The notes under the pieces are model-generated. The model searched no databases. It saw nothing but the letters and a program-made list of their open reading frames with translations, and was not told the DNA's origin. From the NCBI GenBank assembly GCA_032622095.1, contig CP136064.1, positions 273,133,614 through 273,197,613 of the forward strand: a DNA stretch of 64,000 bases, written 5' to 3'. Positions 1 to 64,000 of this stretch are shown one piece after another. Positions within the stretch are counted from its first letter, which is position 1, and every line of letters starts with the position of its first letter. The stretch comes from Siphonodentalium dalli (Eukaryota > Mollusca > Scaphopoda > Gadilida > Siphonodentaliidae). The position numbers and the translations under genes are program-made.

Positions 1-500
1 GGTTGACAAATTACGAGTATGATATACCTTTTATCACATGATCAAATAAACGCGAAGCAACGCGAAGTATTCATCGAAAACAACAATCATAAACTTCAGC
101 AATCGCAAGTCATTTAAATAATATTACACGTGTGTCTTACCAATAATTATGAAGCTGGTTTTATGGGTTAATTATGTGCCGGATAAATACAAGTCTAAAA
201 CAACTACCATCAGCAAGTACATGAACAAATAGATTTAATTTTCTCTTGTTTTAATTACCAATAACTCTCCAATAACGAGATTTCGCATTTCGAGACAATT
301 TTGTTATGCAAACATTTTTTTAGCAACAGTGCAATTACCGATATATAAGTTCAGTAATATACCAGTGTAATCAAAACTTGATGGTAAATATTGGAACAGG
401 TACGCGATTAGTCATGTTTGTTGACAAATCTCTGTAACCGTTTTCTTCACATAATAATGGATTCAGAACGGTACATTTCTTTATTGAAAAAATAATCAGT
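1..500. repeat. Diverged copy of a dispersed repeat (family X)
   Basis: AT-rich DNA without a convincing gene. The stretch around 241-420 (unpaired TAACTCTCCAATAACGAG and following text) matches stretches near 18519-18720 and 25740-26000, including the shared tracts 'gagatttcgca' and 'acaaatctctgtaac/acaaatcactgtaac'. Three diverged copies in 26 kb indicate an old dispersed element of unknown class. Boundaries are not resolved. Confidence 0.45.
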
Positions 501-501
501 A

Positions 502-645
502 ATGCATATAAGAATTGTTTGTATATTTTTACATGTCCTTCTTGTTGGTGCATGTTTTAAAACAAGTGCCTTGGGTCCCTTTAAGCATGAAACAGAACAC
601 CCAATAAAATACAAAATAAGATATATTACTCATGGTAACACCGTT
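502..645 (+). CDS. Possible signal-peptide exon or small secreted peptide
   Basis: An ATG at 502 opens a frame whose first 24 residues look like a secretory signal: a short basic start (MHIRIV), a hydrophobic core (CIFLHVLLVGA) and a small-residue cleavage zone (TSA-LG). The next 20 or so residues are polar. The frame then runs into an inverted-repeat element of the GGTCCTGCT family at about 640, so the ORF stop at 732 is not informative. A weak donor-like ATG/GTAACA occurs near 633. No partner exon was found. It could be chance in AT-rich DNA. Confidence 0.25.
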
Positions 646-770
646 AATTTAGTTGGTCCTGCTAATTTACTATGCTGCTGGTGGATCCCGGTGAATTGCC
701 ATTATGTTGGTATGGCAAAGCGGTGCTATTGAGAAAACGTATACCGTATTTTTCCTAAAGTGTTTTCAAC
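640..770 (+). mobile_element. Partial MITE, GGTCCTGCT family (family F)
   Basis: A degenerate terminal segment that reads GGTCCTGCT, then a GAATTG/GCTGGT motif, then GGCAAAGCGGTGCTAT and an ACCGTATTTTT stretch. It matches the left ends of the elements at 58818 and 60888. No opposite end was seen nearby, so this is a truncated copy. Confidence 0.45.
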
Positions 771-1421
771 GCATATCAGCTATTTACATGAACAAATAGT
801 ATAATATGTATGTCTGTATGTCTGTCTGTCCCGATTTTCTTCCAGACCCCTTGTCCTGTTTCAATTTGTGTGGTGACTCGGGGTAATATGGCGTATGTTA
901 AAACCGCATCAGTGTTTCACAATTTTGATTTATAAACATTTAAATTTTGATTTAAAAACATTTAGTTAAACACACAAACAAAATAGTTGCTAAATTGAGC
1001 AATGAGCTCTATCTAAAAAAAACATTTAATCGAGAGGTGAGCTAACTATTAGTAGTGATGTATATTTACCACATGAAATACGCGTGTGGTGTAAGTTTGT
1101 ACCTTCATATAGTGCGAGTAAAGCCACAGGAACGAAATATCCTACGAGAATCAGCCAGAGATGAAAACATCCAAACATATTTCATCCTGCCCAGTAAATA
1201 AATCTTTTGAAACACTAATTTTGATATGGGCGTTCATGTACTTCCGGGATAAACAGTTTATCTCACAATCATGTGATCAAATGGCCCACTGCCTTGTAAC
1301 AGTATGTTTCGACACGCTCGTGCTGGGCCCGTCGATATATAATAATAAAACCATTCATTGCGCTTCGTTTGTTAGTTTCCAGTAATTGTTCGATGGGAGT
1401 GTCGGTTTATTGTTACGAGAC
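771..1421. other. No gene seen; short TGTC microsatellite
   Basis: Contains a (TGTC)n-like run at about 808-830 of the sort found near Helitron 5' ends, but no complete element could be drawn from it. The small ORF at 1161-1385 has no supporting features. Confidence 0.4.
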
Positions 1422-1895
1422 TCAAGTTGCACACAATGGAATTTCATAGTTAAATGAACTGGGTTTTGTGGCAGAGTAAATTGTATCACGACTCTGAAAG
1501 GGCTGTGTAACTTTTATCATAACGTGACGTTCATCGATTAAAACTGATCTTGTGTACGTAATATAATTTCGTGTATACACATATATCTTAGGGTGGATAC
1601 ACACATGCATGTAATCTCTGTAATTATCGTGTATTTGGCGTTTTACATTGATCATACAGACCATGTAATATGTGTCGGTTGACAATCCAATCATTGCGGC
1701 AATGTTTGACCACAGTGAGCCAAGCTCTGATCGTGCAGATAGCCGTTGACTGAACAAAGTCGTTAGGCCGCTTAAAATAATTGTTCGCGCGATAATCCAA
1801 ATGTTGGACTTTCTGTTTAAATCATTGTCAGCCTTCTCTTGATTGTTATACTGGTGATGACCCCAGGATTTCCCCAACGCAGGGGCTATTGTCAC
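1422..1895 (-). CDS. Unrecognised 157-codon ORF, status unclear
   Basis: One of the longest non-repetitive open frames in the window. The middle third (residues about 30-90) has mixed, protein-like composition with a hydrophobic run around IWIIARTIILSGLTTLF and another around SNIAAMIGLS, which could be membrane segments. The C-terminal part is tyrosine- and threonine-rich and looks less coding-like. A possible acceptor (gatttaaacag) lies inside the frame near 1819, so only part may be an exon. I recognise no family. A chance ORF is a real alternative. Confidence 0.25.
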   Translation of the reverse strand: MTIAPALGKSWGHHQYNNQEKADNDLNRKSNIWIIARTIILSGLTTLFSQRLSARSELGSLWSNIAAMIGLSTDTYYMVCMINVKRQIHDNYRDYMHVCIHPKIYVYTRNYITYTRSVLIDERHVMIKVTQPFQSRDTIYSATKPSSFNYEIPLCAT

Positions 1896-2720
1896 AACAT
1901 GGGGGCGATATTATCAGGATTTCCTTACGCATGCAGGGGCTATATGATCACCGACTTGGGGCTATACATGATCCCGAAAGCTACCAGGCGGGGTGGCTAA
2001 CTCTGAGCTATTTAAGTAAAACATATTATATTGTACCTTCTTGCCAAGATTATTCCGACTGATACATTCAACTAAGTCCCTTCGCGATTTGAAGCTTTCG
2101 AAACCCCACGCCAAGCAAGCTTCATTGTCGAAAATGTTCTATATCAAGCCTGTATACACCAGATGTGTCGCTTCTGGTGTTCGTGCATTAAAAAAATGCC
2201 AGATATCCCACAGACTTAACTAATTTCCACATCCGTAAGAGAAGACTTGTTTTGGACTGGCCTTAAATGGCCTGATAGTAGAGAGTTTGACTTCGGTTAT
2301 CACTACTCACTTGTCTGGCCTGTTAACAATGAACCGCTCGCGCTCAGGTGATTAAAGTTGTCAATTATTGGTGTGTCCATGTAAAATACATGTATTTTAC
2401 ATACAGAGATTACATGCATGTGTGTATCAACCCTTAACTGATTTGTGTCGAATGAGCGAGCATGTCTGTGTTGAATGCACTTTATGTTACGTTCACAAAC
2501 TCGCAAAGTTTCCTGACTATTATATATGTGCCAAAAACGAATGCGTATTAAATGCATATATTCCATGGATAAGTATGAGCGAAGTAAAAACCCTTTAGTT
2601 CCACTTTCAGCGATACTGGCCTGAAAATATATAACAATTATCTCGAAAGAATCAACCATACATATTCAGCGAAGACAAACAGCTATTATAACAACAATTT
2701 TACTTCTCGTGCCTTTACTT
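1896..2720. other. No gene seen; perfect palindrome near 2378
   Basis: Overlapping small ORFs occur on both strands here but none has splice or family support. A perfect 22-bp palindrome (TGTAAAATACATGTATTTTACA, about 2380-2401) is the only distinct structure. A short direct repeat around 'aggatttcc' and 'aggggctat' occurs at about 1865-1945. Confidence 0.4.
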
Positions 2721-3245
2721 TAAAGATACGGGCGGTGTTGGCGGTGAGTATGCTGTCAAAATATTCATCTCCGCCAAAAACCGCCATAAACAGAAGGAAT
2801 AGTAAGATATAGACATACTTTGTTCTTATGCCAATCAGGAAAATGGCATAAACAGTATGTTATTGTCAATTGTTCCCCTTTGTTATGTAAACAAAAGCAA
2901 AAAACGTTACGTTCCTGGCTTTTGTGTAGATCCGGATATGGTAAACATAAAGAGCGTTATTTGTTACTGTTTTCCTAATATGGAAATAATAAAGAGCGTT
3001 TATATCATCTTTGTGTTTTATCACTAACCAACAGAATTGCGCTGTGTTATGTAAACTGAAACTTTTGTAACAAGAGCAGTCTCTTGTTTACGTACACCAT
3101 CGTACGTCTTAACGACCATATCCTATTTACTGGCTGAGTATGTTTGGCATATGAGTGGAACTGTTTATATTTAGGTGTTCCTTCTGTTGATGTCGGAGTG
3201 CAGAATGTATGTGTGCGCTGCGGATGTCGCATTATACCGGTATCG
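2721..3245 (+). mobile_element. MITE family A, copy 1
   Basis: Starts at TA-AAGATACGGGCGG, continues with 'ggcggtgagtatgctgt' and 'aaaaaccgccataaacag', and contains two AAAGAGCGTT signatures. The right end carries a diverged inverted copy (atcaacagaaggaa read in reverse, then the CATATGCC tract). The same arrangement is present at 19367-19865 and, reversed, at 42519-43047. There is no coding capacity, so it is non-autonomous. The flanking TA suggests a TA target duplication as in Tc1/mariner-type MITEs, which is inference. Confidence 0.7.
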
Positions 3246-3559
3246 TATATCTTGTCAGTTACAAGGTTTCTAAACATGTAATATGAACATAACAGTTGTA
3301 TATATACATGTATAATAATGTATCACTGACGATCATAACACAATTAATACAGCATACCGGGTATACTAGTTGTATTCGGACTGTATATGTTCTCTGTAAA
3401 GGCTCACCAAAGTTTCAAATTTCCCAGATATCTTTAATTCCGAGTCAGAATTGAAAACATCTGGTCAATCTCCGACCGTATCATTCCACCAAGAAAAGTA
3501 ACAACGGACATTCTATATATTGATGCATGCTTTATAGAGCGAAGGGCCCCTCTTTTTCT
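3246..3559. other. No gene or clear repeat seen
   Basis: AT-rich sequence between MITE copy 1 and the Helitron 3' part. Nothing supportable was found. Confidence 0.35.
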
Positions 3560-3955
3560 CTTTGTTGTAATGTAATCAATTATGTATTTTGGAACTTCTG
3601 TATGCGTATGTATGTGTGTGATAGACTCGAAAACTGTTCGACCGATCCGACTCAAATTTGATATGTAGGCCTAATTTGATCCCTGGAACAATATGGGCGG
3701 GTCCAATTTCACGTACGACCGTGTCCTTCACCTTCACCTCGCTCATATGCGCTCATATATGCATGTTTCTGGACCTCAACTGACCCGACTCAAATTTATT
3801 TGGAACAATAAGGGGGGTCCAATTAAACGTGCGACCGTGTCATTGACCTTGACCATGGCCATTATACGCTCGTGTAGGCATGTTTATCTGCCGAGGCGGA
3901 GGCGATCACAAAGAAATCCCTTAATAGCCCGGACGAAGTCGGGCACATCAGCTAG
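3560..3955 (+). mobile_element. Short Helitron, 3' end with hairpin and CTAG
   Basis: The right end has the Helitron signature: a GCCCG...CGGGC hairpin (3927-3944) followed 7 bases later by CTAG (3952-3955) and then T. Upstream are two diverged tandem units of about 130 bp, each with 'gactcaaatttg/gactcaaattta', 'gggtccaatt' and 'gcgaccgtgtc/acgaccgtgtc', and before these a 'tatgtgtgtgatagactcg' segment typical of Helitron left parts. The left boundary is uncertain. No Rep/helicase ORF is present, so it is non-autonomous. Confidence 0.6.
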
Positions 3956-4737
3956 TATATACATAAGTATGCAGTCCGTTTATAAGTATTTTATGCATTT
4001 ATCTATTACTTATCGACATAATAATCATCCGAACGGAGACAAAAAAACAAGAGGTCAGTCAGCCGCTCAATTAAAGAAGTCCTCTCCGATTTGACCCATG
4101 GAACTTCCACCTATACGTTTTATCAACAAGAACATAAGTGAAATAATTAATATGAGGTTTTGATCGCCAGATATCGGCTTCCAAATGAGGAAGTTTAAAC
4201 ACTTTTTAAATTTGTCTCAGCCTGAAACATATTCTGTCGCCGAACCGTGGTGCATCATGAAGAGTGTTCGGAGTTATGAGCTTTTGTGATCGTTTTCGAA
4301 GTAATACTTGTGGATGCTTTTGCGGATTTACGCGATACTTTTGTCATATGAATCCGTTGCCTGGTAAACTGAAAACTAACTCAGTATTTGTGTTCGCTGA
4401 TTCAAATGACCAACTTTATTCTGGCGAAAAATGTTATTTCACTTTAGAATAATAATCTTCCAATATCATCTGACAACGAAGCCATAATGGTTTGTAATAT
4501 AATTTATGTGGAGACGACGAAGAAACTGTAATATGATGTGCTATGGCTTGATATGAGAATTATTTATCACCCACATAATTATGTCAAGAGATCCAACATA
4601 GATGCACAGATATATATAGTATATAGTTTTACATGTTGTTCCCAAATCTCAATGTCCGAAAGAACATAAGATAGTATAGTTTTAGTTTGATTGATGTGTT
4701 CCAGATTCTAGGATAAACGTCCTTTCCCCAGTTATTG
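3956..4737. other. No gene seen
   Basis: Low-complexity AT-rich DNA. The 62-codon ORF at 4264 is the only open frame and has no supporting feature. Confidence 0.4.
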
Positions 4738-4890
4738 TACCTGCCAGGGTTAATGTATATGAATGATCACAATGCGTGGTTGATGTAAATAACAGTATTA
4801 CAACATACTAGCAGAATTAACATGATCACATTCTTAATGTGTTATGTCTGGTAGTAACCGTTGTACAGTCGATGGATGGTCAGATCGGTA

Positions 4891-7152
4891 TCATCTATAT
4901 CTATATTTGCGAATGTCTGTCTGTCTGTCTGTGTTCTATGGAAATCCACAGGGGACCACCTAGATGGCACAAAAGGGGTCTAATAGGGGTAACTGTTTAC
5001 GAGAAAGATAATGGCGAGGGTTAGAATTTTCTAAAGTGACGCCGTTGTTGTCAGGTGCAGAAAAGGGGGAGGGGCAGAAAAAAAATTGTCGCCGATTGCC
5101 ACCAAACTTATATATAATCATCCCCCTAATATATGGAATCTAATGGTGTGGTTTAAATATGGCAAAAGTCGCGCCGTTCGCGTCAGGGATGCCCAGAAGG
5201 GGAGAGGGGCACAAAAATTGATCAAAAATAATTTTAGCGCCGAATTCCACCAAATGGATGCACATTCTTCGCCATGATACAAGGAATCTTATTGTGTGAT
5301 TTAAAGACGCCAAATTGGTGTCGTTGGGGTGAGAGATTGGGGGCGGGGGCGGTGGGTACTAAATCTAATCAGAATTGGTTTAGTCGCCGATTGCCACGAA
5401 ACTTATACAAATTCATCCCCATGGTATGAGGTGTCTAATGGCGTGGCTTAAAGCTGTCAAAAGTGGCGTCATTCGAGTCAGGGGTGCACTGGAAGGGACA
5501 GGGGCACCAAAATTGATACACACTATTTTAGCGCCAATTTCCACCAAATTGATACACATTCTTATCCATGATATGAGGAAACTAATCGTGTGATTTTAAA
5601 TACGTCATATTGGTGCTGCTTTGGTGAGAGATGGGGTGGGGTGGGTGGGCACTATATATAAATCGGATTAGCACCAAACTTACAAATAATAATCTCCATG
5701 ATATCAGCAGGCTAATTGTGTGGTTTAAAGATGTCAAAAGTGGGGCCATTCGAGTCAGGGATGCCTAGATGGTGAGAGGGACACAAACATTGATAAACAA
5801 TATGTTCCACCCGATTGATACAAATACTTCTCCGTGATACGATTAATCTAATCGTGTAGTTTAAATGCGCCACATTGGTGCCTTTTGGGTGAGAGATATA
5901 CAATGGTGGCCCTAGATTTGATACGAATTTGTATACTCGCCAATTTTCATAAATTATATATATATTCATCTCTATAATGAGTCTAAGTGTGTGGTTTAAT
6001 GATGTCAAAAGTGGCACCGCTAGAGTCCGAAATAGGGACGAGAGGGTCACCAAAAACTTATATAAATATGTTTAGTGCCAATTACCATCAAACTCATACA
6101 CGTTCTTCTCAAATGATACAATGAATCAAATATTTGAGAAGTATTTGTCTGTGTTCTATATATAACTTTAAGGGTACGATCGAGATGTCGGTTTAACAGG
6201 GGTAACTTTTTACGAGTAAGATAATGGTGCGGGTTAAAATTTTCTAAAGTGACGTTGTTGGTGTCATGTGAGGGGCTATTTTTGACCAAATGACCAGATT
6301 TCGACCAAATTGATGTATTATTCTTATCCGTGATACAAGGAATATAAACGTGTGATTTAAAGACGGGAAATTTGTGCCGTTTGGGTGAGAGATGGGGGGG
6401 GTGGGGGTAATAACTTTGATAGGAATTTGTTTCGTTGCCGATTACCACCAAACTTATATATAATCATCTCCATTATATAATGCATGAGTCTAATAGAAGT
6501 GGTTTAAATGTGACAAAAGTGGCGCGGTTCAAGTCATGCATGAGGGGAGTTGCACCAAAGTTGATACAAATATATTTAGCACTGATTCCACCAAGTTCAT
6601 GCACGTTCTTCTCTAATGATATGTTGAATTAATTCACATTTGAGGTCGTTTGGGTCATGGATGACGAGAGGAGATTCACTCGCATTTATAAGATTTTTTT
6701 TAAATTCGCCAAAATTCGCCAAAATCTGGACATATCTTTAAAACATCTGTATCTTCATGCAGATATGATAAACTAGATTGATTGATTGATTGATTGATAC
6801 ATCTCTATGTAAAACACAATTGTCGTCTTTTATTTTTTCGAACTAATGTTTTTATGATGTTCATGTTTCATGCTATAACGTCTGAGGTATACGCAGTTGT
6901 AAATAAATAAATACTTCTTTATTGGTGGGACGGATTAAACGCGATAAACAAAATGATAATCGCTCCGACCTGACAAGTTGAGCCACTACTTATATTCCAT
7001 GTGTAAGTGTCATGTTTTGTGATGCCTTTGGATATACAATTTATGAGAATACGTGTAACACTTTGAGAGCAAGAGTATTCTCTATTTCCACCAAATATCC
7101 ACAGAGGGTTTCACATCAATTTAACCTGAGCAACGCCGGGTAACCCTGCTAG
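4891..7152 (+). mobile_element. Non-autonomous Helitron, 2262 bp, with empty-site paralogue
   Basis: The left end starts TCATCTATATC and is followed by (TGTC)n at 4915-4932. The right end has a CC-TG...C-GGG hairpin (7125-7140) and CTAG (7149-7152). The host reads ...ATCGGTA before and TACTATA after, so insertion is between A and T as expected for Helitrons. The duplicated flank at 7822-8010 runs straight through this point (GTCGGTCATGCTATAGTAAAC), which acts as an empty site. The body (5040-6650) consists of diverged tandem units of about 150-320 bp, plus a (GATT)n run at 6775-6798. No Rep/helicase ORF. Confidence 0.85.
5040..6650 (+). repeat. Degenerate tandem repeats inside the Helitron
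   Basis: Repeated modules include 'gccgattgccaccaaactta', 'tgtggtttaaa', 'caaaagtggc/caaaagtcgc' and 'gggtgagagatgggg'. Units recur about every 150-320 bp and are 70-85% alike by eye. Several small ORFs here (both strands) are products of the repeats. Confidence 0.75.
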
Positions 7153-9112
7153 TACTATATATAGTAAACTATACTATGATGCACGTCATAGACAATGGAA
7201 TAATGATATAAACACTATGATATTACTGTCAAACAACCATGACTAATGTATATTTTCTTAACCGGTACGCATTAGTTACCCCTCTTTGTTAACTGGTATT
7301 AGTCAGGATGCATGTGGATAGGGGTGACAGCCTCCATACTTAACACAAACAAAATAGCACGAACAGAACAATGTATCACCGATGAAACTCTACGGGTCAA
7401 TCCCTCTCAGATAAGGTGTCAATAATATATGATCCGTATGATGTTCATGTGTTAGTTTGATCCTAATTAAAGCGACGCTTGGAGTTCAACCATCACATTA
7501 ACAGATGTATGGAGGTTTCGTAACTCACATATATATACTTACGACTACGTTTAGCTATAGTCATAGTCGTACTATTCGTGTGGGCCAATGAATTTATTTC
7601 GCAAAACTAACGACGACAATTAGGATTACGTAATACGGCTGACAATGCATGGGTAACAGGATAATATACTATTTCGCATAATGAACTACCACTGATAATA
7701 ATTACGAGTAGCTAATAGTAATCGCACAATTGAGTCCTAGTTTCCCCGGCCTCTTTATAATTAGGATCCGATAAGAATCCAAAATTAATATATACAAAAC
7801 CAGATGCAAAGCAAACAATGTGATTGTAACTGCCAGGGTTAATGTATATGAGTAAGCACAATGCGTGGTTGATCTAAATAACAGTATTACAACATACAAG
7901 CAGAATTAACATGCTCACATTCTTAGTTGATTATGAATTATAGTCGATGGATGGTAAAGTCGGTCATGCTATAGTAAACAGTCGTATGTTACACGCCATA
8001 GATAAGGATATCATGATATCTTATTGGACCACATGATACCCCTCTCTTGAAATAACTACTCGTGTCTAAGATATATAGATTCACTCCCGCTTAAACCATT
8101 GGACCACCAATACCTCCGTTCAGCTAACGACAATACAACATAAAAGTTTTAATCCTCTGGACTCTTCATTGTTCCGGAACACGGCTATCTTCACACTAAG
8201 TCTTACCACTGTACCACGGGATACCCAACGCCACAGCGAATGTCTCGCCCCCTCTTTTAGCACGCGGACCGTTTCCAGGCGGTACACGGGATATATACTG
8301 TATACACATCTCTTAAGTTAATGGTAGTCCGGATGCATATGCCCAATTTAACTGGTATTCGGGATTCAACACAAAGGCTGGTACGCAGCTTTTATAGTAA
8401 TTTTATAGAAAAATTTATAGACATTTTATTATTTTTCAGCCAAGTCACATATTTGTATGTTATTTACTCTTGACATTTTATAATTATATACTTCCGCAAT
8501 TGTGTAAACACTTTGATATTACTGTCAAATAACCATGACTAATGTATATTTTCTTAAACGGTACGCATGAGTTACCCTTCTTTGTTAACTGGTATTAAGT
8601 CAGGATGCATGTGGATAGGGGTGACAGCCTCCATACTTAACACAAACAAAATAGCACGAACAGAACAACGTATCACATCACACCGATGCAACTCTACGGG
8701 TCAATCCCTCTCAGATAAGGTGTCAATAATATATGATCGTGTGATGTGCATATGTTAGTATGTTCCTAATTAAAGCAACGCTTGGTGTTCAAGCCTCAAA
8801 TTAACAGATTTATGGATGTTTCGTAACTCAAATATATATACTTACGACTACGTTTAGCTATAGTCATAGTCGTAATATTCGTGTGGGCCAATGAATTTAT
8901 TTCGCAAAACTAACGACGACAATTAGGATTACGTAATACGGCTGACAATGCATGGGTAACAGGATAATATACTATTTCGCATAATGAACTATACCACTGA
9001 TAATAATTACGAGTAGCTAATAGTAATCGCACAATGGAGTCCTAGTTTCCCGACCTCTTTATAATTAGGATCCGAAAAGAATCCAAAATTAATATGTACA
9101 AAACCCGATGCA

Positions 9113-10069
9113 AAGTGAATATTACTTATGACGTGCCAGCGTCATTTCATTGATTTAATATGTATGAATGATGGGGTGTGTTGCCAATGTGTGTGGATTT
9201 ATATTTCGTAAAAATAACTACTTTTATCAAAATTATTTTCCATTTGTATTGTCAGCCTACCTGAGTTAATCACATAACTTTAAGGTGGCGCCACACTCAG
9301 ATAAATCACAGTTTCTCATAGATGTAAATTTAAAAGACTTGATGCCACTGAGATACATTCACTGCAAACTGGTCGTTTTTGTATGAACTCTATATTTAAA
9401 GGAAGATAATTCATGCCTCAGAATTAGGTGAACCGAACAACGATTTCTCAAAACTAAATTAAATCAAAATGTAGTTGAATCTTTATTAAAACCACAAAAC
9501 AGGAAGCTAACAAACTAATGTTGTATTGGCTCATGCACAGTTACATCGGCATAGAATATGGATTTTCTTTTTAAAACCCAGACATTGTTGTTTTTAAAGA
9601 AGTGTCCAAAATTGCTTTAATACTATACCTGCCTGTAAATTAGAACAATATTTTCACTTGACAAGTGCTCCAGCTTTTTGATGGTTGTTAGATTGGTAAC
9701 TTTACTGATAATAACAGACATGCACGTAGTTCTGATTGGCTAATTCAAACTAAGGTTCGGACACAAGTACCTCCCAGCTCTCGCTTTTGCGTGTAATATA
9801 TGTATATATGAGAAAGTAAACGCGGATGGCGTGTGTTGGCTACATGCTCTATTTTCTCTCGACAATAGCTTTCTAAAAGAAAAATAATACGTTTAGAAAG
9901 TTGTTGGCTGTATGTACACACCTGCTGTTCAATTAAATTAGTTCAATCCCATCAGCCAGTACAGGGACTATTCACACCTAAGTATGGATACAACATTTCA
10001 ATCTGGTGACAATTTTAGTTCAAACAGTCGACCGAAAGTAGAAAAGGTTGATACCAATCGGGAAGCTCA
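9113..10069. other. No gene seen
   Basis: AT-rich DNA with no open frame longer than 60 codons and no recognisable repeat end. An ATG-rich stretch and a TATATA tract near 9796 are not informative. Confidence 0.4.
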
Positions 10070-12090
10070 TTATTAAAACGACTTCAAGATAATGTTGGTC
10101 TGCAATTTGCAACTAGTATTGTGTCCGACATGAAATTTGTAACTGATGAAAATGTTGATCTTGGCAAGTTGACGTCTTTCCTGTTAAAACAAGTGTCCAT
10201 AGTGACGTTGTGTTTTCACTTGGAATAGATTTAGTAAATTGGAGGATACATTTCGATAAATATTTTCTCGAGATATGGGTCTCTGTTTCTGTTGCTTTTC
10301 GCATGTGAGATTGGTATAGTGTGTATTGTGCTAAATATAACGCTCCGCAATACCGGAAACAACTCCCGACCAATCATACGGCACCATTGAGGAGAAATAT
10401 TCCGCATTAATACGGAACTGGCTGCAGCATAATTCCGAGCTACCCGCTTCCTTGCTATTTTGACATACGTGTATTCATTTCACTTGTGCAACAAGTGGTG
10501 AAAACCACCCACCCACACACCGTACTGCACGGCGTCATCCTTATATACGCGTATGTTTTATTTTATGGTAATAATGACAAGGGGAACAATAGAATTTTCC
10601 CCGGTTCACCATCGCTCGGAAAACTACCTAAGGTATCCCATTTGTCGGAGCAATGGCATCGGTGTTGCCACGGATGGATCGTCGAAGTATCTCTCTTTCA
10701 ACTAATACCACAAAGCTCATTAATTCTGTTTCTATCCACATCATTTAATTTATTTTTTGAATACCGAGAATTATCTCTCAAAGGTGTCAAAAAGGCTTGT
10801 ATGAATGAAACATTTATGAAAATATTTATTTTTTAAATATTTTAATCATGGCTGATGAGGTGTTTGTAAAACGACTCGAATAGTCATTTTGATTACGGTT
10901 GGTTTATAACAACCAAAAGTATCAAAGTACACTTAATAATATTCACTTTCCAATTTTTCTAGGTACCGAAATAGGTCGATATTTTTTAGTATGTTTGCAA
11001 GAAAAATAACAATTCTATTCACAGTTCCAACAGTCCTTCCCAGTAGATGGGAGTGATTACTCTCGCAGCTGTATGCACACACAATTTTTAATTCACCGGT
11101 GCTAAGATTCGCATTTGCACTCGTCCCTCGTCCCTCTTGTCATCCCTCTTGTCATCCCTCTTGTCATCCCTCTTGTCAAAATGTTTATGGTCACTGATCG
11201 TTGATTCAATATTGAACTATTTGAAGGTATAAAATTTGTAACTGATAAACATGTTGATCTTCGCAAGTTGACGTCGTTCCTGTTAAAACAAGTTTCCATA
11301 GTGACGTTGTGTTTTTACTTGGAATCGCTTTAGTAAATTGGTGGATACATTTCGATAAATATTTTCTCGAGATACCGGTCTGTTTCTCATACTTTTCGTA
11401 TGCGAGATTGGTATAGTGTGTATTGTGTAAATTTAACACAATGTGCAATACGGGAAAGAACTCCCGACCAATCAGAAGGCGCCATTGCTTGGTGAGGAAA
11501 ACTATTCCGCATTAATACGGAATTCCGAGCTACCCGCTTCCTTGCTATTTTTACATACTTGTATTCATTTGACTTATGCAACAAGTGGGGACATCCACCC
11601 CCGCCCCACCGCAATGCACGGCTCATCCTTATACACGCGTCCATTTTATGTTATGGTAATATAGTAGTGACAAGGGGAACAATAGAATCCCCCCGGTTCA
11701 CCATCGCTCGGAAAAGTACCTAATTTAGCACATTAATCGGAGCAATGGCATCGATGTTGCCACGGATGGATCGGCGAAGGATCCCTCTTTCAACTAATAC
11801 GACAAACGCTCCTTAATTCCGTTTCTATCTATATCATTTAATTTATTTTTGAATACCGAGTATTATCTCTCAAAGGATGTCAAAAATGCATGTATGAATG
11901 AAACATTTATGAAAATATTTATTTTAAAATATTCTAATCATGGCTGCTCAGGTGTTTGTAAAACGACTCGAATAGTCATTTTGATTACGGTTGGTTTATA
12001 ACAACCAAAAGTATCAAAGTACACTTAATAATATTCGCTTTCCAATTTTTCTAGGTACCGAAATAGATCGACAAACGTCGATATTTTTTT
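10070..12090. repeat. Tandem duplication, unit about 1.1 kb
   Basis: Copy 1 covers about 10120-10990 and copy 2 about 11228-12090, offset near 1.1 kb. Shared anchors are 'tttgtaactgat', 'agttgacgtc', 'ctcccgaccaatca', 'agctacccgcttccttgcta', 'ggggaacaatagaat' and 'ctaggtaccgaaata'. Overlapping ORFs occur at the same places in both copies but are interrupted differently, which argues that they are not genes. A 12-bp TTGTCATCCCTC array (about 5 units) lies between the copies at 11120-11176. Confidence 0.85.
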
Positions 12091-12330
12091 TTTTAATTAA
12101 AAAAACGCGTGATTTGTGTAGTCTAAACCTCATAACTAATCAAAATAGTTTATGTTAAAGTTGACGTCGTCATTACCGATGTGAATGTTATCGGTTTGTA
12201 TTGCTCAAGAATGAGGTATAACATTTTACGTGTTGAAATCTTCTTTATTTTTATGTATTTCGTAAAAAGTAAACTAATGGGTACGAGCAACATGTATGTC
12301 ATATAATTAAAGTCATACAATTGCGAAGAA

Positions 12331-12426
12331 AATATACAAACCAACTAAAAAATATACAGACCAACTAAAAAATATACAGACCAACTAAAAAATATACAAA
12401 CCAACTAAATATACAGACCAACTAAA
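12331..12426 (+). repeat. 17-19 bp minisatellite
   Basis: About five to six copies of AAATATACAGACCAACTAA with small length changes. No coding role seen. Confidence 0.85.
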
Positions 12427-12662
12427 AAAGGTCTATTTCGTTACACTAACATGAACATACAATTAAAAACTTCACGCAATGTTTATCTCCCTTTAATCAT
12501 CAAACTTAGTACATACATGTACCGTGACGATCAATAAGCTGTGTCCAATCTGTGATAGCCACCAAATACCCATTGACTGGATAATAATCCTATAACGCCG
12601 CCATGTCTATCGGAGCTATGACCACAGATAGCTTCCAGTTGAGTCCCACTCGGTATAATCTA

Positions 12663-14730
12663 CCTGGGCCCTGTTTCATGAAAGCAACTTATGACATAGT
12701 TGGGACTTAAGATGGTCATAAGTTCAAACTTCAGTCATAAGTGCGTTTCACGAACAAGGTCTTAACTTAAGATGGTCTTAACTTTGGTCTTAACTTTAAG
12801 ACTGCTGTGAGGTGTCATAAGATAATCTTAAAGTTAAGACCCACGTGATAATTGGCATATCATGGCGGCCTATGTTATTTTGCAATTACGGATATATCAG
12901 TACATTGTCTGGGTGGGCAATACGTCGTCTGGTATACAGGGTCCTGGCCACAGAGTGAGAGGGGGTGTTCGCCTCGAAATGTCCAACAACACCCCCTTAA
13001 ACAACACCAATTTCTCTTTGGGTTTAAACATTCCAACTGGTACCTCAAACTGTCCAAAACAAAAGTTTGGAGAGGGTAACAACCCCCCCCCCCCACCGTG
13101 TAACCATAGGGTTAGTTTGGTAAAAAACAATTCAGAGCACAGGCTTATCATCAGGGACGTGGCGAATGGGGTTTGTGTGTTGTCTACCCCCCCCCCCCCC
13201 TCAACCACACACACACACACTTTGGTCAAAATGTTTAGCCATTGGAAATTTCATGCCTGACAACAACATTAATCGTACACTATATATAGGTTTCAATTGT
13301 TTGAATTTCTAACTAGTAAAGGAATGTGTTGTTTTAGACAAACAATAGCAACCGAAAATAACCAACTTTAGGGGCGTCAGGTTAGAAATTTCGAACATGG
13401 AAGTTTGGCCCGGTTCAATTGAGGGGCGGGTGCAGTTGGAAATTGCACGATGTGTACCCCCACATAGACCAACTAGCCACCCCCGAGCCTCGTCGAATGT
13501 AGGATATAGTCAATTATCAGCTGTGTATGTAACCTATAGATAATATATATTATAAAATTGTATTACCCACGAATTAAACTTTTGATAAGAATTATGGCCC
13601 AACTCAAAGCTCACAATATCCTCTATGTTATTCCATATGTGTGTGTGGAGATGGGGTAAAATAAGATCAATTAATGTGTTGATTCTTTCCTCTTTCCGTC
13701 GGCTGTTTACAAAGCAGATATGTCATATAGGAAAGGTAACACAAACGCTCTTTATCAAAATATGTTTTAGAAATAGTGACAATTTTATATAGAGAATATT
13801 ATTTTTATTGAGTTTATGCCTACGCCCATATGTCGTGATTTTCAAGGCTGTCCAAATTTTTGTCATGTTTTTTTTTTTGCAGGGGTGGGATGACCGTTGT
13901 ACAGCATACTGTAAATATGATATACACACCCGTAACGATGACACCCCTTAATACGAGTGTGATAATGAAAACGTAGTTATATATATCCATGGTATGACAA
14001 CCGCATAAAACATCTGCATAAAAATAATAAAAAAGTTACTCTAACAAATATTTTTCATTTCCCTTTGAATCGAAAAATGACCTATGTGTGTCCTTTTGAC
14101 ATCGCCGATTTATTTTGATTATTGCTACACGTAGAGGGTGGTGGTCGATAATATACGAGTTATGTCGATTCACATAAAAAAATCGCCGCTCAAAATTGCT
14201 CTCAGTTGATTAACTCGGCGTGAATGCATGGTCGCAGTCATGCATCGATCCATATAATTATATTGTCTTATTGCTGACACCGCCACTCGTCAGTAAACGC
14301 AAAGCTCGTTATTTTAAGAGCCTGCGATGTACTCATGTTCGAATTCACATCGTGGAACTCATACAAGTCTAAGATCCCTATGCGAATATAAGGCAACTGA
14401 CTATAGACACTAAGATACATGCGCTGATTCGCCCACCCCACCCCAGCCGTTATCCAGCATCCACTCGGACTCGGATCTTTCTCGCTAACCTCTCAATGCC
14501 GTACATAAAGATTGCACAAGGCCACATTTTTTTGTTCCGGACTGTTGAAAATTGTCGATAACCAGTCTAAATGAGCGGGAACTTAACTTACTACTTAAGT
14601 AGGACTTAATCTTGTTTTGTGAAACGCGTTCTTGAAACGGAAAAGTTACATCATAAGATCCACCTTAGATCTTAGATTACGTCCATCTTGAGATAATCTT
14701 ATGACATTGCTTCATGAAACAGGCCCCTGG
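12663..14730. mobile_element. Inverted-repeat element, about 2.07 kb (family D)
   Basis: Left end CCTGGGCCCTGTTTCATGAA, right end its reverse complement with changes (TTCATGAAACAGGCCCCTGG). Inside both ends are subterminal runs of ACTTAAGATGGTC/TAAGATCCACCTTAGATC-like palindromes and a shared CTTATGACAT box. The interior holds poly-C runs (13082-13096, 13187-13201), a (CA)n tract and no transposase-like ORF. The large inverted-repeat DNA transposon class (perhaps hAT-like) is inference. Confidence 0.7.
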
Positions 14731-14732
14731 AC

Positions 14733-15202
14733 TATATATGACCCGCCATATCAAATCCAGTCGTAAGTCGGGATTTTTTTTACCCTGTGCCAATGCATTC
14801 TCTTATATATGCGAGTCGACCATAGGTCATCTCGCTTATATAATAGAATGCATTGGCCTAACAATTTTGTATCATGTTTTTTAAATAAATGTTTCTTACA
14901 ATTTTTAGGACATAAAATAAAAAACATCCATTACCCTGCAGGGAGCCCCACACATATATAGAAGCATATAGAAGAGTGTCGTCTGCTCATATTTGTCTGG
15001 GGCTCTGTATGGGTGAAATTATAAAATTGTTAAAGAATACAAGAAAAAATTATTAAAATTTTAAAAAATTGTTAGGCCAATGCATTCTCTTTATTATGCA
15101 AGGCGACCTATGGTCGACTCGCATATATAAGAGAATGCATTGGCACATGGTAAAAAAAATCCCGACTTACGACTGGATTTGATATGGCGGGTCACATATA
15201 TA
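14733..15202. mobile_element. MITE family C, copy 1 (about 470 bp)
   Basis: Near-perfect terminal inverted repeats of about 50 bp: TATATGACCCGCCATATCAA at the left and TTGATATGGCGGGTCACATA at the right, each joined to the GTAAGTCGGGATTTTTTTTA tract or its complement. A second nested inverted pair (AATGCATTCTCTTATATA / TATATAAGAGAATGCATT) lies inside. It abuts element D directly. A second copy is at 38489-38898, at the 3' end of mucin 2. Confidence 0.9.
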
Positions 15203-15387
15203 AACCCAGTGGGTGAAGACGAGCCCTGGTCTATATTGACACCACCTTGTGAATATGAACCCTGTTGTAATCACCAGTCATAGATGTATATACCAATCGC
15301 GCACAATTGTAGGGACAAGTCCAAATTGGCTGTCCAGAATGGAATTCAGTGAAATAATTTAGTGTTGGTTGAAACTGTTGGCAAACT

Positions 15388-15480
15388 TTATCCTCTCGTG
15401 ACGACTATGTTGTCAGAAAACGCAATGTGCACATCACTGGGTAGCCTTATTGTGGCCCCCTCTTCCACCTCCCACTGTCG
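15388..15480 (-). CDS. Possible terminal exon (perhaps of mucin 1)
   Basis: On the minus strand a good acceptor (cgaatcgtcacag, after a pyrimidine-rich stretch) is followed by 30 open codons beginning RQWEVEEGATIRLPSDVHIA and a TAA. It would join in phase 0, which fits a GTGAGT donor-like site inside the 18.3-kb exon of mucin 1. The plus strand of the same interval is also open (15362-15598, 78 codons). Local GC is raised, so one strand is probably coding. Assignment to mucin 1 is inference and could be wrong. Confidence 0.3.
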   Translation of the reverse strand, partial: RQWEVEEGATIRLPSDVHIAFSDNIVVTRG

Positions 15481-15602
15481 CTGTGACGATTCGGATGAAC
15501 AAATTAAAGAGTTGGTGGGACACACACATGAAGGAGATAACACAATATTGTTATTAGATTTAACATGCATTTTTACGCATCGATTTTTAGTTGTATAATT
15601 AT

Positions 15603-15915
15603 GTCGCGTAAGTTAGTTTGTTGTTAGATTAATAACTAAATTGTTATATCAAAACATCAATCTATGTGTTTTCGTGCATTTCGATATATTTAGTCAACGC
15701 GCTATATATATATTATTAAGTGCAGTATAGTGATAGAATCTTTGCACATTGTATAATTATCACAAACCACTAAATTGTTGCTCCAAGGTGCAATTTAGTT
15801 AATCAGATAAGAAATTAAGTTGGCTATTTAGCAAATGAAAACATTTCGGCGTTAGTATACATATTCGGTAATTTTCAAAATTCGAAATACAAAACGTCAC
15901 GGAAGTTTATTATAT
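15603..15915. other. No gene seen
   Basis: AT-rich spacer between the 15.4-kb ORF pair and the minus-strand Helitron. Confidence 0.35.
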
Positions 15916-15916
15916 A

Positions 15917-17015
15917 GTACCTGGGTACCGGTGGTGTTGCTCGGGTAAAGAATGAATAAATAATTAGTGCCATTTGAAGTCTTTTAAATTTATTATTAGC
16001 CACCTGGGGTAAACATCACATCTTGCATCCATGACACTCAGGATTACGTTACCTCTGTATTTTAAGTTGATAATAAACGCTCTTTACGGCTAATTAGTAT
16101 TGCCTCTTTAAGTCGCGAGGTCAAAGCCACCTTTCTCATGATATTGTGAGCTGATAATAAATTGATCATATATGTTAATATATATTATTAGCTCGTCTAA
16201 GTCAACGGCGCTCTATTTCGTGCAATTCACCTGGTCGTGTTACGCCTAAGTACCAATTTTCTTCATATCGTTTATAATAGATGCACTTTATTCCTAATTA
16301 TAAGTGTCTATTTAAATCATCTGAGGTCAATGGCAGCTATGCCATGATACTACCCGTGAAAATTACTTACGTCTGCCATTTGTTTGACATTTCTTCTGAG
16401 CGGATATTAAACGCTCTTCATTGATCAACTTTGTAAACATAATTTATTAGCCCCCCACCTATGTCATCTGATGTCAACAGCGCTCTATCCAATGTTATCC
16501 TCCTGGTCAGGTGACCCATGTGTGTCAGTTCCTATATATCGTCTAAGATGATAAGGTACGATCTGTATTGCTCATAAATGACAATATAATAAGTTCCACT
16601 TCAGGCTCAACAGCACCTACCCAACGGTACTCATCGGGCCAATTTTACCCATATATACGAATTTCCAGCTATCAGGGTCCAACCAATTTATATCGACTGA
16701 GATCAACGATACCTATTGCATGACACTCCTCGGGTAAATTTACCAGTGGAAATCAGTTTTTCAACGACAATATTCCAACCATTGATGAGAATATAATTAA
16801 TTATTTAATTAAATTAAATATTGGTGCCCAGCTAAGATGTCTGCCGTAAACGGTACCTATCCCATGACACTCCCCGGGTGATTTAACCATGTGTACAACT
16901 GTTCAACTCCGATGGTTAAGCCGCTTGGTCGCTCGTAACCCGATAGACAGGCAGACAAACACATACACAAACAAACAAAATTCAGTTTTATTAGTATATA
17001 CATATACATGTATGC
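15917..17015 (-). mobile_element. Degenerate Helitron in minus orientation
   Basis: Read on the minus strand, the left part is at the right: ACTAATAAAACTGAATTTTG followed by TTTGTCTGCCTGTCTATCGG, the usual TGTC-rich Helitron 5' region (about 16950-17000). The 3' part is at 15917-15945: CCCGAGCAAC...CCGGTACCCAGG then TACTATATA, closely like the 3' end at 7125-7160, but with the CTAG degraded. The body is diverged tandem units of about 120-145 bp ('gtcaa-cggc-gctctat' and 'atgacactcc-cgggt'). Confidence 0.55.
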
Positions 17016-18298
17016 AGCTACATTGGATAACCCGATGTATGTTTCGTGATATATACAGCCGACTTCATATGATATCGATGTGTATGTTCCATAATCTAGG
17101 CGCTTGAGTTGTTTTGTTTTACTGACTGTGTCACAAAATTGATGTACAACAATTATCCAGTTAGTAGTTCGGTCTCTTCATTGTATTCAAATTCCACAAT
17201 GACTCAATATTGAATCAGCACTCAACAGACAAAACAAATCTTCATCCAAAACGAACATTACACGCTTTAGTGGAACATAGTACTGTACTGGGTTTATTTT
17301 ATGAGTTAAAATCAGATACGAATATCCTGGGTTTGTAACCCGTCCCGCTGCCCCCAATATGTGCCTGCTTTAAGTCATGCTAGTATATAACCATGATTCG
17401 TATGTAGAAACGACACATGCGGGCATTGCGGGTGGGGGCATCTGAGCGCGATATACAATACTTCTGATAGCTATATCCCCATTTCTAGCTCAGTGCATCC
17501 AGTCGGAACGGGGGCACTGCATTCGGATATTACATGCATGTAGTTTTGCTGTCGCTATCGCGGTCCATGCGTTCGAAATTGTGATATCCAAAGTAAATCA
17601 GTAATTCCGGCCAACCCCACACCAAATGTTCCACAAGGTCGCTTCCAACAGTTTTATTTATCTCAGGTAGTCGCTTCCATTTAAGTAATTTCCTAGAATT
17701 ACACGTATTTGTTTTTTTTTAAATCCTTCTTGTGGTCAATGGTAATTAATCAAATTTTATTTATGGTCGTGATTGCTCCCAATAATACGCTAGTTTAAAA
17801 ACCAGATTGGGTGTCTGAACACTGTGGAACTTGTCAATTTCATACAGGAAACGTTGCAAATCAAATTTCATTATTACTTGGTATGGGGAAATCCAAAAAT
17901 TGAGACCCAAAAAAGTAAAATAGACGATGTTTGATAAAATATAATGACCACAATCTACAAGACACTCCATTACTACACTACAGGCCAGTGTAGTGCAGCT
18001 AGTGCTCATCGAGGTGATCGAGTTTCCTCCGTTTCAAGTCAGGAACATCATCATTCCATCGAGGCGCGAAATTGGCGTGTTCAATTCAAAACCATGCTAT
18101 AATCATAAAACAGCATACATTAAGAGCGTAAAATATAGGACTTGATCTCGAATGTAACCATTTCCACATTTTGTGAATGTCAACAACATATGATGTATCC
18201 TATCTCCCGTTTCATCGTCGCCATACAAATGGACCAGGCCTAGCACACCCAGTCGTTGGCATGCATATGGTATCTAACACAGTAATGCAGCCATGCTT
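17016..18298. other. No confident gene; possible mucin 1 3' flank
   Basis: The minus strand has an AATAAA at about 17757-17762 (plus TTTATT), which could serve a mucin 1 transcript ending in the 18.3-kb exon. An 82-codon minus ORF at 17761-18009 has no supporting feature. Confidence 0.3.
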
Positions 18299-18412
18299 CT
18301 AGACTTCACTCACTATGCCCCCGGTATATGCATTTCCTCCGTGTCCACCATGCGACTCAGGTGGGAGATCACTGTTTTGTCCGGTGCGTTCTGGTGTCCG
18401 CCTGTGTCCGTT
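18299..18412 (-). CDS. Mucin 1, candidate cytoplasmic-tail exon
   Basis: A strong acceptor (tatctttgttcttcag) opens the exon at 18412. In phase 0, matching the donor of the membrane-segment exon (20528), it encodes 37 residues and a TAG. The tail starts NGHRRTPERTGQNSD, is basic then glycine-rich, and ends IVSEV. If used, the C-terminus V-S-E-V fits a class I PDZ-ligand pattern (S/T-x-hydrophobic). A GTGAGT donor-like site sits 12 bases before the stop, so the exon may continue elsewhere (see 15388). A short upstream exon with acceptor and GTAAGT donor (about 18459-18513) would shift the frame and is considered less likely. Confidence 0.5.
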   Translation of the reverse strand, partial: NGHRRTPERTGQNSDLPPESHGGHGGNAYTGGIVSEV

Positions 18413-18518
18413 CTGAAGAACAAAGATAAGCGCGTAATAAATTATTCATGGAAAACAACTTACCACGTCTGTTGACATTAATGTTTCGCGTTATTCCACC
18501 AATTACCATCCACAGCTG

Positions 18519-18760
18519 CATGTAAAATTAGATCTAATTTGTTCTTATTTGAATTATTACTAACTCTCAAATAATGAGATTTCGCATGCCAAAGCCATAT
18601 AAACATTACTGTCACAGTTGGATTACATATAATATTCCAGAAAGTCCGGGGCCAAGATTCCAAAGTTTAATAAAAACATGACGGTAAACATTGGAAATGG
18701 TCAAAGCATTGAAAATATTCTGAAAATCATATTCAGACTAAGTTGTTTTAACGTATTACA
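18519..18760. repeat. Dispersed repeat family X, copy 2
   Basis: Matches 241-420 and 25740-26000 ('ttactaactctcaaataatgagatttcgcat', shared only in parts of less than 20 bases at a time). It lies within the mucin 1 intron. Confidence 0.45.
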
Positions 18761-19366
18761 CGTTTAGCGATCTTGGTTGGTAAATGACTATATGTCACTT
18801 GTCTCAACACAAGAAAGTTCGTTTTTGGAGAACTTCCAATAATGAATATAATATTCAATAAGTTTATCTATTTTATGTTATGTCCTAACGCCGTATGTGC
18901 TGATGCAACCAAGTTAGAAACTGTCAAACCACATTTGTTACACCCACTCGTAAATATTATACTGTAGACTTTAAAATTCCAGATATAGGCTGTGAAGGAT
19001 TCAACATATATCTTAACTGCAAAAAAACATCATACTTTTGTTATAAGCACCTCATACAGATCTTCGTGGCGATATCTTTCGTTCAGCTATTTCATTTTGG
19101 ACAATAATGTGATATACTTCCTTCCCGATACCATTCGGAAAGAACTCAGCACGGAATCATAGAATCATATATTTTCATCAAAAGTGTAAGTAAAAATTGA
19201 CTGGCAACCAGTGTGCCAACTTCAACAATCTTGTTAATAAAACAGTTTAGAAAATGTTTAACTAAAATAATTTAGGTTTTTCCAAGATGAACCTATGAAA
19301 GAACATAAAACTTCAACAGTATTGTAGAAATAAAAATAAATACACTAAATCTCTTTTTATAACACT

Positions 19367-19865
19367 TAAAGGTACGGAAGGCCTTGGCGGTGGGTATGCT
19401 GTGAACATATTTCCACCGGTCAAAAACCGCCACAAACAGAAAGGATATTAAAATGTAGACAGACTTTGTCCGTATACAAATAAGAAATATCGCATAAACA
19501 GTATGTTATTGTCATATTTTTTACCATTGTTATGTAAACAAAAGCATAACAAGTTACTTTCCTGGTGTTTGTTTATATTATGATGGTAAATATAAAGAGC
19601 GTTATTTGTTGCTGAATTCCTGATATGGAACTATTAAAGAGCGTTTGTATCATTTGTGTGTGATTAGCCAGTAACAATGTGCTGTCTCTGTAACACAATC
19701 AGGCTCTTGCTTAGGTAAAATAAAGTAGGTCTTTATGATAGCATGCTGTTTACGCGATGGTCATGGTATATATGAACGAAACTGTATGCGTGTTAATGTT
19801 ATTCTGTTTACGGTGATTGGAACAAATATGAATATTTTCGACAACTATGGCCTCCCGTGCCTTTA
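19367..19865 (+). mobile_element. MITE family A, copy 2 (about 499 bp)
   Basis: Inserted in the intron between the second and third mucin 1 exons. Ends are TA-AAGGTACGGAAGGCC and GGCCTCCCGTGCCTT-TA, a clear terminal inverted repeat flanked by TA. Interior text matches the copy at 2721, including both AAAGAGCGTT motifs. Confidence 0.85.
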
Positions 19866-20527
19866 ACTTGGTATTATAATACAACCACTGATAAATAAAA
19901 GAGACTGGATACTTCAAAAGTCGAAAAATGTAAAACTGAAATAGATATACTTTTCCTGAAGTAGCTGCATGGAAAAAGATCGGGAAACTCTCTCAATCAT
20001 TAATGTGACTACTAATGACAAGACAATACCTGCCTTCGATGAACCGAGTTAATCTGCGAAATATCTATCTACTGAGATGACTATATTTGTTACTTCCACA
20101 ATACTTAAAGTATCCAAGCATGGTATAGTAACTGCTGTCCAATTAGTGCAATAGTATATATAGTTGTTCAAGTAGACTAACAAATGTGGTTTGCAATAAC
20201 GCTGAGTTGATTGGCAGACTAATCAGGACATATTTAGACAATGTGGAATTGTGTATATTCTGCTTACATATATCAGCAATTGATCACATACTATTTCTAA
20301 CTGCATCCTGGTAAATCTCCTCGCTGTGTATATAATTGCAAAACTATATCAATACTAGTTAGCTTTTGGCGATTAACAATGATATGTCATGGCCATGTCT
20401 ACAAAATGTCAACAGTGTTTGACTCGAACGTCAAGATCTAGTTCGCTGTCTTATCATGTTTCACTAAAACATAGATGCTAAAACAGGTTAAACTGTCATT
20501 AGTAATGACACCCAGTGTCTGGCTTAC

Positions 20528-20667
20528 CATTCGGTTTTCTGTGGTATGCGCTGTCGATGTTGCTAGTTTGCCTTTTAGAAGCAACTTGGCTATGATTGCA
20601 CTCATTCCAACGACAAGGACTCCTTTTATTCCACCAATAGTTGACATGATCGTAACAAAATCACGTT
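20528..20667 (-). CDS. Mucin 1, transmembrane exon
   Basis: The exon is 140 nt, bounded by acceptor cttatttttttgcag and donor ATG/GTAAGC. It enters in phase 1, so the last base of the large mucin exon (21843) plus AA gives a Glu codon and the frame continues without a stop; it leaves in phase 0. It encodes 46 residues. Residues 8-30 (about STIGGIKGVLVVGMSAIIAK) form one membrane span, followed by lysines (KGK) as a stop-transfer signal and a Thr/Ser-rich start of the cytosolic tail. The ORF continues past the donor to 20438, but the GTAAGC site and phase make splicing more likely. Type I topology is inferred. Confidence 0.72.
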
Positions 20668-21842
20668 CTGCAAAAAAATAAGACGACATGAACACAGTTA
20701 TTAAATAAAACGGGCATCTGGAGTAACATATGAATAATATACAGCAGTAATTTAATTTGGTATTTACTTGGAATTACCATGTGTGTCGCAGCAATATTTG
20801 GAAACGCTAGACCAAAAGTAAGCGAATTTGTTCTGTTATATTAGCATTCCAACAGCCAATCGGTGTTTAGTACATTTATTGTGAAAAATCAAATATTTCC
20901 AACCTTCTGTCGTTGGGTAGTTTGAGGTGACAGTTGGAAAATTCCCATCAAAACAAATGGAATTTCTCAAAATTTCAGTCTGGATTCAAAAGTTGCTGTT
21001 TGAAATTCCAATGTGAACATCATCAATAATAGACCCTTTAGCCCGGTTACTACACGTGTGTATTGCAATCAAGATCGACATAGAGTAGTGAAGACTCTTC
21101 CAGTAGTTCATATTTCAGGTTTTAAATTATTCATAGTGATTGCTTCCTTTTGACACGTTGAAGATGAAAATATGTTAAAACTAATTAGCATATTTAGATT
21201 CGCATTCCGTATACTCTAAAAGTGATCGGAGTGACGGAAAGTTATCAGCCGTTTCACACAGAGGCTCTTCAATTTGATCATATTGAAAAGAGTCCCACCA
21301 ATGAACGCTCTTCGTTGCCACATAATTATGTTATACCAAAAGCGATCATATATATTCATACAAATCCAATAGATTGTGATGTCGGTTCGGATGCAAACAT
21401 TTTATGTTAGAACACAAAAGCACTGTATAATCCAAAGTAGTAGCCTATCATTTACTTTCACCACCTCTTGGTTTGTATATCTATCGATCCAGTCCACACT
21501 GTAAGCAGGTGATCAACAGATAGACAATTATATGACATTCTAATTGTTCGTGAACATCATACCTTAATGCATGTAATTTTGGTTTATTCACAGGTGTCAG
21601 GAAGCGACACCATAAGCGTTGTGCTTGATATCGGAGCACCTCTATACAATATATTCATATATCATATTTTATATTGCAATGTTTATATCAATTAGGTCAA
21701 TGCATAACATTTATGTTGAGAATAATCGACATGAACTCCATCAACACTTACCAAATAGTGCATATGTCCGTCACATTACATTGCTGATTAGATGCGTATC
21801 GGGGTGTTATTCAATACAAGTTTCTGATACTGTTCTACTGAC
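20668..21842 (-). other. Mucin 1 intron
   Basis: Starts GTCAGT at 21842 and ends TTTTTTTGCAG at 20668. No mobile element ends were recognised inside; small ORFs at 21222 and 21619 on the plus strand have no support. Confidence 0.6.
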
Positions 21843-24107
21843 CTGACCGAGCACGGGCTTCTGCGTTTTCGATATCCGTTGACTTCTTCCCTTGGTTAGG
21901 GTCATCGTTAGTAGTATCCGGGCTCGACATTGTCATTGTGGTGGTCGTAGTACTAGTAGTATCAATAGTTGTGGTAGTGGTCGCGCTATTCGTCGTGGTG
22001 ATAGTTGTTGTAGTTGTAGGGCTGGTCGTAGCTGGGGTAGTATTAATATTTGTGGTTGTAGTAGTACTAGTAATGGTGGTAGTGGTGGTGGTGGTAATAG
22101 TTGTGGTAGCAGCAGCCGTAGTAGTTATTAGTGTTGCTGTTGTCATTGTTGTTGGTGTTGTTGCAGTAGTTGACGGGGTAGTAATGATAGCTATTGTTGC
22201 TGTGGTGGAGGTGGTAGTAATGGTGGTGGTGGTGGTGATGGTAGAACTGGTGGTGGTTGTAGCAGCAGTCGTAGTAGTTATTACTGTTGCTGTTGGCATT
22301 GTTGTTGGTGTTGTTGCAGTAGTTAACGGGGTAGTACTGATAGCTAATGTTGCTGTGGTGGTGGTAGTAATTGTGGTCGTTAACGGGGTTGTTCTCGTTG
22401 TTGTGATCGTTAACGTTGTTGTTCTCGTTGTTGTGGTCGTTAACGTGGTTGTTCTCGTTGTTGTGATCGTTAACGTGGTTGTTCTCATTGTTGTGGTCGT
22501 TAACGTGGTTGTTCTCTGTCTTGTGGTCGTTAACGTGGTTGTTCTCATTGGTGTGGTCGTTAACGTGGTTCTTCTCGTTGTTGTTGTCGTGAAAGTGGTT
22601 GTGCTCATTGGTGTGGTCGTTAACGTTGTTGTTATCGTTGTTGTGGTTGTTTTCGATGTTGTGGTCGTTAACGTGGTTGTTCTTGTTGTTGTGGTCGTTA
22701 ACGTGGTTGTTCTTGTTGTTGTGGTCGTCAACGTGGTTGTTCTCATTGTTGTGGTCGTTAGCGTTGTTGTTCTCATTGTTGTGGTCGTCAACGTGGTTGT
22801 TCTCATTGTTGTGGTCGTTAACGTTGTTGGTCTCGTTGCTGTGGTCGTTAACGTGGTTGTTTTCATTATTGTGGTCGTTAACGTGGTTGTTCTCGTTGTT
22901 GTCGTTAACGGGGTTGTTTTCGTTGTCGTCCCTGATGTTGACGTTGTTTTGGTTGTTGTCGAAGTGGCTTGTTGAGCTGTCGTCGTTGCTGTTGTGGTTG
23001 TCACCGTTGTTGTAGTCGATGTAACATTTATCGTAGAAGCAGTAGTAGATGTTACTGTTGTTGTAGTAGTTTCCATGGTTGTTTGTGTCGAAGCTGTTAT
23101 CTTCATTGTTTCGCTGGTTGTTCTTGTTGCCGATAATGTTGTGGATGTTGTTGACATTGTTGTAGTAGTATCTGGTGTAGTCATTACTGTAGCAGTAGTA
23201 GTAGTTGGTAATGACGGTGATATTTCCGTTGTTATCGTTGTGGTGGTCGTTAACGTGGTAGTTCTAGTTGGCGTCGTCCATGCTGCTGACGTTGCTTCGG
23301 TTGTAGTTGTTGTGACTTGTTGCGCTGTCGTCGTGGCTGTTGTGGTTGTCACTGTTGTTGTTGATGTTGTAGTTGTCGATATAATAGTTGGCGTGGACGC
23401 AATAGTCGAACTGGCTGTTGCGGTAGTGGTTCCCAATGTTGTTTGTGTCGTGGTTGCTATCGTCATTGTTTCTGTGGTTGTTCTTGTGTTCGTTGTTGTT
23501 ATGTGAGTTGTTGTTGACATTGTTGAAATGGTCGGTGGGGTAGTTACTTCAATAGTAGCAGTTGTTATTGTCGCTGTTGCCGTTGTTGTGGTAGTCGATA
23601 TACTAGTTGTCGTAGAAGCAGTCTCAGAACTGTCAGTTGCAGTTGTGGTTTTCATGGATGTTTGGGTCGTGGATGTTATCGTCGTTGTGTCTGTGGCTGT
23701 TCCTGGTGTCGTTGCAGCAGTATGTGTACTACTAGTAATTGTCGTAGTAGTAATAGTGGTGGTAGTAGCGACAGTAGTGACTTCTGTAGTTGGAGTGGAA
23801 GTAGACGTCACTGTTGTGGTCGTTTTGGTAATATTGGGTATTGATTGTGTCATCGTAGTGGTCGTTTCCGTAGTCTTTCGAGTGGGAAATTGGGACAATG
23901 TGGTAATGTCGGCGTCTGTTGTTATTGCAGTGGTAGTGTCATCAGTCGTAAACGTATGTGTTGATGCTGCAGTAGTACTAGTTAGTTTCCGTTGTTCTGT
24001 CGTGGGTGTGAACATCCATGAACATGTAACGCAGCACACTTCTGGATTTATATATGATGCGCAACTGTCTGCCACACAATTCGGGGCCCTGTCTCCATAC
24101 GTGCAAT
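21843..24107 (-). CDS. Mucin 1: cysteine module plus threonine-rich mucin stalk
   Basis: This 2265-nt exon encodes about 754 residues. It opens in phase 1 after a branch-point-like ctaac and the acceptor tatattcaag. Residues 2-29 form a six-cysteine module, C-x8-C-x4-C-x8-CC-x2-C, containing TYGD and VADSC. It resembles the PLAC domain of papilin/ADAMTS proteins in its CC-x2-C ending, but this is only a likeness. From about residue 35 to 725 the protein is mostly Thr with Ser, Ala, Pro and Ile, dense in O-glycosylation acceptors, including about 18 copies of a 10-residue unit (RTTTLTTTTM). The end is polar (DDPNQGKKSTDIENAEARAR). The donor is TCAG/GTCAGT. The unspliced frame extends to an ATG at 24264 and includes a hydrophobic MHRLTYLSVSCYVIACYSL, a possible signal peptide if the acceptor is not used. 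The protein is probably a cell-surface membrane mucin. Confidence 0.85.
22375..22935 (-). repeat. 30-bp coding minisatellite in mucin 1
   Basis: About 18 tandem copies of a 30-bp unit (plus strand: GTTGTTCTCGTTGTTGTGGT plus CGTTAACGTG), each coding ten residues. Because the unit is a multiple of three, copy-number change keeps the frame. A further 140-bp direct repeat lies at about 22120-22345. Confidence 0.9.
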
Positions 24108-24289
24108 CTTGAATATATATGTAAATAGTTAGAGAATAACATGCTATAACGTAACAGGATACTGATAAATAAGTTAAGCGATGCATGTAACCAAACCGGA
24201 GCATCGTCCAACCGATTTGATCATCATTCAAAACATAATATTGAGGAGTGTTGGAGTGTGACAATTCTGTTGACAGTGTGTTACTTCAG

Positions 24290-24760
24290 TCTATTCAACT
24301 TCAACTTCAAGGTGGAATATAAACTGAATAGATTTGATGAGCCAATTACTCTGACTCATTTCAATGGAATGAACGTTGCTAGCAAACTCCATTGATTTAG
24401 TGTACACCAATTGTCTATTAATGACGTTGCATGCAGAAACGTTACTGTTACGGTAGGTCGTTACGTCGATCATATGCCAGCTATCTGGATAAGAAACATA
24501 CGCGGCCATGATAACACCTAACACGCTTCCACTGTGGATAGTACAGTGAATCGAGTGAGTGAGTGGTTGTCGACTGACATTTCTATGGAAAGGACGTTAC
24601 TTGGAGACTATTTTCAGTATTGGTTGTCATGTGATCGGCTCCGAAGATTGCCGGAGCTGTGCAAATTGAGTACAACCATCCATTAATGACGTTTTATGTA
24701 TGTGACGTCGATTTATTCACCAGCTGCCTGGATAAGAAAGACCAGAAAGTTATGAGAGTA
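24290..24760 (+). repeat. Pair of diverged direct repeats with a donor-like site
   Basis: The stretch at 24410-24495 ('attaatgacgttgcatgcag' ... 'gccagctatctggataagaa') matches 24680-24740 ('attaatgacgtttta' ... 'accagctgcctggataagaa') with a 20-bp length difference. The second copy ends in a strong AGA/GTAAGT donor at 24756 and has an open frame (VQIEYNHPLMTFYVCDVDL...) leading to it, but no convincing acceptor. It may be a duplicated relic exon. Confidence 0.35.
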
Positions 24761-25166
24761 AGTCTGAATCCAGCACGTGCGGAGCCAAAATGTAACATTC
24801 TATGCTGGTATATATGTTGCGACCATGAATCTGTGATTGGCTTTATGTCTTTATGCCGATATTAAAGATGTGTCAACACCGACAATATAATACAACCTAC
24901 ATACACTTCGATCGTGAACGTAGGGCGTATCATTCTATAGTCAGCAATCTTCGCAGATGTTGACCTAAATTACCACTTGGCCGCAGTTGACTGGCGGTAT
25001 CATCGCGAATTCGCGATACACATGTCACGATACGATACGCTTAATATCGTTCGATATTGTATCGCGATACATTGAATTCACGATGAATTGTTACAGCCCT
25101 CGTAATACTTGACCGCCGTTGATAGATATTTCAGTTGGTCGCAATTAGTATACATTAGGCCTGATT

Positions 25167-25567
25167 AAATAGTGATATTTCCGGTAACCCGCCCACCACT
25201 AGTCCAGACATCCGCCCATACTAGTTTTATTGATACCGTGACAAATTGTAACGCAATAACCCCCCAAAAAATCACAGTTATCGATATCTGATTGTAGTCA
25301 AACTGTGCTCAACGGTCACCGGTCTGCATTATTTACACTGGAATTTGGGGTTTGGCGGCACCTTTGTGTATACGGGCCACTTCAACAACCACGTTTTTAT
25401 TACAAATGCTGCGAATAAATACCCACAGTAATGTGCTTATTGTTTTCTTTTATACATGTACTGTGTCATCTCTTGTGCCAACTCAAAACATTAAAAACAA
25501 ATTTAATTAATTTTCGCTCACCTGCCGTACTTAATTTCCTTTTGTTACCGGAAATATCACTATTTTT
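25167..25567. mobile_element. Short inverted-repeat element (about 400 bp)
   Basis: Ends AATAGTGATATTTCCGGTAA and GTTACCGGAAATATCACTAT are inverted repeats of about 22 bp. There is no coding capacity. The ORF at 25431-25670 runs through its right end and is not supported. Confidence 0.6.
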
Positions 25568-25739
25568 TTTAGACGTGAGAGCTGTTTTGAAACTCGCGGA
25601 TAGAGTTGCGACTACATTTAGCTATTCGTTTTGTAAATTCATGTGGGAGCAAACAATTGCATCGCAATAACGACAACTATTTTAACTACTGTAAACAATA
25701 AATTCATGGATAATCGTTTGCAGTGAGATTTTCACTATG

Positions 25740-26020
25740 CACTATCTACAATGTTTTTATATTTATTATTAATAACTCTCCGATGATAAGATTTCACAGA
25801 TCGAAACAATTTTATGTAAACGTTACTGTTACAGTCATAGTGGTATTGTTGATCAATGTCTAATTAATCCAATAAGATACCAATTTGTTTAGAAAATGTC
25901 AAAGTATTGAAAAATATTATAATAATAATATTTAGACAAACTTATTTGAACTGACTTCGTGATTAGAAAGGTTGATTGACAAATCACTGTAACAGTTATG
26001 TTTACATAACACTAACAGTT
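25740..26020. repeat. Dispersed repeat family X, copy 3
   Basis: Related to 241-420 and 18519-18720. It has internal inverted tracts TATGTAAACGTTACTGTTAC (about 25814) and CTGTAACAGTTATGTTTACA (about 25988). Confidence 0.5.
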
Positions 26021-26032
26021 ATATCAAATCAG

Positions 26033-26144
26033 AGTGGTGAACTACCAACCCCTACATGGATTGAGCTGGCCGTCATATTCTGCGAATTTAACCTCCTGGA
26101 ATGTCGCGCATCTGCCCAGCGGAAGTGGCTAAATCAGCATACAG
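26033..26144 (+). CDS. Orphan internal exon, unknown product
   Basis: The exon has an acceptor (gttatatcaaatcag) and an excellent donor (ACAG/GTAAGT). Its 112 nt encode 37 residues in phase 0, starting SGELPTPTWIELAVIFCEF and ending AQRKWLNQHT, and it leaves in phase 1. It can be joined in frame to the exon at 27189. The combined sequence has a faint likeness to the middle of a von Willebrand A domain, which I do not consider proven. GC content is higher than in the flanks, as expected for coding DNA. Confidence 0.5.
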
Positions 26145-26212
26145 GTAAGTCACAATAGAAATGAGTCCCCACAAGATGGTAATAATTCCCACCCCTCTTT
26201 GGATGTTGGATT

Positions 26213-26472
26213 ATAAGCGAGATCACTGAGTCACCGCCATATTGTTTCCGCAGTTTAGGTGCTACAGGTCACATTTCTGGAGATGAAACTTTTGAATATT
26301 CGTGATTCCATATATGGATTTCATGAATACTGAAAAGCTCCATATATTAATAGAACCATGAATATTCAAAAGTTCCATATATGGAATGCACCTCCACATC
26401 TTTTACATGTAGCACACGGGGGGGGGGGGCTGGATGAATACAACATGGCCGCGACTCAGTGATCTCGCTTAT
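26213..26472. mobile_element. Small MITE, 260 bp (intron of orphan gene)
   Basis: Terminal inverted repeats ATAAGCGAGATCACTGAGTC and GACTCAGTGATCTCGCTTAT (the right arm carries CGC before GACTCAG). Internal inverted tracts (AACTTTTGAATATTC / GAATATTCAAAAGTT) give a strongly foldable element. A 12-base G run occurs near 26418. Confidence 0.85.
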
Positions 26473-27188
26473 TGACCCAAAATCTGTCTTTTTATATATC
26501 ACAAGGGCATTTACATGTACAGTATTATAGCAACAACAAAAGCCTTTTAGGTGTGTTGTTTTCTATCTTTACTAAACACTGATTTCATTGCTGGAAGACC
26601 AAATCAGTTAGATTTCGCTATTTTGTCGTTTTCACACTTTTGTTTTCGTTACGAAAGGCTATGGTTTTAGTAACTTTTTACCCAATATTCAGTCACCTTT
26701 GACCCAATTTATATGTTCATACATAACTCAATTTTAGTTAAAGTCTACTAAATATTTAGTTATAACCCAATTCCATTGGGTTACTCTGGGAGATATATGA
26801 ATATGAGATATTATCTTTATAGCAGCAGTGATACAATACTATTGTGCAAATGTATTGTCAGATAACTATTCTATTTCCAGAAATACCTATTTTTGATCTC
26901 CTGTAAAATAAGATATTTGGCATTTACGACATTTTGGAACCCCACCAACGATATCAGATGCATGGAATGCAGTTATCATATAATTTATGAATTGATGAAC
27001 ATGCTCTTTTAACACAGGACACCTTGTTTGTATCTATATTATACATAGTTCCTGACTATTATAGCTTCAGGATATAACACATACAATTCCAAATGCATGT
27101 ATGTAGCCAGCTATCCGCTAGTGATTATTGCGAAAAAAGAAGGGTATATGATAGATGTTTGGTTGATTAAGGTTTATCATCGTTTCAG

Positions 27189-27301
27189 CAGCTATGCCAT
27201 ATCACGACGGTATCAGTTTTACGGGTGGCGGAAATACCACACAGAGGGGTAATTTAATAGGGAAATGGATGACACTTCGAAATGCCTTAAAAATAAAATA
27301 A
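27189..27301 (+). CDS. Orphan exon, probably terminal
   Basis: The acceptor tttatcatcgtttcag has an optional CAG shift. Entered in phase 1, as left by the exon at 26033, it encodes AMPYHDGISFTGGGNTTQRG and then NLIGKWMTLRNALKIK to a TAA at 27299. AATAAA-like sequence overlaps the end (about 27292). The phrase PYHDG...FTGGG is reminiscent of the loop before a late helix in von Willebrand A domains; low confidence. A GGG/GTAATT site could be an alternative donor. Confidence 0.42.
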
Positions 27302-27943
27302 TAGACTGAAACCCCGATATATGCAGACTCAAAAATATACCCGACCTTTAACAGTGACCCTGAATATCACACACAACAAACTGAATTACCCGATACCCGA
27401 GCGAAAGATATCTATCCAATTTAGTTACACTGATCATTTTATTTTGACCAATCATATTCTACGATAACTGCAATAGATACACCTGTTTACTTAAACACAC
27501 CACAACACTGTCCGAAAACAAAAACAGCGAGCGTTGTGTTTTTCCAGATAGCTGTCGAACCAATATTTACAATACAGTTTCAATATGGATAATTTACTAA
27601 TTATACTGTTTATGGTAAACTCTGAACGTAAAATAATTAAAGTTGCACTTATAGTTTGGAACTTTGATTATGTAAACTTGAAATACTTATTACACACCAT
27701 CAACCACTTTAGCTGTTTGAATACGGGACATTCAAAGTTATTATGAAGGAAACAAAATAGTCTTGTTTTTATCACCAATATTTTAGCTAAAGAAAGCTCA
27801 TTTTCGGTCAAAGATATGTCAAGGTAGAAACTAATATCACTGCTTCGTCTTGTTGTTAAGTTGAACGGTGCCTAAAAATAGATTGTTCCAACACAATATG
27901 TGCCTTTAAATATTTCCGAAAGTCACTGGTACGAAAGTAGGCC

Positions 27944-28183
27944 ATGTCATGGCAGAGTCCGCTCTTCCATGTCCTGGGTCGAGAGCATGAGTGAGTGCGT
28001 GTATTATGTCTTTTCTCTTTTGTTATTGTTTGTTCACAATAAAACAAATTTAATAGGGAAATCGCATCGCTGCATGAAGAAACCGCCGAACCCCTGAAAG
28101 AAATTGACAAACTTTCACAGGTACACAATCAGATTGCCCTCACTTTTGCATCCATCGCGAATCCGCGTCTGTCGATGCTATAA
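27944..28183 (+). CDS. Two-exon mini-ORF with a 66-nt intron, unknown product
   Basis: Exon a (27944-27990) starts at ATG and ends GAGCATGA/GTGAGTGC. The 66-nt intron (27991-28056) has a pyrimidine tract and ends aatttaatag. Exon b (28057-28183) continues in frame to TAA. The product is 58 residues, starting MSWQSPLFHVLGREH, with an acidic helix-like middle (EEIASLHEETAEPLKEIDKL) and the end SIANPRLSML. An in-frame TAG just before the ATG could instead be the AG of an acceptor, making this the 3' end of a longer gene. A CAG/GTACAC site at 28120 may be an alternative donor. No family recognised. Confidence 0.42.
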
Positions 28184-28368
28184 CAAGCTTCGTCAGCGCC
28201 TGACGGCATATGACGGAGTAATGTTCTGAGGATCGACTGGACAACGTGAGCCCCGGATATAGGATAGCATGATATCACTTGACAACTGACACGAGGTAAT
28301 GATGCAAAGTACAACAACAGTGTGTTCATGATGCGCCGACAGAGATAGTCTGGCCGTTGAAGCATTGG

Positions 28369-30477
28369 ACCTAAAAAAAATTCTTAACAAGCTATTTTTG
28401 GTATCATTTTGTTAGGCAGAATCTGACCAACAACATATTCAAAATCCTCTAAAATCCGCTTTGGGGAAAATTATCTATTCTAGATGGATTCCAATATGAT
28501 TGTTAGTAACGTAAATTCTTGAATTTCTACAGTAGGTGCAACAATTAATGCCGAATTCGTAATAAATTTAAATATTGACAATGATTAGTCGTAAACAATA
28601 TTTGTTGAATTTCTTTCCCAAAATGGCAGCCAAAATGGATAAAACGGAATGAAATTTATAACTTTGTGCAAAATTTAATAGCTAGTCCTATAAGAGTTAA
28701 CACACGCTCGAATTATTCGAGGACATTCATTGCAGAGTACAAGAGAAACGTTTGATCAGAGGTGTAAAAATTATCCCAAATGATTCTCACGAGAGAGCAA
28801 TCGAAAGCAGGGTCTCATGCAACGGTTAAGTCTGGACTTTTGGGCATCCAGAAACTAAACATTAACGCAGTTTTATATGTACTTTGATTATGTGATTATT
28901 GTATTATATGTGTAATTAAACAGTTAAATGCAATTTTATATGGATGTATTGATTCTGTGTTCTTTTCTAGAAGCAGATATATATGTAGTCAGAGAAGTCA
29001 CCTGGATGTGACCAATCATCATTTATTTTGATTTCTACAACATCAAACCTGTTAAAATGCACTGCTATAAAACAATACAAGAGATATGCATATAGTACTG
29101 GGTAAAATGTGAAGATCATATTGTCTATACTTCATAATAGCAATCATGGTTACCCCCGATCAGGTGTCAAAACACGAATATTTCGCTTTTATCACAAGAA
29201 TGCATGGTGGTATATTATGAACACAATTAATCAAAAAACAAAGTAGTACCATATCCTATCTTCAATACATTCTAAACATGACGATATGGTTTACATATTC
29301 TGTGGCTGAGGCTGTGTTTATAGCTCGAAATTATATTTGGTTATATTCACCAAAACCACATATATGCGAAAAGTACTACGATTTATGCAACCGCGTCGCC
29401 GGGTTTACCCCTTATCCCTCACGTTACATATAGTTGGTGTACACAAAACCACAAATAGCAACAATAAGCGAATGTTCAACGCTGATATAACAACTTTAAA
29501 GGGTGGTCGCCTGCTATTTAGCACAATTATGTGGGTGGTATTCGTAAGATATTTTCATACAAAACGATACTGAGAACTAATATTGTGCATCGCGTGGTAG
29601 TATATTCCAGTTGTAAAGTGGGGACTGAAGTAATTTGAACAAACTTATCTTCTAATAAACTGGTTTGGCAGCAGCGTAAAAATTAGTCTGACATAAACTG
29701 TAAGATGTACCATCGCTTTGATCTGGTGAGATATGGCGCTAATCTATTGAGGAGATGAGTGTTTCTTTGCGGTATGATAAGCATTTGGGACAAATGTGTA
29801 TGGTATAATATCACGGAGACTATAGCAAATTCCTTAAATATAACTACTCTTTATACCACAAGGGTGAGCACATCTGTTAATGTGTTACATTTAATAATTA
29901 ATCACAATGCCAAATGAAACTGCCATGTACTGCGTGGCGAAACATTACTTTGTGTGTTGTATTACCAAAATTATTTTATTTTGGCCGGACAGTTGAATGT
30001 TGGACAAGCAGAAAACCCGAAATTTAAAGACGTAGACCATTGGATGACCAATACATCTTTCAGATGGATCTGTTTTAATGATATGTGTAGCTTTAAAGAT
30101 ACTAAATAACATACTTGTACATTATTACTAGTATTTTCACTCCTATGTCGTTATCCAATATGTTGCTTTCGTCGTGGCATGTCTTGGAGTTGCGGCCATT
30201 TTGACAGCCATTTCATGGCCGCGATGGTATTAATTTATGTCCATGTCACTATATTCGCTCCCGTGCTATAATTTCACACATACTTGTTTAACAGCGTAAT
30301 TCCTATGCCACAATATACCATATAATTACCTTAATAATTTACGTCAGGCTCCACACCTATTCAGGGCGCTGTAGAACATTTTCCCCAAATTAGATTTTAG
30401 CGGATTTTGGATATGTTATACACGGAAATCTTCGCTTTCCAATGATACCAAACTTAGCTTGTTAAGAATTTTTCCCG
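28369..30477. mobile_element. Inverted-repeat element, about 2.1 kb (family E)
   Basis: The left end, CTAAAAAAAATTCTTAACAA followed by GCTATTTTTGGTATCATT and, 40 bases on, AAAATCCGCTTTGGGGAAAA, is matched in inverse by the right end (30380-30477). Arms are about 100 bp and roughly 75% identical by eye. No transposase ORF was recognised in the interior. Confidence 0.65.
30132..30226 (+). CDS. Possible membrane-segment exon inside element E
   Basis: After a possible acceptor (acattattactag), 31 codons encode YFHSYVVIQYVAFVV then ACLGVAAILTAISWPR, one clear membrane span ending in W-P-R-W, followed by a weak donor ATG/GTATTA. The pattern resembles the first span of four-span claudin/PMP22-like proteins, but that is a guess. 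It lies near the right end of the inverted-repeat element, so it could be a captured gene fragment. Chance cannot be excluded. Confidence 0.28.
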
Positions 30478-31119
30478 GTATACCTTTATTGTTCAGCCCG
30501 ACAGCCAGACTAAACGTTCAGATAGTAAGTGCAACAAACGGCCAAGTTGAACTATTTATCTAACATATCCCACCAATGGACATGAATCTTTCTGTACTTG
30601 CAATATCTGACATCTGCTTATATTCCCCGAACATATACCTTCAGTTGAAAAATAGACAATTCCAATGTATACTTCTATAACTGAATATGATAATCCATTT
30701 CGTAAAGAAATGGATAATCGGTCCGCTAATTTGCATAGTTTCGAATCGGCTTGCCGTATTGTCATTGGCTTAATTGTTTTGGTGTGATAAATACGGCGCA
30801 ATATCAACAGTAAAGACAGACACCAACAATAATGTCAATATAGATGTTAGATGTTCGGCTTGTAGAACAGAATGATGCCGTCAACACCATGTGTGTCATG
30901 TTCAGCGATTAGTATGCGTTATGACCGTATACACACAAACACCGCTGACAAAATGTCCAACTGGTATAATGTTAAAATGAGCCTTCAGATATAATATGCC
31001 CAATCCGTTTGAGAACGCCCATGTCTCTAGAGAAAGTAAACCATAATACACACAATCATGTTAACGCCCGCAAGTAAACCATACTACCTAGTACCTACAT
31101 TGTACGTATGGTATATGTA
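30478..31119. other. No gene seen; small hairpin
   Basis: A hairpin GATAATCCATTTC...GAAATGGATAATC lies at about 30689-30720. A 28-nt interval at 30497-30524 has both an acceptor (tattgttcag) and a GTAAGT donor but is too short to call. Confidence 0.3.
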
Positions 31120-31268
31120 TGTTATACATACACATGCTAACCACAATACCTACACATGTTAACCATAATACCTACACATCTTAGCAATAATAAATACACA
31201 TGTTAACAATAATACCTACACATGTTATCCATAATACCCGCACATGTTAACCATAATACATACACATG
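31120..31268 (+). repeat. 22-24 bp minisatellite
   Basis: About six imperfect copies of CACATGTTAACCATAATACC with a TA spacer. No coding frame. Confidence 0.8.
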
Positions 31269-32570
31269 TAAACGTCCGTACATCGACTGGGTACCAAATG
31301 ACTTTCTCCGCTGAACACATTCCAAAGGGTGAAATCGTTTAGTACATCATGTTGCTTATTGCTCTCCTTGTAGTTAGGTCTCATAAGAATATATCAACTC
31401 GTCGGGCATTATACGTTTATTAATATCTTATTAATATTATATATTATAAATATATACATAGTATTAAGCAATCATATTGATATTCATATTCACAGTATAT
31501 GTCTGGCATGATAATTAGTAAAGATTAGCTAAAACTGTGCAAGTGTAAAGGACGGGGCGACAGCGTGGATCGGGGATGTATGACACCTCAATTTTGAATT
31601 CGGAATTGTCATGTCTTAGTCAACCCATGCCCCATGGTTGGACATTTAGACAGCAAATGAGATAGATATTGGTCTAATGTGTTATTTTTCCAACCAATAT
31701 TTAAAATGAAGTGAAAGTCCCAAAATAACGCACCTAACACAATTAAATAGAGAATATCCGCATAGTGTAGCTGAATAAAGAATTCATGTTTGCGAGTATG
31801 TGGGCATCTATTTGGCGAGCACAAATAAATTATGTTTATCCACGGAACAAATTTAAATGTATTTTATCGCATCATTTTGGTCATAAAACGTCGCAAAATT
31901 CACAGGCTCCTTATAGAGAAGCGATGACCTACTTAGCGATTTTATCTGTATAGTAGAGACTAATTAATTATGAAACAGTTTATATTCATGCGACTGCACC
32001 GCGAAATAGTCCGCTTTATAGTTTCTAATTTATGTCGGAAAAATATCAATGCATGGTGTAATTTAAAAAAAATCTAAATGATTCGCATAATGTTCAAATC
32101 TAAAACTGAGGTGCACGAGTATAGCAGTAATGTGAATTTGGATGTTTTTGCTTGAAACTTATTAATGAATTGATTGCCTGAACTTTAGCAGTAGCACTTG
32201 CACCAAGATCGACAGTGCGAATGCACCAGCTCATGTTAGAATATCGTACACTTTATAGTAACAAACTGCCAATTGCTTAAAATCAAGTTATAGACTTCAC
32301 CAACTAAACATTGAAAAATTGTATTTAAGTGCGCTTTGGTGCACATTGTTTGATCTTTTAGAATGGGTCGCCACCGATTGCACGAAAATACGTTGCATGG
32401 ATGTTAACATTTCTAAGGACGCTGTCGCTAACAACTGAAACCAGCTTGGTCCGTTTTAATGATGATCCATAACGTTGTTACGACCCTGTGACGCCACTAA
32501 CGAACTGCTGGAGGTTAACTGGTCCAAGTTCTTGTAACCTTTCTCCCTTGCATATCATTAAGTTTATCTA
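31269..32570. other. No gene seen
   Basis: AT-rich DNA. Only a 71-codon minus ORF (31609-31824) is present, without support. Confidence 0.4.
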
Positions 32571-32700
32571 TCTAGTAGAGGATGCTTTATCTGTCTTGTA
32601 GACGGATAGAGGCGTGGTTTATCTGATGGCTTTATCTGTCTAGTAGACGGATGGAGGCGTGGTTTATCTGATGGGCTTTATATGTATAGTAGAGAGGGGT
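32571..32700 (+). repeat. Tandem repeat, unit about 50-55 bp, 2.5-3 copies
   Basis: Shared text is 'ctttatctgtct(t/a)gtagacg', 'gat(a/g)gaggcgtggttta' and 'tctgatgg'. Confidence 0.75.
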
Positions 32701-32705
32701 AGGAG

Positions 32706-33146
32706 GTGGATAACAATATTTATGTTGTATCTCAATTATCAGCACGCCCAGTCATATGTTGTATGCGTTTGTGTCTTACTAGATCTTTGTATCTAGAACA
32801 ATCATGTCTAACCGTGCATCCGACTGTCGTCCCTCAGAAATGTCGACAGCAGAGTGATGCTCAAATTGCTACCAAAATTATGCTCTTACAGGAACTTGAC
32901 TATATCTATTTTCAGTCGAAATACAGTCGATTTGGACATGGAATTGACACTCGTTGGAAGACCCCTCCCCAAAATACCTGTCGCCTAATCCCTGTGTCCA
33001 CAGTATATCTTATTGAAACATACAGATCTTTATCTTTATTCCGACCACAATTGCACACCGACACAACATTCTGCAAACAACAATCTCATCCATACGGGTG
33101 TGATATTGGCCATTTTACATTGAGGTGTTGTATTTCGTTATTATAG
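32706..33146 (+). CDS. Unrecognised 146-codon ORF
   Basis: The open frame starts from GTG, so the true start is unknown. The composition is mixed and cysteine-containing (CCMRLCLTR near residue 20; C at about 93, 123, 132 and 142). No signal peptide, membrane span or family motif is obvious. It directly follows a short tandem repeat. It is longer than most chance ORFs here but has no splice or homology support from reading alone. Confidence 0.25.
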   Translation: MDNNIYVVSQLSARPVICCMRLCLTRSLYLEQSCLTVHPTVVPQKCRQQSDAQIATKIMLLQELDYIYFQSKYSRFGHGIDTRWKTPPQNTCRLIPVSTVYLIETYRSLSLFRPQLHTDTTFCKQQSHPYGCDIGHFTLRCCISLL

Positions 33147-33202
33147 TTGTATTGCCTGCTTATCTACTACTATTCGAATGTAATATTTAACCGACAATTT
33201 AT

Positions 33203-33268
33203 GTAAATGGTATTCCACTCTTATATTCAGAATATTTCTGAATACAATAGTGTAATACCATTTACATA
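33203..33268 (+). repeat. Compact hairpin (about 66 bp)
   Basis: Arms TATGTAAATGGTATT...ATATTCAGAA and TTCTGAATA...AATACCATTTACATA pair with a few bulges around a small loop. This could be a solo foldback element or a small-RNA hairpin; sequence alone does not decide. Confidence 0.5.
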
Positions 33269-33985
33269 TATACATATATATATGTGTTACAGCCAAACTG
33301 ACCATTACTGACCATTTCAGTTCGTATCTATAATCATGTTTTTCTTCAAGTATTGTGTTACCTAAAATACCTAAAATATTCAGCTAGTATGCGCATTATA
33401 GATATTAACCGAAACAATAGCTAGTTATTATTATTACACATCGGAAAATGTACAGTCGCAGATAGAAATATCACTCATTTGAGATTAACAGGGAGACATT
33501 TGCCTCAATTTGACATAGATAATAAAGACATTTATTCAAATTGTTCTCATCAAATGCAAATTCCAGTTAACATATCTGAATAACTGCTTACAGTGTCCGT
33601 TATTATATATAATAACTGGACATGTCATTACACCTATAATAACTGATGAAAGCAGGAACTATACATAATAACTGAAAATTGTAGTTAATATACATAACAA
33701 CAGACTATACATTTTAACTGTAACACATACAGACATTTATCCCTGGAGAGGCAATACAGAATCTTTTTAGTTTACAAAACAATATGTCCAGATTAAAATG
33801 TATGTGCCCACCTTATTAGCATCGTTGATTGTGTTCATTTGACCAACTGCCCAGGCGGAGCATTTCGGAAAAGACCACTCTGATAGCCATACTCATTATT
33901 TACTAGTTTTCACGAGTTCAGTCTATTTTAAGACCGGACGACCGCCTTATCACATCTCTGGAATTTGATTCAAATTTGGTTTATA
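33269..33985. other. No gene seen
   Basis: AT-rich, with repeated 'ataataactg' phrases at about 33610-33720. Confidence 0.35.
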
Positions 33986-33987
33986 GG

Positions 33988-34125
33988 CGACGCGACACAC
34001 CATGAATCACCGCGACACGCCATGAATCACCGCGACACACCACGAATCACCCCAACACACCATGAATCACCCCAACACACCATGAATCACCGCGACACAC
34101 CATGAATCACCGCGACATGCACCCC
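33988..34125 (+). repeat. 20-bp minisatellite, about 6.5 copies
   Basis: Unit CGCGACACACCATGAATCAC with C/A and G/C variants. Copies abut with no spacers, so it is not a CRISPR array. Single related motifs recur at 34430 and 35425. Confidence 0.9.
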
Positions 34126-34199
34126 ATGGATCATTGTAATCACCGAGAACATTCAATATATACATCGGGAATCGCATTTCACAGGTCTACAATTATCAG

Positions 34200-35670
34200 G
34201 GTTACAGGTCTACATGTCTCAGATCGTCATGTTCGCGTTCATCAAAAGTGTTAACAATGCAAGACAAGACACTTATCAATATTTAGTTAATACTGAACCA
34301 ACACAAATCGAAATGGAGTAAAATAGTATAAGTCATTATCGGTGTTTTCTGGCGATTCGCAATTGTTCGCAGTGATTTTTCAGGATTTCAGTTGAATTAT
34401 ATAAATCCTCTCAACGAAAGTTCACCATGGATCACCGCGATACGAATCTCCATGAAACCTGGTGATTCACAGTTCATCCCCGGAGCCTCCCCGATCAAGA
34501 ATGTTTTGATTATAACACTCGTAACATACTATCGCAGTTGTTTAATTAAATGATACTCCACTGAATAGATGTGAACTTCCAATATTTGATCAAACTGATA
34601 TGAAAATAATCATGAAATATTAGCCAACAATTATATATATATATATATATGTACAGGTAGATGATTTTTGCATACAAAATAATATGTACATGATGACCTG
34701 TGCCAATGGACTAGCACCCAGTCTGAGACATGCCCAACGGAAGGGAGTGAAACCAATCAATACAGAACTGAACTGTGCATTACAGTTCCAGATAGATCTA
34801 GCAATTTTAAATACAACCAACCACAAAGCAGTGTTTGTAATATTTTTGGTTGTTTTTATAGAGACTACATTCCGCCTTGAAATGACACAACCAATGAAAT
34901 AGCGTCCAATATGATGGAGGGAATCCCATCAATACAGAACTGAAATGTCCAGTACAGTCTGAGAGTCTCAAATATGATAAGAATATCGTCGGCGTTTACA
35001 AGAGACCAAGTTACATTATGTAAAGTGTGCAATAATCAAAACACCCAATAAGTGATTCGACGTGACCAATTTAACACTGAAAGCTTGAGTGACGCAGATT
35101 AGCGAGCGCTATATGGTGAAATAACATCATGGTGGCAGTATATCCAAACCTCATTATATATGCGAGTATAATGCGACCATGACTCATCGTGAACCTGTTA
35201 GATGTCCGACAGAAATCCCAGTTAAGAATGTTCTAAAATAAATCGGAATGGCCTAAAATAGTCTGAGTAATGGTCGGTGTTTTCCGGAGATTCTCAATAG
35301 TTCTCGGTGTTTTCCGGAGATTCTCGATAGTTCTCGTTGTTTTCCGGAGATTCTCGATAGTTCTCGGTGATCATCAGGGATTTATGTCGATTCATATTAA
35401 TCCGCTCCATGAAAGATTTCCGTGAATCACCGCGATACAAATCACCATGAAACCTGGTGATACACAGTGACTCCCCCGGTGTTGGAGTTGTTTTCTTATC
35501 TTATCTTATCGCAATCTTTAGATAATGTAACAGTTACTCAATGAAATTAAAACACACTCCCAATATTATATCAAGCTGATATGAACAAAAAAACTAAATA
35601 TTATCCTAAAAGGTGATGATTGTTTATAAACAAAATAGTATACATGATGGCCTGTGTCGTATACTATAAC
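34200..35670 (+). repeat. Diverged tandem duplication, offset about 0.98 kb
   Basis: 34320-34700 resembles 35240-35665. Anchors are 'tcaccgcgatacgaatc/tcaccgcgatacaaatc', 'ccatgaaacctggtgat', 'aactgatatgaa/agctgatatgaa' and 'catgatg(a/g)cctgtg'. The second copy contains three 30-bp units (GTGTTTTCCGGAGATTCTCG plus ATAGTTCTCG, 35276-35370). Confidence 0.7.
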
Positions 35671-35849
35671 ATTAACACATCCGGTGGTTTGAGCGCATAT
35701 GTGCCGTGTTATATAAACCTCGATAATATAATGGCGTAAGCGACTCTTGTAAATCACCAGACTAGGAATATTGAGTAATACCGACCTCAAATGATGTAAC
35801 ATTCAGGCCCTCAATTCCCCCCAAAATGCAAAGATATCATTGTCAAGTG

Positions 35850-36008
35850 AATATCAGTAAATACATGGATGGATATCTTATAATTCATTTCCCGGTGATG
35901 CATGGTGTAAATAAATGGATGTATATTACAAATGATCTTACAAATCATTTCTCGGCGATGCATGATGTAAATACATGGATGGATATCACAAATGATCTTA
36001 AATAATTT
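35850..36008 (+). repeat. Tandem repeat, unit about 55-58 bp, three copies
   Basis: Units share 'taaatacatggatggatat' and 'catttc(c/t)cgg(t/c)gatgcatg'. Confidence 0.8.
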
Positions 36009-38488
36009 CGCGGCAAGGCGTGGCCAATCAACAATGAAAGTCAGTCAAACAACATAAACCACAACTATTATATTACAAAATTAGTTAATTAATAAGGATC
36101 ACTCATATTGCAGATATTGTGTATTACAAATTAGAACCATAGCTATTAAGTATTTGCCTTATGAAACGTTCAGGTAATAAGATAAAAACATGAAATTTCG
36201 GCATCATAATTCCTTCAGGTATAACTGTATTGAGGTAACCGTTCTAGATGCTAATATCCACTGCACAAGTAACCAGACAAATCAACAATATAGAAAATGT
36301 GCAAAGAAATGAAACACGCAAATGAAAACTAGGGTTTGTGCCACCGCGGTGGAATATCAATCCCACTTGCAACTTCAGCAGCTGTAAGTGCCACGCGATG
36401 CGTGGTCAGTTGCGACAAGCCAATAGTCTCAATGTTGTGTGCTCATTATACTTCCATACTTTTACTTAGGTGGTTTTCTTGTGAAATGACGGATTAAACG
36501 CGCGTTATATAATTGATCTTCAAACTTGTCGGTTATAACTGCATAACCTTAATCGAAACAAAGATATTTCTTAAATGAATGTAAGTATATACATGTCAAT
36601 ATACAAGTACGGTACTATGTACACGTAACACATTTGTTGGCTCTTAGTTCACAACAAAAATCATAATAACATCAGTTCAAATGAGTAATGATACAACGGT
36701 GTTATTTAACATAATTAATGTTAAGCATCTTCGTCGTGTAATTTAAATTGAATGTGTATGCACGTTATTGTAATTGAGCAGGTCATATACACCAGTTTTC
36801 CATGCAATTTAAAGTATGTGTTGAAAGTGCTTATGTTGCCTATACAAATTTAAACATTAAAGGGTAGATCGTAATATTATGATAGGGTAGGTAAATTTAA
36901 TGTTCAGTTCAACGTGCTAAAATGGAACTGTTTTATTAGGACCCGATATAGGCTAGAGGTAGCTAATTGTGTCCATGGTATTTGTGAATAGTATGTGTGT
37001 CTCTGCTTGAAACCAGTCACCAATAAAACTGATTTATATCGTTAAATAAATGGTGGCGTTTCTCCGCATACATCCACCACTGACACATTGTAGTACATGT
37101 AGAAGCAAATCATAAAGTTTCGATTGGTTTTCATGTATATTGTCACTTGCAACACATGTGGGCCAAAATATATTATCTGCTTCTTATTTTAAAGTTAAAA
37201 TGTTGCATTTAAATGGTATGCTACAACTGGTTGGGCAGCATAAAATGGAAGCATGGTGGTGTTACTTTGCTCAGTTGTGTTTGAAAGTTATTCGCTGGTG
37301 TCATCAATAAAACACTCACTAAGTTTATGAAACAGGCATGTATACATTGCATGATAGCCAATATGGGCCCAACAAAGATCAGTTGACCAGTGATAATATA
37401 GTTTCCTTGTTCGGCATCACATGCATATATTTAAAAACAAAAGAGAGCTATGTTGTTGTTTTGTCAACTTTCGAAATGCTTTTGACAACATTACGTGGAC
37501 AATGACTATGGGCTGAGTTAATATGCACTGACCTAAGTTTATGGCAAGTTCACTAAGATTACCCGTATAACGTACGTATTCAGCACCCTATATCATTAAC
37601 AATATCACTTATTCACTGTGTGACGTTGATTAACTATTCTCATACTTGATGGATTATCCCACTCAGTTAAACAAGTATACACTGGAATGATATATTATTC
37701 TATGGGAGGTGTGTTCGGGTAACAAACCAGGTAGAGCAACATATAATACAAGAGCACAATAATGCATGTTCATTGCTGTGAAATGTTCAGAGAACTTAGT
37801 TTGTTGAACTTATTATCGGAACATTAACTAAGTGAACTACTCATCAATTATCGTTCAGTATATAAAGCGTTAAAGATCCTTTCTCTGTGAGTTAGAAGTT
37901 TTCGTTTCAAAGTAAAAAGTGGTCGCTTTGTTGCATTTTGTCATATCTGTAGATGCTAAACAATAATTTTCTCAATATTGTTGCCGCAATAACAGTCATA
38001 TGGTAACAACAGATTCTATCTTCTTGTGTTATTATCAGATGGTTACTTCAAATTAAATTTCCAAAGGCGTCATTTCAACTTAGAGATAACGTCAAATTGC
38101 AGAATTCTAACGCATTGTATATTCCAGTCCCGAAAGTGATTTTAAACTTCCTTTACGTTCAAGTTGGTCTTGAATTGAGCAGACTTAAATTTCTTGTATC
38201 GAACCTTTTCTTGGTAGACTAAATCGGCCAATAATATTTCGTCCAACTGTTATAAATGATATATACCCGTCTAATGGAATTTGTGATGTTTTGCAACAAA
38301 TAGAATTGAGATAATTCTTTCAAGTATGTTGAACTTAATGTTCCGGGGACGTATTTTATAAGTAAACAGCATGTTGTTTTTATTTTTCATTCATGAACGT
38401 ATCAAATTGTAAGTTGTTGAACAACAGGCTGTAAAATTGCGTGAACTTATACAGTATACTGTGTGACCACTTACAATTGTATACGCCA
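36009..38488. other. No gene seen
   Basis: About 2.5 kb of AT-rich DNA without ORFs of 60 codons or recognised repeat ends. Two GC-rich palindromes (CCACCGCGGTGG near 36343, and GCCACGCGATGCGTGGTC near 36391) stand out. Lies downstream of mucin 2. Confidence 0.4.
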
Positions 38489-38898
38489 ATATATGACCCG
38501 CCATATCAAATCCAGTCGTAAGTCGGGATTTTGTTTACCCTATGCAAAATGTAATCTCTTATATATGCGAGTCGACCATAGGTCGCCTCGCATATATAAG
38601 ATAATGCATTGGCCTAACAATTTGTTATCATTTTTTTTAAATAAATGTTTCTTACAATTTTTAGGACATAAAATAAAAAAAAATCCATTACCCTGCAGGG
38701 AGCCCCTCACATATATAGAAGCACATAGAAGAGTGTCGTCTGCACATATTTGTCTGGGGCTCTGTATGGGTGAAATTATAAAATTGTTAAAGAATACAAG
38801 AAAAAATTATTAAAATTGTAAAACAATTGTTAGGCCAATGCATCAGGGTAAAAAAATCCCGACTTTCAACTGGATTTGATATGGCGGGTCACATATAT
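38489..38898. mobile_element. MITE family C, copy 2, overlapping the mucin 2 3' end
   Basis: Ends ATATGACCCGCCATATCAAA and TTTGATATGGCGGGTCACAT match copy 1 (14733-15202). The interior is shortened by about 60 bp on the right. The right terminal repeat is read through by the mucin 2 open frame on the minus strand. Confidence 0.9.
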
Positions 38899-39291
38899 GC
38901 AACAAAAAGATGTTGGTTGCTTTTATTTTCACGCATTTCAATTTAATGCAGAATTTGGACGAATGTGCGCGACCTGGTCGTGTTCCCTTATTATACACAT
39001 CATCAAGCTCCAAGTACTCATGAGATGGAATGTTCATACGCGCTAGATCTGTCGGCACGAGATAGGGTTTTTTAGCCCTGACCGCCTGAAATCCAGTTTT
39101 GTACATTGCAGACTCTCTTATTTCGGCGTAAATCCTCTTGTCGACAACTTCTGCATATATGCCATTGTTCGGCTCTGCACGTGGTGTTGGTTCTGTTTTT
39201 TTCCGATACCTCCTATAACCACACATGCCTAGGACAGCCATGGCGAATAATCCAATTGGAATCGCTACCAGATATGGAATCATCTTGAACA
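38843..39291 (-). CDS. Mucin 2: transmembrane and tyrosine-motif cytoplasmic exon
   Basis: Acceptor cattatttatag; phase 1 entry matches the GAGTTAG/GTAATA donor of the mucin exon (41407). The exon encodes 148 residues to TGA. Residues about 4-26 (MIPYLVAIPIGLFAMAVLG...) are the membrane span, followed by the stop-transfer RRYRKK. The tail has Y45 (YAEV), Y54 (YAEI), Y76 (YLVP) and Y92 (YLEL): tyrosine plus hydrophobic at +3, the general form of SH2-docking or endocytic motifs. YAEV and YAEI are nine residues apart. From about residue 132 the codons and the stop come from the terminal repeat of a MITE, so the original C-terminus was probably different. No internal donor was convincing, so I take it as the last exon. 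Confidence 0.75.
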
Positions 39292-41406
39292 CTATAAATA
39301 ATGAAAGGTGTGTATATCAGAATGAATGGAGGCACTGGCTCAGTATTAGTATAATTGTATTATTCGACCAGAAGCTCTTCATAGGTTGTGTTTATATATA
39401 TGTTTATTCAGAGTTTAAATAAAAATTATATTATCGTATCGTATATTGTTTCATGTATAATCGAAATTGTCATGTTTCAATCAGAATGGCAAACTGAGAT
39501 GTGCCTCAACTCAGAACAAGTTTGAAAATGATAGATTATCGCCTGGGGTCCAGATTATCGCCCATGCTCGGGTCCAGATTATCGCCTGGGGTTCTAACCC
39601 TCCCACCGTCCCATCCATATTTATATGATCCATAATTATATTCTTGTAAAAGGTAAGTGTTATATTAATGTGTGGTGACTTACTGATTTTTACATTGATC
39701 CACGTGGTCAAATACTTTTCTTTTTGGTGATACATGGCTCATTATTCTCATGCACACGGCTTACTTACATGTTGTAAGTCTTTAATTAGATTTTAGTAAT
39801 ACGCAACACCCGCGTGGTCTTATTGCCAGGTTTTTATGCCCGGTTTTTATGAGTAGCGAGTATTGTTCTTTATTTGATTTTAATGTCCATATCGCTGTGA
39901 TTTCTTTTTTTTAACCATTTTCTTATTTCGAACCAGTTTCTCAGTTCTCATACATTTTAATATCCGCTTCAAATACATATGATCTTAACTTATTCCGTTT
40001 CATACGGCTCAGCTTTCTCAAACTCGCACGCCTCATATATATTGTTTCACACCTTTTCAAAATGTTTTCACTAAATTGTATCTTTTTCTCGCATCAGCAA
40101 ACTGTTTCCTTTATCACATATGTTTAAACTGTTAACATGCACTTAAATGCAGATAGTCTGAAGTGTTATGTGTTGTTTTAGATAACTTGTATGTATATAT
40201 TTTATTGCACTTTGTAAGCCGTTTTAGAGCACATGTGTGGTTTTACGGTATACAAAATAAAATTATTATTATTATCCAGATGCGATTGCGATGATGGTGT
40301 CTGCGACCTAACGGCATCATCCACCGGGACATCTTAACATTAGGTTTTTTCCCCGAGAGTTAAACTGCGATTTGTTATTGCTACGACAATTTCATGATAG
40401 TGCCTCATAATCTTGAGCTGTCAAATTATTTTCAGAGCAAGATGTTGATTGGGGAAATACATGTTAAATTAATGTGATGTTAAAAGTACATAGTGTTAAC
40501 TGGGCATTTATGATTTTCAGATTGGCAGTAATGGATTTTATTATTCGGGAATGCTGTTTGCGTTCTTCTAATATGCTACGGTCGGCGATCTCAACAAAGG
40601 TTTGATCTATATGTGGTTGTCATTGCTTTTGTCGGGGTATTGCAAATAGGAGAGCAACTGGAGCGTCGTATGTTGGCAAAGTATATAATTTTCGTCAAAT
40701 GTACATAGTTACGTGACCACTAATTATTAGAGTATATGCAAATGAGTAGAGAGAATAATCAGCTGTTACATTCCCCTAAAATAAATGAGGGTAGACGCTC
40801 TTTATTAGCCATGTTTTCTTTATGAGACGATGGATTTCACACCTGTATGAACTACATTAATATACATTATTTTTGCGAACTATTGTATCCACAGAATCGG
40901 ATTGAAAATTGAAACTAGTTTAAGTGAGTGTTACATATTATTTTCTGATCGGCGCGTGGTTGGCCAAAATCGGCAATGCCGTTCGTCAGTCAGGATCGTT
41001 AGAACTGAGACCATATGTTAAATATTATTTCACTCGGCCAAATGTCATTGATAATGTCAAATGAATTGTTGTGAATATATCTTGAGATACATTATAAATT
41101 AATTATAAAGTAATTGCAACTGTTCTTATTAATTATTAACTATAATCAATAACTTCGATCACAAAGTATATTTGTGTTAGTATTCGTTATCATTTTGTAT
41201 CACCGTTCTTGTTAAAGGATAGTACAATTATTGTATTAGTTATATATGTGCGTATTGTGTCTGTGTATGGTTGTTATGTAATCTCATATCCTGTGCGGGT
41301 GGCAATTTAATAATACTCCATATTCTCTATTATAAATTATTATGTAATTTGAGGTTTGCGTACAAAATAACGCGTTTTCGTTTTATAATCTTAGTACATG
41401 TATTAC
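39292..41406 (-). other. Mucin 2 intron
   Basis: Runs from GTAATA at 41406 to TTTATAG at 39292. Contains a three-fold 'gattatcgcc' repeat at about 39533-39590. A phase-compatible small exon ending in a GTAAGT donor (about 39689) is conceivable but its acceptor is poor. Confidence 0.6.
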
Positions 41407-41844
41407 CTAACTCGTCGCTTTCATCAGCACCCTGGCCTAACGGAGTCGTTATTTTGGCTGTAGTAGTGGCGGTTATCTTCCTTGCCGTGGTCGCTGTTGT
41501 TGTCGTGATGGTAGTGAACGTTGGCGTCGCTGTTGTCGTTCTCGTGGGCGTCGCTGTCGTCGGTGTCGTCATTGTTGGCGTCGTTGTTGTCATTGTTGGC
41601 GTCATTGTTGTCGCTGTTGTCGTCGTCGTTGTTGGCGTAGGTGTTGTCGTCGGCGTTGTTGTCGTTGATGTCGTTGTTGACGTGGTCGTCTGTGTTGTTG
41701 TTGTCGTCGGCGTTGTTGTTGTCGTCGGCGTCGTCGTAGTAGTAGTATAAGTAGTAGTTATGGTGCAAGTAGCGCAACATGCGTCAGAATTAGTGGTACA
41801 ACTATCTGCATTACAAGAGGTTTCTTTGTCGCCGTACTCGCACC
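41407..41844 (-). CDS. Mucin 2: cysteine module plus threonine-rich stalk
   Basis: The 438-nt exon follows the acceptor tttttttcaccgtag in phase 1 and ends at GAGTTAG/GTAATA in phase 1. Residues 2-27 form the six-cysteine module C-x8-C-x4-C-x6-CC-x2-C with EYGD and NADSC, the same layout as mucin 1. Residues 28-130 are almost all Thr with Pro, Ser and Ala (TTTTTTPTTTT-like, PTMTTTTPTMTT), a short O-glycosylatable stalk. The end is acidic (QGADESDEL). The stalk is about one sixth the length of that of mucin 1. A signal-peptide exon should lie upstream on the minus strand but was not found. A paralogue of mucin 1, same strand, 17 kb away. Confidence 0.85.
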
Positions 41845-41903
41845 CTACGGTGAAAAAAAATGTGCACATATAAGGACCTGACATCACCCAATAACGTAGA
41901 TAG

Positions 41904-42224
41904 CTACACTCCTCCAGTCGCATAACAACTGAATACTAACATGTTAGTTTCGCGTACCCGAACAAGTCCATAATATGTCTTTAAAAATGACCTAATAATA
42001 TTCATGTGATTGGGTGGGCAATTGGGATGATGCAGCCACTCTAAATTGTTCATCAGCCCGATTCTTATACAGGCATAAAGCTTTTGAGCTGTCTGTCTAA
42101 AGTGTCCACGTCTATTTTTAATACAAGGTTCGCCTCCTATTATGTGGATAAATATATCATAAGCACATATCAAACTTGTTTCAGGAAAGCGCACTCCACA
42201 ATTGACAATATCTTTATACTGCAA
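41904..42224 (-). CDS. Unrecognised 106-codon ORF upstream of mucin 2
   Basis: Open from ATG, reading MQYKDIVNCGVRFPETSLIC to begin with and containing GGEPCIKNRR and LHHPNCPPNHM. The composition is protein-like with five cysteines, but there is no signal peptide and no matching splice donor for the mucin 2 exon. Could be a chance ORF in the upstream intron. Confidence 0.22.
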   Translation of the reverse strand: MQYKDIVNCGVRFPETSLICAYDIFIHIIGGEPCIKNRRGHFRQTAQKLYACIRIGLMNNLEWLHHPNCPPNHMNIIRSFLKTYYGLVRVRETNMLVFSCYATGGV

Positions 42225-42518
42225 AGCATTGTCAATTTATATTTATAAAATGGAAAGAAACAGTATTGTACATGCTTCTGTTTATTTCCTTTTAAGTTTC
42301 TGGTTATAGCAAGTCACGTCATAGTGGTCTGGAATCAATTCAAGTCGTAGAGTGCTTAGCCGATTTGCTCAAGTCTGCGGGGAACCCTAATCACCAGGAA
42401 TCATACTCGCGAGTCCGATTGCTTAGCTTGATTGCTCAAGTATGCGGGTGCCTTTAAGGCATTTGTCACTTGACAGTGTGGACAGGCGCGTTATGTTTGA
42501 AGATGTTACTTTGTGGAA

Positions 42519-43047
42519 TTAAAGGCACGGGCGGCGTTCGTTGCAGAAATATTCATATTTGCTCAAATCGCCATCAACAGAAGGAATGTTAAAATATATA
42601 TAGTTTTGTTAATATGCCAAACATAATCAGCTCGTAAATAGTATAGTGTCGTCAAGACGTACGATGGTGTACGTAAACAAGAGCCTGCTCGTGTTACGGA
42701 AGTTTTGCTTCTGTTTACACAACACAGCGAAATTATATTGGTTAATCACACACAAATGATATAAACGCTCTTTATTATTTCCATATCAGGAAAAAACAGT
42801 AACTAATAACGCTCTTTATGTTTACCATATCCGGATCTAAACAAAAGCCAGGTTATGTAACGTGTTTTGCATTTGTTTACATAACAAAGGAAAAACATTT
42901 GACAATAACATACTATTTATGCCATATTTCTGATTGGTATAAGAACAAAGTATGTCTATATTTTAATATTCTTTCTGTTTATGGCGGTTTTTGACTGAGG
43001 ATAATATTTTAACAGCATACCCACCGCCAACGCCGCCAGTACATTTA
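42519..43047 (-). mobile_element. MITE family A, copy 3, reversed (about 529 bp)
   Basis: Left end TTAAAGGCACGGGCGGCGTT and right end GGCGGTGGGTATGCTG read in reverse complement (43021-43047). It is the reverse of the copies at 2721 and 19367, including AACGCTCTTTAT twice and 'acgtacgatggtgtacgta'. The two halves are inverted repeats of each other at both ends, which defines the element. Confidence 0.85.
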
Positions 43048-43074
43048 ACGGCAAGATAACTATGATTGTTAAAG

Positions 43075-43345
43075 ATGCATAATCCGAAATAACGCTCACA
43101 AATTACTATTTCTTGGGTTTCGGGGTACATCATATTTGATTCGAGTCGAGGAACCCACACATCAAAGCTCAGAGTGATCAGATATCGATTTTTTAAAATT
43201 ATTATTTCTCGAAATGTGTAATTATTGTGGCCCAGACAAGAGTCGTCAAACCGACGGTCTCGGACAAAATTTGGGATGAAGATGGATAACTCTAAAATCG
43301 AGTGGTAATTCGGCCAAATTTGGTGATACTCAAGTGGTGATACGG
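43075..43345 (-). mobile_element. MITE family B fragment
   Basis: Contains 'tttgattcgagtcgaggaa', 'agctcagagtgatcagata' and 'ggcccaga', all shared with the complete elements at 44235 and 49945. The 128-codon ORF here is repeat-derived. Confidence 0.65.
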
Positions 43346-44234
43346 CCATATTTCGTTGAACAACATGTTGATAGATAACACGTATGGCATCTGTTCTATT
43401 CTAACTATATCAATATTGACGGACATTAGCATTTATATGAAACAGGTGTTTTAATAATACAACTAATATAGCATACTAAACTATAGAGAGACACGTGTGA
43501 CTGTATATGCGCATTGTCATGTGTACATAGTTATACATGTGTGCATATATGTATAGGGTATAAATAGTATATATTAGTATTAAATTAATATGTTATTTTA
43601 TATGCAAAAGAATTTGTTACGAGTATATATATATATATGAGTATATTTAGTCACACCAATGCACATAGTGTATATATGTTTGCATGCATGTTCCACATTA
43701 ATTTGTGACTGTTCCCATTAAACTCAGTTTCGTTACTGTCATGCAATATATTGCATGTAGTCACCACTGATTTATTTTGTTATTTTGTCATACATGGTTA
43801 GTCCCACTAGCAATTGGTGGTTCAATGAATATTACTTACATCTACATTTCTCTGAAAATTGACTTTTTCTTATAATTCTTCCCCAAACAAGAAATTCAAT
43901 TAATTGAGGAAAAACACCCACTGTCCTGAGTGTTATTGATAAGCTATTGGGGGGGGGGTCTACCACTTCGCATGCAAAATAACACGAATGACACCAACAG
44001 CTTGGATGTGAGAATAATCCACCATATATGGTAGATATTCAACCAGACTGTGCTTAAGTTTCTCAATTGGTGACTGATGTACATATACAGTACACACAAA
44101 TAGTAATAACAATTAACGTTGTGATTTTGAAATTAACCATGCTAGAATATTGACGGTAAGGTGGTATTAACTACTACGAGCTTAATAATAGTACTATTCT
44201 TTTATAATATATGTGGGCATGATGTATGGAAATA
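43346..44234. other. No gene seen; AT microsatellites
   Basis: Contains a (TA)n tract at about 43624-43640 and a nine-base G run near 43950. Confidence 0.4.
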
Positions 44235-44709
44235 TTAAAGGTACTCAATCCGATAAAACTCATCTCAATTACTATTTCAATGGCTTCGGGGGTCAAAAAT
44301 ATTTGATTCGAGTCGAGGAAGTCACCCATCAGAGCTCAGATTTGTTAGATATCGATTTTAGAAATCTATTATTTTTCATTATCGGGAATTCTTTCTGGCC
44401 CAGAAGACATTCAAAATTGCGTACCCTGATTATAGAGTTATCCATCCTTGTCTGTTTGAATAGAGTTTTGGCGTAAAATCTCGAGCAGGTTACCAAATTG
44501 ACGGCAGTTATTAGTACTCATCTCGAGCAATTAACAAATTTCAAAAATCAATATCTAATAACTCTGAGCTTTGTTTGATGGTTTCCTCGACTCGAATCAA
44601 ATATATTTTACCCCCAAAGCCAAAGAAATAGTAATATAGGACCCTCTGATCGGATTGTTGTTGGAATCTGTTGAGATGGGGAACCTCTTTTCGGATTGAG
44701 TACCTTTAA
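44235..44709. mobile_element. MITE family B, copy 1 (475 bp)
   Basis: Perfect ends TTAAAGGTACTCAATCCGAT and ATCGGATTG.../TCGGATTGAGTACCTTTAA. Subterminal inverted text includes 'tcaaaaatatttgattcgag' and its complement near 44590. TTAA may be the target duplication (piggyBac-like), which is inference. Confidence 0.88.
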
Positions 44710-44769
44710 AGGACAAACCAATAGTTACAATACAATTATAACTGTTTTTTTTAATTAAGAGCAAGAAGA

Positions 44770-45200
44770 GCTAATTGTGCTTAAGCACAATAAGGGATAT
44801 TCCTTATTGCGCTTATAAGCTCCATAAGGGAATCTATATTGTGCTTAAGCGCAATAAGGGAATATTTAATTGCGCTTAAGCGCAATGAAGAATATTCAAA
44901 TTTCGCTGATAAAGCCTAATAATGAATCTCTTATATATTATATATAGTACATAAACTCCTTATAATACAGATGGTGTAGTCCATCTCCATTCTCCATGGC
45001 ACAATGGGTGGATCAAATATAGGATTATTCTACTATTTGCAGAAGGGTGATCTAATGAGAGATATATTAATTGTGTTTGGGAAAAGTGGAATGGGAAGTA
45101 ATTGCGGTTAAGCAAAATAAGGAATGTCTTATTGCATTCTCATTGGGCTTAAGCGCAATTAGAGATTCCTTAAGTTATTGCGGTTAATCGAAATTGTCTA
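44770..45200. repeat. Cluster of short palindromes around TTGCGCTTAAGCGCAA
   Basis: At least five related palindromes occur: 44776 (ATTGTGCTTAAGCACAAT), 44838 (ATTGTGCTTAAGCGCAAT), 44870 (ATTGCGCTTAAGCGCAAT), 45101 (ATTGCGGTTAAGCAAAAT) and 45150 (GGGCTTAAGCGCAATT), most followed by AAGGGAATATT. The arrangement is not a simple tandem array. Confidence 0.8.
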
Positions 45201-45207
45201 TTAAATG

Positions 45208-45507
45208 TCAATTTTGATTCCCATAGAGATCATCAATGATGTCTATGCGCAAGGGCGACGTGCCAATCTTCTCTATTGGGATTCCAATTGTTGGCTCAAT
45301 AAATATGCACATATGCTTAAGATACAGTCGCGCATGAAGCGCGCTCCCGTAAGTCGGGTTTTGGATCCCAGTTAATGAAAATATTATTGAAATAATCGGT
45401 TTTCCCCAATAAACAACCATATATTCAATATACATGTTTTGGAGCAGAATTAGGCAGTCCATATTGGACGCCATCATGGAATTTATTTTTTTTGGTTTAA
45501 TTTTCAC
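45208..45507 (-). other. Open frame without gene support
   Basis: A 99-codon minus ORF between repeat clusters. It reads as lysine/isoleucine-rich, with no domain and no splice support; listed to mark the interval as probably non-coding. Confidence 0.2.
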
Positions 45508-45566
45508 ACATATTTATTAGTTATGTGGATGGAGTTCTCATTAAACCTCACATCCTTATTTTGGTT

Positions 45567-45872
45567 ACAGTAATGCCCAAAGTAATTGACCACTTAACAT
45601 CATCAGAATTATTGGTAATTTTTCAGGATTTAAAATCCTGAAAAATTACCAATAATTATGCTGTGGTTAAGTGGTCAATTACTTTGGACATTACTGTACG
45701 AGGATTGAGATATCATTACACCTCAAATCCTTATATTGGTTACAGTAATGCCCAAAGTAATTGACCACTTAACCACAGCAGAATTATGGGTATTTTTTCA
45801 GCATTTAAAATCCTGACAAATTACCAATAATTATGCTGTGGTTAAGTGGTCAATTACTTTGGACATTACTGT
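45567..45872. repeat. Two tandem near-perfect palindromes (131 bp each)
   Basis: Units at 45567-45697 and 45742-45872. Each arm begins ACAGTAATGCCCAAAGTAAT and returns as ATTACTTTGGACATTACTGT, with the centre CAGGATTTAAAATCCTG or similar. Arms are about 63 bp with few mismatches. The 45-bp spacer and flanks share 'acctca(c/a)atcctta'. DNA this symmetrical could extrude as a cruciform and its RNA would be a long hairpin. Confidence 0.88.
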
Positions 45873-46129
45873 ATGAGGATGGAGTTAAACCTCACATGAG
45901 TGTGTTGGGGATTTGGACCTTGACTTGGGACCTTTTGTTTTTAACGCGACAAATGCGCATACACCTTATACACAAATTTCTTATGTAACCAGAGTTTTTC
46001 TTGGATAAGATGAGTTTGAAGCCTGCTTACATTTCAAAATGTCGTCAGTTTTATATTGTCTGCAGCGGAACTCAACGCGTTGAAGCAAAAGTTACAAAAG
46101 ATAAAATGTGTATGTAACGAGACTATAAT

Positions 46130-46870
46130 ACAACTGAAAAAATAAATTGAGGGAGGGGTGGGCGATACAGGGAACTAAGGGTTGAACCGATATAAATTTG
46201 TAGAGCAATAACGACCAATGTTGACACATTATGCATCTGAACTCAGAGATCAACTCTACTGTTGCAACAAGGCTTTAAAATAGGGGGTGTCAGAATCTTA
46301 GTCATCTCTATATAGTGCCAGAATAGTCATTTATGGACTTCTATAAGATGTTGGGTTGGTTATATGGACTCGGAGAAAAAGTGGTTTGTACCGATGAACT
46401 GACATAAATTAGTGGAGCGATGGTGTATCGCGACTGTACTAAAGCAGCAATGATATCAAATTGGGGGGGGGGTCTGAAATTATCTATCTCTATAGATGGC
46501 ACCAGGATTATATAGAAAGGAATAGCAATTGATATACGTATACGGTATACTATAGTAATACCATATACAAATAAGTACAAGTATCACATGATCAAATATT
46601 ACGTAACGTGACTATACCGATGAAAGAAAGAAATAAATTGGACCGCGGGATTAGAGGTTGGGTTGGTTATATGTTGATAATTGGATATGGAATTCATACC
46701 GATGAATCGATACAAATTAGTGGAGCGATAAAGACCAATGTTGACATTTAGTCAGGCTACGCGGGAGAAAATAGGGGTTGATACGATAGACCGAAATAAA
46801 TTTGTCGGGTGATAATGACCAATGTTGACCTATAAAGTAACGCGACTGTACTGTCGGATAATTATCAGGT
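46130..46870. repeat. Degenerate repeated units
   Basis: Recurring phrases: 'accgat(g)aa', 'ataaatt(t/a)gt(a/g)gagcgata', 'gaccaatgttgaca' at 46175-46235, 46390-46440, 46690-46745 and 46785-46860. Not a clean tandem array. No gene. Confidence 0.55.
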
Positions 46871-46959
46871 GTAACCGGTCAAATATGGACTCTAGTGAAC
46901 AATATAGAACAGATCAGAAAACATTCGCAGGGCCCTAAAATTTATTTAACACCGCATTT

Positions 46960-47405
46960 GCCATTAAAATTGATTTATATCGATAAAACTGTCATTTTTC
47001 AAAATTTTAAGCTGAGACTTGGAGTGTGTGGGTGGGATACCTACATATTCCCAAAATGACAGAGTACAGCACGTAATTATGTTTTAGATGGAAGAAATGA
47101 ATTTTTTTCAATGATAAAATTTAACATGGAATTTACCATTAACATCGATTTATGTCGATAAAACTGTCTTTTTTCAAACCTTTAGGCTGAGACTTGGTGC
47201 ATGTGCGTGGGATACATATATGTTCCTAAAATGACAGAGTCCATCGCGTAATTATGTTTTAGATGGAAGAAATTGAATTTTGTTCGATGATAAATTTTAA
47301 CATGGAATTGTCCCATTCAAATCTATTTATGTCGATAAAACTGTTATTTTTCAAAAATTTAAGCTGAGACTCGGTGTTTCTGCGTGGAATACCTATATAT
47401 TCACA
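46960..47405 (+). repeat. Tandem repeat, unit about 180 bp, 2.5 copies
   Basis: Units contain 'gatttat(a/g)tcgataaaactg', 'agctgagact(t/c)gg', 'aaaatgacagagt' and 'gcgtaattatgttttagatg'. A single related fragment recurs at 51035-51095. Confidence 0.82.
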
Positions 47406-47439
47406 ACCCAAAGGGTTGTTTTACAGTAGCATAAGCGAC

Positions 47440-47860
47440 GCAAGTATAGTTGTGACGTCAGTAATTTATATACCCTATCAACATGAAAAAATTGTTTTTA
47501 CATCCGGGCGATTCAGACCTATGGGGCCCTATGGTGGCCGCCATGTTGGAATAGAATTGTCAAATTAATAAAACGAATTTATTTTTCTTCTTCGATCAGC
47601 CTCCCTATAGCAACACTATTAAATTTGAAAAAACAAAATCAACCTTATTCAAAATTAAATGCTTAATGTGGATTTAGCTGACGCGGGCGCATAGCATTCG
47701 GCAAACCTCGCCAGATTCCGTACCGTTACAGTTAGAATATTACCATAGATGAAGGAAGGAATTTTTACGTCCCCTGGCAGGCCATAGCAATGTTGGAAAT
47801 GATGACGTAATTTCGTTACAAAATGGTGGCGCTCTCTTGTTTGCGAAATTTGAAATGGAA
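47440..47860. promoter_or_regulatory. Possible promoter region: CRE and YY1-like sites
   Basis: A full CRE palindrome TGACGTCA lies at 47453-47460. A YY1-like GGCCGCCATGTTGG lies at 47536-47549 (minus orientation) and an AAAATGGTGGCGCTC at 47820-47834 (plus orientation), opposite directions about 280 bp apart, as at some bidirectional metazoan promoters. GC content is locally raised near 47510-47545. It could serve the 5' exon of mucin 2 (minus) or a plus-strand transcript. Motif matches alone are weak evidence. Confidence 0.28.
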
Positions 47861-48019
47861 TTGCTTGTTATTGTTATCGCTCGTATTTTAAATGTACAAC
47901 GGTATCACAGCACGTAACTTCGTAAGCGTTGAGAACAAACGAGAAAGCACAAGCGAAGATAGCACTACGAGCCAATTACTGGAATGACTTTAGAGTCAAA
48001 GCAGTCAAAAGAAGAAGAA

Positions 48020-48280
48020 GAATAACAACAACATCATGAACATGTCAACAACAACAACTTGTTAAGTTGTTTTGAAGTTGAACTTGAAGTGAACTGTGTT
48101 CAAAGTGAAAATCAGTCAGTCGGAAAGAAACTCAATGACGAATCTGTGACTGAAAAAAATATGAAAATGAAGGTCACTGGAATGGAATGTGGACTGGTCT
48201 GTGCAGACTGCTCACCACGGCGATTTGACTTGTTCTGTTATTCACTTATTAGTTCAATTTTAAGTCTGTTTTCACCTTGA
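48020..48280 (+). CDS. Possible exon, acidic/lysine-rich open frame
   Basis: Open after a TAA at about 48027; reads through poly-Asn into NLLSCFEVELEVNCV, then ENQSVGKKLNDESVTEKN and MECGLVCADCSPRRFD before a hydrophobic end and TGA. No clear start: internal ATGs are late. It follows the promoter-like stretch. Composition is more coding-like than the surroundings, but no family, donor or acceptor is convincing. Confidence 0.25.
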
Positions 48281-48345
48281 CTGGTTTAGTGGTTAGACTT
48301 AGAGTTTCAACTGCAAGCGGCAAATCGTTCAATCTACTAACTACT
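48278..48345 (+). repeat. tRNA-like A/B box pair, possible SINE head
   Basis: TGGTTTAGTGGTTAGA resembles a pol III A box region and ATCGTTCAATCT, 40 bases on, is a poor B box. The cloverleaf is not complete, so this is not called as a tRNA. The full SINE body and target duplication were not found. Confidence 0.2.
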
Positions 48346-49944
48346 TCTCTAAATAGTAAATTTAATTGTTAATATCTAACACTGTCATGTCAAACCTCAA
48401 CTTGGGTCAAGGAAATCAGAAAATGGACATTTTAGAGCTGACTGATTTACTATACACAGTATAGTTCAGTCATGAGCCGTTGAATGTAGCGCGTAGCTGG
48501 AACTTGTGGACGCAGTAATCGGTGAAAGCGTTCATGTGGCTTACTAATCTAATAATATTAGGATTGTATTAGTCAATTTAGTGATTACAGATTACTAAAT
48601 TTAGTTATCAACGACTTCAGCCTCACCCACTCACTGTGAATGTGACTCAGGTCAAAATACAATTCTAGCCATCTACAGTCGACAGACTCGACACACAGAT
48701 GTAACAAACATGTGAAGCCCAGTGGATTGGTGACTAACAAAGTGAGTCATTTATCTTCTTGTTGAGTGAAGGAAAAGAAGAACATCTCCCAATCCCACTT
48801 GGTCTCGGCACAATGCATAGTTCATGCAGTGACTGGTGAGAGGATATGCTTCCGGGCCAACTTGCCATCTGTGTGTATGAATTCTATTTCCTGTGATGGA
48901 CACATCAAGTTAAATTTAATAATTATATTGCACGGTGATTAGTTTTAGCATTCTCACATATTAAATAATTCATGATTTTAACACTGTGTTCTCGATTTAA
49001 ACCTTAAGCATAAAGCGGGAGCTTGCTCAGCATGGCTAGCATATATATATTAACTAGTGGCTATTTGTGGAAAAAATATTAAATATAGCCCAGCGTATTT
49101 GCAATTGTCGACTTGACACATTAGGATTGGAATAATATGTATGCTAAACATAATAATTCCAGGCCAACTCAGTTGAACTGTCACGACCTTCTAGTTATAC
49201 ATGTACATGACTAATGTAGTAATGAGGCAATCATATAAATGTTTAATCTAGTAGCATTTTCTCAGACCATGCCATGAATATCTATGTATCTATGCCTGTC
49301 AAGAATAATGCCATTCCTCCCGGGCAATTATTAAAATGTTCATATACTATCAGATGCCTATTAACCAATAGTGTCAGCACGATTAGTAATTTTAGATAAA
49401 ATTCTCAACGATCATTAAGTTTTTTGGCAAAGAGACATATATAGAATTAAATTGAAATAGAATTAAATAGAATTAAATTTCCATCAATATTGTTAATTTC
49501 AGTCTAGGTCTCCGCTATCACTATTGTTGACCATCACAATGATTAGACATCTAAGAGTACGATAAAAGCTCACAAAAGTCACGAACAAGCATGCAATCTC
49601 GAGCTGGGACCACCCTTAATACTTGTTTCTTATCATCTACTTCACAGAAGGGGTCAACCCTAAGTAGTAACCATATAGGAAATGCACCAAACATATCACT
49701 ATTGCACAATGACATCAGTTTGTTTGATCTAAAATATTTATCCACTCCAGCCCAAAATCAATAGTCATTTGGCAAATTATCTCATTCATTTTTGAAGTGC
49801 CTATCATCTACTGAAGTTGGATCCTACCACAGGCCATAAATTATGTCTCATTGAGTCATTGTGCCCCATCCACGTAACCCGTTTCATAAAAATGTATTCA
49901 GTACGGTATTATATGTAAATTTATTAAATAAAGATATTTTTCCC
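48346..49944. other. No gene seen
   Basis: AT-rich. Minus ORF 49551-49745 (64 codons) has no support. A short triplicated 'atagaattaaat' occurs near 49440-49475. Confidence 0.4.
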
Positions 49945-50668
49945 TTAAAGGTCCTCAATCCGAATCAATAGTCCCAATATCATCAGATTCCAACAACAAG
50001 AAGATTTTTTGAAATGCCGCTTCAGTTGACAGAATCGATTAATTGCTCAAAAAAAAACTGCTGTCAATTATTACATAAAATTGACAAAAACTTGTAATTT
50101 ATCAACTTTTTGCTTAACGAATATTGCTGATTTGTCAAACATTTGACCCACACACAAAAAAACAGTTGATTTGAGAATTATCCATCTTCATCTGCAATTT
50201 GGTCAGAAAAAGTATTCTCGTCTGCTGTTTGCTGGGCCACTAAATAATTTAAATGATAGATTTAAAAAATCGGTATCTGATCACTATGAGCTTTGATGTT
50301 GTGGGTTCCTCGAAGGTTCCATATTCGCTATTCCAAAGGTTCTTATTCAGACATCGAAGGTTCGCTATTCTGAAGGTTTGCTATTCTGGGCGTATTTAAC
50401 CAGAAAAGATGGACAACTCTAATACCAAGTAGTTATTATTACCACGATTTTACAGTTATCCATCTTTATCTGGATGACCGCCCATTTGACCTCGTCCTTC
50501 TGACACGATCAGGCCCAGAAACAATAAAAATAGCAAACTGCAAAGATCGATATCTAATTACTCTGAGCTTTGATGTGTGGGTTCCTCGACACTGATCAAA
50601 TATTTTTTCCCCACCGAAACCAAGGAAGGAGTAATTTAGCAGCATCTTATCGGATTGAGTACCTTTAA
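49945..50668. mobile_element. MITE family B, copy 2 (724 bp)
   Basis: Ends TTAAAGGTCCTCAATCCGAA and TCGGATTGAGTACCTTTAA. Subterminal text matches copy 1. Enlarged by an internal block of AAGGTTCGCTATTC-type units. Confidence 0.85.
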
Positions 50669-50862
50669 GTTATTTCCTTCATAAAAAGAGTCTTATGATA
50701 TTAGGTTTCTTTTAAAGAAACGTCTCAAAACTTTAGAATATAGAATGAAACTTCAAAATAAAAGTTATAAAAACCTTCTGAATATCGAGGAATATAGAGA
50801 ACCTTGGGAATGGCGAAACTTCGGTTTAATGAACCTTGGGATTAGCGAACCTTTGGACACAG
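50300..50862. repeat. Inverted clusters of AAGGTTCGCTATTC-type units
   Basis: The left cluster (50306-50392) has four units such as GAAGGTTCGCTATTCTG. The right cluster (50786-50862) has the complements (GGGATTAGCGAACCTTTGG and relatives). They look like the repeat-array ends of another inverted-repeat element that overlaps the right end of the family B MITE. Confidence 0.6.
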
Positions 50863-51235
50863 AGTGACATGCATGTCGCCGTCCTACGGTCCATACGTAC
50901 TGGCGTGATCATCTATATCCCAAGTTGGTCAGAAATACAGGCATTCCTATGAAACACATTTTTCATTTTATAGATGGACGTACGTGTTTTTGGGTTGTCC
51001 ATACGTACTGACGTAATCATATTCCGAAAACGGCAGGGTTAAGCACGTAATTATCTTTTAGATGGAAGAAATTGATTTGTTTCGATGATAAAAATCCAGC
51101 GTAAAATAATCGCCAATGGAGGCTTCGGTTCGCATGGTTGGCAATTATCACGATACACAGGGAACACTTTGACGTTCGTACTCATATTTCACCAATTTTT
51201 GTACCTGGCTTTCCAATCCTAAGTTTCAAGGGGAA

Positions 51236-51616
51236 ATGTCTAATTTTACTCTATTTGTCGTTATATACATATTATACATATTTATCACACCATTTATTAT
51301 TCATTTTCATAAAAATAAAAAAAAAAAGCCGAAGATGACATGTTTAAACTGTTTGAAGCAGGAATTTGGCGATAACTTATCAGAGTACGTTATACTTGTG
51401 ATAGTTACGTTACGCACACGTGTTCCAATATCCTATTGCGATAATCGCTTAACCCTTCAGTTTTCAACGGCATTTCAATTGGTTGAAATTAAAATTTCTC
51501 AAGTTCCAGCTCAACACGAATCTAGTGACCTAATTGGTAGAAATACTTTAGCAGTAATTCTTAGTTTTATAAGTCATAACTCTAATTTTATTGACGATAC
51601 GAGCTCAACATCATAA
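51236..51616 (+). CDS. Hypothetical 126-residue single-span protein
   Basis: ATG-initiated frame. Residues 4-24 (FTLFVVIYILYIFITPFIIHF) are a hydrophobic span or uncleaved signal, followed by a lysine cluster (KNKKKKPK). The rest is of mixed composition, including MTCLNCLKQEFGDNLSEYV and ISQVPAQHESSDLIGR, which reads like real protein. No splice signals are needed. The poly-A run within codons 25-32 is a warning: the frame may be an accident of low-complexity DNA. No family recognised. Confidence 0.28.
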   Translation: MSNFTLFVVIYILYIFITPFIIHFHKNKKKKPKMTCLNCLKQEFGDNLSEYVILVIVTLRTRVPISYCDNRLTLQFSTAFQLVEIKISQVPAQHESSDLIGRNTLAVILSFISHNSNFIDDTSSTS

Positions 51617-51619
51617 TAT

Positions 51620-54500
51620 GTCACTGTTTATGGCGGTGTTATCCAAACGTGCGCTTTGATAATGGTTATAATTTTATTTTGCGATCAAACGTCAGTGCAG
51701 CCCAGCAGAAACGCATAGGCACTAGTTCAATTCAGCAGAAACGCATAAGTCCTACGATTATAGTACACCCACTCAACGCGCTTCGCGCGTTGGTCAGTGG
51801 GTGAAAAATGTCGTTGTTCCATGTGTTCTCTAGTCAAGTTGTGGTAAAATTCAGCGGTTTATCATTTTACAGAGTGAATCAAATGATGTAAATAGAACAA
51901 CCTTAATCCTCTTTTAAATAGCCAATTCTATCCGTTGAATTAAAAAAATATCCAATTAAACCTGTCTATACTAAATAGTTTCTCAGTCAGTTAAAAAGTG
52001 TAGATACATCAGGGGGGGGGGGGTGAAAAACAGTTTTCCGGGCACGTATGCCGGTGTGGGTGGGTGGTCGATAGGACCAACAAACAATTTTTTCCGCAAC
52101 TCAAAAATATTTTCCCTTCAAGTCTTTTTGGCTGTTTTTGCAATGTGAATATTAACATAAATGACCAATTTCATGATGATCAGACAAACAGTATAGCATG
52201 TAGCCCATGCTAATGGATTGCATTTTGAAATCCAAGATGGCTGCTGTTTTTTTTGACCGAATGACCCCAAAATAATTGTTCCTCTTTACATGTCAATGTT
52301 AACATCCATGACTAATAGTATGCACATAAATTCATATACAGCTGTTTACAGTGAATTCCCCCCCCAATCTGTTTTAGTGTTAAAAGGGGGGTAGGTGTCC
52401 AAAATGGTCGGAAAAACTGCCGAAAACGGAATACACTGCTAAATGCAAAGATCCGTTTAGCTTCTGACGAGTACCAAATTGCGTCTCAGTGCCAAGGCTT
52501 TTTGTATTAGAGTCATACAATGGTATTTTACCAGTGACTCCACTCAACGCATAGTTTACATTTTTCCCATGTAAAACAATATTGTGCATAAGAGAAGTGA
52601 TCATTGTAAATATATGTGTTAATTGCTTTTTTCCCTTTGTTTTCACCCAACTGTAATGTATGAGTTCATTAATCCTCACATCATGCTCTGTATCTCTTTC
52701 TCTTACTTAATCTTGTCTTCCACTTCTCACTGACCACTATGTGTAACCTGTTCTTTTCGGAGGAGATGGCTCGATATAAACATTTGATGCTTGTCGTCAA
52801 ATCCTCTTCCTCCCTTCTATTATTTACATACAAGTGTTATATTTCATAAGTATATGTTTTTTTGGAAGAAATAAATATTGTTTAAACCATATTCATCTAT
52901 GTACATCGAAACATATGTGTGGGCATGTCTACGAGTTGAGAAATGTGTCGCAAAATCATTGTCCAGTTACGGAGTCTGCTGAACATTGTTTTGAATGTTT
53001 CTACGGGGTCTGCTACGAACTGATATGCCTACTGATTTATAATGTTGTGATGTATGCATGGACTGGTTGTAAGGTTGTTGGCCGTTAATGACCGCGGTTG
53101 TACCGCCATTCAACCACGGTTGAGTGGTATGATCGCGATTGACATTTTGTATACGGCATTGCTTTATAAATGCATGACATTCTTCTTTCTCACCTAATGG
53201 CACGTTTGGCACTCACCGGAAGTGATCAAATGGGCGACATTTGTTGCACTCCAAAATTTAACATCAAAATGTCGCATTAAAGTGCTCGCGAAAAGAGACA
53301 AAACCTGCGATATTATGTCGTTGTTGGTGCACAACTAATGTCGCATGTTTTGTCGCTTTCGGTAGGTGACAGAAGCGCCACCAGGAAGTGGCCCGAGTAG
53401 TATTCCACTGACCGTACATTCAATATTGGCTTATATGGCTTTTTCTATGGCATCGCATTTTGCCGTAGCTTATTTCGAGGGCTGAGTTTACTATACTCAA
53501 AACAATACCGGCATTTCAATTAATAAATTGTTTACGGTTTATACAACAAGTTTTTCACTGACCGACATTCGCGATTGCAATATCAATTAAAAACAAATAT
53601 AAACATCAAATGAATAATGAGGTCTAACCGCGAACACGAGGTGGTACCACAATCGGTGGTCAAACTCATTAATTAGAGAACAGCTGTATACATGCACCGA
53701 TGGATCATGTTGTTACGGAGTTTGCTATATAACTGTCTTGAATGTTTCAAACGAACTATATGTGACTGTTATCGTTGTCATACATGTGCATGTGTCCGGA
53801 TGTGATGTGCACCCACTAGTGTGAATCAAGAAATGAAGTGCACATGTCACATGTGAGTGACTGGACAATTTCAGACCAAAACAAGTATGTCGATTAAAAT
53901 GTTTTACTTTTACCAAAATATGAGTAACACCGGTAAATGTGTTCCTTTGTTCTTCTGTCTTAAAATGAGAGGCCCGATTCGTATGATTCACATTGGTCGA
54001 AATTGCTATAACTCGTACTTGAAAAGCTCGCATGAAATAACAGTATAATACCGGTATAATGACAATATGAACGCGATATTATCCACAAAACCCTATGTGT
54101 GTGAGCTCAGCGTTTGTTGATATAACGGTACAGCACATAGAGAGTGTACGATTAGCAAAACACTGAACTCCGTGGCACTTTGGGGGGGGGGTGATTCGCG
54201 GTGACCAATTCAACACCAAATCGTGTGGCGAGGATTAGTGAGCGCTTTAACGGTATGTTGCAATCAACATGTTGTTAGTTTTAATTAACCAAAGTTCATT
54301 AGTGGGGTCTTCCCATTGTTGATCGAGTATTTTGCTTATCGCACACCATTTACGTGTGTGCTAAAGGTTATGTAACATAATTGGGCTTTGTTTACACAAA
54401 ACGTACAAACTTGACAATGGCATACTATTGACGTGCTATTTATGATGGGTATAAAGAAATGTCTGAGTGAACCACAAATTGATATATAACAGCTAAGAGG
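51620..54500. other. No gene seen; homopolymer and short palindromes
   Basis: Contains a 12-base G run at 52012-52023, a GACCGCGGTTG palindrome-like patch at 53090-53150, and a partly symmetrical stretch of 'gtcgcatt/aatgtcgcat' phrases at 53230-53360. Several ORFs of 60-100 codons have no support. Confidence 0.4.
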
Positions 54501-54540
54501 GCTAACAACCTAAACTAGACTAATCAGTTTTCCAGGCACA

Positions 54541-55030
54541 GTGCTCACTGTTGTAAGAGAGGGAACTCTAAATGTCTTAACTATTGAAATAAGTTATTTT
54601 GAAATTTATCACAAAGGTTTGCTCCCCTTATACCACATGCATGCTGGCTGTGAAAGACCGATTGGTCTATTTTATCCCGACCGTGCTATTATAGATCGAT
54701 TGGCGGTTCACTCAGACCTGTTTACGATGTCTGATTTATAATGTGTATACGGTTCAAGGCTTCAAGCCCATTAGTGCCAACGCATAAAAATATATCTGCA
54801 ATAAATCACAAACCTTTGCGATAAATCTCAAACATGTTTGCAATAAATCGCATAATATATGTATAATCACCAAGTAGTTTGAGAGTTATCGTAAAATGTT
54901 TGAGATTTATCGCAAAGTTGTTTTGTGGTTTATCGCAAAGATTTGCTCCCCTTATACCACGTGCATGATGCCTGTGACGGACCGATCGGTCTATTTTAGC
55001 CATACCGTACCAACAATTTGGAAAACCAGA
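54541..55030. repeat. Direct and inverted repeat block
   Basis: 54612-54690 and 54936-55005 share 'tttgctccccttataccac', 'gcatg(c/a)tg' and 'gaccgat(t/c)ggtctatttta'. Between them, 'aataaatc(a/g)caaac' and 'gtttgagatttatcgcaaa' alternate in opposite orientation. Confidence 0.7.
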
Positions 55031-55229
55031 GTACCAACAATTTGGTACTCCCACGGGACAAGTTCAGCACCTAAGTAGGTACTCTGATGTAATTGTAAGA
55101 GTGTAGAATGGTCTATGATTGATGTGCAGGAGTGTACATGTAATATAATGACAGATAAATAATAGTATCTAGAAGGAGTCCTATTTATTGGGGGCAATGC
55201 TTAAATAATAGGTTCAACAATGGACATAC

Positions 55230-56085
55230 ACTCTAAGAAAACAGCTCCAATTTTGGTACCACAGATAACCAAATATCAACATAGATCCAAACAGTTTGGT
55301 TTCACACTGTTTTATTTGAATCTGGAACCAAATCCTAAGTTTGGTTTTTCATAGAAGGTGTGTGTGTGTGTGGTAAACACGGCCTAGCTTAAATGTCTTA
55401 GTCTAAAAATTAGCAATATGTCCACGCGTTGTGGGTTAAGATGATACGAGGAACAATACATCGAGTGGGATTCCTTTGGAATACCACTGAACATATGGGT
55501 GATATTTAGACTCTGATCATTTGATTGTTGTTGACGAGGGATAACTCTATTGCTCATATCTCATTATGAGACACAAGAATGGAAAACAAACGTTTTTAAC
55601 ATAATCCGATATTTCCTTCTGACATCAGAACATTTTCGGGGTCTATTCGGTGAACTAACATCGTGTGATATAAATTGTAAATGGTATAACATATTTACGA
55701 ACTGATAGAACATTCAGAAAAAAGACACCTCATATAAACTACACATAGTTTGACGGGACATTGTTTCCACAATAACTTTTTTCTTAATAGACATTTATTG
55801 AACCAGATGAGGACTCAAAGTAACTATTTGCTAACATTTTCTGGTTCTGTTCGGGGAACCAGATAGAGAAAGAAGCTCACATTGGTTCTCCCCTCAGGAC
55901 AAAAAATAGAAACCAGTTTGGTTCCATGTCGAACCGGAATGTCTGCTGCGTACTTGATTATTTGGTATTCTAATGTGGTTCTTCGTTTGGTTCTGTATCT
56001 TGATTCTTCATTTTGGTTCTTCGCGAAGAACCAAAACACGGGAACCAATTTCGGTTCCCCGGGGAACGAAATGTTCTCTCTGTGT
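55230..56085. mobile_element. Possible inverted-repeat element with TGGTTC units
   Basis: The stretch 55815-56085 is rich in TGGTTC/GAACCA in both directions, with inverted ends AACATTTTCTGGTTCTGTTC and GGTTCCCCGGGGAACGAAAT. 55240-55345 holds related 'tttggt/accaaa' pairs. Boundaries unclear. Confidence 0.45.
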
Positions 56086-56099
56086 ATGGTAGTTTGTTG

Positions 56100-56780
56100 A
56101 ACTTCTTATTTGAGCATTTCAAATGAGATATACTCTCGTCAATGACGCGTTGGTATAGTAAGTGTTAATCAGTCACATTTCGTCTTCGCCTTAATGGTTT
56201 AGCGTGTAAGTTACGCAACTTCAGACACTAGTTCGTGTAACTGTGTTTTCTGGGAAAGGGACTATACGCTGTCAAAACAAGGACTATTTGCGAAACAATC
56301 GGTTGTCACTTAAATACCCATTACTTTTATTTCTCGATAACCTTAATCGATGTGAGTCACTTTTCCAGAAAGCATAAGCGCATGCAAAATATACATTTAC
56401 CAGCTGCACACGTGTTCGGAAATCTACCAGAGTTGTTGATTTAAATTTACTGACCAATGAATAAGAAGTTTCTCTACAACTTAATGCGTGATTGACAGGT
56501 GTTTGTTCGCAACGAACTCATATAATATATAGAAAAATCATTATTCTGGGATTAAATTATACATTATGTTTATGAGTCATAGCCCAACAGTTTGAAGACA
56601 AATTGATTGTAACGCGGTACAGAACTTTTCGGTCATAACTTCATAAATTTCGTTGAAACAACTGAGTTATTTCTTAAATAAACGTAATGGCTAATTAAGC
56701 GAAATCAATTGTATTACCGTTGTCCGCGAATTGACAGTTTAAGATTAAATTGTATCATGTTGGACAAACCAGGAACGCTC
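56100..56780. other. No gene seen
   Basis: AT-rich spacer. Nothing supportable. Confidence 0.35.
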
Positions 56781-56929
56781 TTTATTGTTGCACGGGGAGG
56801 GGTGGTGGGATGGTTCGAGATGGCGCATATTTTTCAACATTTCTAGCCATGTAATGATATTATTTCCAGTCTCAGTCCACAAACTCTGCCAACGTGGTCA
56901 ACTCAAAGTCATGCTCAGTTTATGTCTGG

Positions 56930-57650
56930 TACTGCATCGGAGGTACTCTTTGATTAGAAATGCATTGGTCCTGCCCACGAGGTTAAGAGCTCATATTTTA
57001 TGGGTCTTCACCCAATGTTGGGGGGGGGGGGGTAACATATTTGGTGAAATGTTGGCCCCTAATTAAAACGTATTTTAATATATTTCCATGGTATACGCAC
57101 GCACATACATCATGTATAGTATTTCCTATAGCATATTAGGATGTGATTGTCCATTAAGAAGCCATTGTCCTCGTCAATAAAAAAGTCAGGGACTACAGAT
57201 TACCGGAATTGTCATCTCTTGAAACATTTCAATTTTGGGGAAGTGTGGATTTCAGGATGGAGTTGACACTTTCCGAGAGTTGAGGATTTAGTCTGGTTTA
57301 TTGGTTGTGAATTCCACAAATGGACAAATCCCGGACAAAGTCGAATTGTCTCCCACCGCTTCTCGTTTCTCGGTTAGCATTTTCAAGCAATATAGATAGT
57401 TAGACTCGGATTGTACGCAAAATCACATCCCCAGCATTCCGAATATTGCCATTGAGCTAGTATTAGTCGATAGACCAGTGTATGTTTGATACTGATTCGG
57501 AGGTACTTTACTTTTCCATTGGTCCTGTCCATTCTAGTTTTATAACATGGGTCAATGTCTTATTTAGGGCCATGAACACAGTATGTGGTTCAACCATATT
57601 TTTTGAAACGTTCGGGCCCCAATTAAAACTTATTTCTATACATTGGGGTG
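56930..57650 (+). repeat. Diverged direct duplication, offset about 555 bp
   Basis: 56930-57090 and 57483-57645 share 'tcggaggtact', 'cattggtcctg(c/t)cca' and 'ccc(c)taattaaaac(g/t)tatt'. The 93-codon ORFs at 56785 and 57482 overlap the two copies but diverge in frame, so neither is taken as a gene. Confidence 0.65.
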
Positions 57651-57769
57651 CCAGGCGGGAAATTTATGCCGTAAGGGGTGCAAATGGAACTTCCCGAACT
57701 GGGACATTTGGGTTTGGCATGTATTTTGTTTTATGTCGGCCGAATAAAGAGCGGTGTATGTGATTATAC

Positions 57770-58815
57770 CACCGAGTCAGTTAGCGGGGTGGGCTGGGCG
57801 CAGCCTGCTTCTGTCGTGATATTGATATCTTAGACTAGGCCCGTGACGACAATGATTGTTTTTACTGCATCAATATATACTCGATCAAATGTATCCGTTT
57901 GATATATCGGTACAATCGCCTGTTTAGTCTATAACGAACTGAAATGTGAAATGTTTTATTTTTATTTTATTCATATTGCCTTATCGTAGGTTAATTATGG
58001 GCGAATAATAACACGAATATACCATGCAACTCACTTCGTACCATGCAGACGTACACTCTTTAAAATGTGTTTCACTGTGACCCATGCACGCTATAAAACT
58101 GAATAACGGATATAAGTCAACTACTGGCTTATTCCATATTCAAATAACCCAATCGGAACCTATGTGGATATTATATGTCGATTATGACCCTATTTATGCG
58201 AGGATATGTTGCATAGTTTCAATGCTATGATTGTTCGACGATAAACTTGATTGGAGCCCAAGACCGATGTGGTTATGTGTCTCCACGAAAAATGTGGTAT
58301 CATTATCAAATAGAACCCATTCTATACTGAATGGATTCTCCCACTCAGTTATATAAGTATACGTTAGAACGATCTATTATTCAGCTCCAGAGACGTTCGG
58401 CTGATACAATCAGACGGCAGATATATAAAAGTGCATCAATAGCCATATTTATTGAGGGAAATATTTAGATATAAGTTCAACCAAAGTATTGGTCGTTTGT
58501 TGAATATTGCCTGCGGGGGATAACTACTCATCAATGATGCTTCTGTATAAAATGTATAAATTATGAGTATCACCAGATGTTTCAGTCATAGAACATGCAC
58601 GATCCTCACTTGCAAGACTGAAACTGACTAGCCAAGTGTTTGATCGCGTTGCGATGATCTCAAGGACCATACTCATATTTGAACGGTATATATGAGTAAG
58701 ACTGGCGACACACAGCCACGCACATTTAAATAGGTTTGCTGGTCTTGGACCTGTGGAATTTAGACTCGAACAACAGAAAGCGATCAGATATTTACTGTCA
58801 GAAATAATCACCCCT
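57770..58815. other. No confident gene
   Basis: A 95-codon minus ORF (58524-58811) follows an acceptor-like tgattatttctgacag, but the phase needed to continue from the 59349 exon meets TAA at once. Left unassigned. Confidence 0.3.
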
Positions 58816-58817
58816 GC

Positions 58818-59271
58818 TTGAGTGGTCCCGTTGAATTGATATGATGCTGGTAGGGCAAAGCGATGCCGTTAAGAAAGTACCGGTATTTTATTGCATTCAT
58901 GTTATCATTTTCGCAGAGCTTTGTTGATCTGTACAAATCGAGAAAAATTGACTGTGTATATATAAAACAGTATTTCATATTGTGAAATATTTTAATTATG
59001 GCTGTGTTGGTTGCTTGTCGCAAATCAGTCAGCCACAATTGATAAGGATATACATGTCATTTTGCCAAAAATTAGCATCAACATTGTTGCAATATTAAAA
59101 ACATAGCTGTTCTTGAATGTTTATTTTGCTCAAATCGCTCGGATTAGCCAAGCAATGACAACTTTTGAAAACAACGGTATACTTTTTCTTAACAGCATCG
59201 CTGTGCCATACCACAATCATATAAATTCAGCAGGACCCTCCAGCATCATAACATATAAGTAGGACCACTTA
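58818..59271. mobile_element. MITE family F, copy 1 (about 454 bp)
   Basis: Left end GAGTGGTCCCGTTGAATTGA then GATGCTGGTAGGGCAAAGCG; right end the inverse (CGCTGTGCCATACC, AATTCAGCAGGACC, TAGGACCACTTA). Arms are about 75 bp. Confidence 0.8.
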
Positions 59272-59348
59272 GCCTGGAGAGATTATAGCTGGTGGTAAAT
59301 ACGACTACAATGTGAGTGTGTTATCTGTATATGTACGTCTTATTTTAC

Positions 59349-59474
59349 CTGCTGGCAATCCAAGTTTCCTTCTAGAATTGCACGTTCTGCAGCATAGCTC
59401 CTGTACATTCGATTCGTAACATCTGCCGCTGAAGATATTTGCACAATCGTTGGGATACCAGTCTCCAAGGCAAT
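59349..59474 (-). CDS. Orphan exon, unknown product (second of two)
   Basis: Acceptor aatttcgtttctcgtcag and donor CAGCAG/GTAAAATAAG delimit 126 nt, 42 codons, phase 0 at both ends. The product reads IALETGIPTIVQISSAADVT then NRMYRSYAAERAILEGNLDC-QQ, an alpha-helical-looking, soluble sequence with one cysteine. It joins in frame to the exon at 61236 (which ends in phase 0). If the donor is not used, a stop follows after two codons (VK), so it could be the last exon. I do not recognise the family. Confidence 0.6.
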
Positions 59475-59540
59475 CTGACGAGAAACGAAATTATTTAAAA
59501 GGACGTTCTTTAATTTTTGATTCATGTACAGGCTCAACGT

Positions 59541-60185
59541 GTTCCTTCAATTTACAGGCCATCGCGATTTGTTAATACCGAGACTATGTAAATGATTTGG
59601 TACCCTCCAGTTGAATTCAGTTCAAATTATCAACATATTTATCAACTTGAAGGTCGGTTGTTCGTGAGAGCGTTGTAGTTACAGATTCCTCAACCGATAA
59701 TCACCAAAATATTGAAGCAGTTCTAAAGTCGGCCCATTCGATTTGATACCAAATTACCAAACCTATCTTAGCCAAACTTCGCGTCTAAGTAGGCGAATAA
59801 AAACAATTGAACTGAGTATAAACCACCGTAATTTGTAAGACCAAGAAGACTTTACAAAAATATACCAAAATGATATGTGAAAATTAGCATAAAATCAAAG
59901 ATTACGAACACCCTTTAATAATCCCCGTTAATGGACAAGTACTCTTCTACATGTGTTTGGCTCCCGATCACATTTCAAAACCTGATGCAACTGCTTCTTT
60001 CGAAAGTCGATTTTCGTCCATCTAAACATATCATGAATGGCTGGTTATTTCCTGGTACTCAACAGATACAAATAGTTTTAAGATAACAAATACCGGAATC
60101 TTTAACCTTTATGCGGACATAGACAATGCTTGATTGCAATTGGTATATTAATCTGCAATAATGCGTCGAATGACCGATTCGATTC
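59541..60185 (-). other. Intron of the orphan minus-strand gene
   Basis: Lies between the exons at 61236 and 59474. Apart from the 38-bp minisatellite and a MITE (separate entries) nothing else is seen. Confidence 0.4.
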
Positions 60186-60190
60186 CTTTC

Positions 60191-60560
60191 GAGTGGCTCT
60201 GTGATGGTGGTGGTTGGGATATCGTTCCGAGTGGCTCGGTGATGGTGGTGGTTGGGTTATCGTTTCGAGTGGCTCGGTGATGGTGGTGGTTGGGTTATCG
60301 TTTCGAGTGGCTCGGTGATGGTGGTGGTTGGGAGATCGTTCCGAGTGGCGGGGTGATGGTGGTGGTTGGGAGATCGTTCCGAGTGGCGGGGTGATGGTGG
60401 TGGTTGGGAGATCGTTCCGAGTGGCGGGGTGATGGTGGTGGTTGGGAGATCGTTCCGAGTGGCGGGGTGATGGTGGTGGTTGGGATATCGTTCCGAGTGG
60501 CGGGGTGATGGTGGTGGTTGGGAGATCGTTCCGAGTGGCGGGGGTGATGGTGGTGGTTGG
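60191..60560 (+). repeat. 38-bp minisatellite, about 9.7 copies
   Basis: Unit GAGTGGCGGGGTGATGGTGG plus TGGTTGGGAGATCGTTCC, G-rich on the plus strand. The left units carry CTCGG in place of CGGGG, so the array has two subtypes. 38 is not a multiple of three, so the long minus ORF across it shifts through all frames and is not a gene. Confidence 0.93.
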
Positions 60561-60887
60561 ATAAAGTTTACACAATGTTCACATTGGAAACGGGCACGAC
60601 TGATAAATAACTGTTTCCGTAGGTACAGTTTCGGGGCGAGCGAATCTCCATCTAAATCACATATATTCCTGATATTATTTTGTTATATCGAATTGGTGAA
60701 ATCTGAATCAGTACAAATGGATGACAACATAATTATGTTGTTCCTTCGCACATAACATGTTTGACAATCAATCTGTTTTGATATGCTATGCGAAGTTTTG
60801 TTTGTGGGGATAATATTGGATGAGCTGTTGGTAACATACTATATTCATCTGTCTCGTTAATAGACGACTAAGGGACGTCTCCCCTTA

Positions 60888-61213
60888 TTAAGTGGTCCTG
60901 TGAGTATGCTATTATGTTCGTCGGTCCTGCTGAATTGTCGTGATGCTGGTAGGCCAAATCGATGATGTTAAGAAAAAGTACCGTTATTTTCTTCAAATTA
61001 TTTAGTGTTTGGCTACACAAAACTTTCAAGAACGTACTATAAAGTATATTAATAACGGGACGAAGATGTTCGCAAATCGCCCAGCAGAGTCATCTCAAGT
61101 TCAAGTTAAAATATAATGACGTTACATTTTATTAAAGTCATCACTTTGTTCTACCAGCATCATATCAATTCAGTTGGAACAACCAGCATCATATCAGATT
61201 AGCAGGACCATTA
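60888..61213. mobile_element. MITE family F, copy 2 (about 326 bp)
   Basis: Left end TTAAGTGGTCCTG and 'gctgaattgtcgtgatgctg'; right end 'accagcatcatatca' and CAGGACCATTAA. Shorter interior than copy 1. Immediately downstream (minus strand) of the 61236 exon. Confidence 0.8.
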
Positions 61214-61235
61214 ACCAGGGGGATGTGCATCATAC

Positions 61236-61284
61236 CTGCGAGAGGAGCGCCAGGCGAGTCCGTGCACACACCTCCAGAACATCG
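61236..61284 (-). CDS. Orphan exon, unknown product (first of two)
   Basis: A 49-nt exon with acceptor cctcttaattacag and donor CGCAG/GTATGA. It takes one base to finish a codon and then encodes DVLEVCARTRLALLSQ, leaving in phase 0, as needed by the 59474 exon. Helix-like, one cysteine. The preceding exon (must end with two bases of a codon) was not found; the 61.5-62.75 kb minisatellite lies in that direction. Confidence 0.55.
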
Positions 61285-61512
61285 CTGTAATTAAGAGGAT
61301 ATGTCTGTATTAGACGCACATTCTGGAAGTCTCTGTTACTGAATACGAACTGATAATTTATTGTCGACATCGACCATACAATGTGAATACAGTTAGATGG
61401 AAAATGCATAATTATACATGAAAATGATATACATGATCGAAAATTAAATGTTCCGTCTCTATTGCTTCAATGCCGCTCACTATATGTTATAGCGTGATTG
61501 TATAGGATCAAT

Positions 61513-62753
61513 GTTTACTAACACAGGTTGTTTGTATTAAGATTAACCGTTTATATTTTTAACTAACACAGGGTGTTGGTATTGAGACTAACCCTTTATA
61601 TTTTTAACTAACACAGGGTGTTGGTATTGAGATTAACCGTTTATATTTTTAACTAACACAGTGTGTTGTATCGAGATTAACCGTTTATATTTTTAACTAA
61701 CACAGGGTGTTGTATTGAGATTAACCGTTTATATTTTTAACTAACACAGGGTGTTGTTATTGAGATTAACTGTTTATATTTTTAACTAACACAGGGTGTT
61801 GTATCGAGATTAACCGTTTATATGTTTAACTAACACAGAGTGTTGATATTGAGATTAACCGTTTATATTTTTAACTAACACAGGGTGTTGTTATTGAGAT
61901 TAACCGTATATATTTTTTACTAACAGAGGGTGTTGTTATTGAGACTAACCGTTTGATTTTTAACTAACACAGGGTGTTGTTATTGAGACTAACCGTTTAA
62001 TTTTTTAACTAACACATGGTGTTGTTATTGAGATTAACCGTTTAATTTTTTACTAACACAGGGTGTTGTTATTGAGACTAACCGTTTATATTTTAACTAA
62101 TACAGGGTGTTTGTATTGAGATTAACCGTTTATATCTTAACTAATACAGGGTGTTGGTATTGAGATTAACCGTTTATATTTGAACTAATACAGGGTGTTG
62201 TATTGAGATCAACCGTTTATATTTTAACTAATACAGGGTGTTGGTATTGAGATTAACCATTTATATTTTTAACTAACACAGGGTGTTGTATCGAGGTTAA
62301 CCGTTTATATTTTTAACTAACACATGGTGTTTTATTGAGATTAACCATTTATATTTTTACCTAACACAGGGTGTTGTATTGAGATTAACCGTTTGATTTT
62401 TAACTAACACAGGGTGTTGGTATTGAGATTAACCGTTTATATTTTAACTAATACAGGGTGTTGGTATTGAGATTAACCGTTTATATTTTTACCTAACACA
62501 GAGTGTTGATATTGAGATTAACCGCTTATATTTTTACCTAACACAGGGTGTTGATATTGAGATTAACCGTTTATATGTTTAACTAACACAGGGTGTTGGT
62601 ATTGATATAAACCGTTTATATTTTTTCTAACACAGGGTGTTGGTATTGATATTAACCGTTTATATTTTCAACTAACACATGGTGTTGTATTGAGATTAAC
62701 CGTTTATACTTTTAACTAACACAGGGTGTTGGTATTGAGATTAACCGTTTATA
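61513..62753 (+). repeat. 43-45 bp minisatellite, about 28 copies
   Basis: Unit AACTAACACAGGGTGTTGGT plus ATTGAGATTAACCGTTTATA plus TTTTT, with variants in the T run, GGT/GTT and CACAG/TACAG. Subtypes occur in runs: TAATACAGG units cluster at 62097-62240 and 62440-62460. No ORF. Confidence 0.95.
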
Positions 62754-62759
62754 TTGTCC

Positions 62760-63640
62760 AGTCGATGTTGCTGTTGGCTCATATTTTCATAGAGTTTGCT
62801 CTTTATTTTTCCCTGTCGGTATTTTGTTTTCTGGTATATTTGCATGTACATACACATCACATACCGTCAACGGCCCTGTGTTATATCACACTTACTGTCA
62901 CGGTGTGCATGTATATCAGGCGATGATTGTCAATTGTTACGGACAACCGATCACATGAAACGTGAAACTAGGTATCGCCGTCCTTGAACACACGGGTTTC
63001 TTACTTCGGAAATCTTGTACATGATAACCAAAATATATTTTGTAACGGGAGCGTCGATTGAATTGTGAAAATGGACAAGGTAAACCCTAACATTTAACCA
63101 ACCACTTCAAGTAATATTGGATTTAAAACACAAATCATCAAGATGCTTAATGTGTACACTGGTTATGTAATTTAATGTTGATTATGCAGTCTGTAAGATA
63201 AAATACGTAAATGCATTGTCACATAATTGGATGAACAAGCAAGCAGTACTTTAACTCAATGGCATGTCAGTTACGTGATGTGTCATAAACTGCCTCCAGT
63301 CTACTAACAACAACCTTGCCTCGCATCCTGAAAGGTTTCAATACCATAGATATTCAACAGTTATCATCTCAATAATAAGCAACATTGTTTTGTATCTTGT
63401 CACAAATAGCGATGACAAATATTAAAACACATCTCACTACTCTATTAGTTGGCGACCACGGTGTCAGCGACAAAAACGTTATTGCACTTGATTAAGCGGA
63501 GTTATGTGATTATAATTATATAAAATTTTAGTTTCGTGTTTGCGGATTTAATTTGGCAAAATTTATTTTAATTTTGCCAAAGGCATTTCCATTTGGCCAA
63601 AAGATTTTTTTCGGTCAATCGCGAACACTGCATGCTATCG
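62760..63640. other. No confident gene
   Basis: A minus-strand acceptor-like ttgaaacctttcag near 63345 is followed by a short open frame but no good donor. Otherwise AT-rich spacer. Confidence 0.3.
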
Positions 63641-63645
63641 CCCAG

Positions 63646-63869
63646 TTATTACGACGATTTACGGACCGGTAGTCCACTATTGGTTGGATATTCTTATCAA
63701 ACTACCTTTGGCTGACACTGACATTGATACTAAGTGTTGTGATACTAATAGACACAATTTGATGCATCACGCTATCAAATTTCATCGAAAAATGTGCGAC
63801 TATATTAATAGAAGAACGTTGTCGCCAAGTCATCGCGCACAATTATTGCCGCCCTTGCGGTTGTCTTGA
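63646..63869 (+). CDS. Possible ankyrin-repeat exon at window edge
   Basis: After a possible acceptor (catgctatcgcccag) the frame is open for about 73 codons to TGA. The middle reads ADTDIDTKCCDTNRHNLMHH then AIKFHRKMCDYI, which lines up with the ankyrin consensus D-x-N-x-x-D...G-x-T-x-L-H-x-A...V-x-x-L, though the usual GxTPLH is changed to RHNLMHH and two residues are inserted. It may be a single degenerate repeat at the end of a gene, or a relic. Upstream exons are not identified. Confidence 0.35.
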
Positions 63870-64000
63870 GGGTTTTAATCCCAGGTAGCTGTTACTGACA
63901 TACTGTTGTGATGTACGCATTCACCTGTTAAAACAAAAACTGAATTTACAAGTGACTGGACAATTTCATGCCTTACATGTTACCAAAACGTATGCCATTA
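63870..64000. other. Window end, no feature
   Basis: Contains 'caagtgactggacaatttca', which also occurs near 53857, so part of a dispersed repeat may begin here. Confidence 0.3.

Follow-up and report, generated by a model that had tools for sequence, protein, structure and literature searches.

An ADAMTS-like metalloprotease gene of Siphonodentalium dalli predicted to end in a mucin stalk and a membrane anchor

Results

Two minus-strand genes with threonine-rich stalks lie in the 64,000-nt stretch of Siphonodentalium dalli DNA analysed here (assembly GCA_032622095.1, CP136064.1, forward-strand positions 273,133,614-273,197,613; hereafter the window). In gene A, one exon (21843..24107, phase 1 to 1) encodes a six-cysteine head and a stalk of 726 codons after the head. 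It is followed by a membrane exon (20528..20667, phase 1 to 0, IGGIKGVLVVGMSAIIAKLLLKGK) with homologues at 6 further places, and by a putative last exon (18299..18412) with an AG acceptor, phase 0, a stop and a tail ending in GGIVSEV. This last exon is uncertain because no homologue turned up in the loci searched. In gene B, the corresponding head and stalk exon (41407..41844, phase 1 to 1) carries 119 codons after the head, and the membrane exon (38843..39291), whose best 19-residue hydropathy of 2.11 predicts a helix in frame, runs through a tyrosine-rich tail (IYAEV, IYAEI and other tyrosines) to the stop. In both genes a Thr/Ser/Pro-rich stalk adjoins the predicted helix.

A preliminary description had proposed two paralogous membrane mucins with a shared head and unrelated tails, and most of its anatomy was confirmed. 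Both head exons have AG/GT borders, the spacing is C-x8-C-x4-C-x8-CC-x2-C in gene A and C-x8-C-x4-C-x6-CC-x2-C in gene B, and the phase-1 junctions 21843/20667 and 41407/39291 read as claimed. The stalks differ about sixfold in length and contain 57% (A) and 62% (B) threonine. A six-frame regex scan found the strict six-cysteine pattern at these two places only in the window.

Two exons of gene B had been missed, and both fit the gene: a first six-cysteine exon (59349..59474, phase 1 to 1, DCLGDWYPNDC..CCRTC..LPAG) and a 49-nt exon (the GGVC exon, 61236..61284, phase 0 to 1) reading RCSGGVCTDSPGAPLA(G/D), which forms the end of an ADAMTS cysteine-rich domain 2. The latter has AG/GT borders, a phase that fits both neighbours, and lies largely within the PF17771 match (residues 110-179). 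To the right of the window, four more exons supply the rest of this domain along with a portion of an M12B reprolysin domain. Both matches are over the Pfam cut-offs: ADAMTS_CR_2 (PF17771) with E 2.4e-9 over positions 2-69 of 69, and Reprolysin (PF01421) with E 3.4e-6 over positions 106-197 of 200, a partial domain. Altogether the gene B model comprises eight exons whose phases agree; the acceptors are AG, each of the seven internal borders has a GT donor, and a single stop ends the reading frame. Judged by frame and phase, the mucin part of gene B is the 3' half of a predicted ADAMTS-like metalloprotease gene.

At E up to 1, no Pfam family besides these two was matched in the gene B ectodomain. 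Thrombospondin type 1 repeats were absent from the 256 spliced residues scanned; a further phase-0 exon between the CR2b and GGVC exons might carry one. In the list of open frames covering the following 16.7 kb, we recognised neither a signal peptide nor a propeptide nor the missing initial half of the reprolysin domain. The order MP2, CR2a, CR2b, GGVC, CLGDW head, mucin head, TM_B was found again at 254.58-254.63 Mb, where the first six-cysteine exon lies at 254593190; the gene at 273.05 Mb has this exon upstream too, in the form CMGDW.

Heads of this kind form a genome-wide family, which supports the paralogy proposed earlier. Of 31 listed places, 24 fall in three clusters on one contig; the list includes weak entries, two of which (C7:71655940, L011; C4:254899500, L018) lacked the head pattern on reading. 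Head exons outside the list were found at 254750076, 254593190, 249736885, 249734087, 273056283 and window position 59474. Of the 45 ADAMTS_CR_2 matches, ten are no more than 60 kb from a listed head and every one of them shares its strand, against 0.04 expected, a comparison in which the 60 kb limit is an arbitrary choice and the clustered matches are non-independent. Seven of the ten are upstream of the head and three downstream, and such upstream, same-strand matches accompany heads other than those of gene B. For PF13582, two of 25 matches were upstream of listed heads (at 23 and 50 kb). PF13688 gave 6 matches at E up to 0.01, none near heads; three such loci had no head by regex.

Membrane exons recur behind the heads, which supports the predicted membrane anchoring. 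The A-type exon occurs at 7 places. Six of these lie about 3-12 kb downstream of a listed head, and six (5/6 besides gene A) have a CAG acceptor whose phase is the same; the copy at 254252349 has neither an AG acceptor nor a listed head within 140 kb. The B-type exon was found at 3 loci, behind a head in all three, and there are three weak or doubtful matches elsewhere. The tails of genes A and B are unrelated, as the preliminary description had it, yet either type recurs behind other heads, and the family supports the idea of a fixed head with changing tails.

The third codon position was the most variable in all ten stalks examined. Pairwise dN/dS was determined for 17 exon pairs, one with dS of 0 and therefore no ratio; it was at least 1 in 6 of the 16 computable pairs, some of which involve broken copies. 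Positive selection on the heads was considered and set aside, the pair counts being too small and the outcome mixed.

The three window heads alone matched no Pfam family, and no solved structure matched the head profile or the stretch from CR2 to head. An AlphaFold prediction of the gene A head, made from the three heads of the window, had a mean pLDDT of 62.6 and was set aside. The spacing suggested ShK (PF01549), a candidate we rejected: scoring 150 of 154 candidates listed 47 places with E no higher than 1, without a head among them, and profile comparison with the heads gave 0.1-0.3%, which does not support it. PLAC (PF08686) has the same cysteine order, C..C..C..CC..C. With 150 of 366 candidates scored, 25 places were listed for it with E no higher than 10, and no head was among them. 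Its profile showed weak similarity to the short heads (61%, score 20.5), a score reached by 0/40 cysteine-keeping shuffles; the corresponding counts were 3/40 for the mucin-type heads and 1/40 for all heads together. We take this as a weak resemblance, no more.

Discussion

Is the mucin part of gene B truly joined to the protease exons? If genes A and B were plain membrane mucin receptors with their own promoters and signal exons, the upstream protease would be a separate gene. The introns are long (16.4 kb from CR2b to GGVC, 17.5 kb from head 1 to head 2), leaving room for two transcripts, and the 14.7 kb from gene A up to gene B holds neither the queried protease exons nor other six-cysteine exons. 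Candidate signal exons with phase-1 donors lie upstream of gene A, two of them with good donor scores (29119-29002, donor 8.2; 34152-34101, donor 7.5), and a weak one lies in the 17.5 kb intron of gene B (49694-49574, donor 3.8). As a rough background, the plus strands gave 4 and 0 candidates, and none of those found in the scans for either gene was convincing; another candidate near 254.7377 Mb (MDFNVRN...) proved to be a dispersed element and was discarded. Against two separate genes, the eight exons of gene B fit in phase and order, and the second locus has the same order. Moreover, when the regions preceding the first six-cysteine exon were scanned with relaxed settings in five genes, the candidates had donor scores of 5.3 at most, and comparison of the five regions revealed no signal exon in common. 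We thus consider separate genes unlikely. The earlier term 'membrane mucin' could still apply to gene A; in gene B, judging by frame and phase, it describes no more than the 3' half of a predicted ADAMTS-like gene.

Gene A is best explained as a further anchor module within this family. A TM_B module followed by a TM_A module on the same strand occurs in the window and at 254.742/254.728 Mb, with no queried protease exon between them. The 3' module of gene B and that at 254.58 Mb share roughly 85% DNA identity, whereas silent sites are saturated or nearly so in the two cysteine-rich-domain exons compared between these genes; anchors would therefore have moved between protease genes. It is conceivable, though unlikely, that gene A provides the gene B transcript with an alternative 3' end, so that one ectodomain comes with either of two stalk lengths and either of two tails, and that the anchor modules are interchangeable and move between protease genes.

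The zinc site of gene B has been destroyed. Where two relatives have HELGHSLSL(P/K)HDG, gene B has HALGVNLNLTQDG, and in the alignment to the solved M12B enzyme 4q1l its AHELGHNLGMRHDG stands opposite AHALGVNLNLTQDG. The catalytic glutamate and two zinc histidines of HExxHxxGxxHD are gone, and HExxHxxGxxH does not occur in the window. The two relatives, those whose two catalytic exons were both read, have HELGHSLSLPHDG and HELGHSLSLKHDG (exons joined by eye), in which the glutamate and three histidines are kept and the glycine is replaced by serine.

This loss could be simple decay, with gene B a pseudogene of an active membrane protease. The clusters do contain broken relatives: L005, L006 and L028 are interrupted by stops or frame breaks, and L007 has lost a cysteine. 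The dN/dS of the gene B tail is 0.83 against L028 and 3.23 against the broken L005. The eight exons of gene B, however, are free of stops and frame breaks and have canonical splice sites, and all six cysteines are intact in head 1 and head 2. Likewise, the GGVC exon differs from the copy at 254.597 Mb at 1 of 49 nt, a synonymous change in frame that leaves the protein identical. We consider decay unlikely.

We favour the view that gene B probably encodes an ADAMTS-like pseudoprotease with a mucin stalk and a tail containing tyrosine motifs, acting as a surface receptor or decoy. If expressed and spliced as the exons suggest, the product would be a type I membrane protein. Its ectodomain would contain a partial M12B (reprolysin) domain, an ADAMTS cysteine-rich domain 2 and a pair of six-cysteine domains on an O-glycosylated threonine stalk; a single membrane helix and a tail carrying YAEV and YAEI would follow. 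Because the zinc site is destroyed while the exons stay open and spliceable, the protein most likely binds a substrate, an inhibitor or a microbial ligand without cutting it. Relatives that keep the glutamate and three histidines may be membrane-tethered active proteases.

The YAEV and YAEI motifs are candidate SH2 ligands. By analogy with the YEKV motif of MUC1, phosphorylated tyrosines of the tail would probably bind SH2 proteins and so lead to signalling. Similarity between the gene B tail and the 254.58 Mb copy stops near TRPGRAHS, and tyrosine motifs recur in that relative (YAEI, AMY, YLVP, YLQLDDVY). That the zinc-site loss and the anchoring are real and the protein is mainly a component of the glycocalyx, without signalling, agrees with the mucin-like stalk composition and with the inferential nature of the tail function, but the recurrence of these motifs, albeit in a copy with a break and an early stop, speaks against it and we think it very improbable.

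If our preferred reading of gene B as a non-cutting receptor or decoy is true, a single clustered family with intact-motif and dead versions and with different tails would show a route from matrix protease to cell-surface receptor. The rise of pseudoproteases beside their enzymes as decoys or sensors would become testable, as would the exchange of a stalk-and-tail module between genes.

Comparison with known systems

Among titles and abstract openings, in a search with subscription papers mostly outside it, we found no description of an ADAMTS-type ectodomain on a mucin stalk. TIM receptors combine a small fixed head, a mucin stalk and a tyrosine tail, a layout similar to that of gene B; their head is an Ig domain, unrelated to the six-cysteine head. 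ADAM proteases are membrane-anchored M12B proteins with cytoplasmic tails, as gene B is predicted to be; gene B differs from them by its ADAMTS_CR_2 match, mucin stalk and six-cysteine heads. MUC1 is not known to have a protease ectodomain. Like gene B it has a mucin stalk, a membrane helix and a tail with a tyrosine motif, and no sequence relation is claimed; its YEKV is phosphorylated and binds c-Src, according to PMC8897942.

With the ADAMTS proteins, gene B shares the succession of a reprolysin domain and an ADAMTS cysteine-rich domain 2; two of its relatives also share HExxH and the third histidine. ADAMTS proteins are described as secreted in PMC3712723. They are not known to have a membrane helix, whereas gene B has a membrane exon in frame and hence a predicted membrane topology. 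Gene B further departs from them in the loss of its zinc site and in ending in six-cysteine domains, a threonine stalk, a predicted membrane helix and a tail.

Results

Both minus-strand genes of the window have the head (six-cysteine) exons (gene A, 24107-21843; gene B, 41844-41407), phase-1 borders, Thr-rich stalks and membrane exons (20667-20528 and 39291-38843) assigned to them in the preliminary description. In a six-frame scan of the window the strict cysteine pattern occurred only twice, in these two heads, and the stalks measured 726 codons in gene A and 119 in gene B. The term 'membrane mucin' holds for the stalk and membrane exon of gene B, but by frame and phase this gene also includes an upstream ADAMTS-like part.

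In DNA fetched beyond the right of the window, further exons of gene B were found at 273220520-273220415, 273213697-273213539, 273212443-273212314 and 273211390-273211271. These four and four window exons join, with AG acceptors, GT donors and agreeing phases, into one 524-residue open frame with a single terminal stop. ADAMTS_CR_2 (E 2.4e-9) and Reprolysin (E 3.4e-6) of Pfam both scored over the cut-off; no NCBIfam family matched, and the first half of the protease domain was not found among open frames listed over the next 16.7 kb. The splice-bordered 49-nt segment 61284-61236 (GGVC exon), which we take to resemble the end of an ADAMTS cysteine-rich domain, differs from the 254.58 Mb locus at one site, synonymous in the neighbour-fitting frame (RCSGGVCTDSPGAPLAG); the two loci align piecewise from 41.8 to 61.5 kb of the window, with identities mostly of 75-92%. 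A repeat array at 60102-60682, open in three minus frames (PTTTITPPLGTISQPPPSPRHSER...) and present in the 254.596 Mb copy, is probably a minisatellite within the intron between the GGVC exon and head 1 (CLGDW exon, 59474-59349). At the tail end of gene B (~38480-38910), facing copies of one sequence (CCCGCCATATCAAATCCAG...), read by eye, resemble a small element with inverted repeats; the copy on the right overlaps the unconserved end of the frame.

At the zinc motif gene B reads HALGVNLNLTQDG, and the matching columns of the solved M12B enzyme 4q1l read HELGHNLGMRHDG. The two relatives with both catalytic exons read (L072 and L073) keep the Glu and three His as HELGH, an intron, and SLSLPHDG or SLSLKHDG, with Ser in place of the usual motif Gly. 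A third relative, at 254.63 Mb, shows LGMEHDG, and no HELGH exon was found in the locus read; one on contig C3 has GLVHDG. Gene B thus lacks the catalytic Glu as well as two of the three zinc-binding His, both lost from exons that are still open. Elsewhere, a 902-codon single-exon frame (C4:84177776-84178408) contains an M12B domain, HELGHSFGSHHD and a hydrophobic stretch, and resembles an ADAM-type copy without introns.

Gene B and the gene at 254.58 Mb share collinear non-coding similarity up to window 61503, immediately 5' of the 49-nt exon; still further 5', blastn matches are scattered except for 57 bases at CR2b (CR2a and CR2b encode ADAMTS cysteine-rich domain 2). On the protease side dS is 1.43 for CR2b and saturated for CR2a, whereas on the 3' side it is 0.07 for the GGVC exon and 0.15-0.16 for the two head exons. 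From this contrast we read the 3' module as having passed, by copying or conversion, from one old protease gene to another.

In the 14.7 kb from the gene A head to the last exon of gene B, none of eleven family query exons matched (E up to 0.5), and no short six-cysteine exon was found upstream of gene A. In the same run, the CR2a, CR2b, MP2 (metalloprotease exon 5' of CR2a), GGVC and CLGDW exons cross-matched between gene B and its counterpart at 254.58 Mb, with E-values of ~1e-7 to 1e-17. Possible readings of gene A are an alternative 3' module belonging to the gene B unit, an independent gene that has a small 5' exon, or a relic. Since its membrane exon gave dN 0.34 and dS 0.73 against locus L002 and its 726-codon stalk is open, we favour a coding module. 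Its last exon (18412-18299) had no homologue in the loci searched up to then.

Searches with three head peptides covered the genome from which the window comes (2.23 Gb, 9 contigs); all counts from searches of this genome are lower bounds. At least 31 head places were listed; contig C4 carries 24, grouped in three clusters (254.4-254.9, 272.8-273.2 and 281.6 Mb). ADAMTS_CR_2 (PF17771) occurred at 45 places or more, ten of them no further than 60 kb from a listed head (expected 0.04): seven upstream on the same strand, three downstream of one single head, all at C4:214.29-214.32 Mb. PF13582 gave at least 25 places, two of which (254506624 and 273103643) precede listed heads by 23 and 50 kb, respectively. 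In the loci read, head exons were either mucin-type, continuous with a Thr-rich frame, or short phase 1-1 exons (e.g. GCEYGDKASWCSTLTAAGCYLNDANCCETCHNFINPNLPTG or DCLGDWYPNDC...); by hand tally, ten mucin heads are preceded on their own strand by a short six-cysteine exon no more than 20 kb away. The gene A type of membrane exon was found at seven places, six with a listed head ~3-12 kb upstream, and the gene B type at three loci, each 3' of a head. Since both recur behind heads, the changing tails noted earlier not only differ between genes A and B, they fall into two recurring classes. Pairwise dN/dS spread from 0.27 to 3.23 (16 computable pairs), the likeness of the heads to PLAC was weak, and AlphaFold prediction did not resolve their fold.

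Four relatives within the clusters (L005, L006, L007, L028) are broken: the tail or stalk carries frame breaks or stops, and in one case the head has lost a cysteine. Other relatives are intact. CR(F/Y)G-type heads at L015, L021, L024 (C3:249.7-250.0 Mb) and L026 (C4:278.645 Mb) are mostly joined to Thr stretches, and three of the four are followed by a hydrophobic C-terminus (e.g. AEQQIYIYLVFLIIPYIMF), perhaps a further anchor form; ADAMTS_CR_2 matches lie 7.7-30 kb upstream of these heads. A dispersed repeat encoding MDFNVRNVKCIVFLLFLINSSFPIVVCYV recurs at 86-100% identity at C4:254737585, C7:27303203, C4:114830221 and C1:276829377.

Discussion

Beyond the anatomy, homology, motif loss and clustering observed here, a mechanism may be proposed. 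The Thr stalk would be O-glycosylated and would hold a non-cutting ADAMTS-like ectodomain off the membrane, and the tail, which carries IYAEV and IYAEI, could become phosphorylated and then bind SH2 domains. Judged from sequence, gene B is most likely a surface receptor or a decoy for ligands of its sister proteases. The predicted IYAEV and IYAEI sites may be compared with the YEKV site of MUC1, for which phosphorylation and c-Src binding have been reported (PMC8897942).
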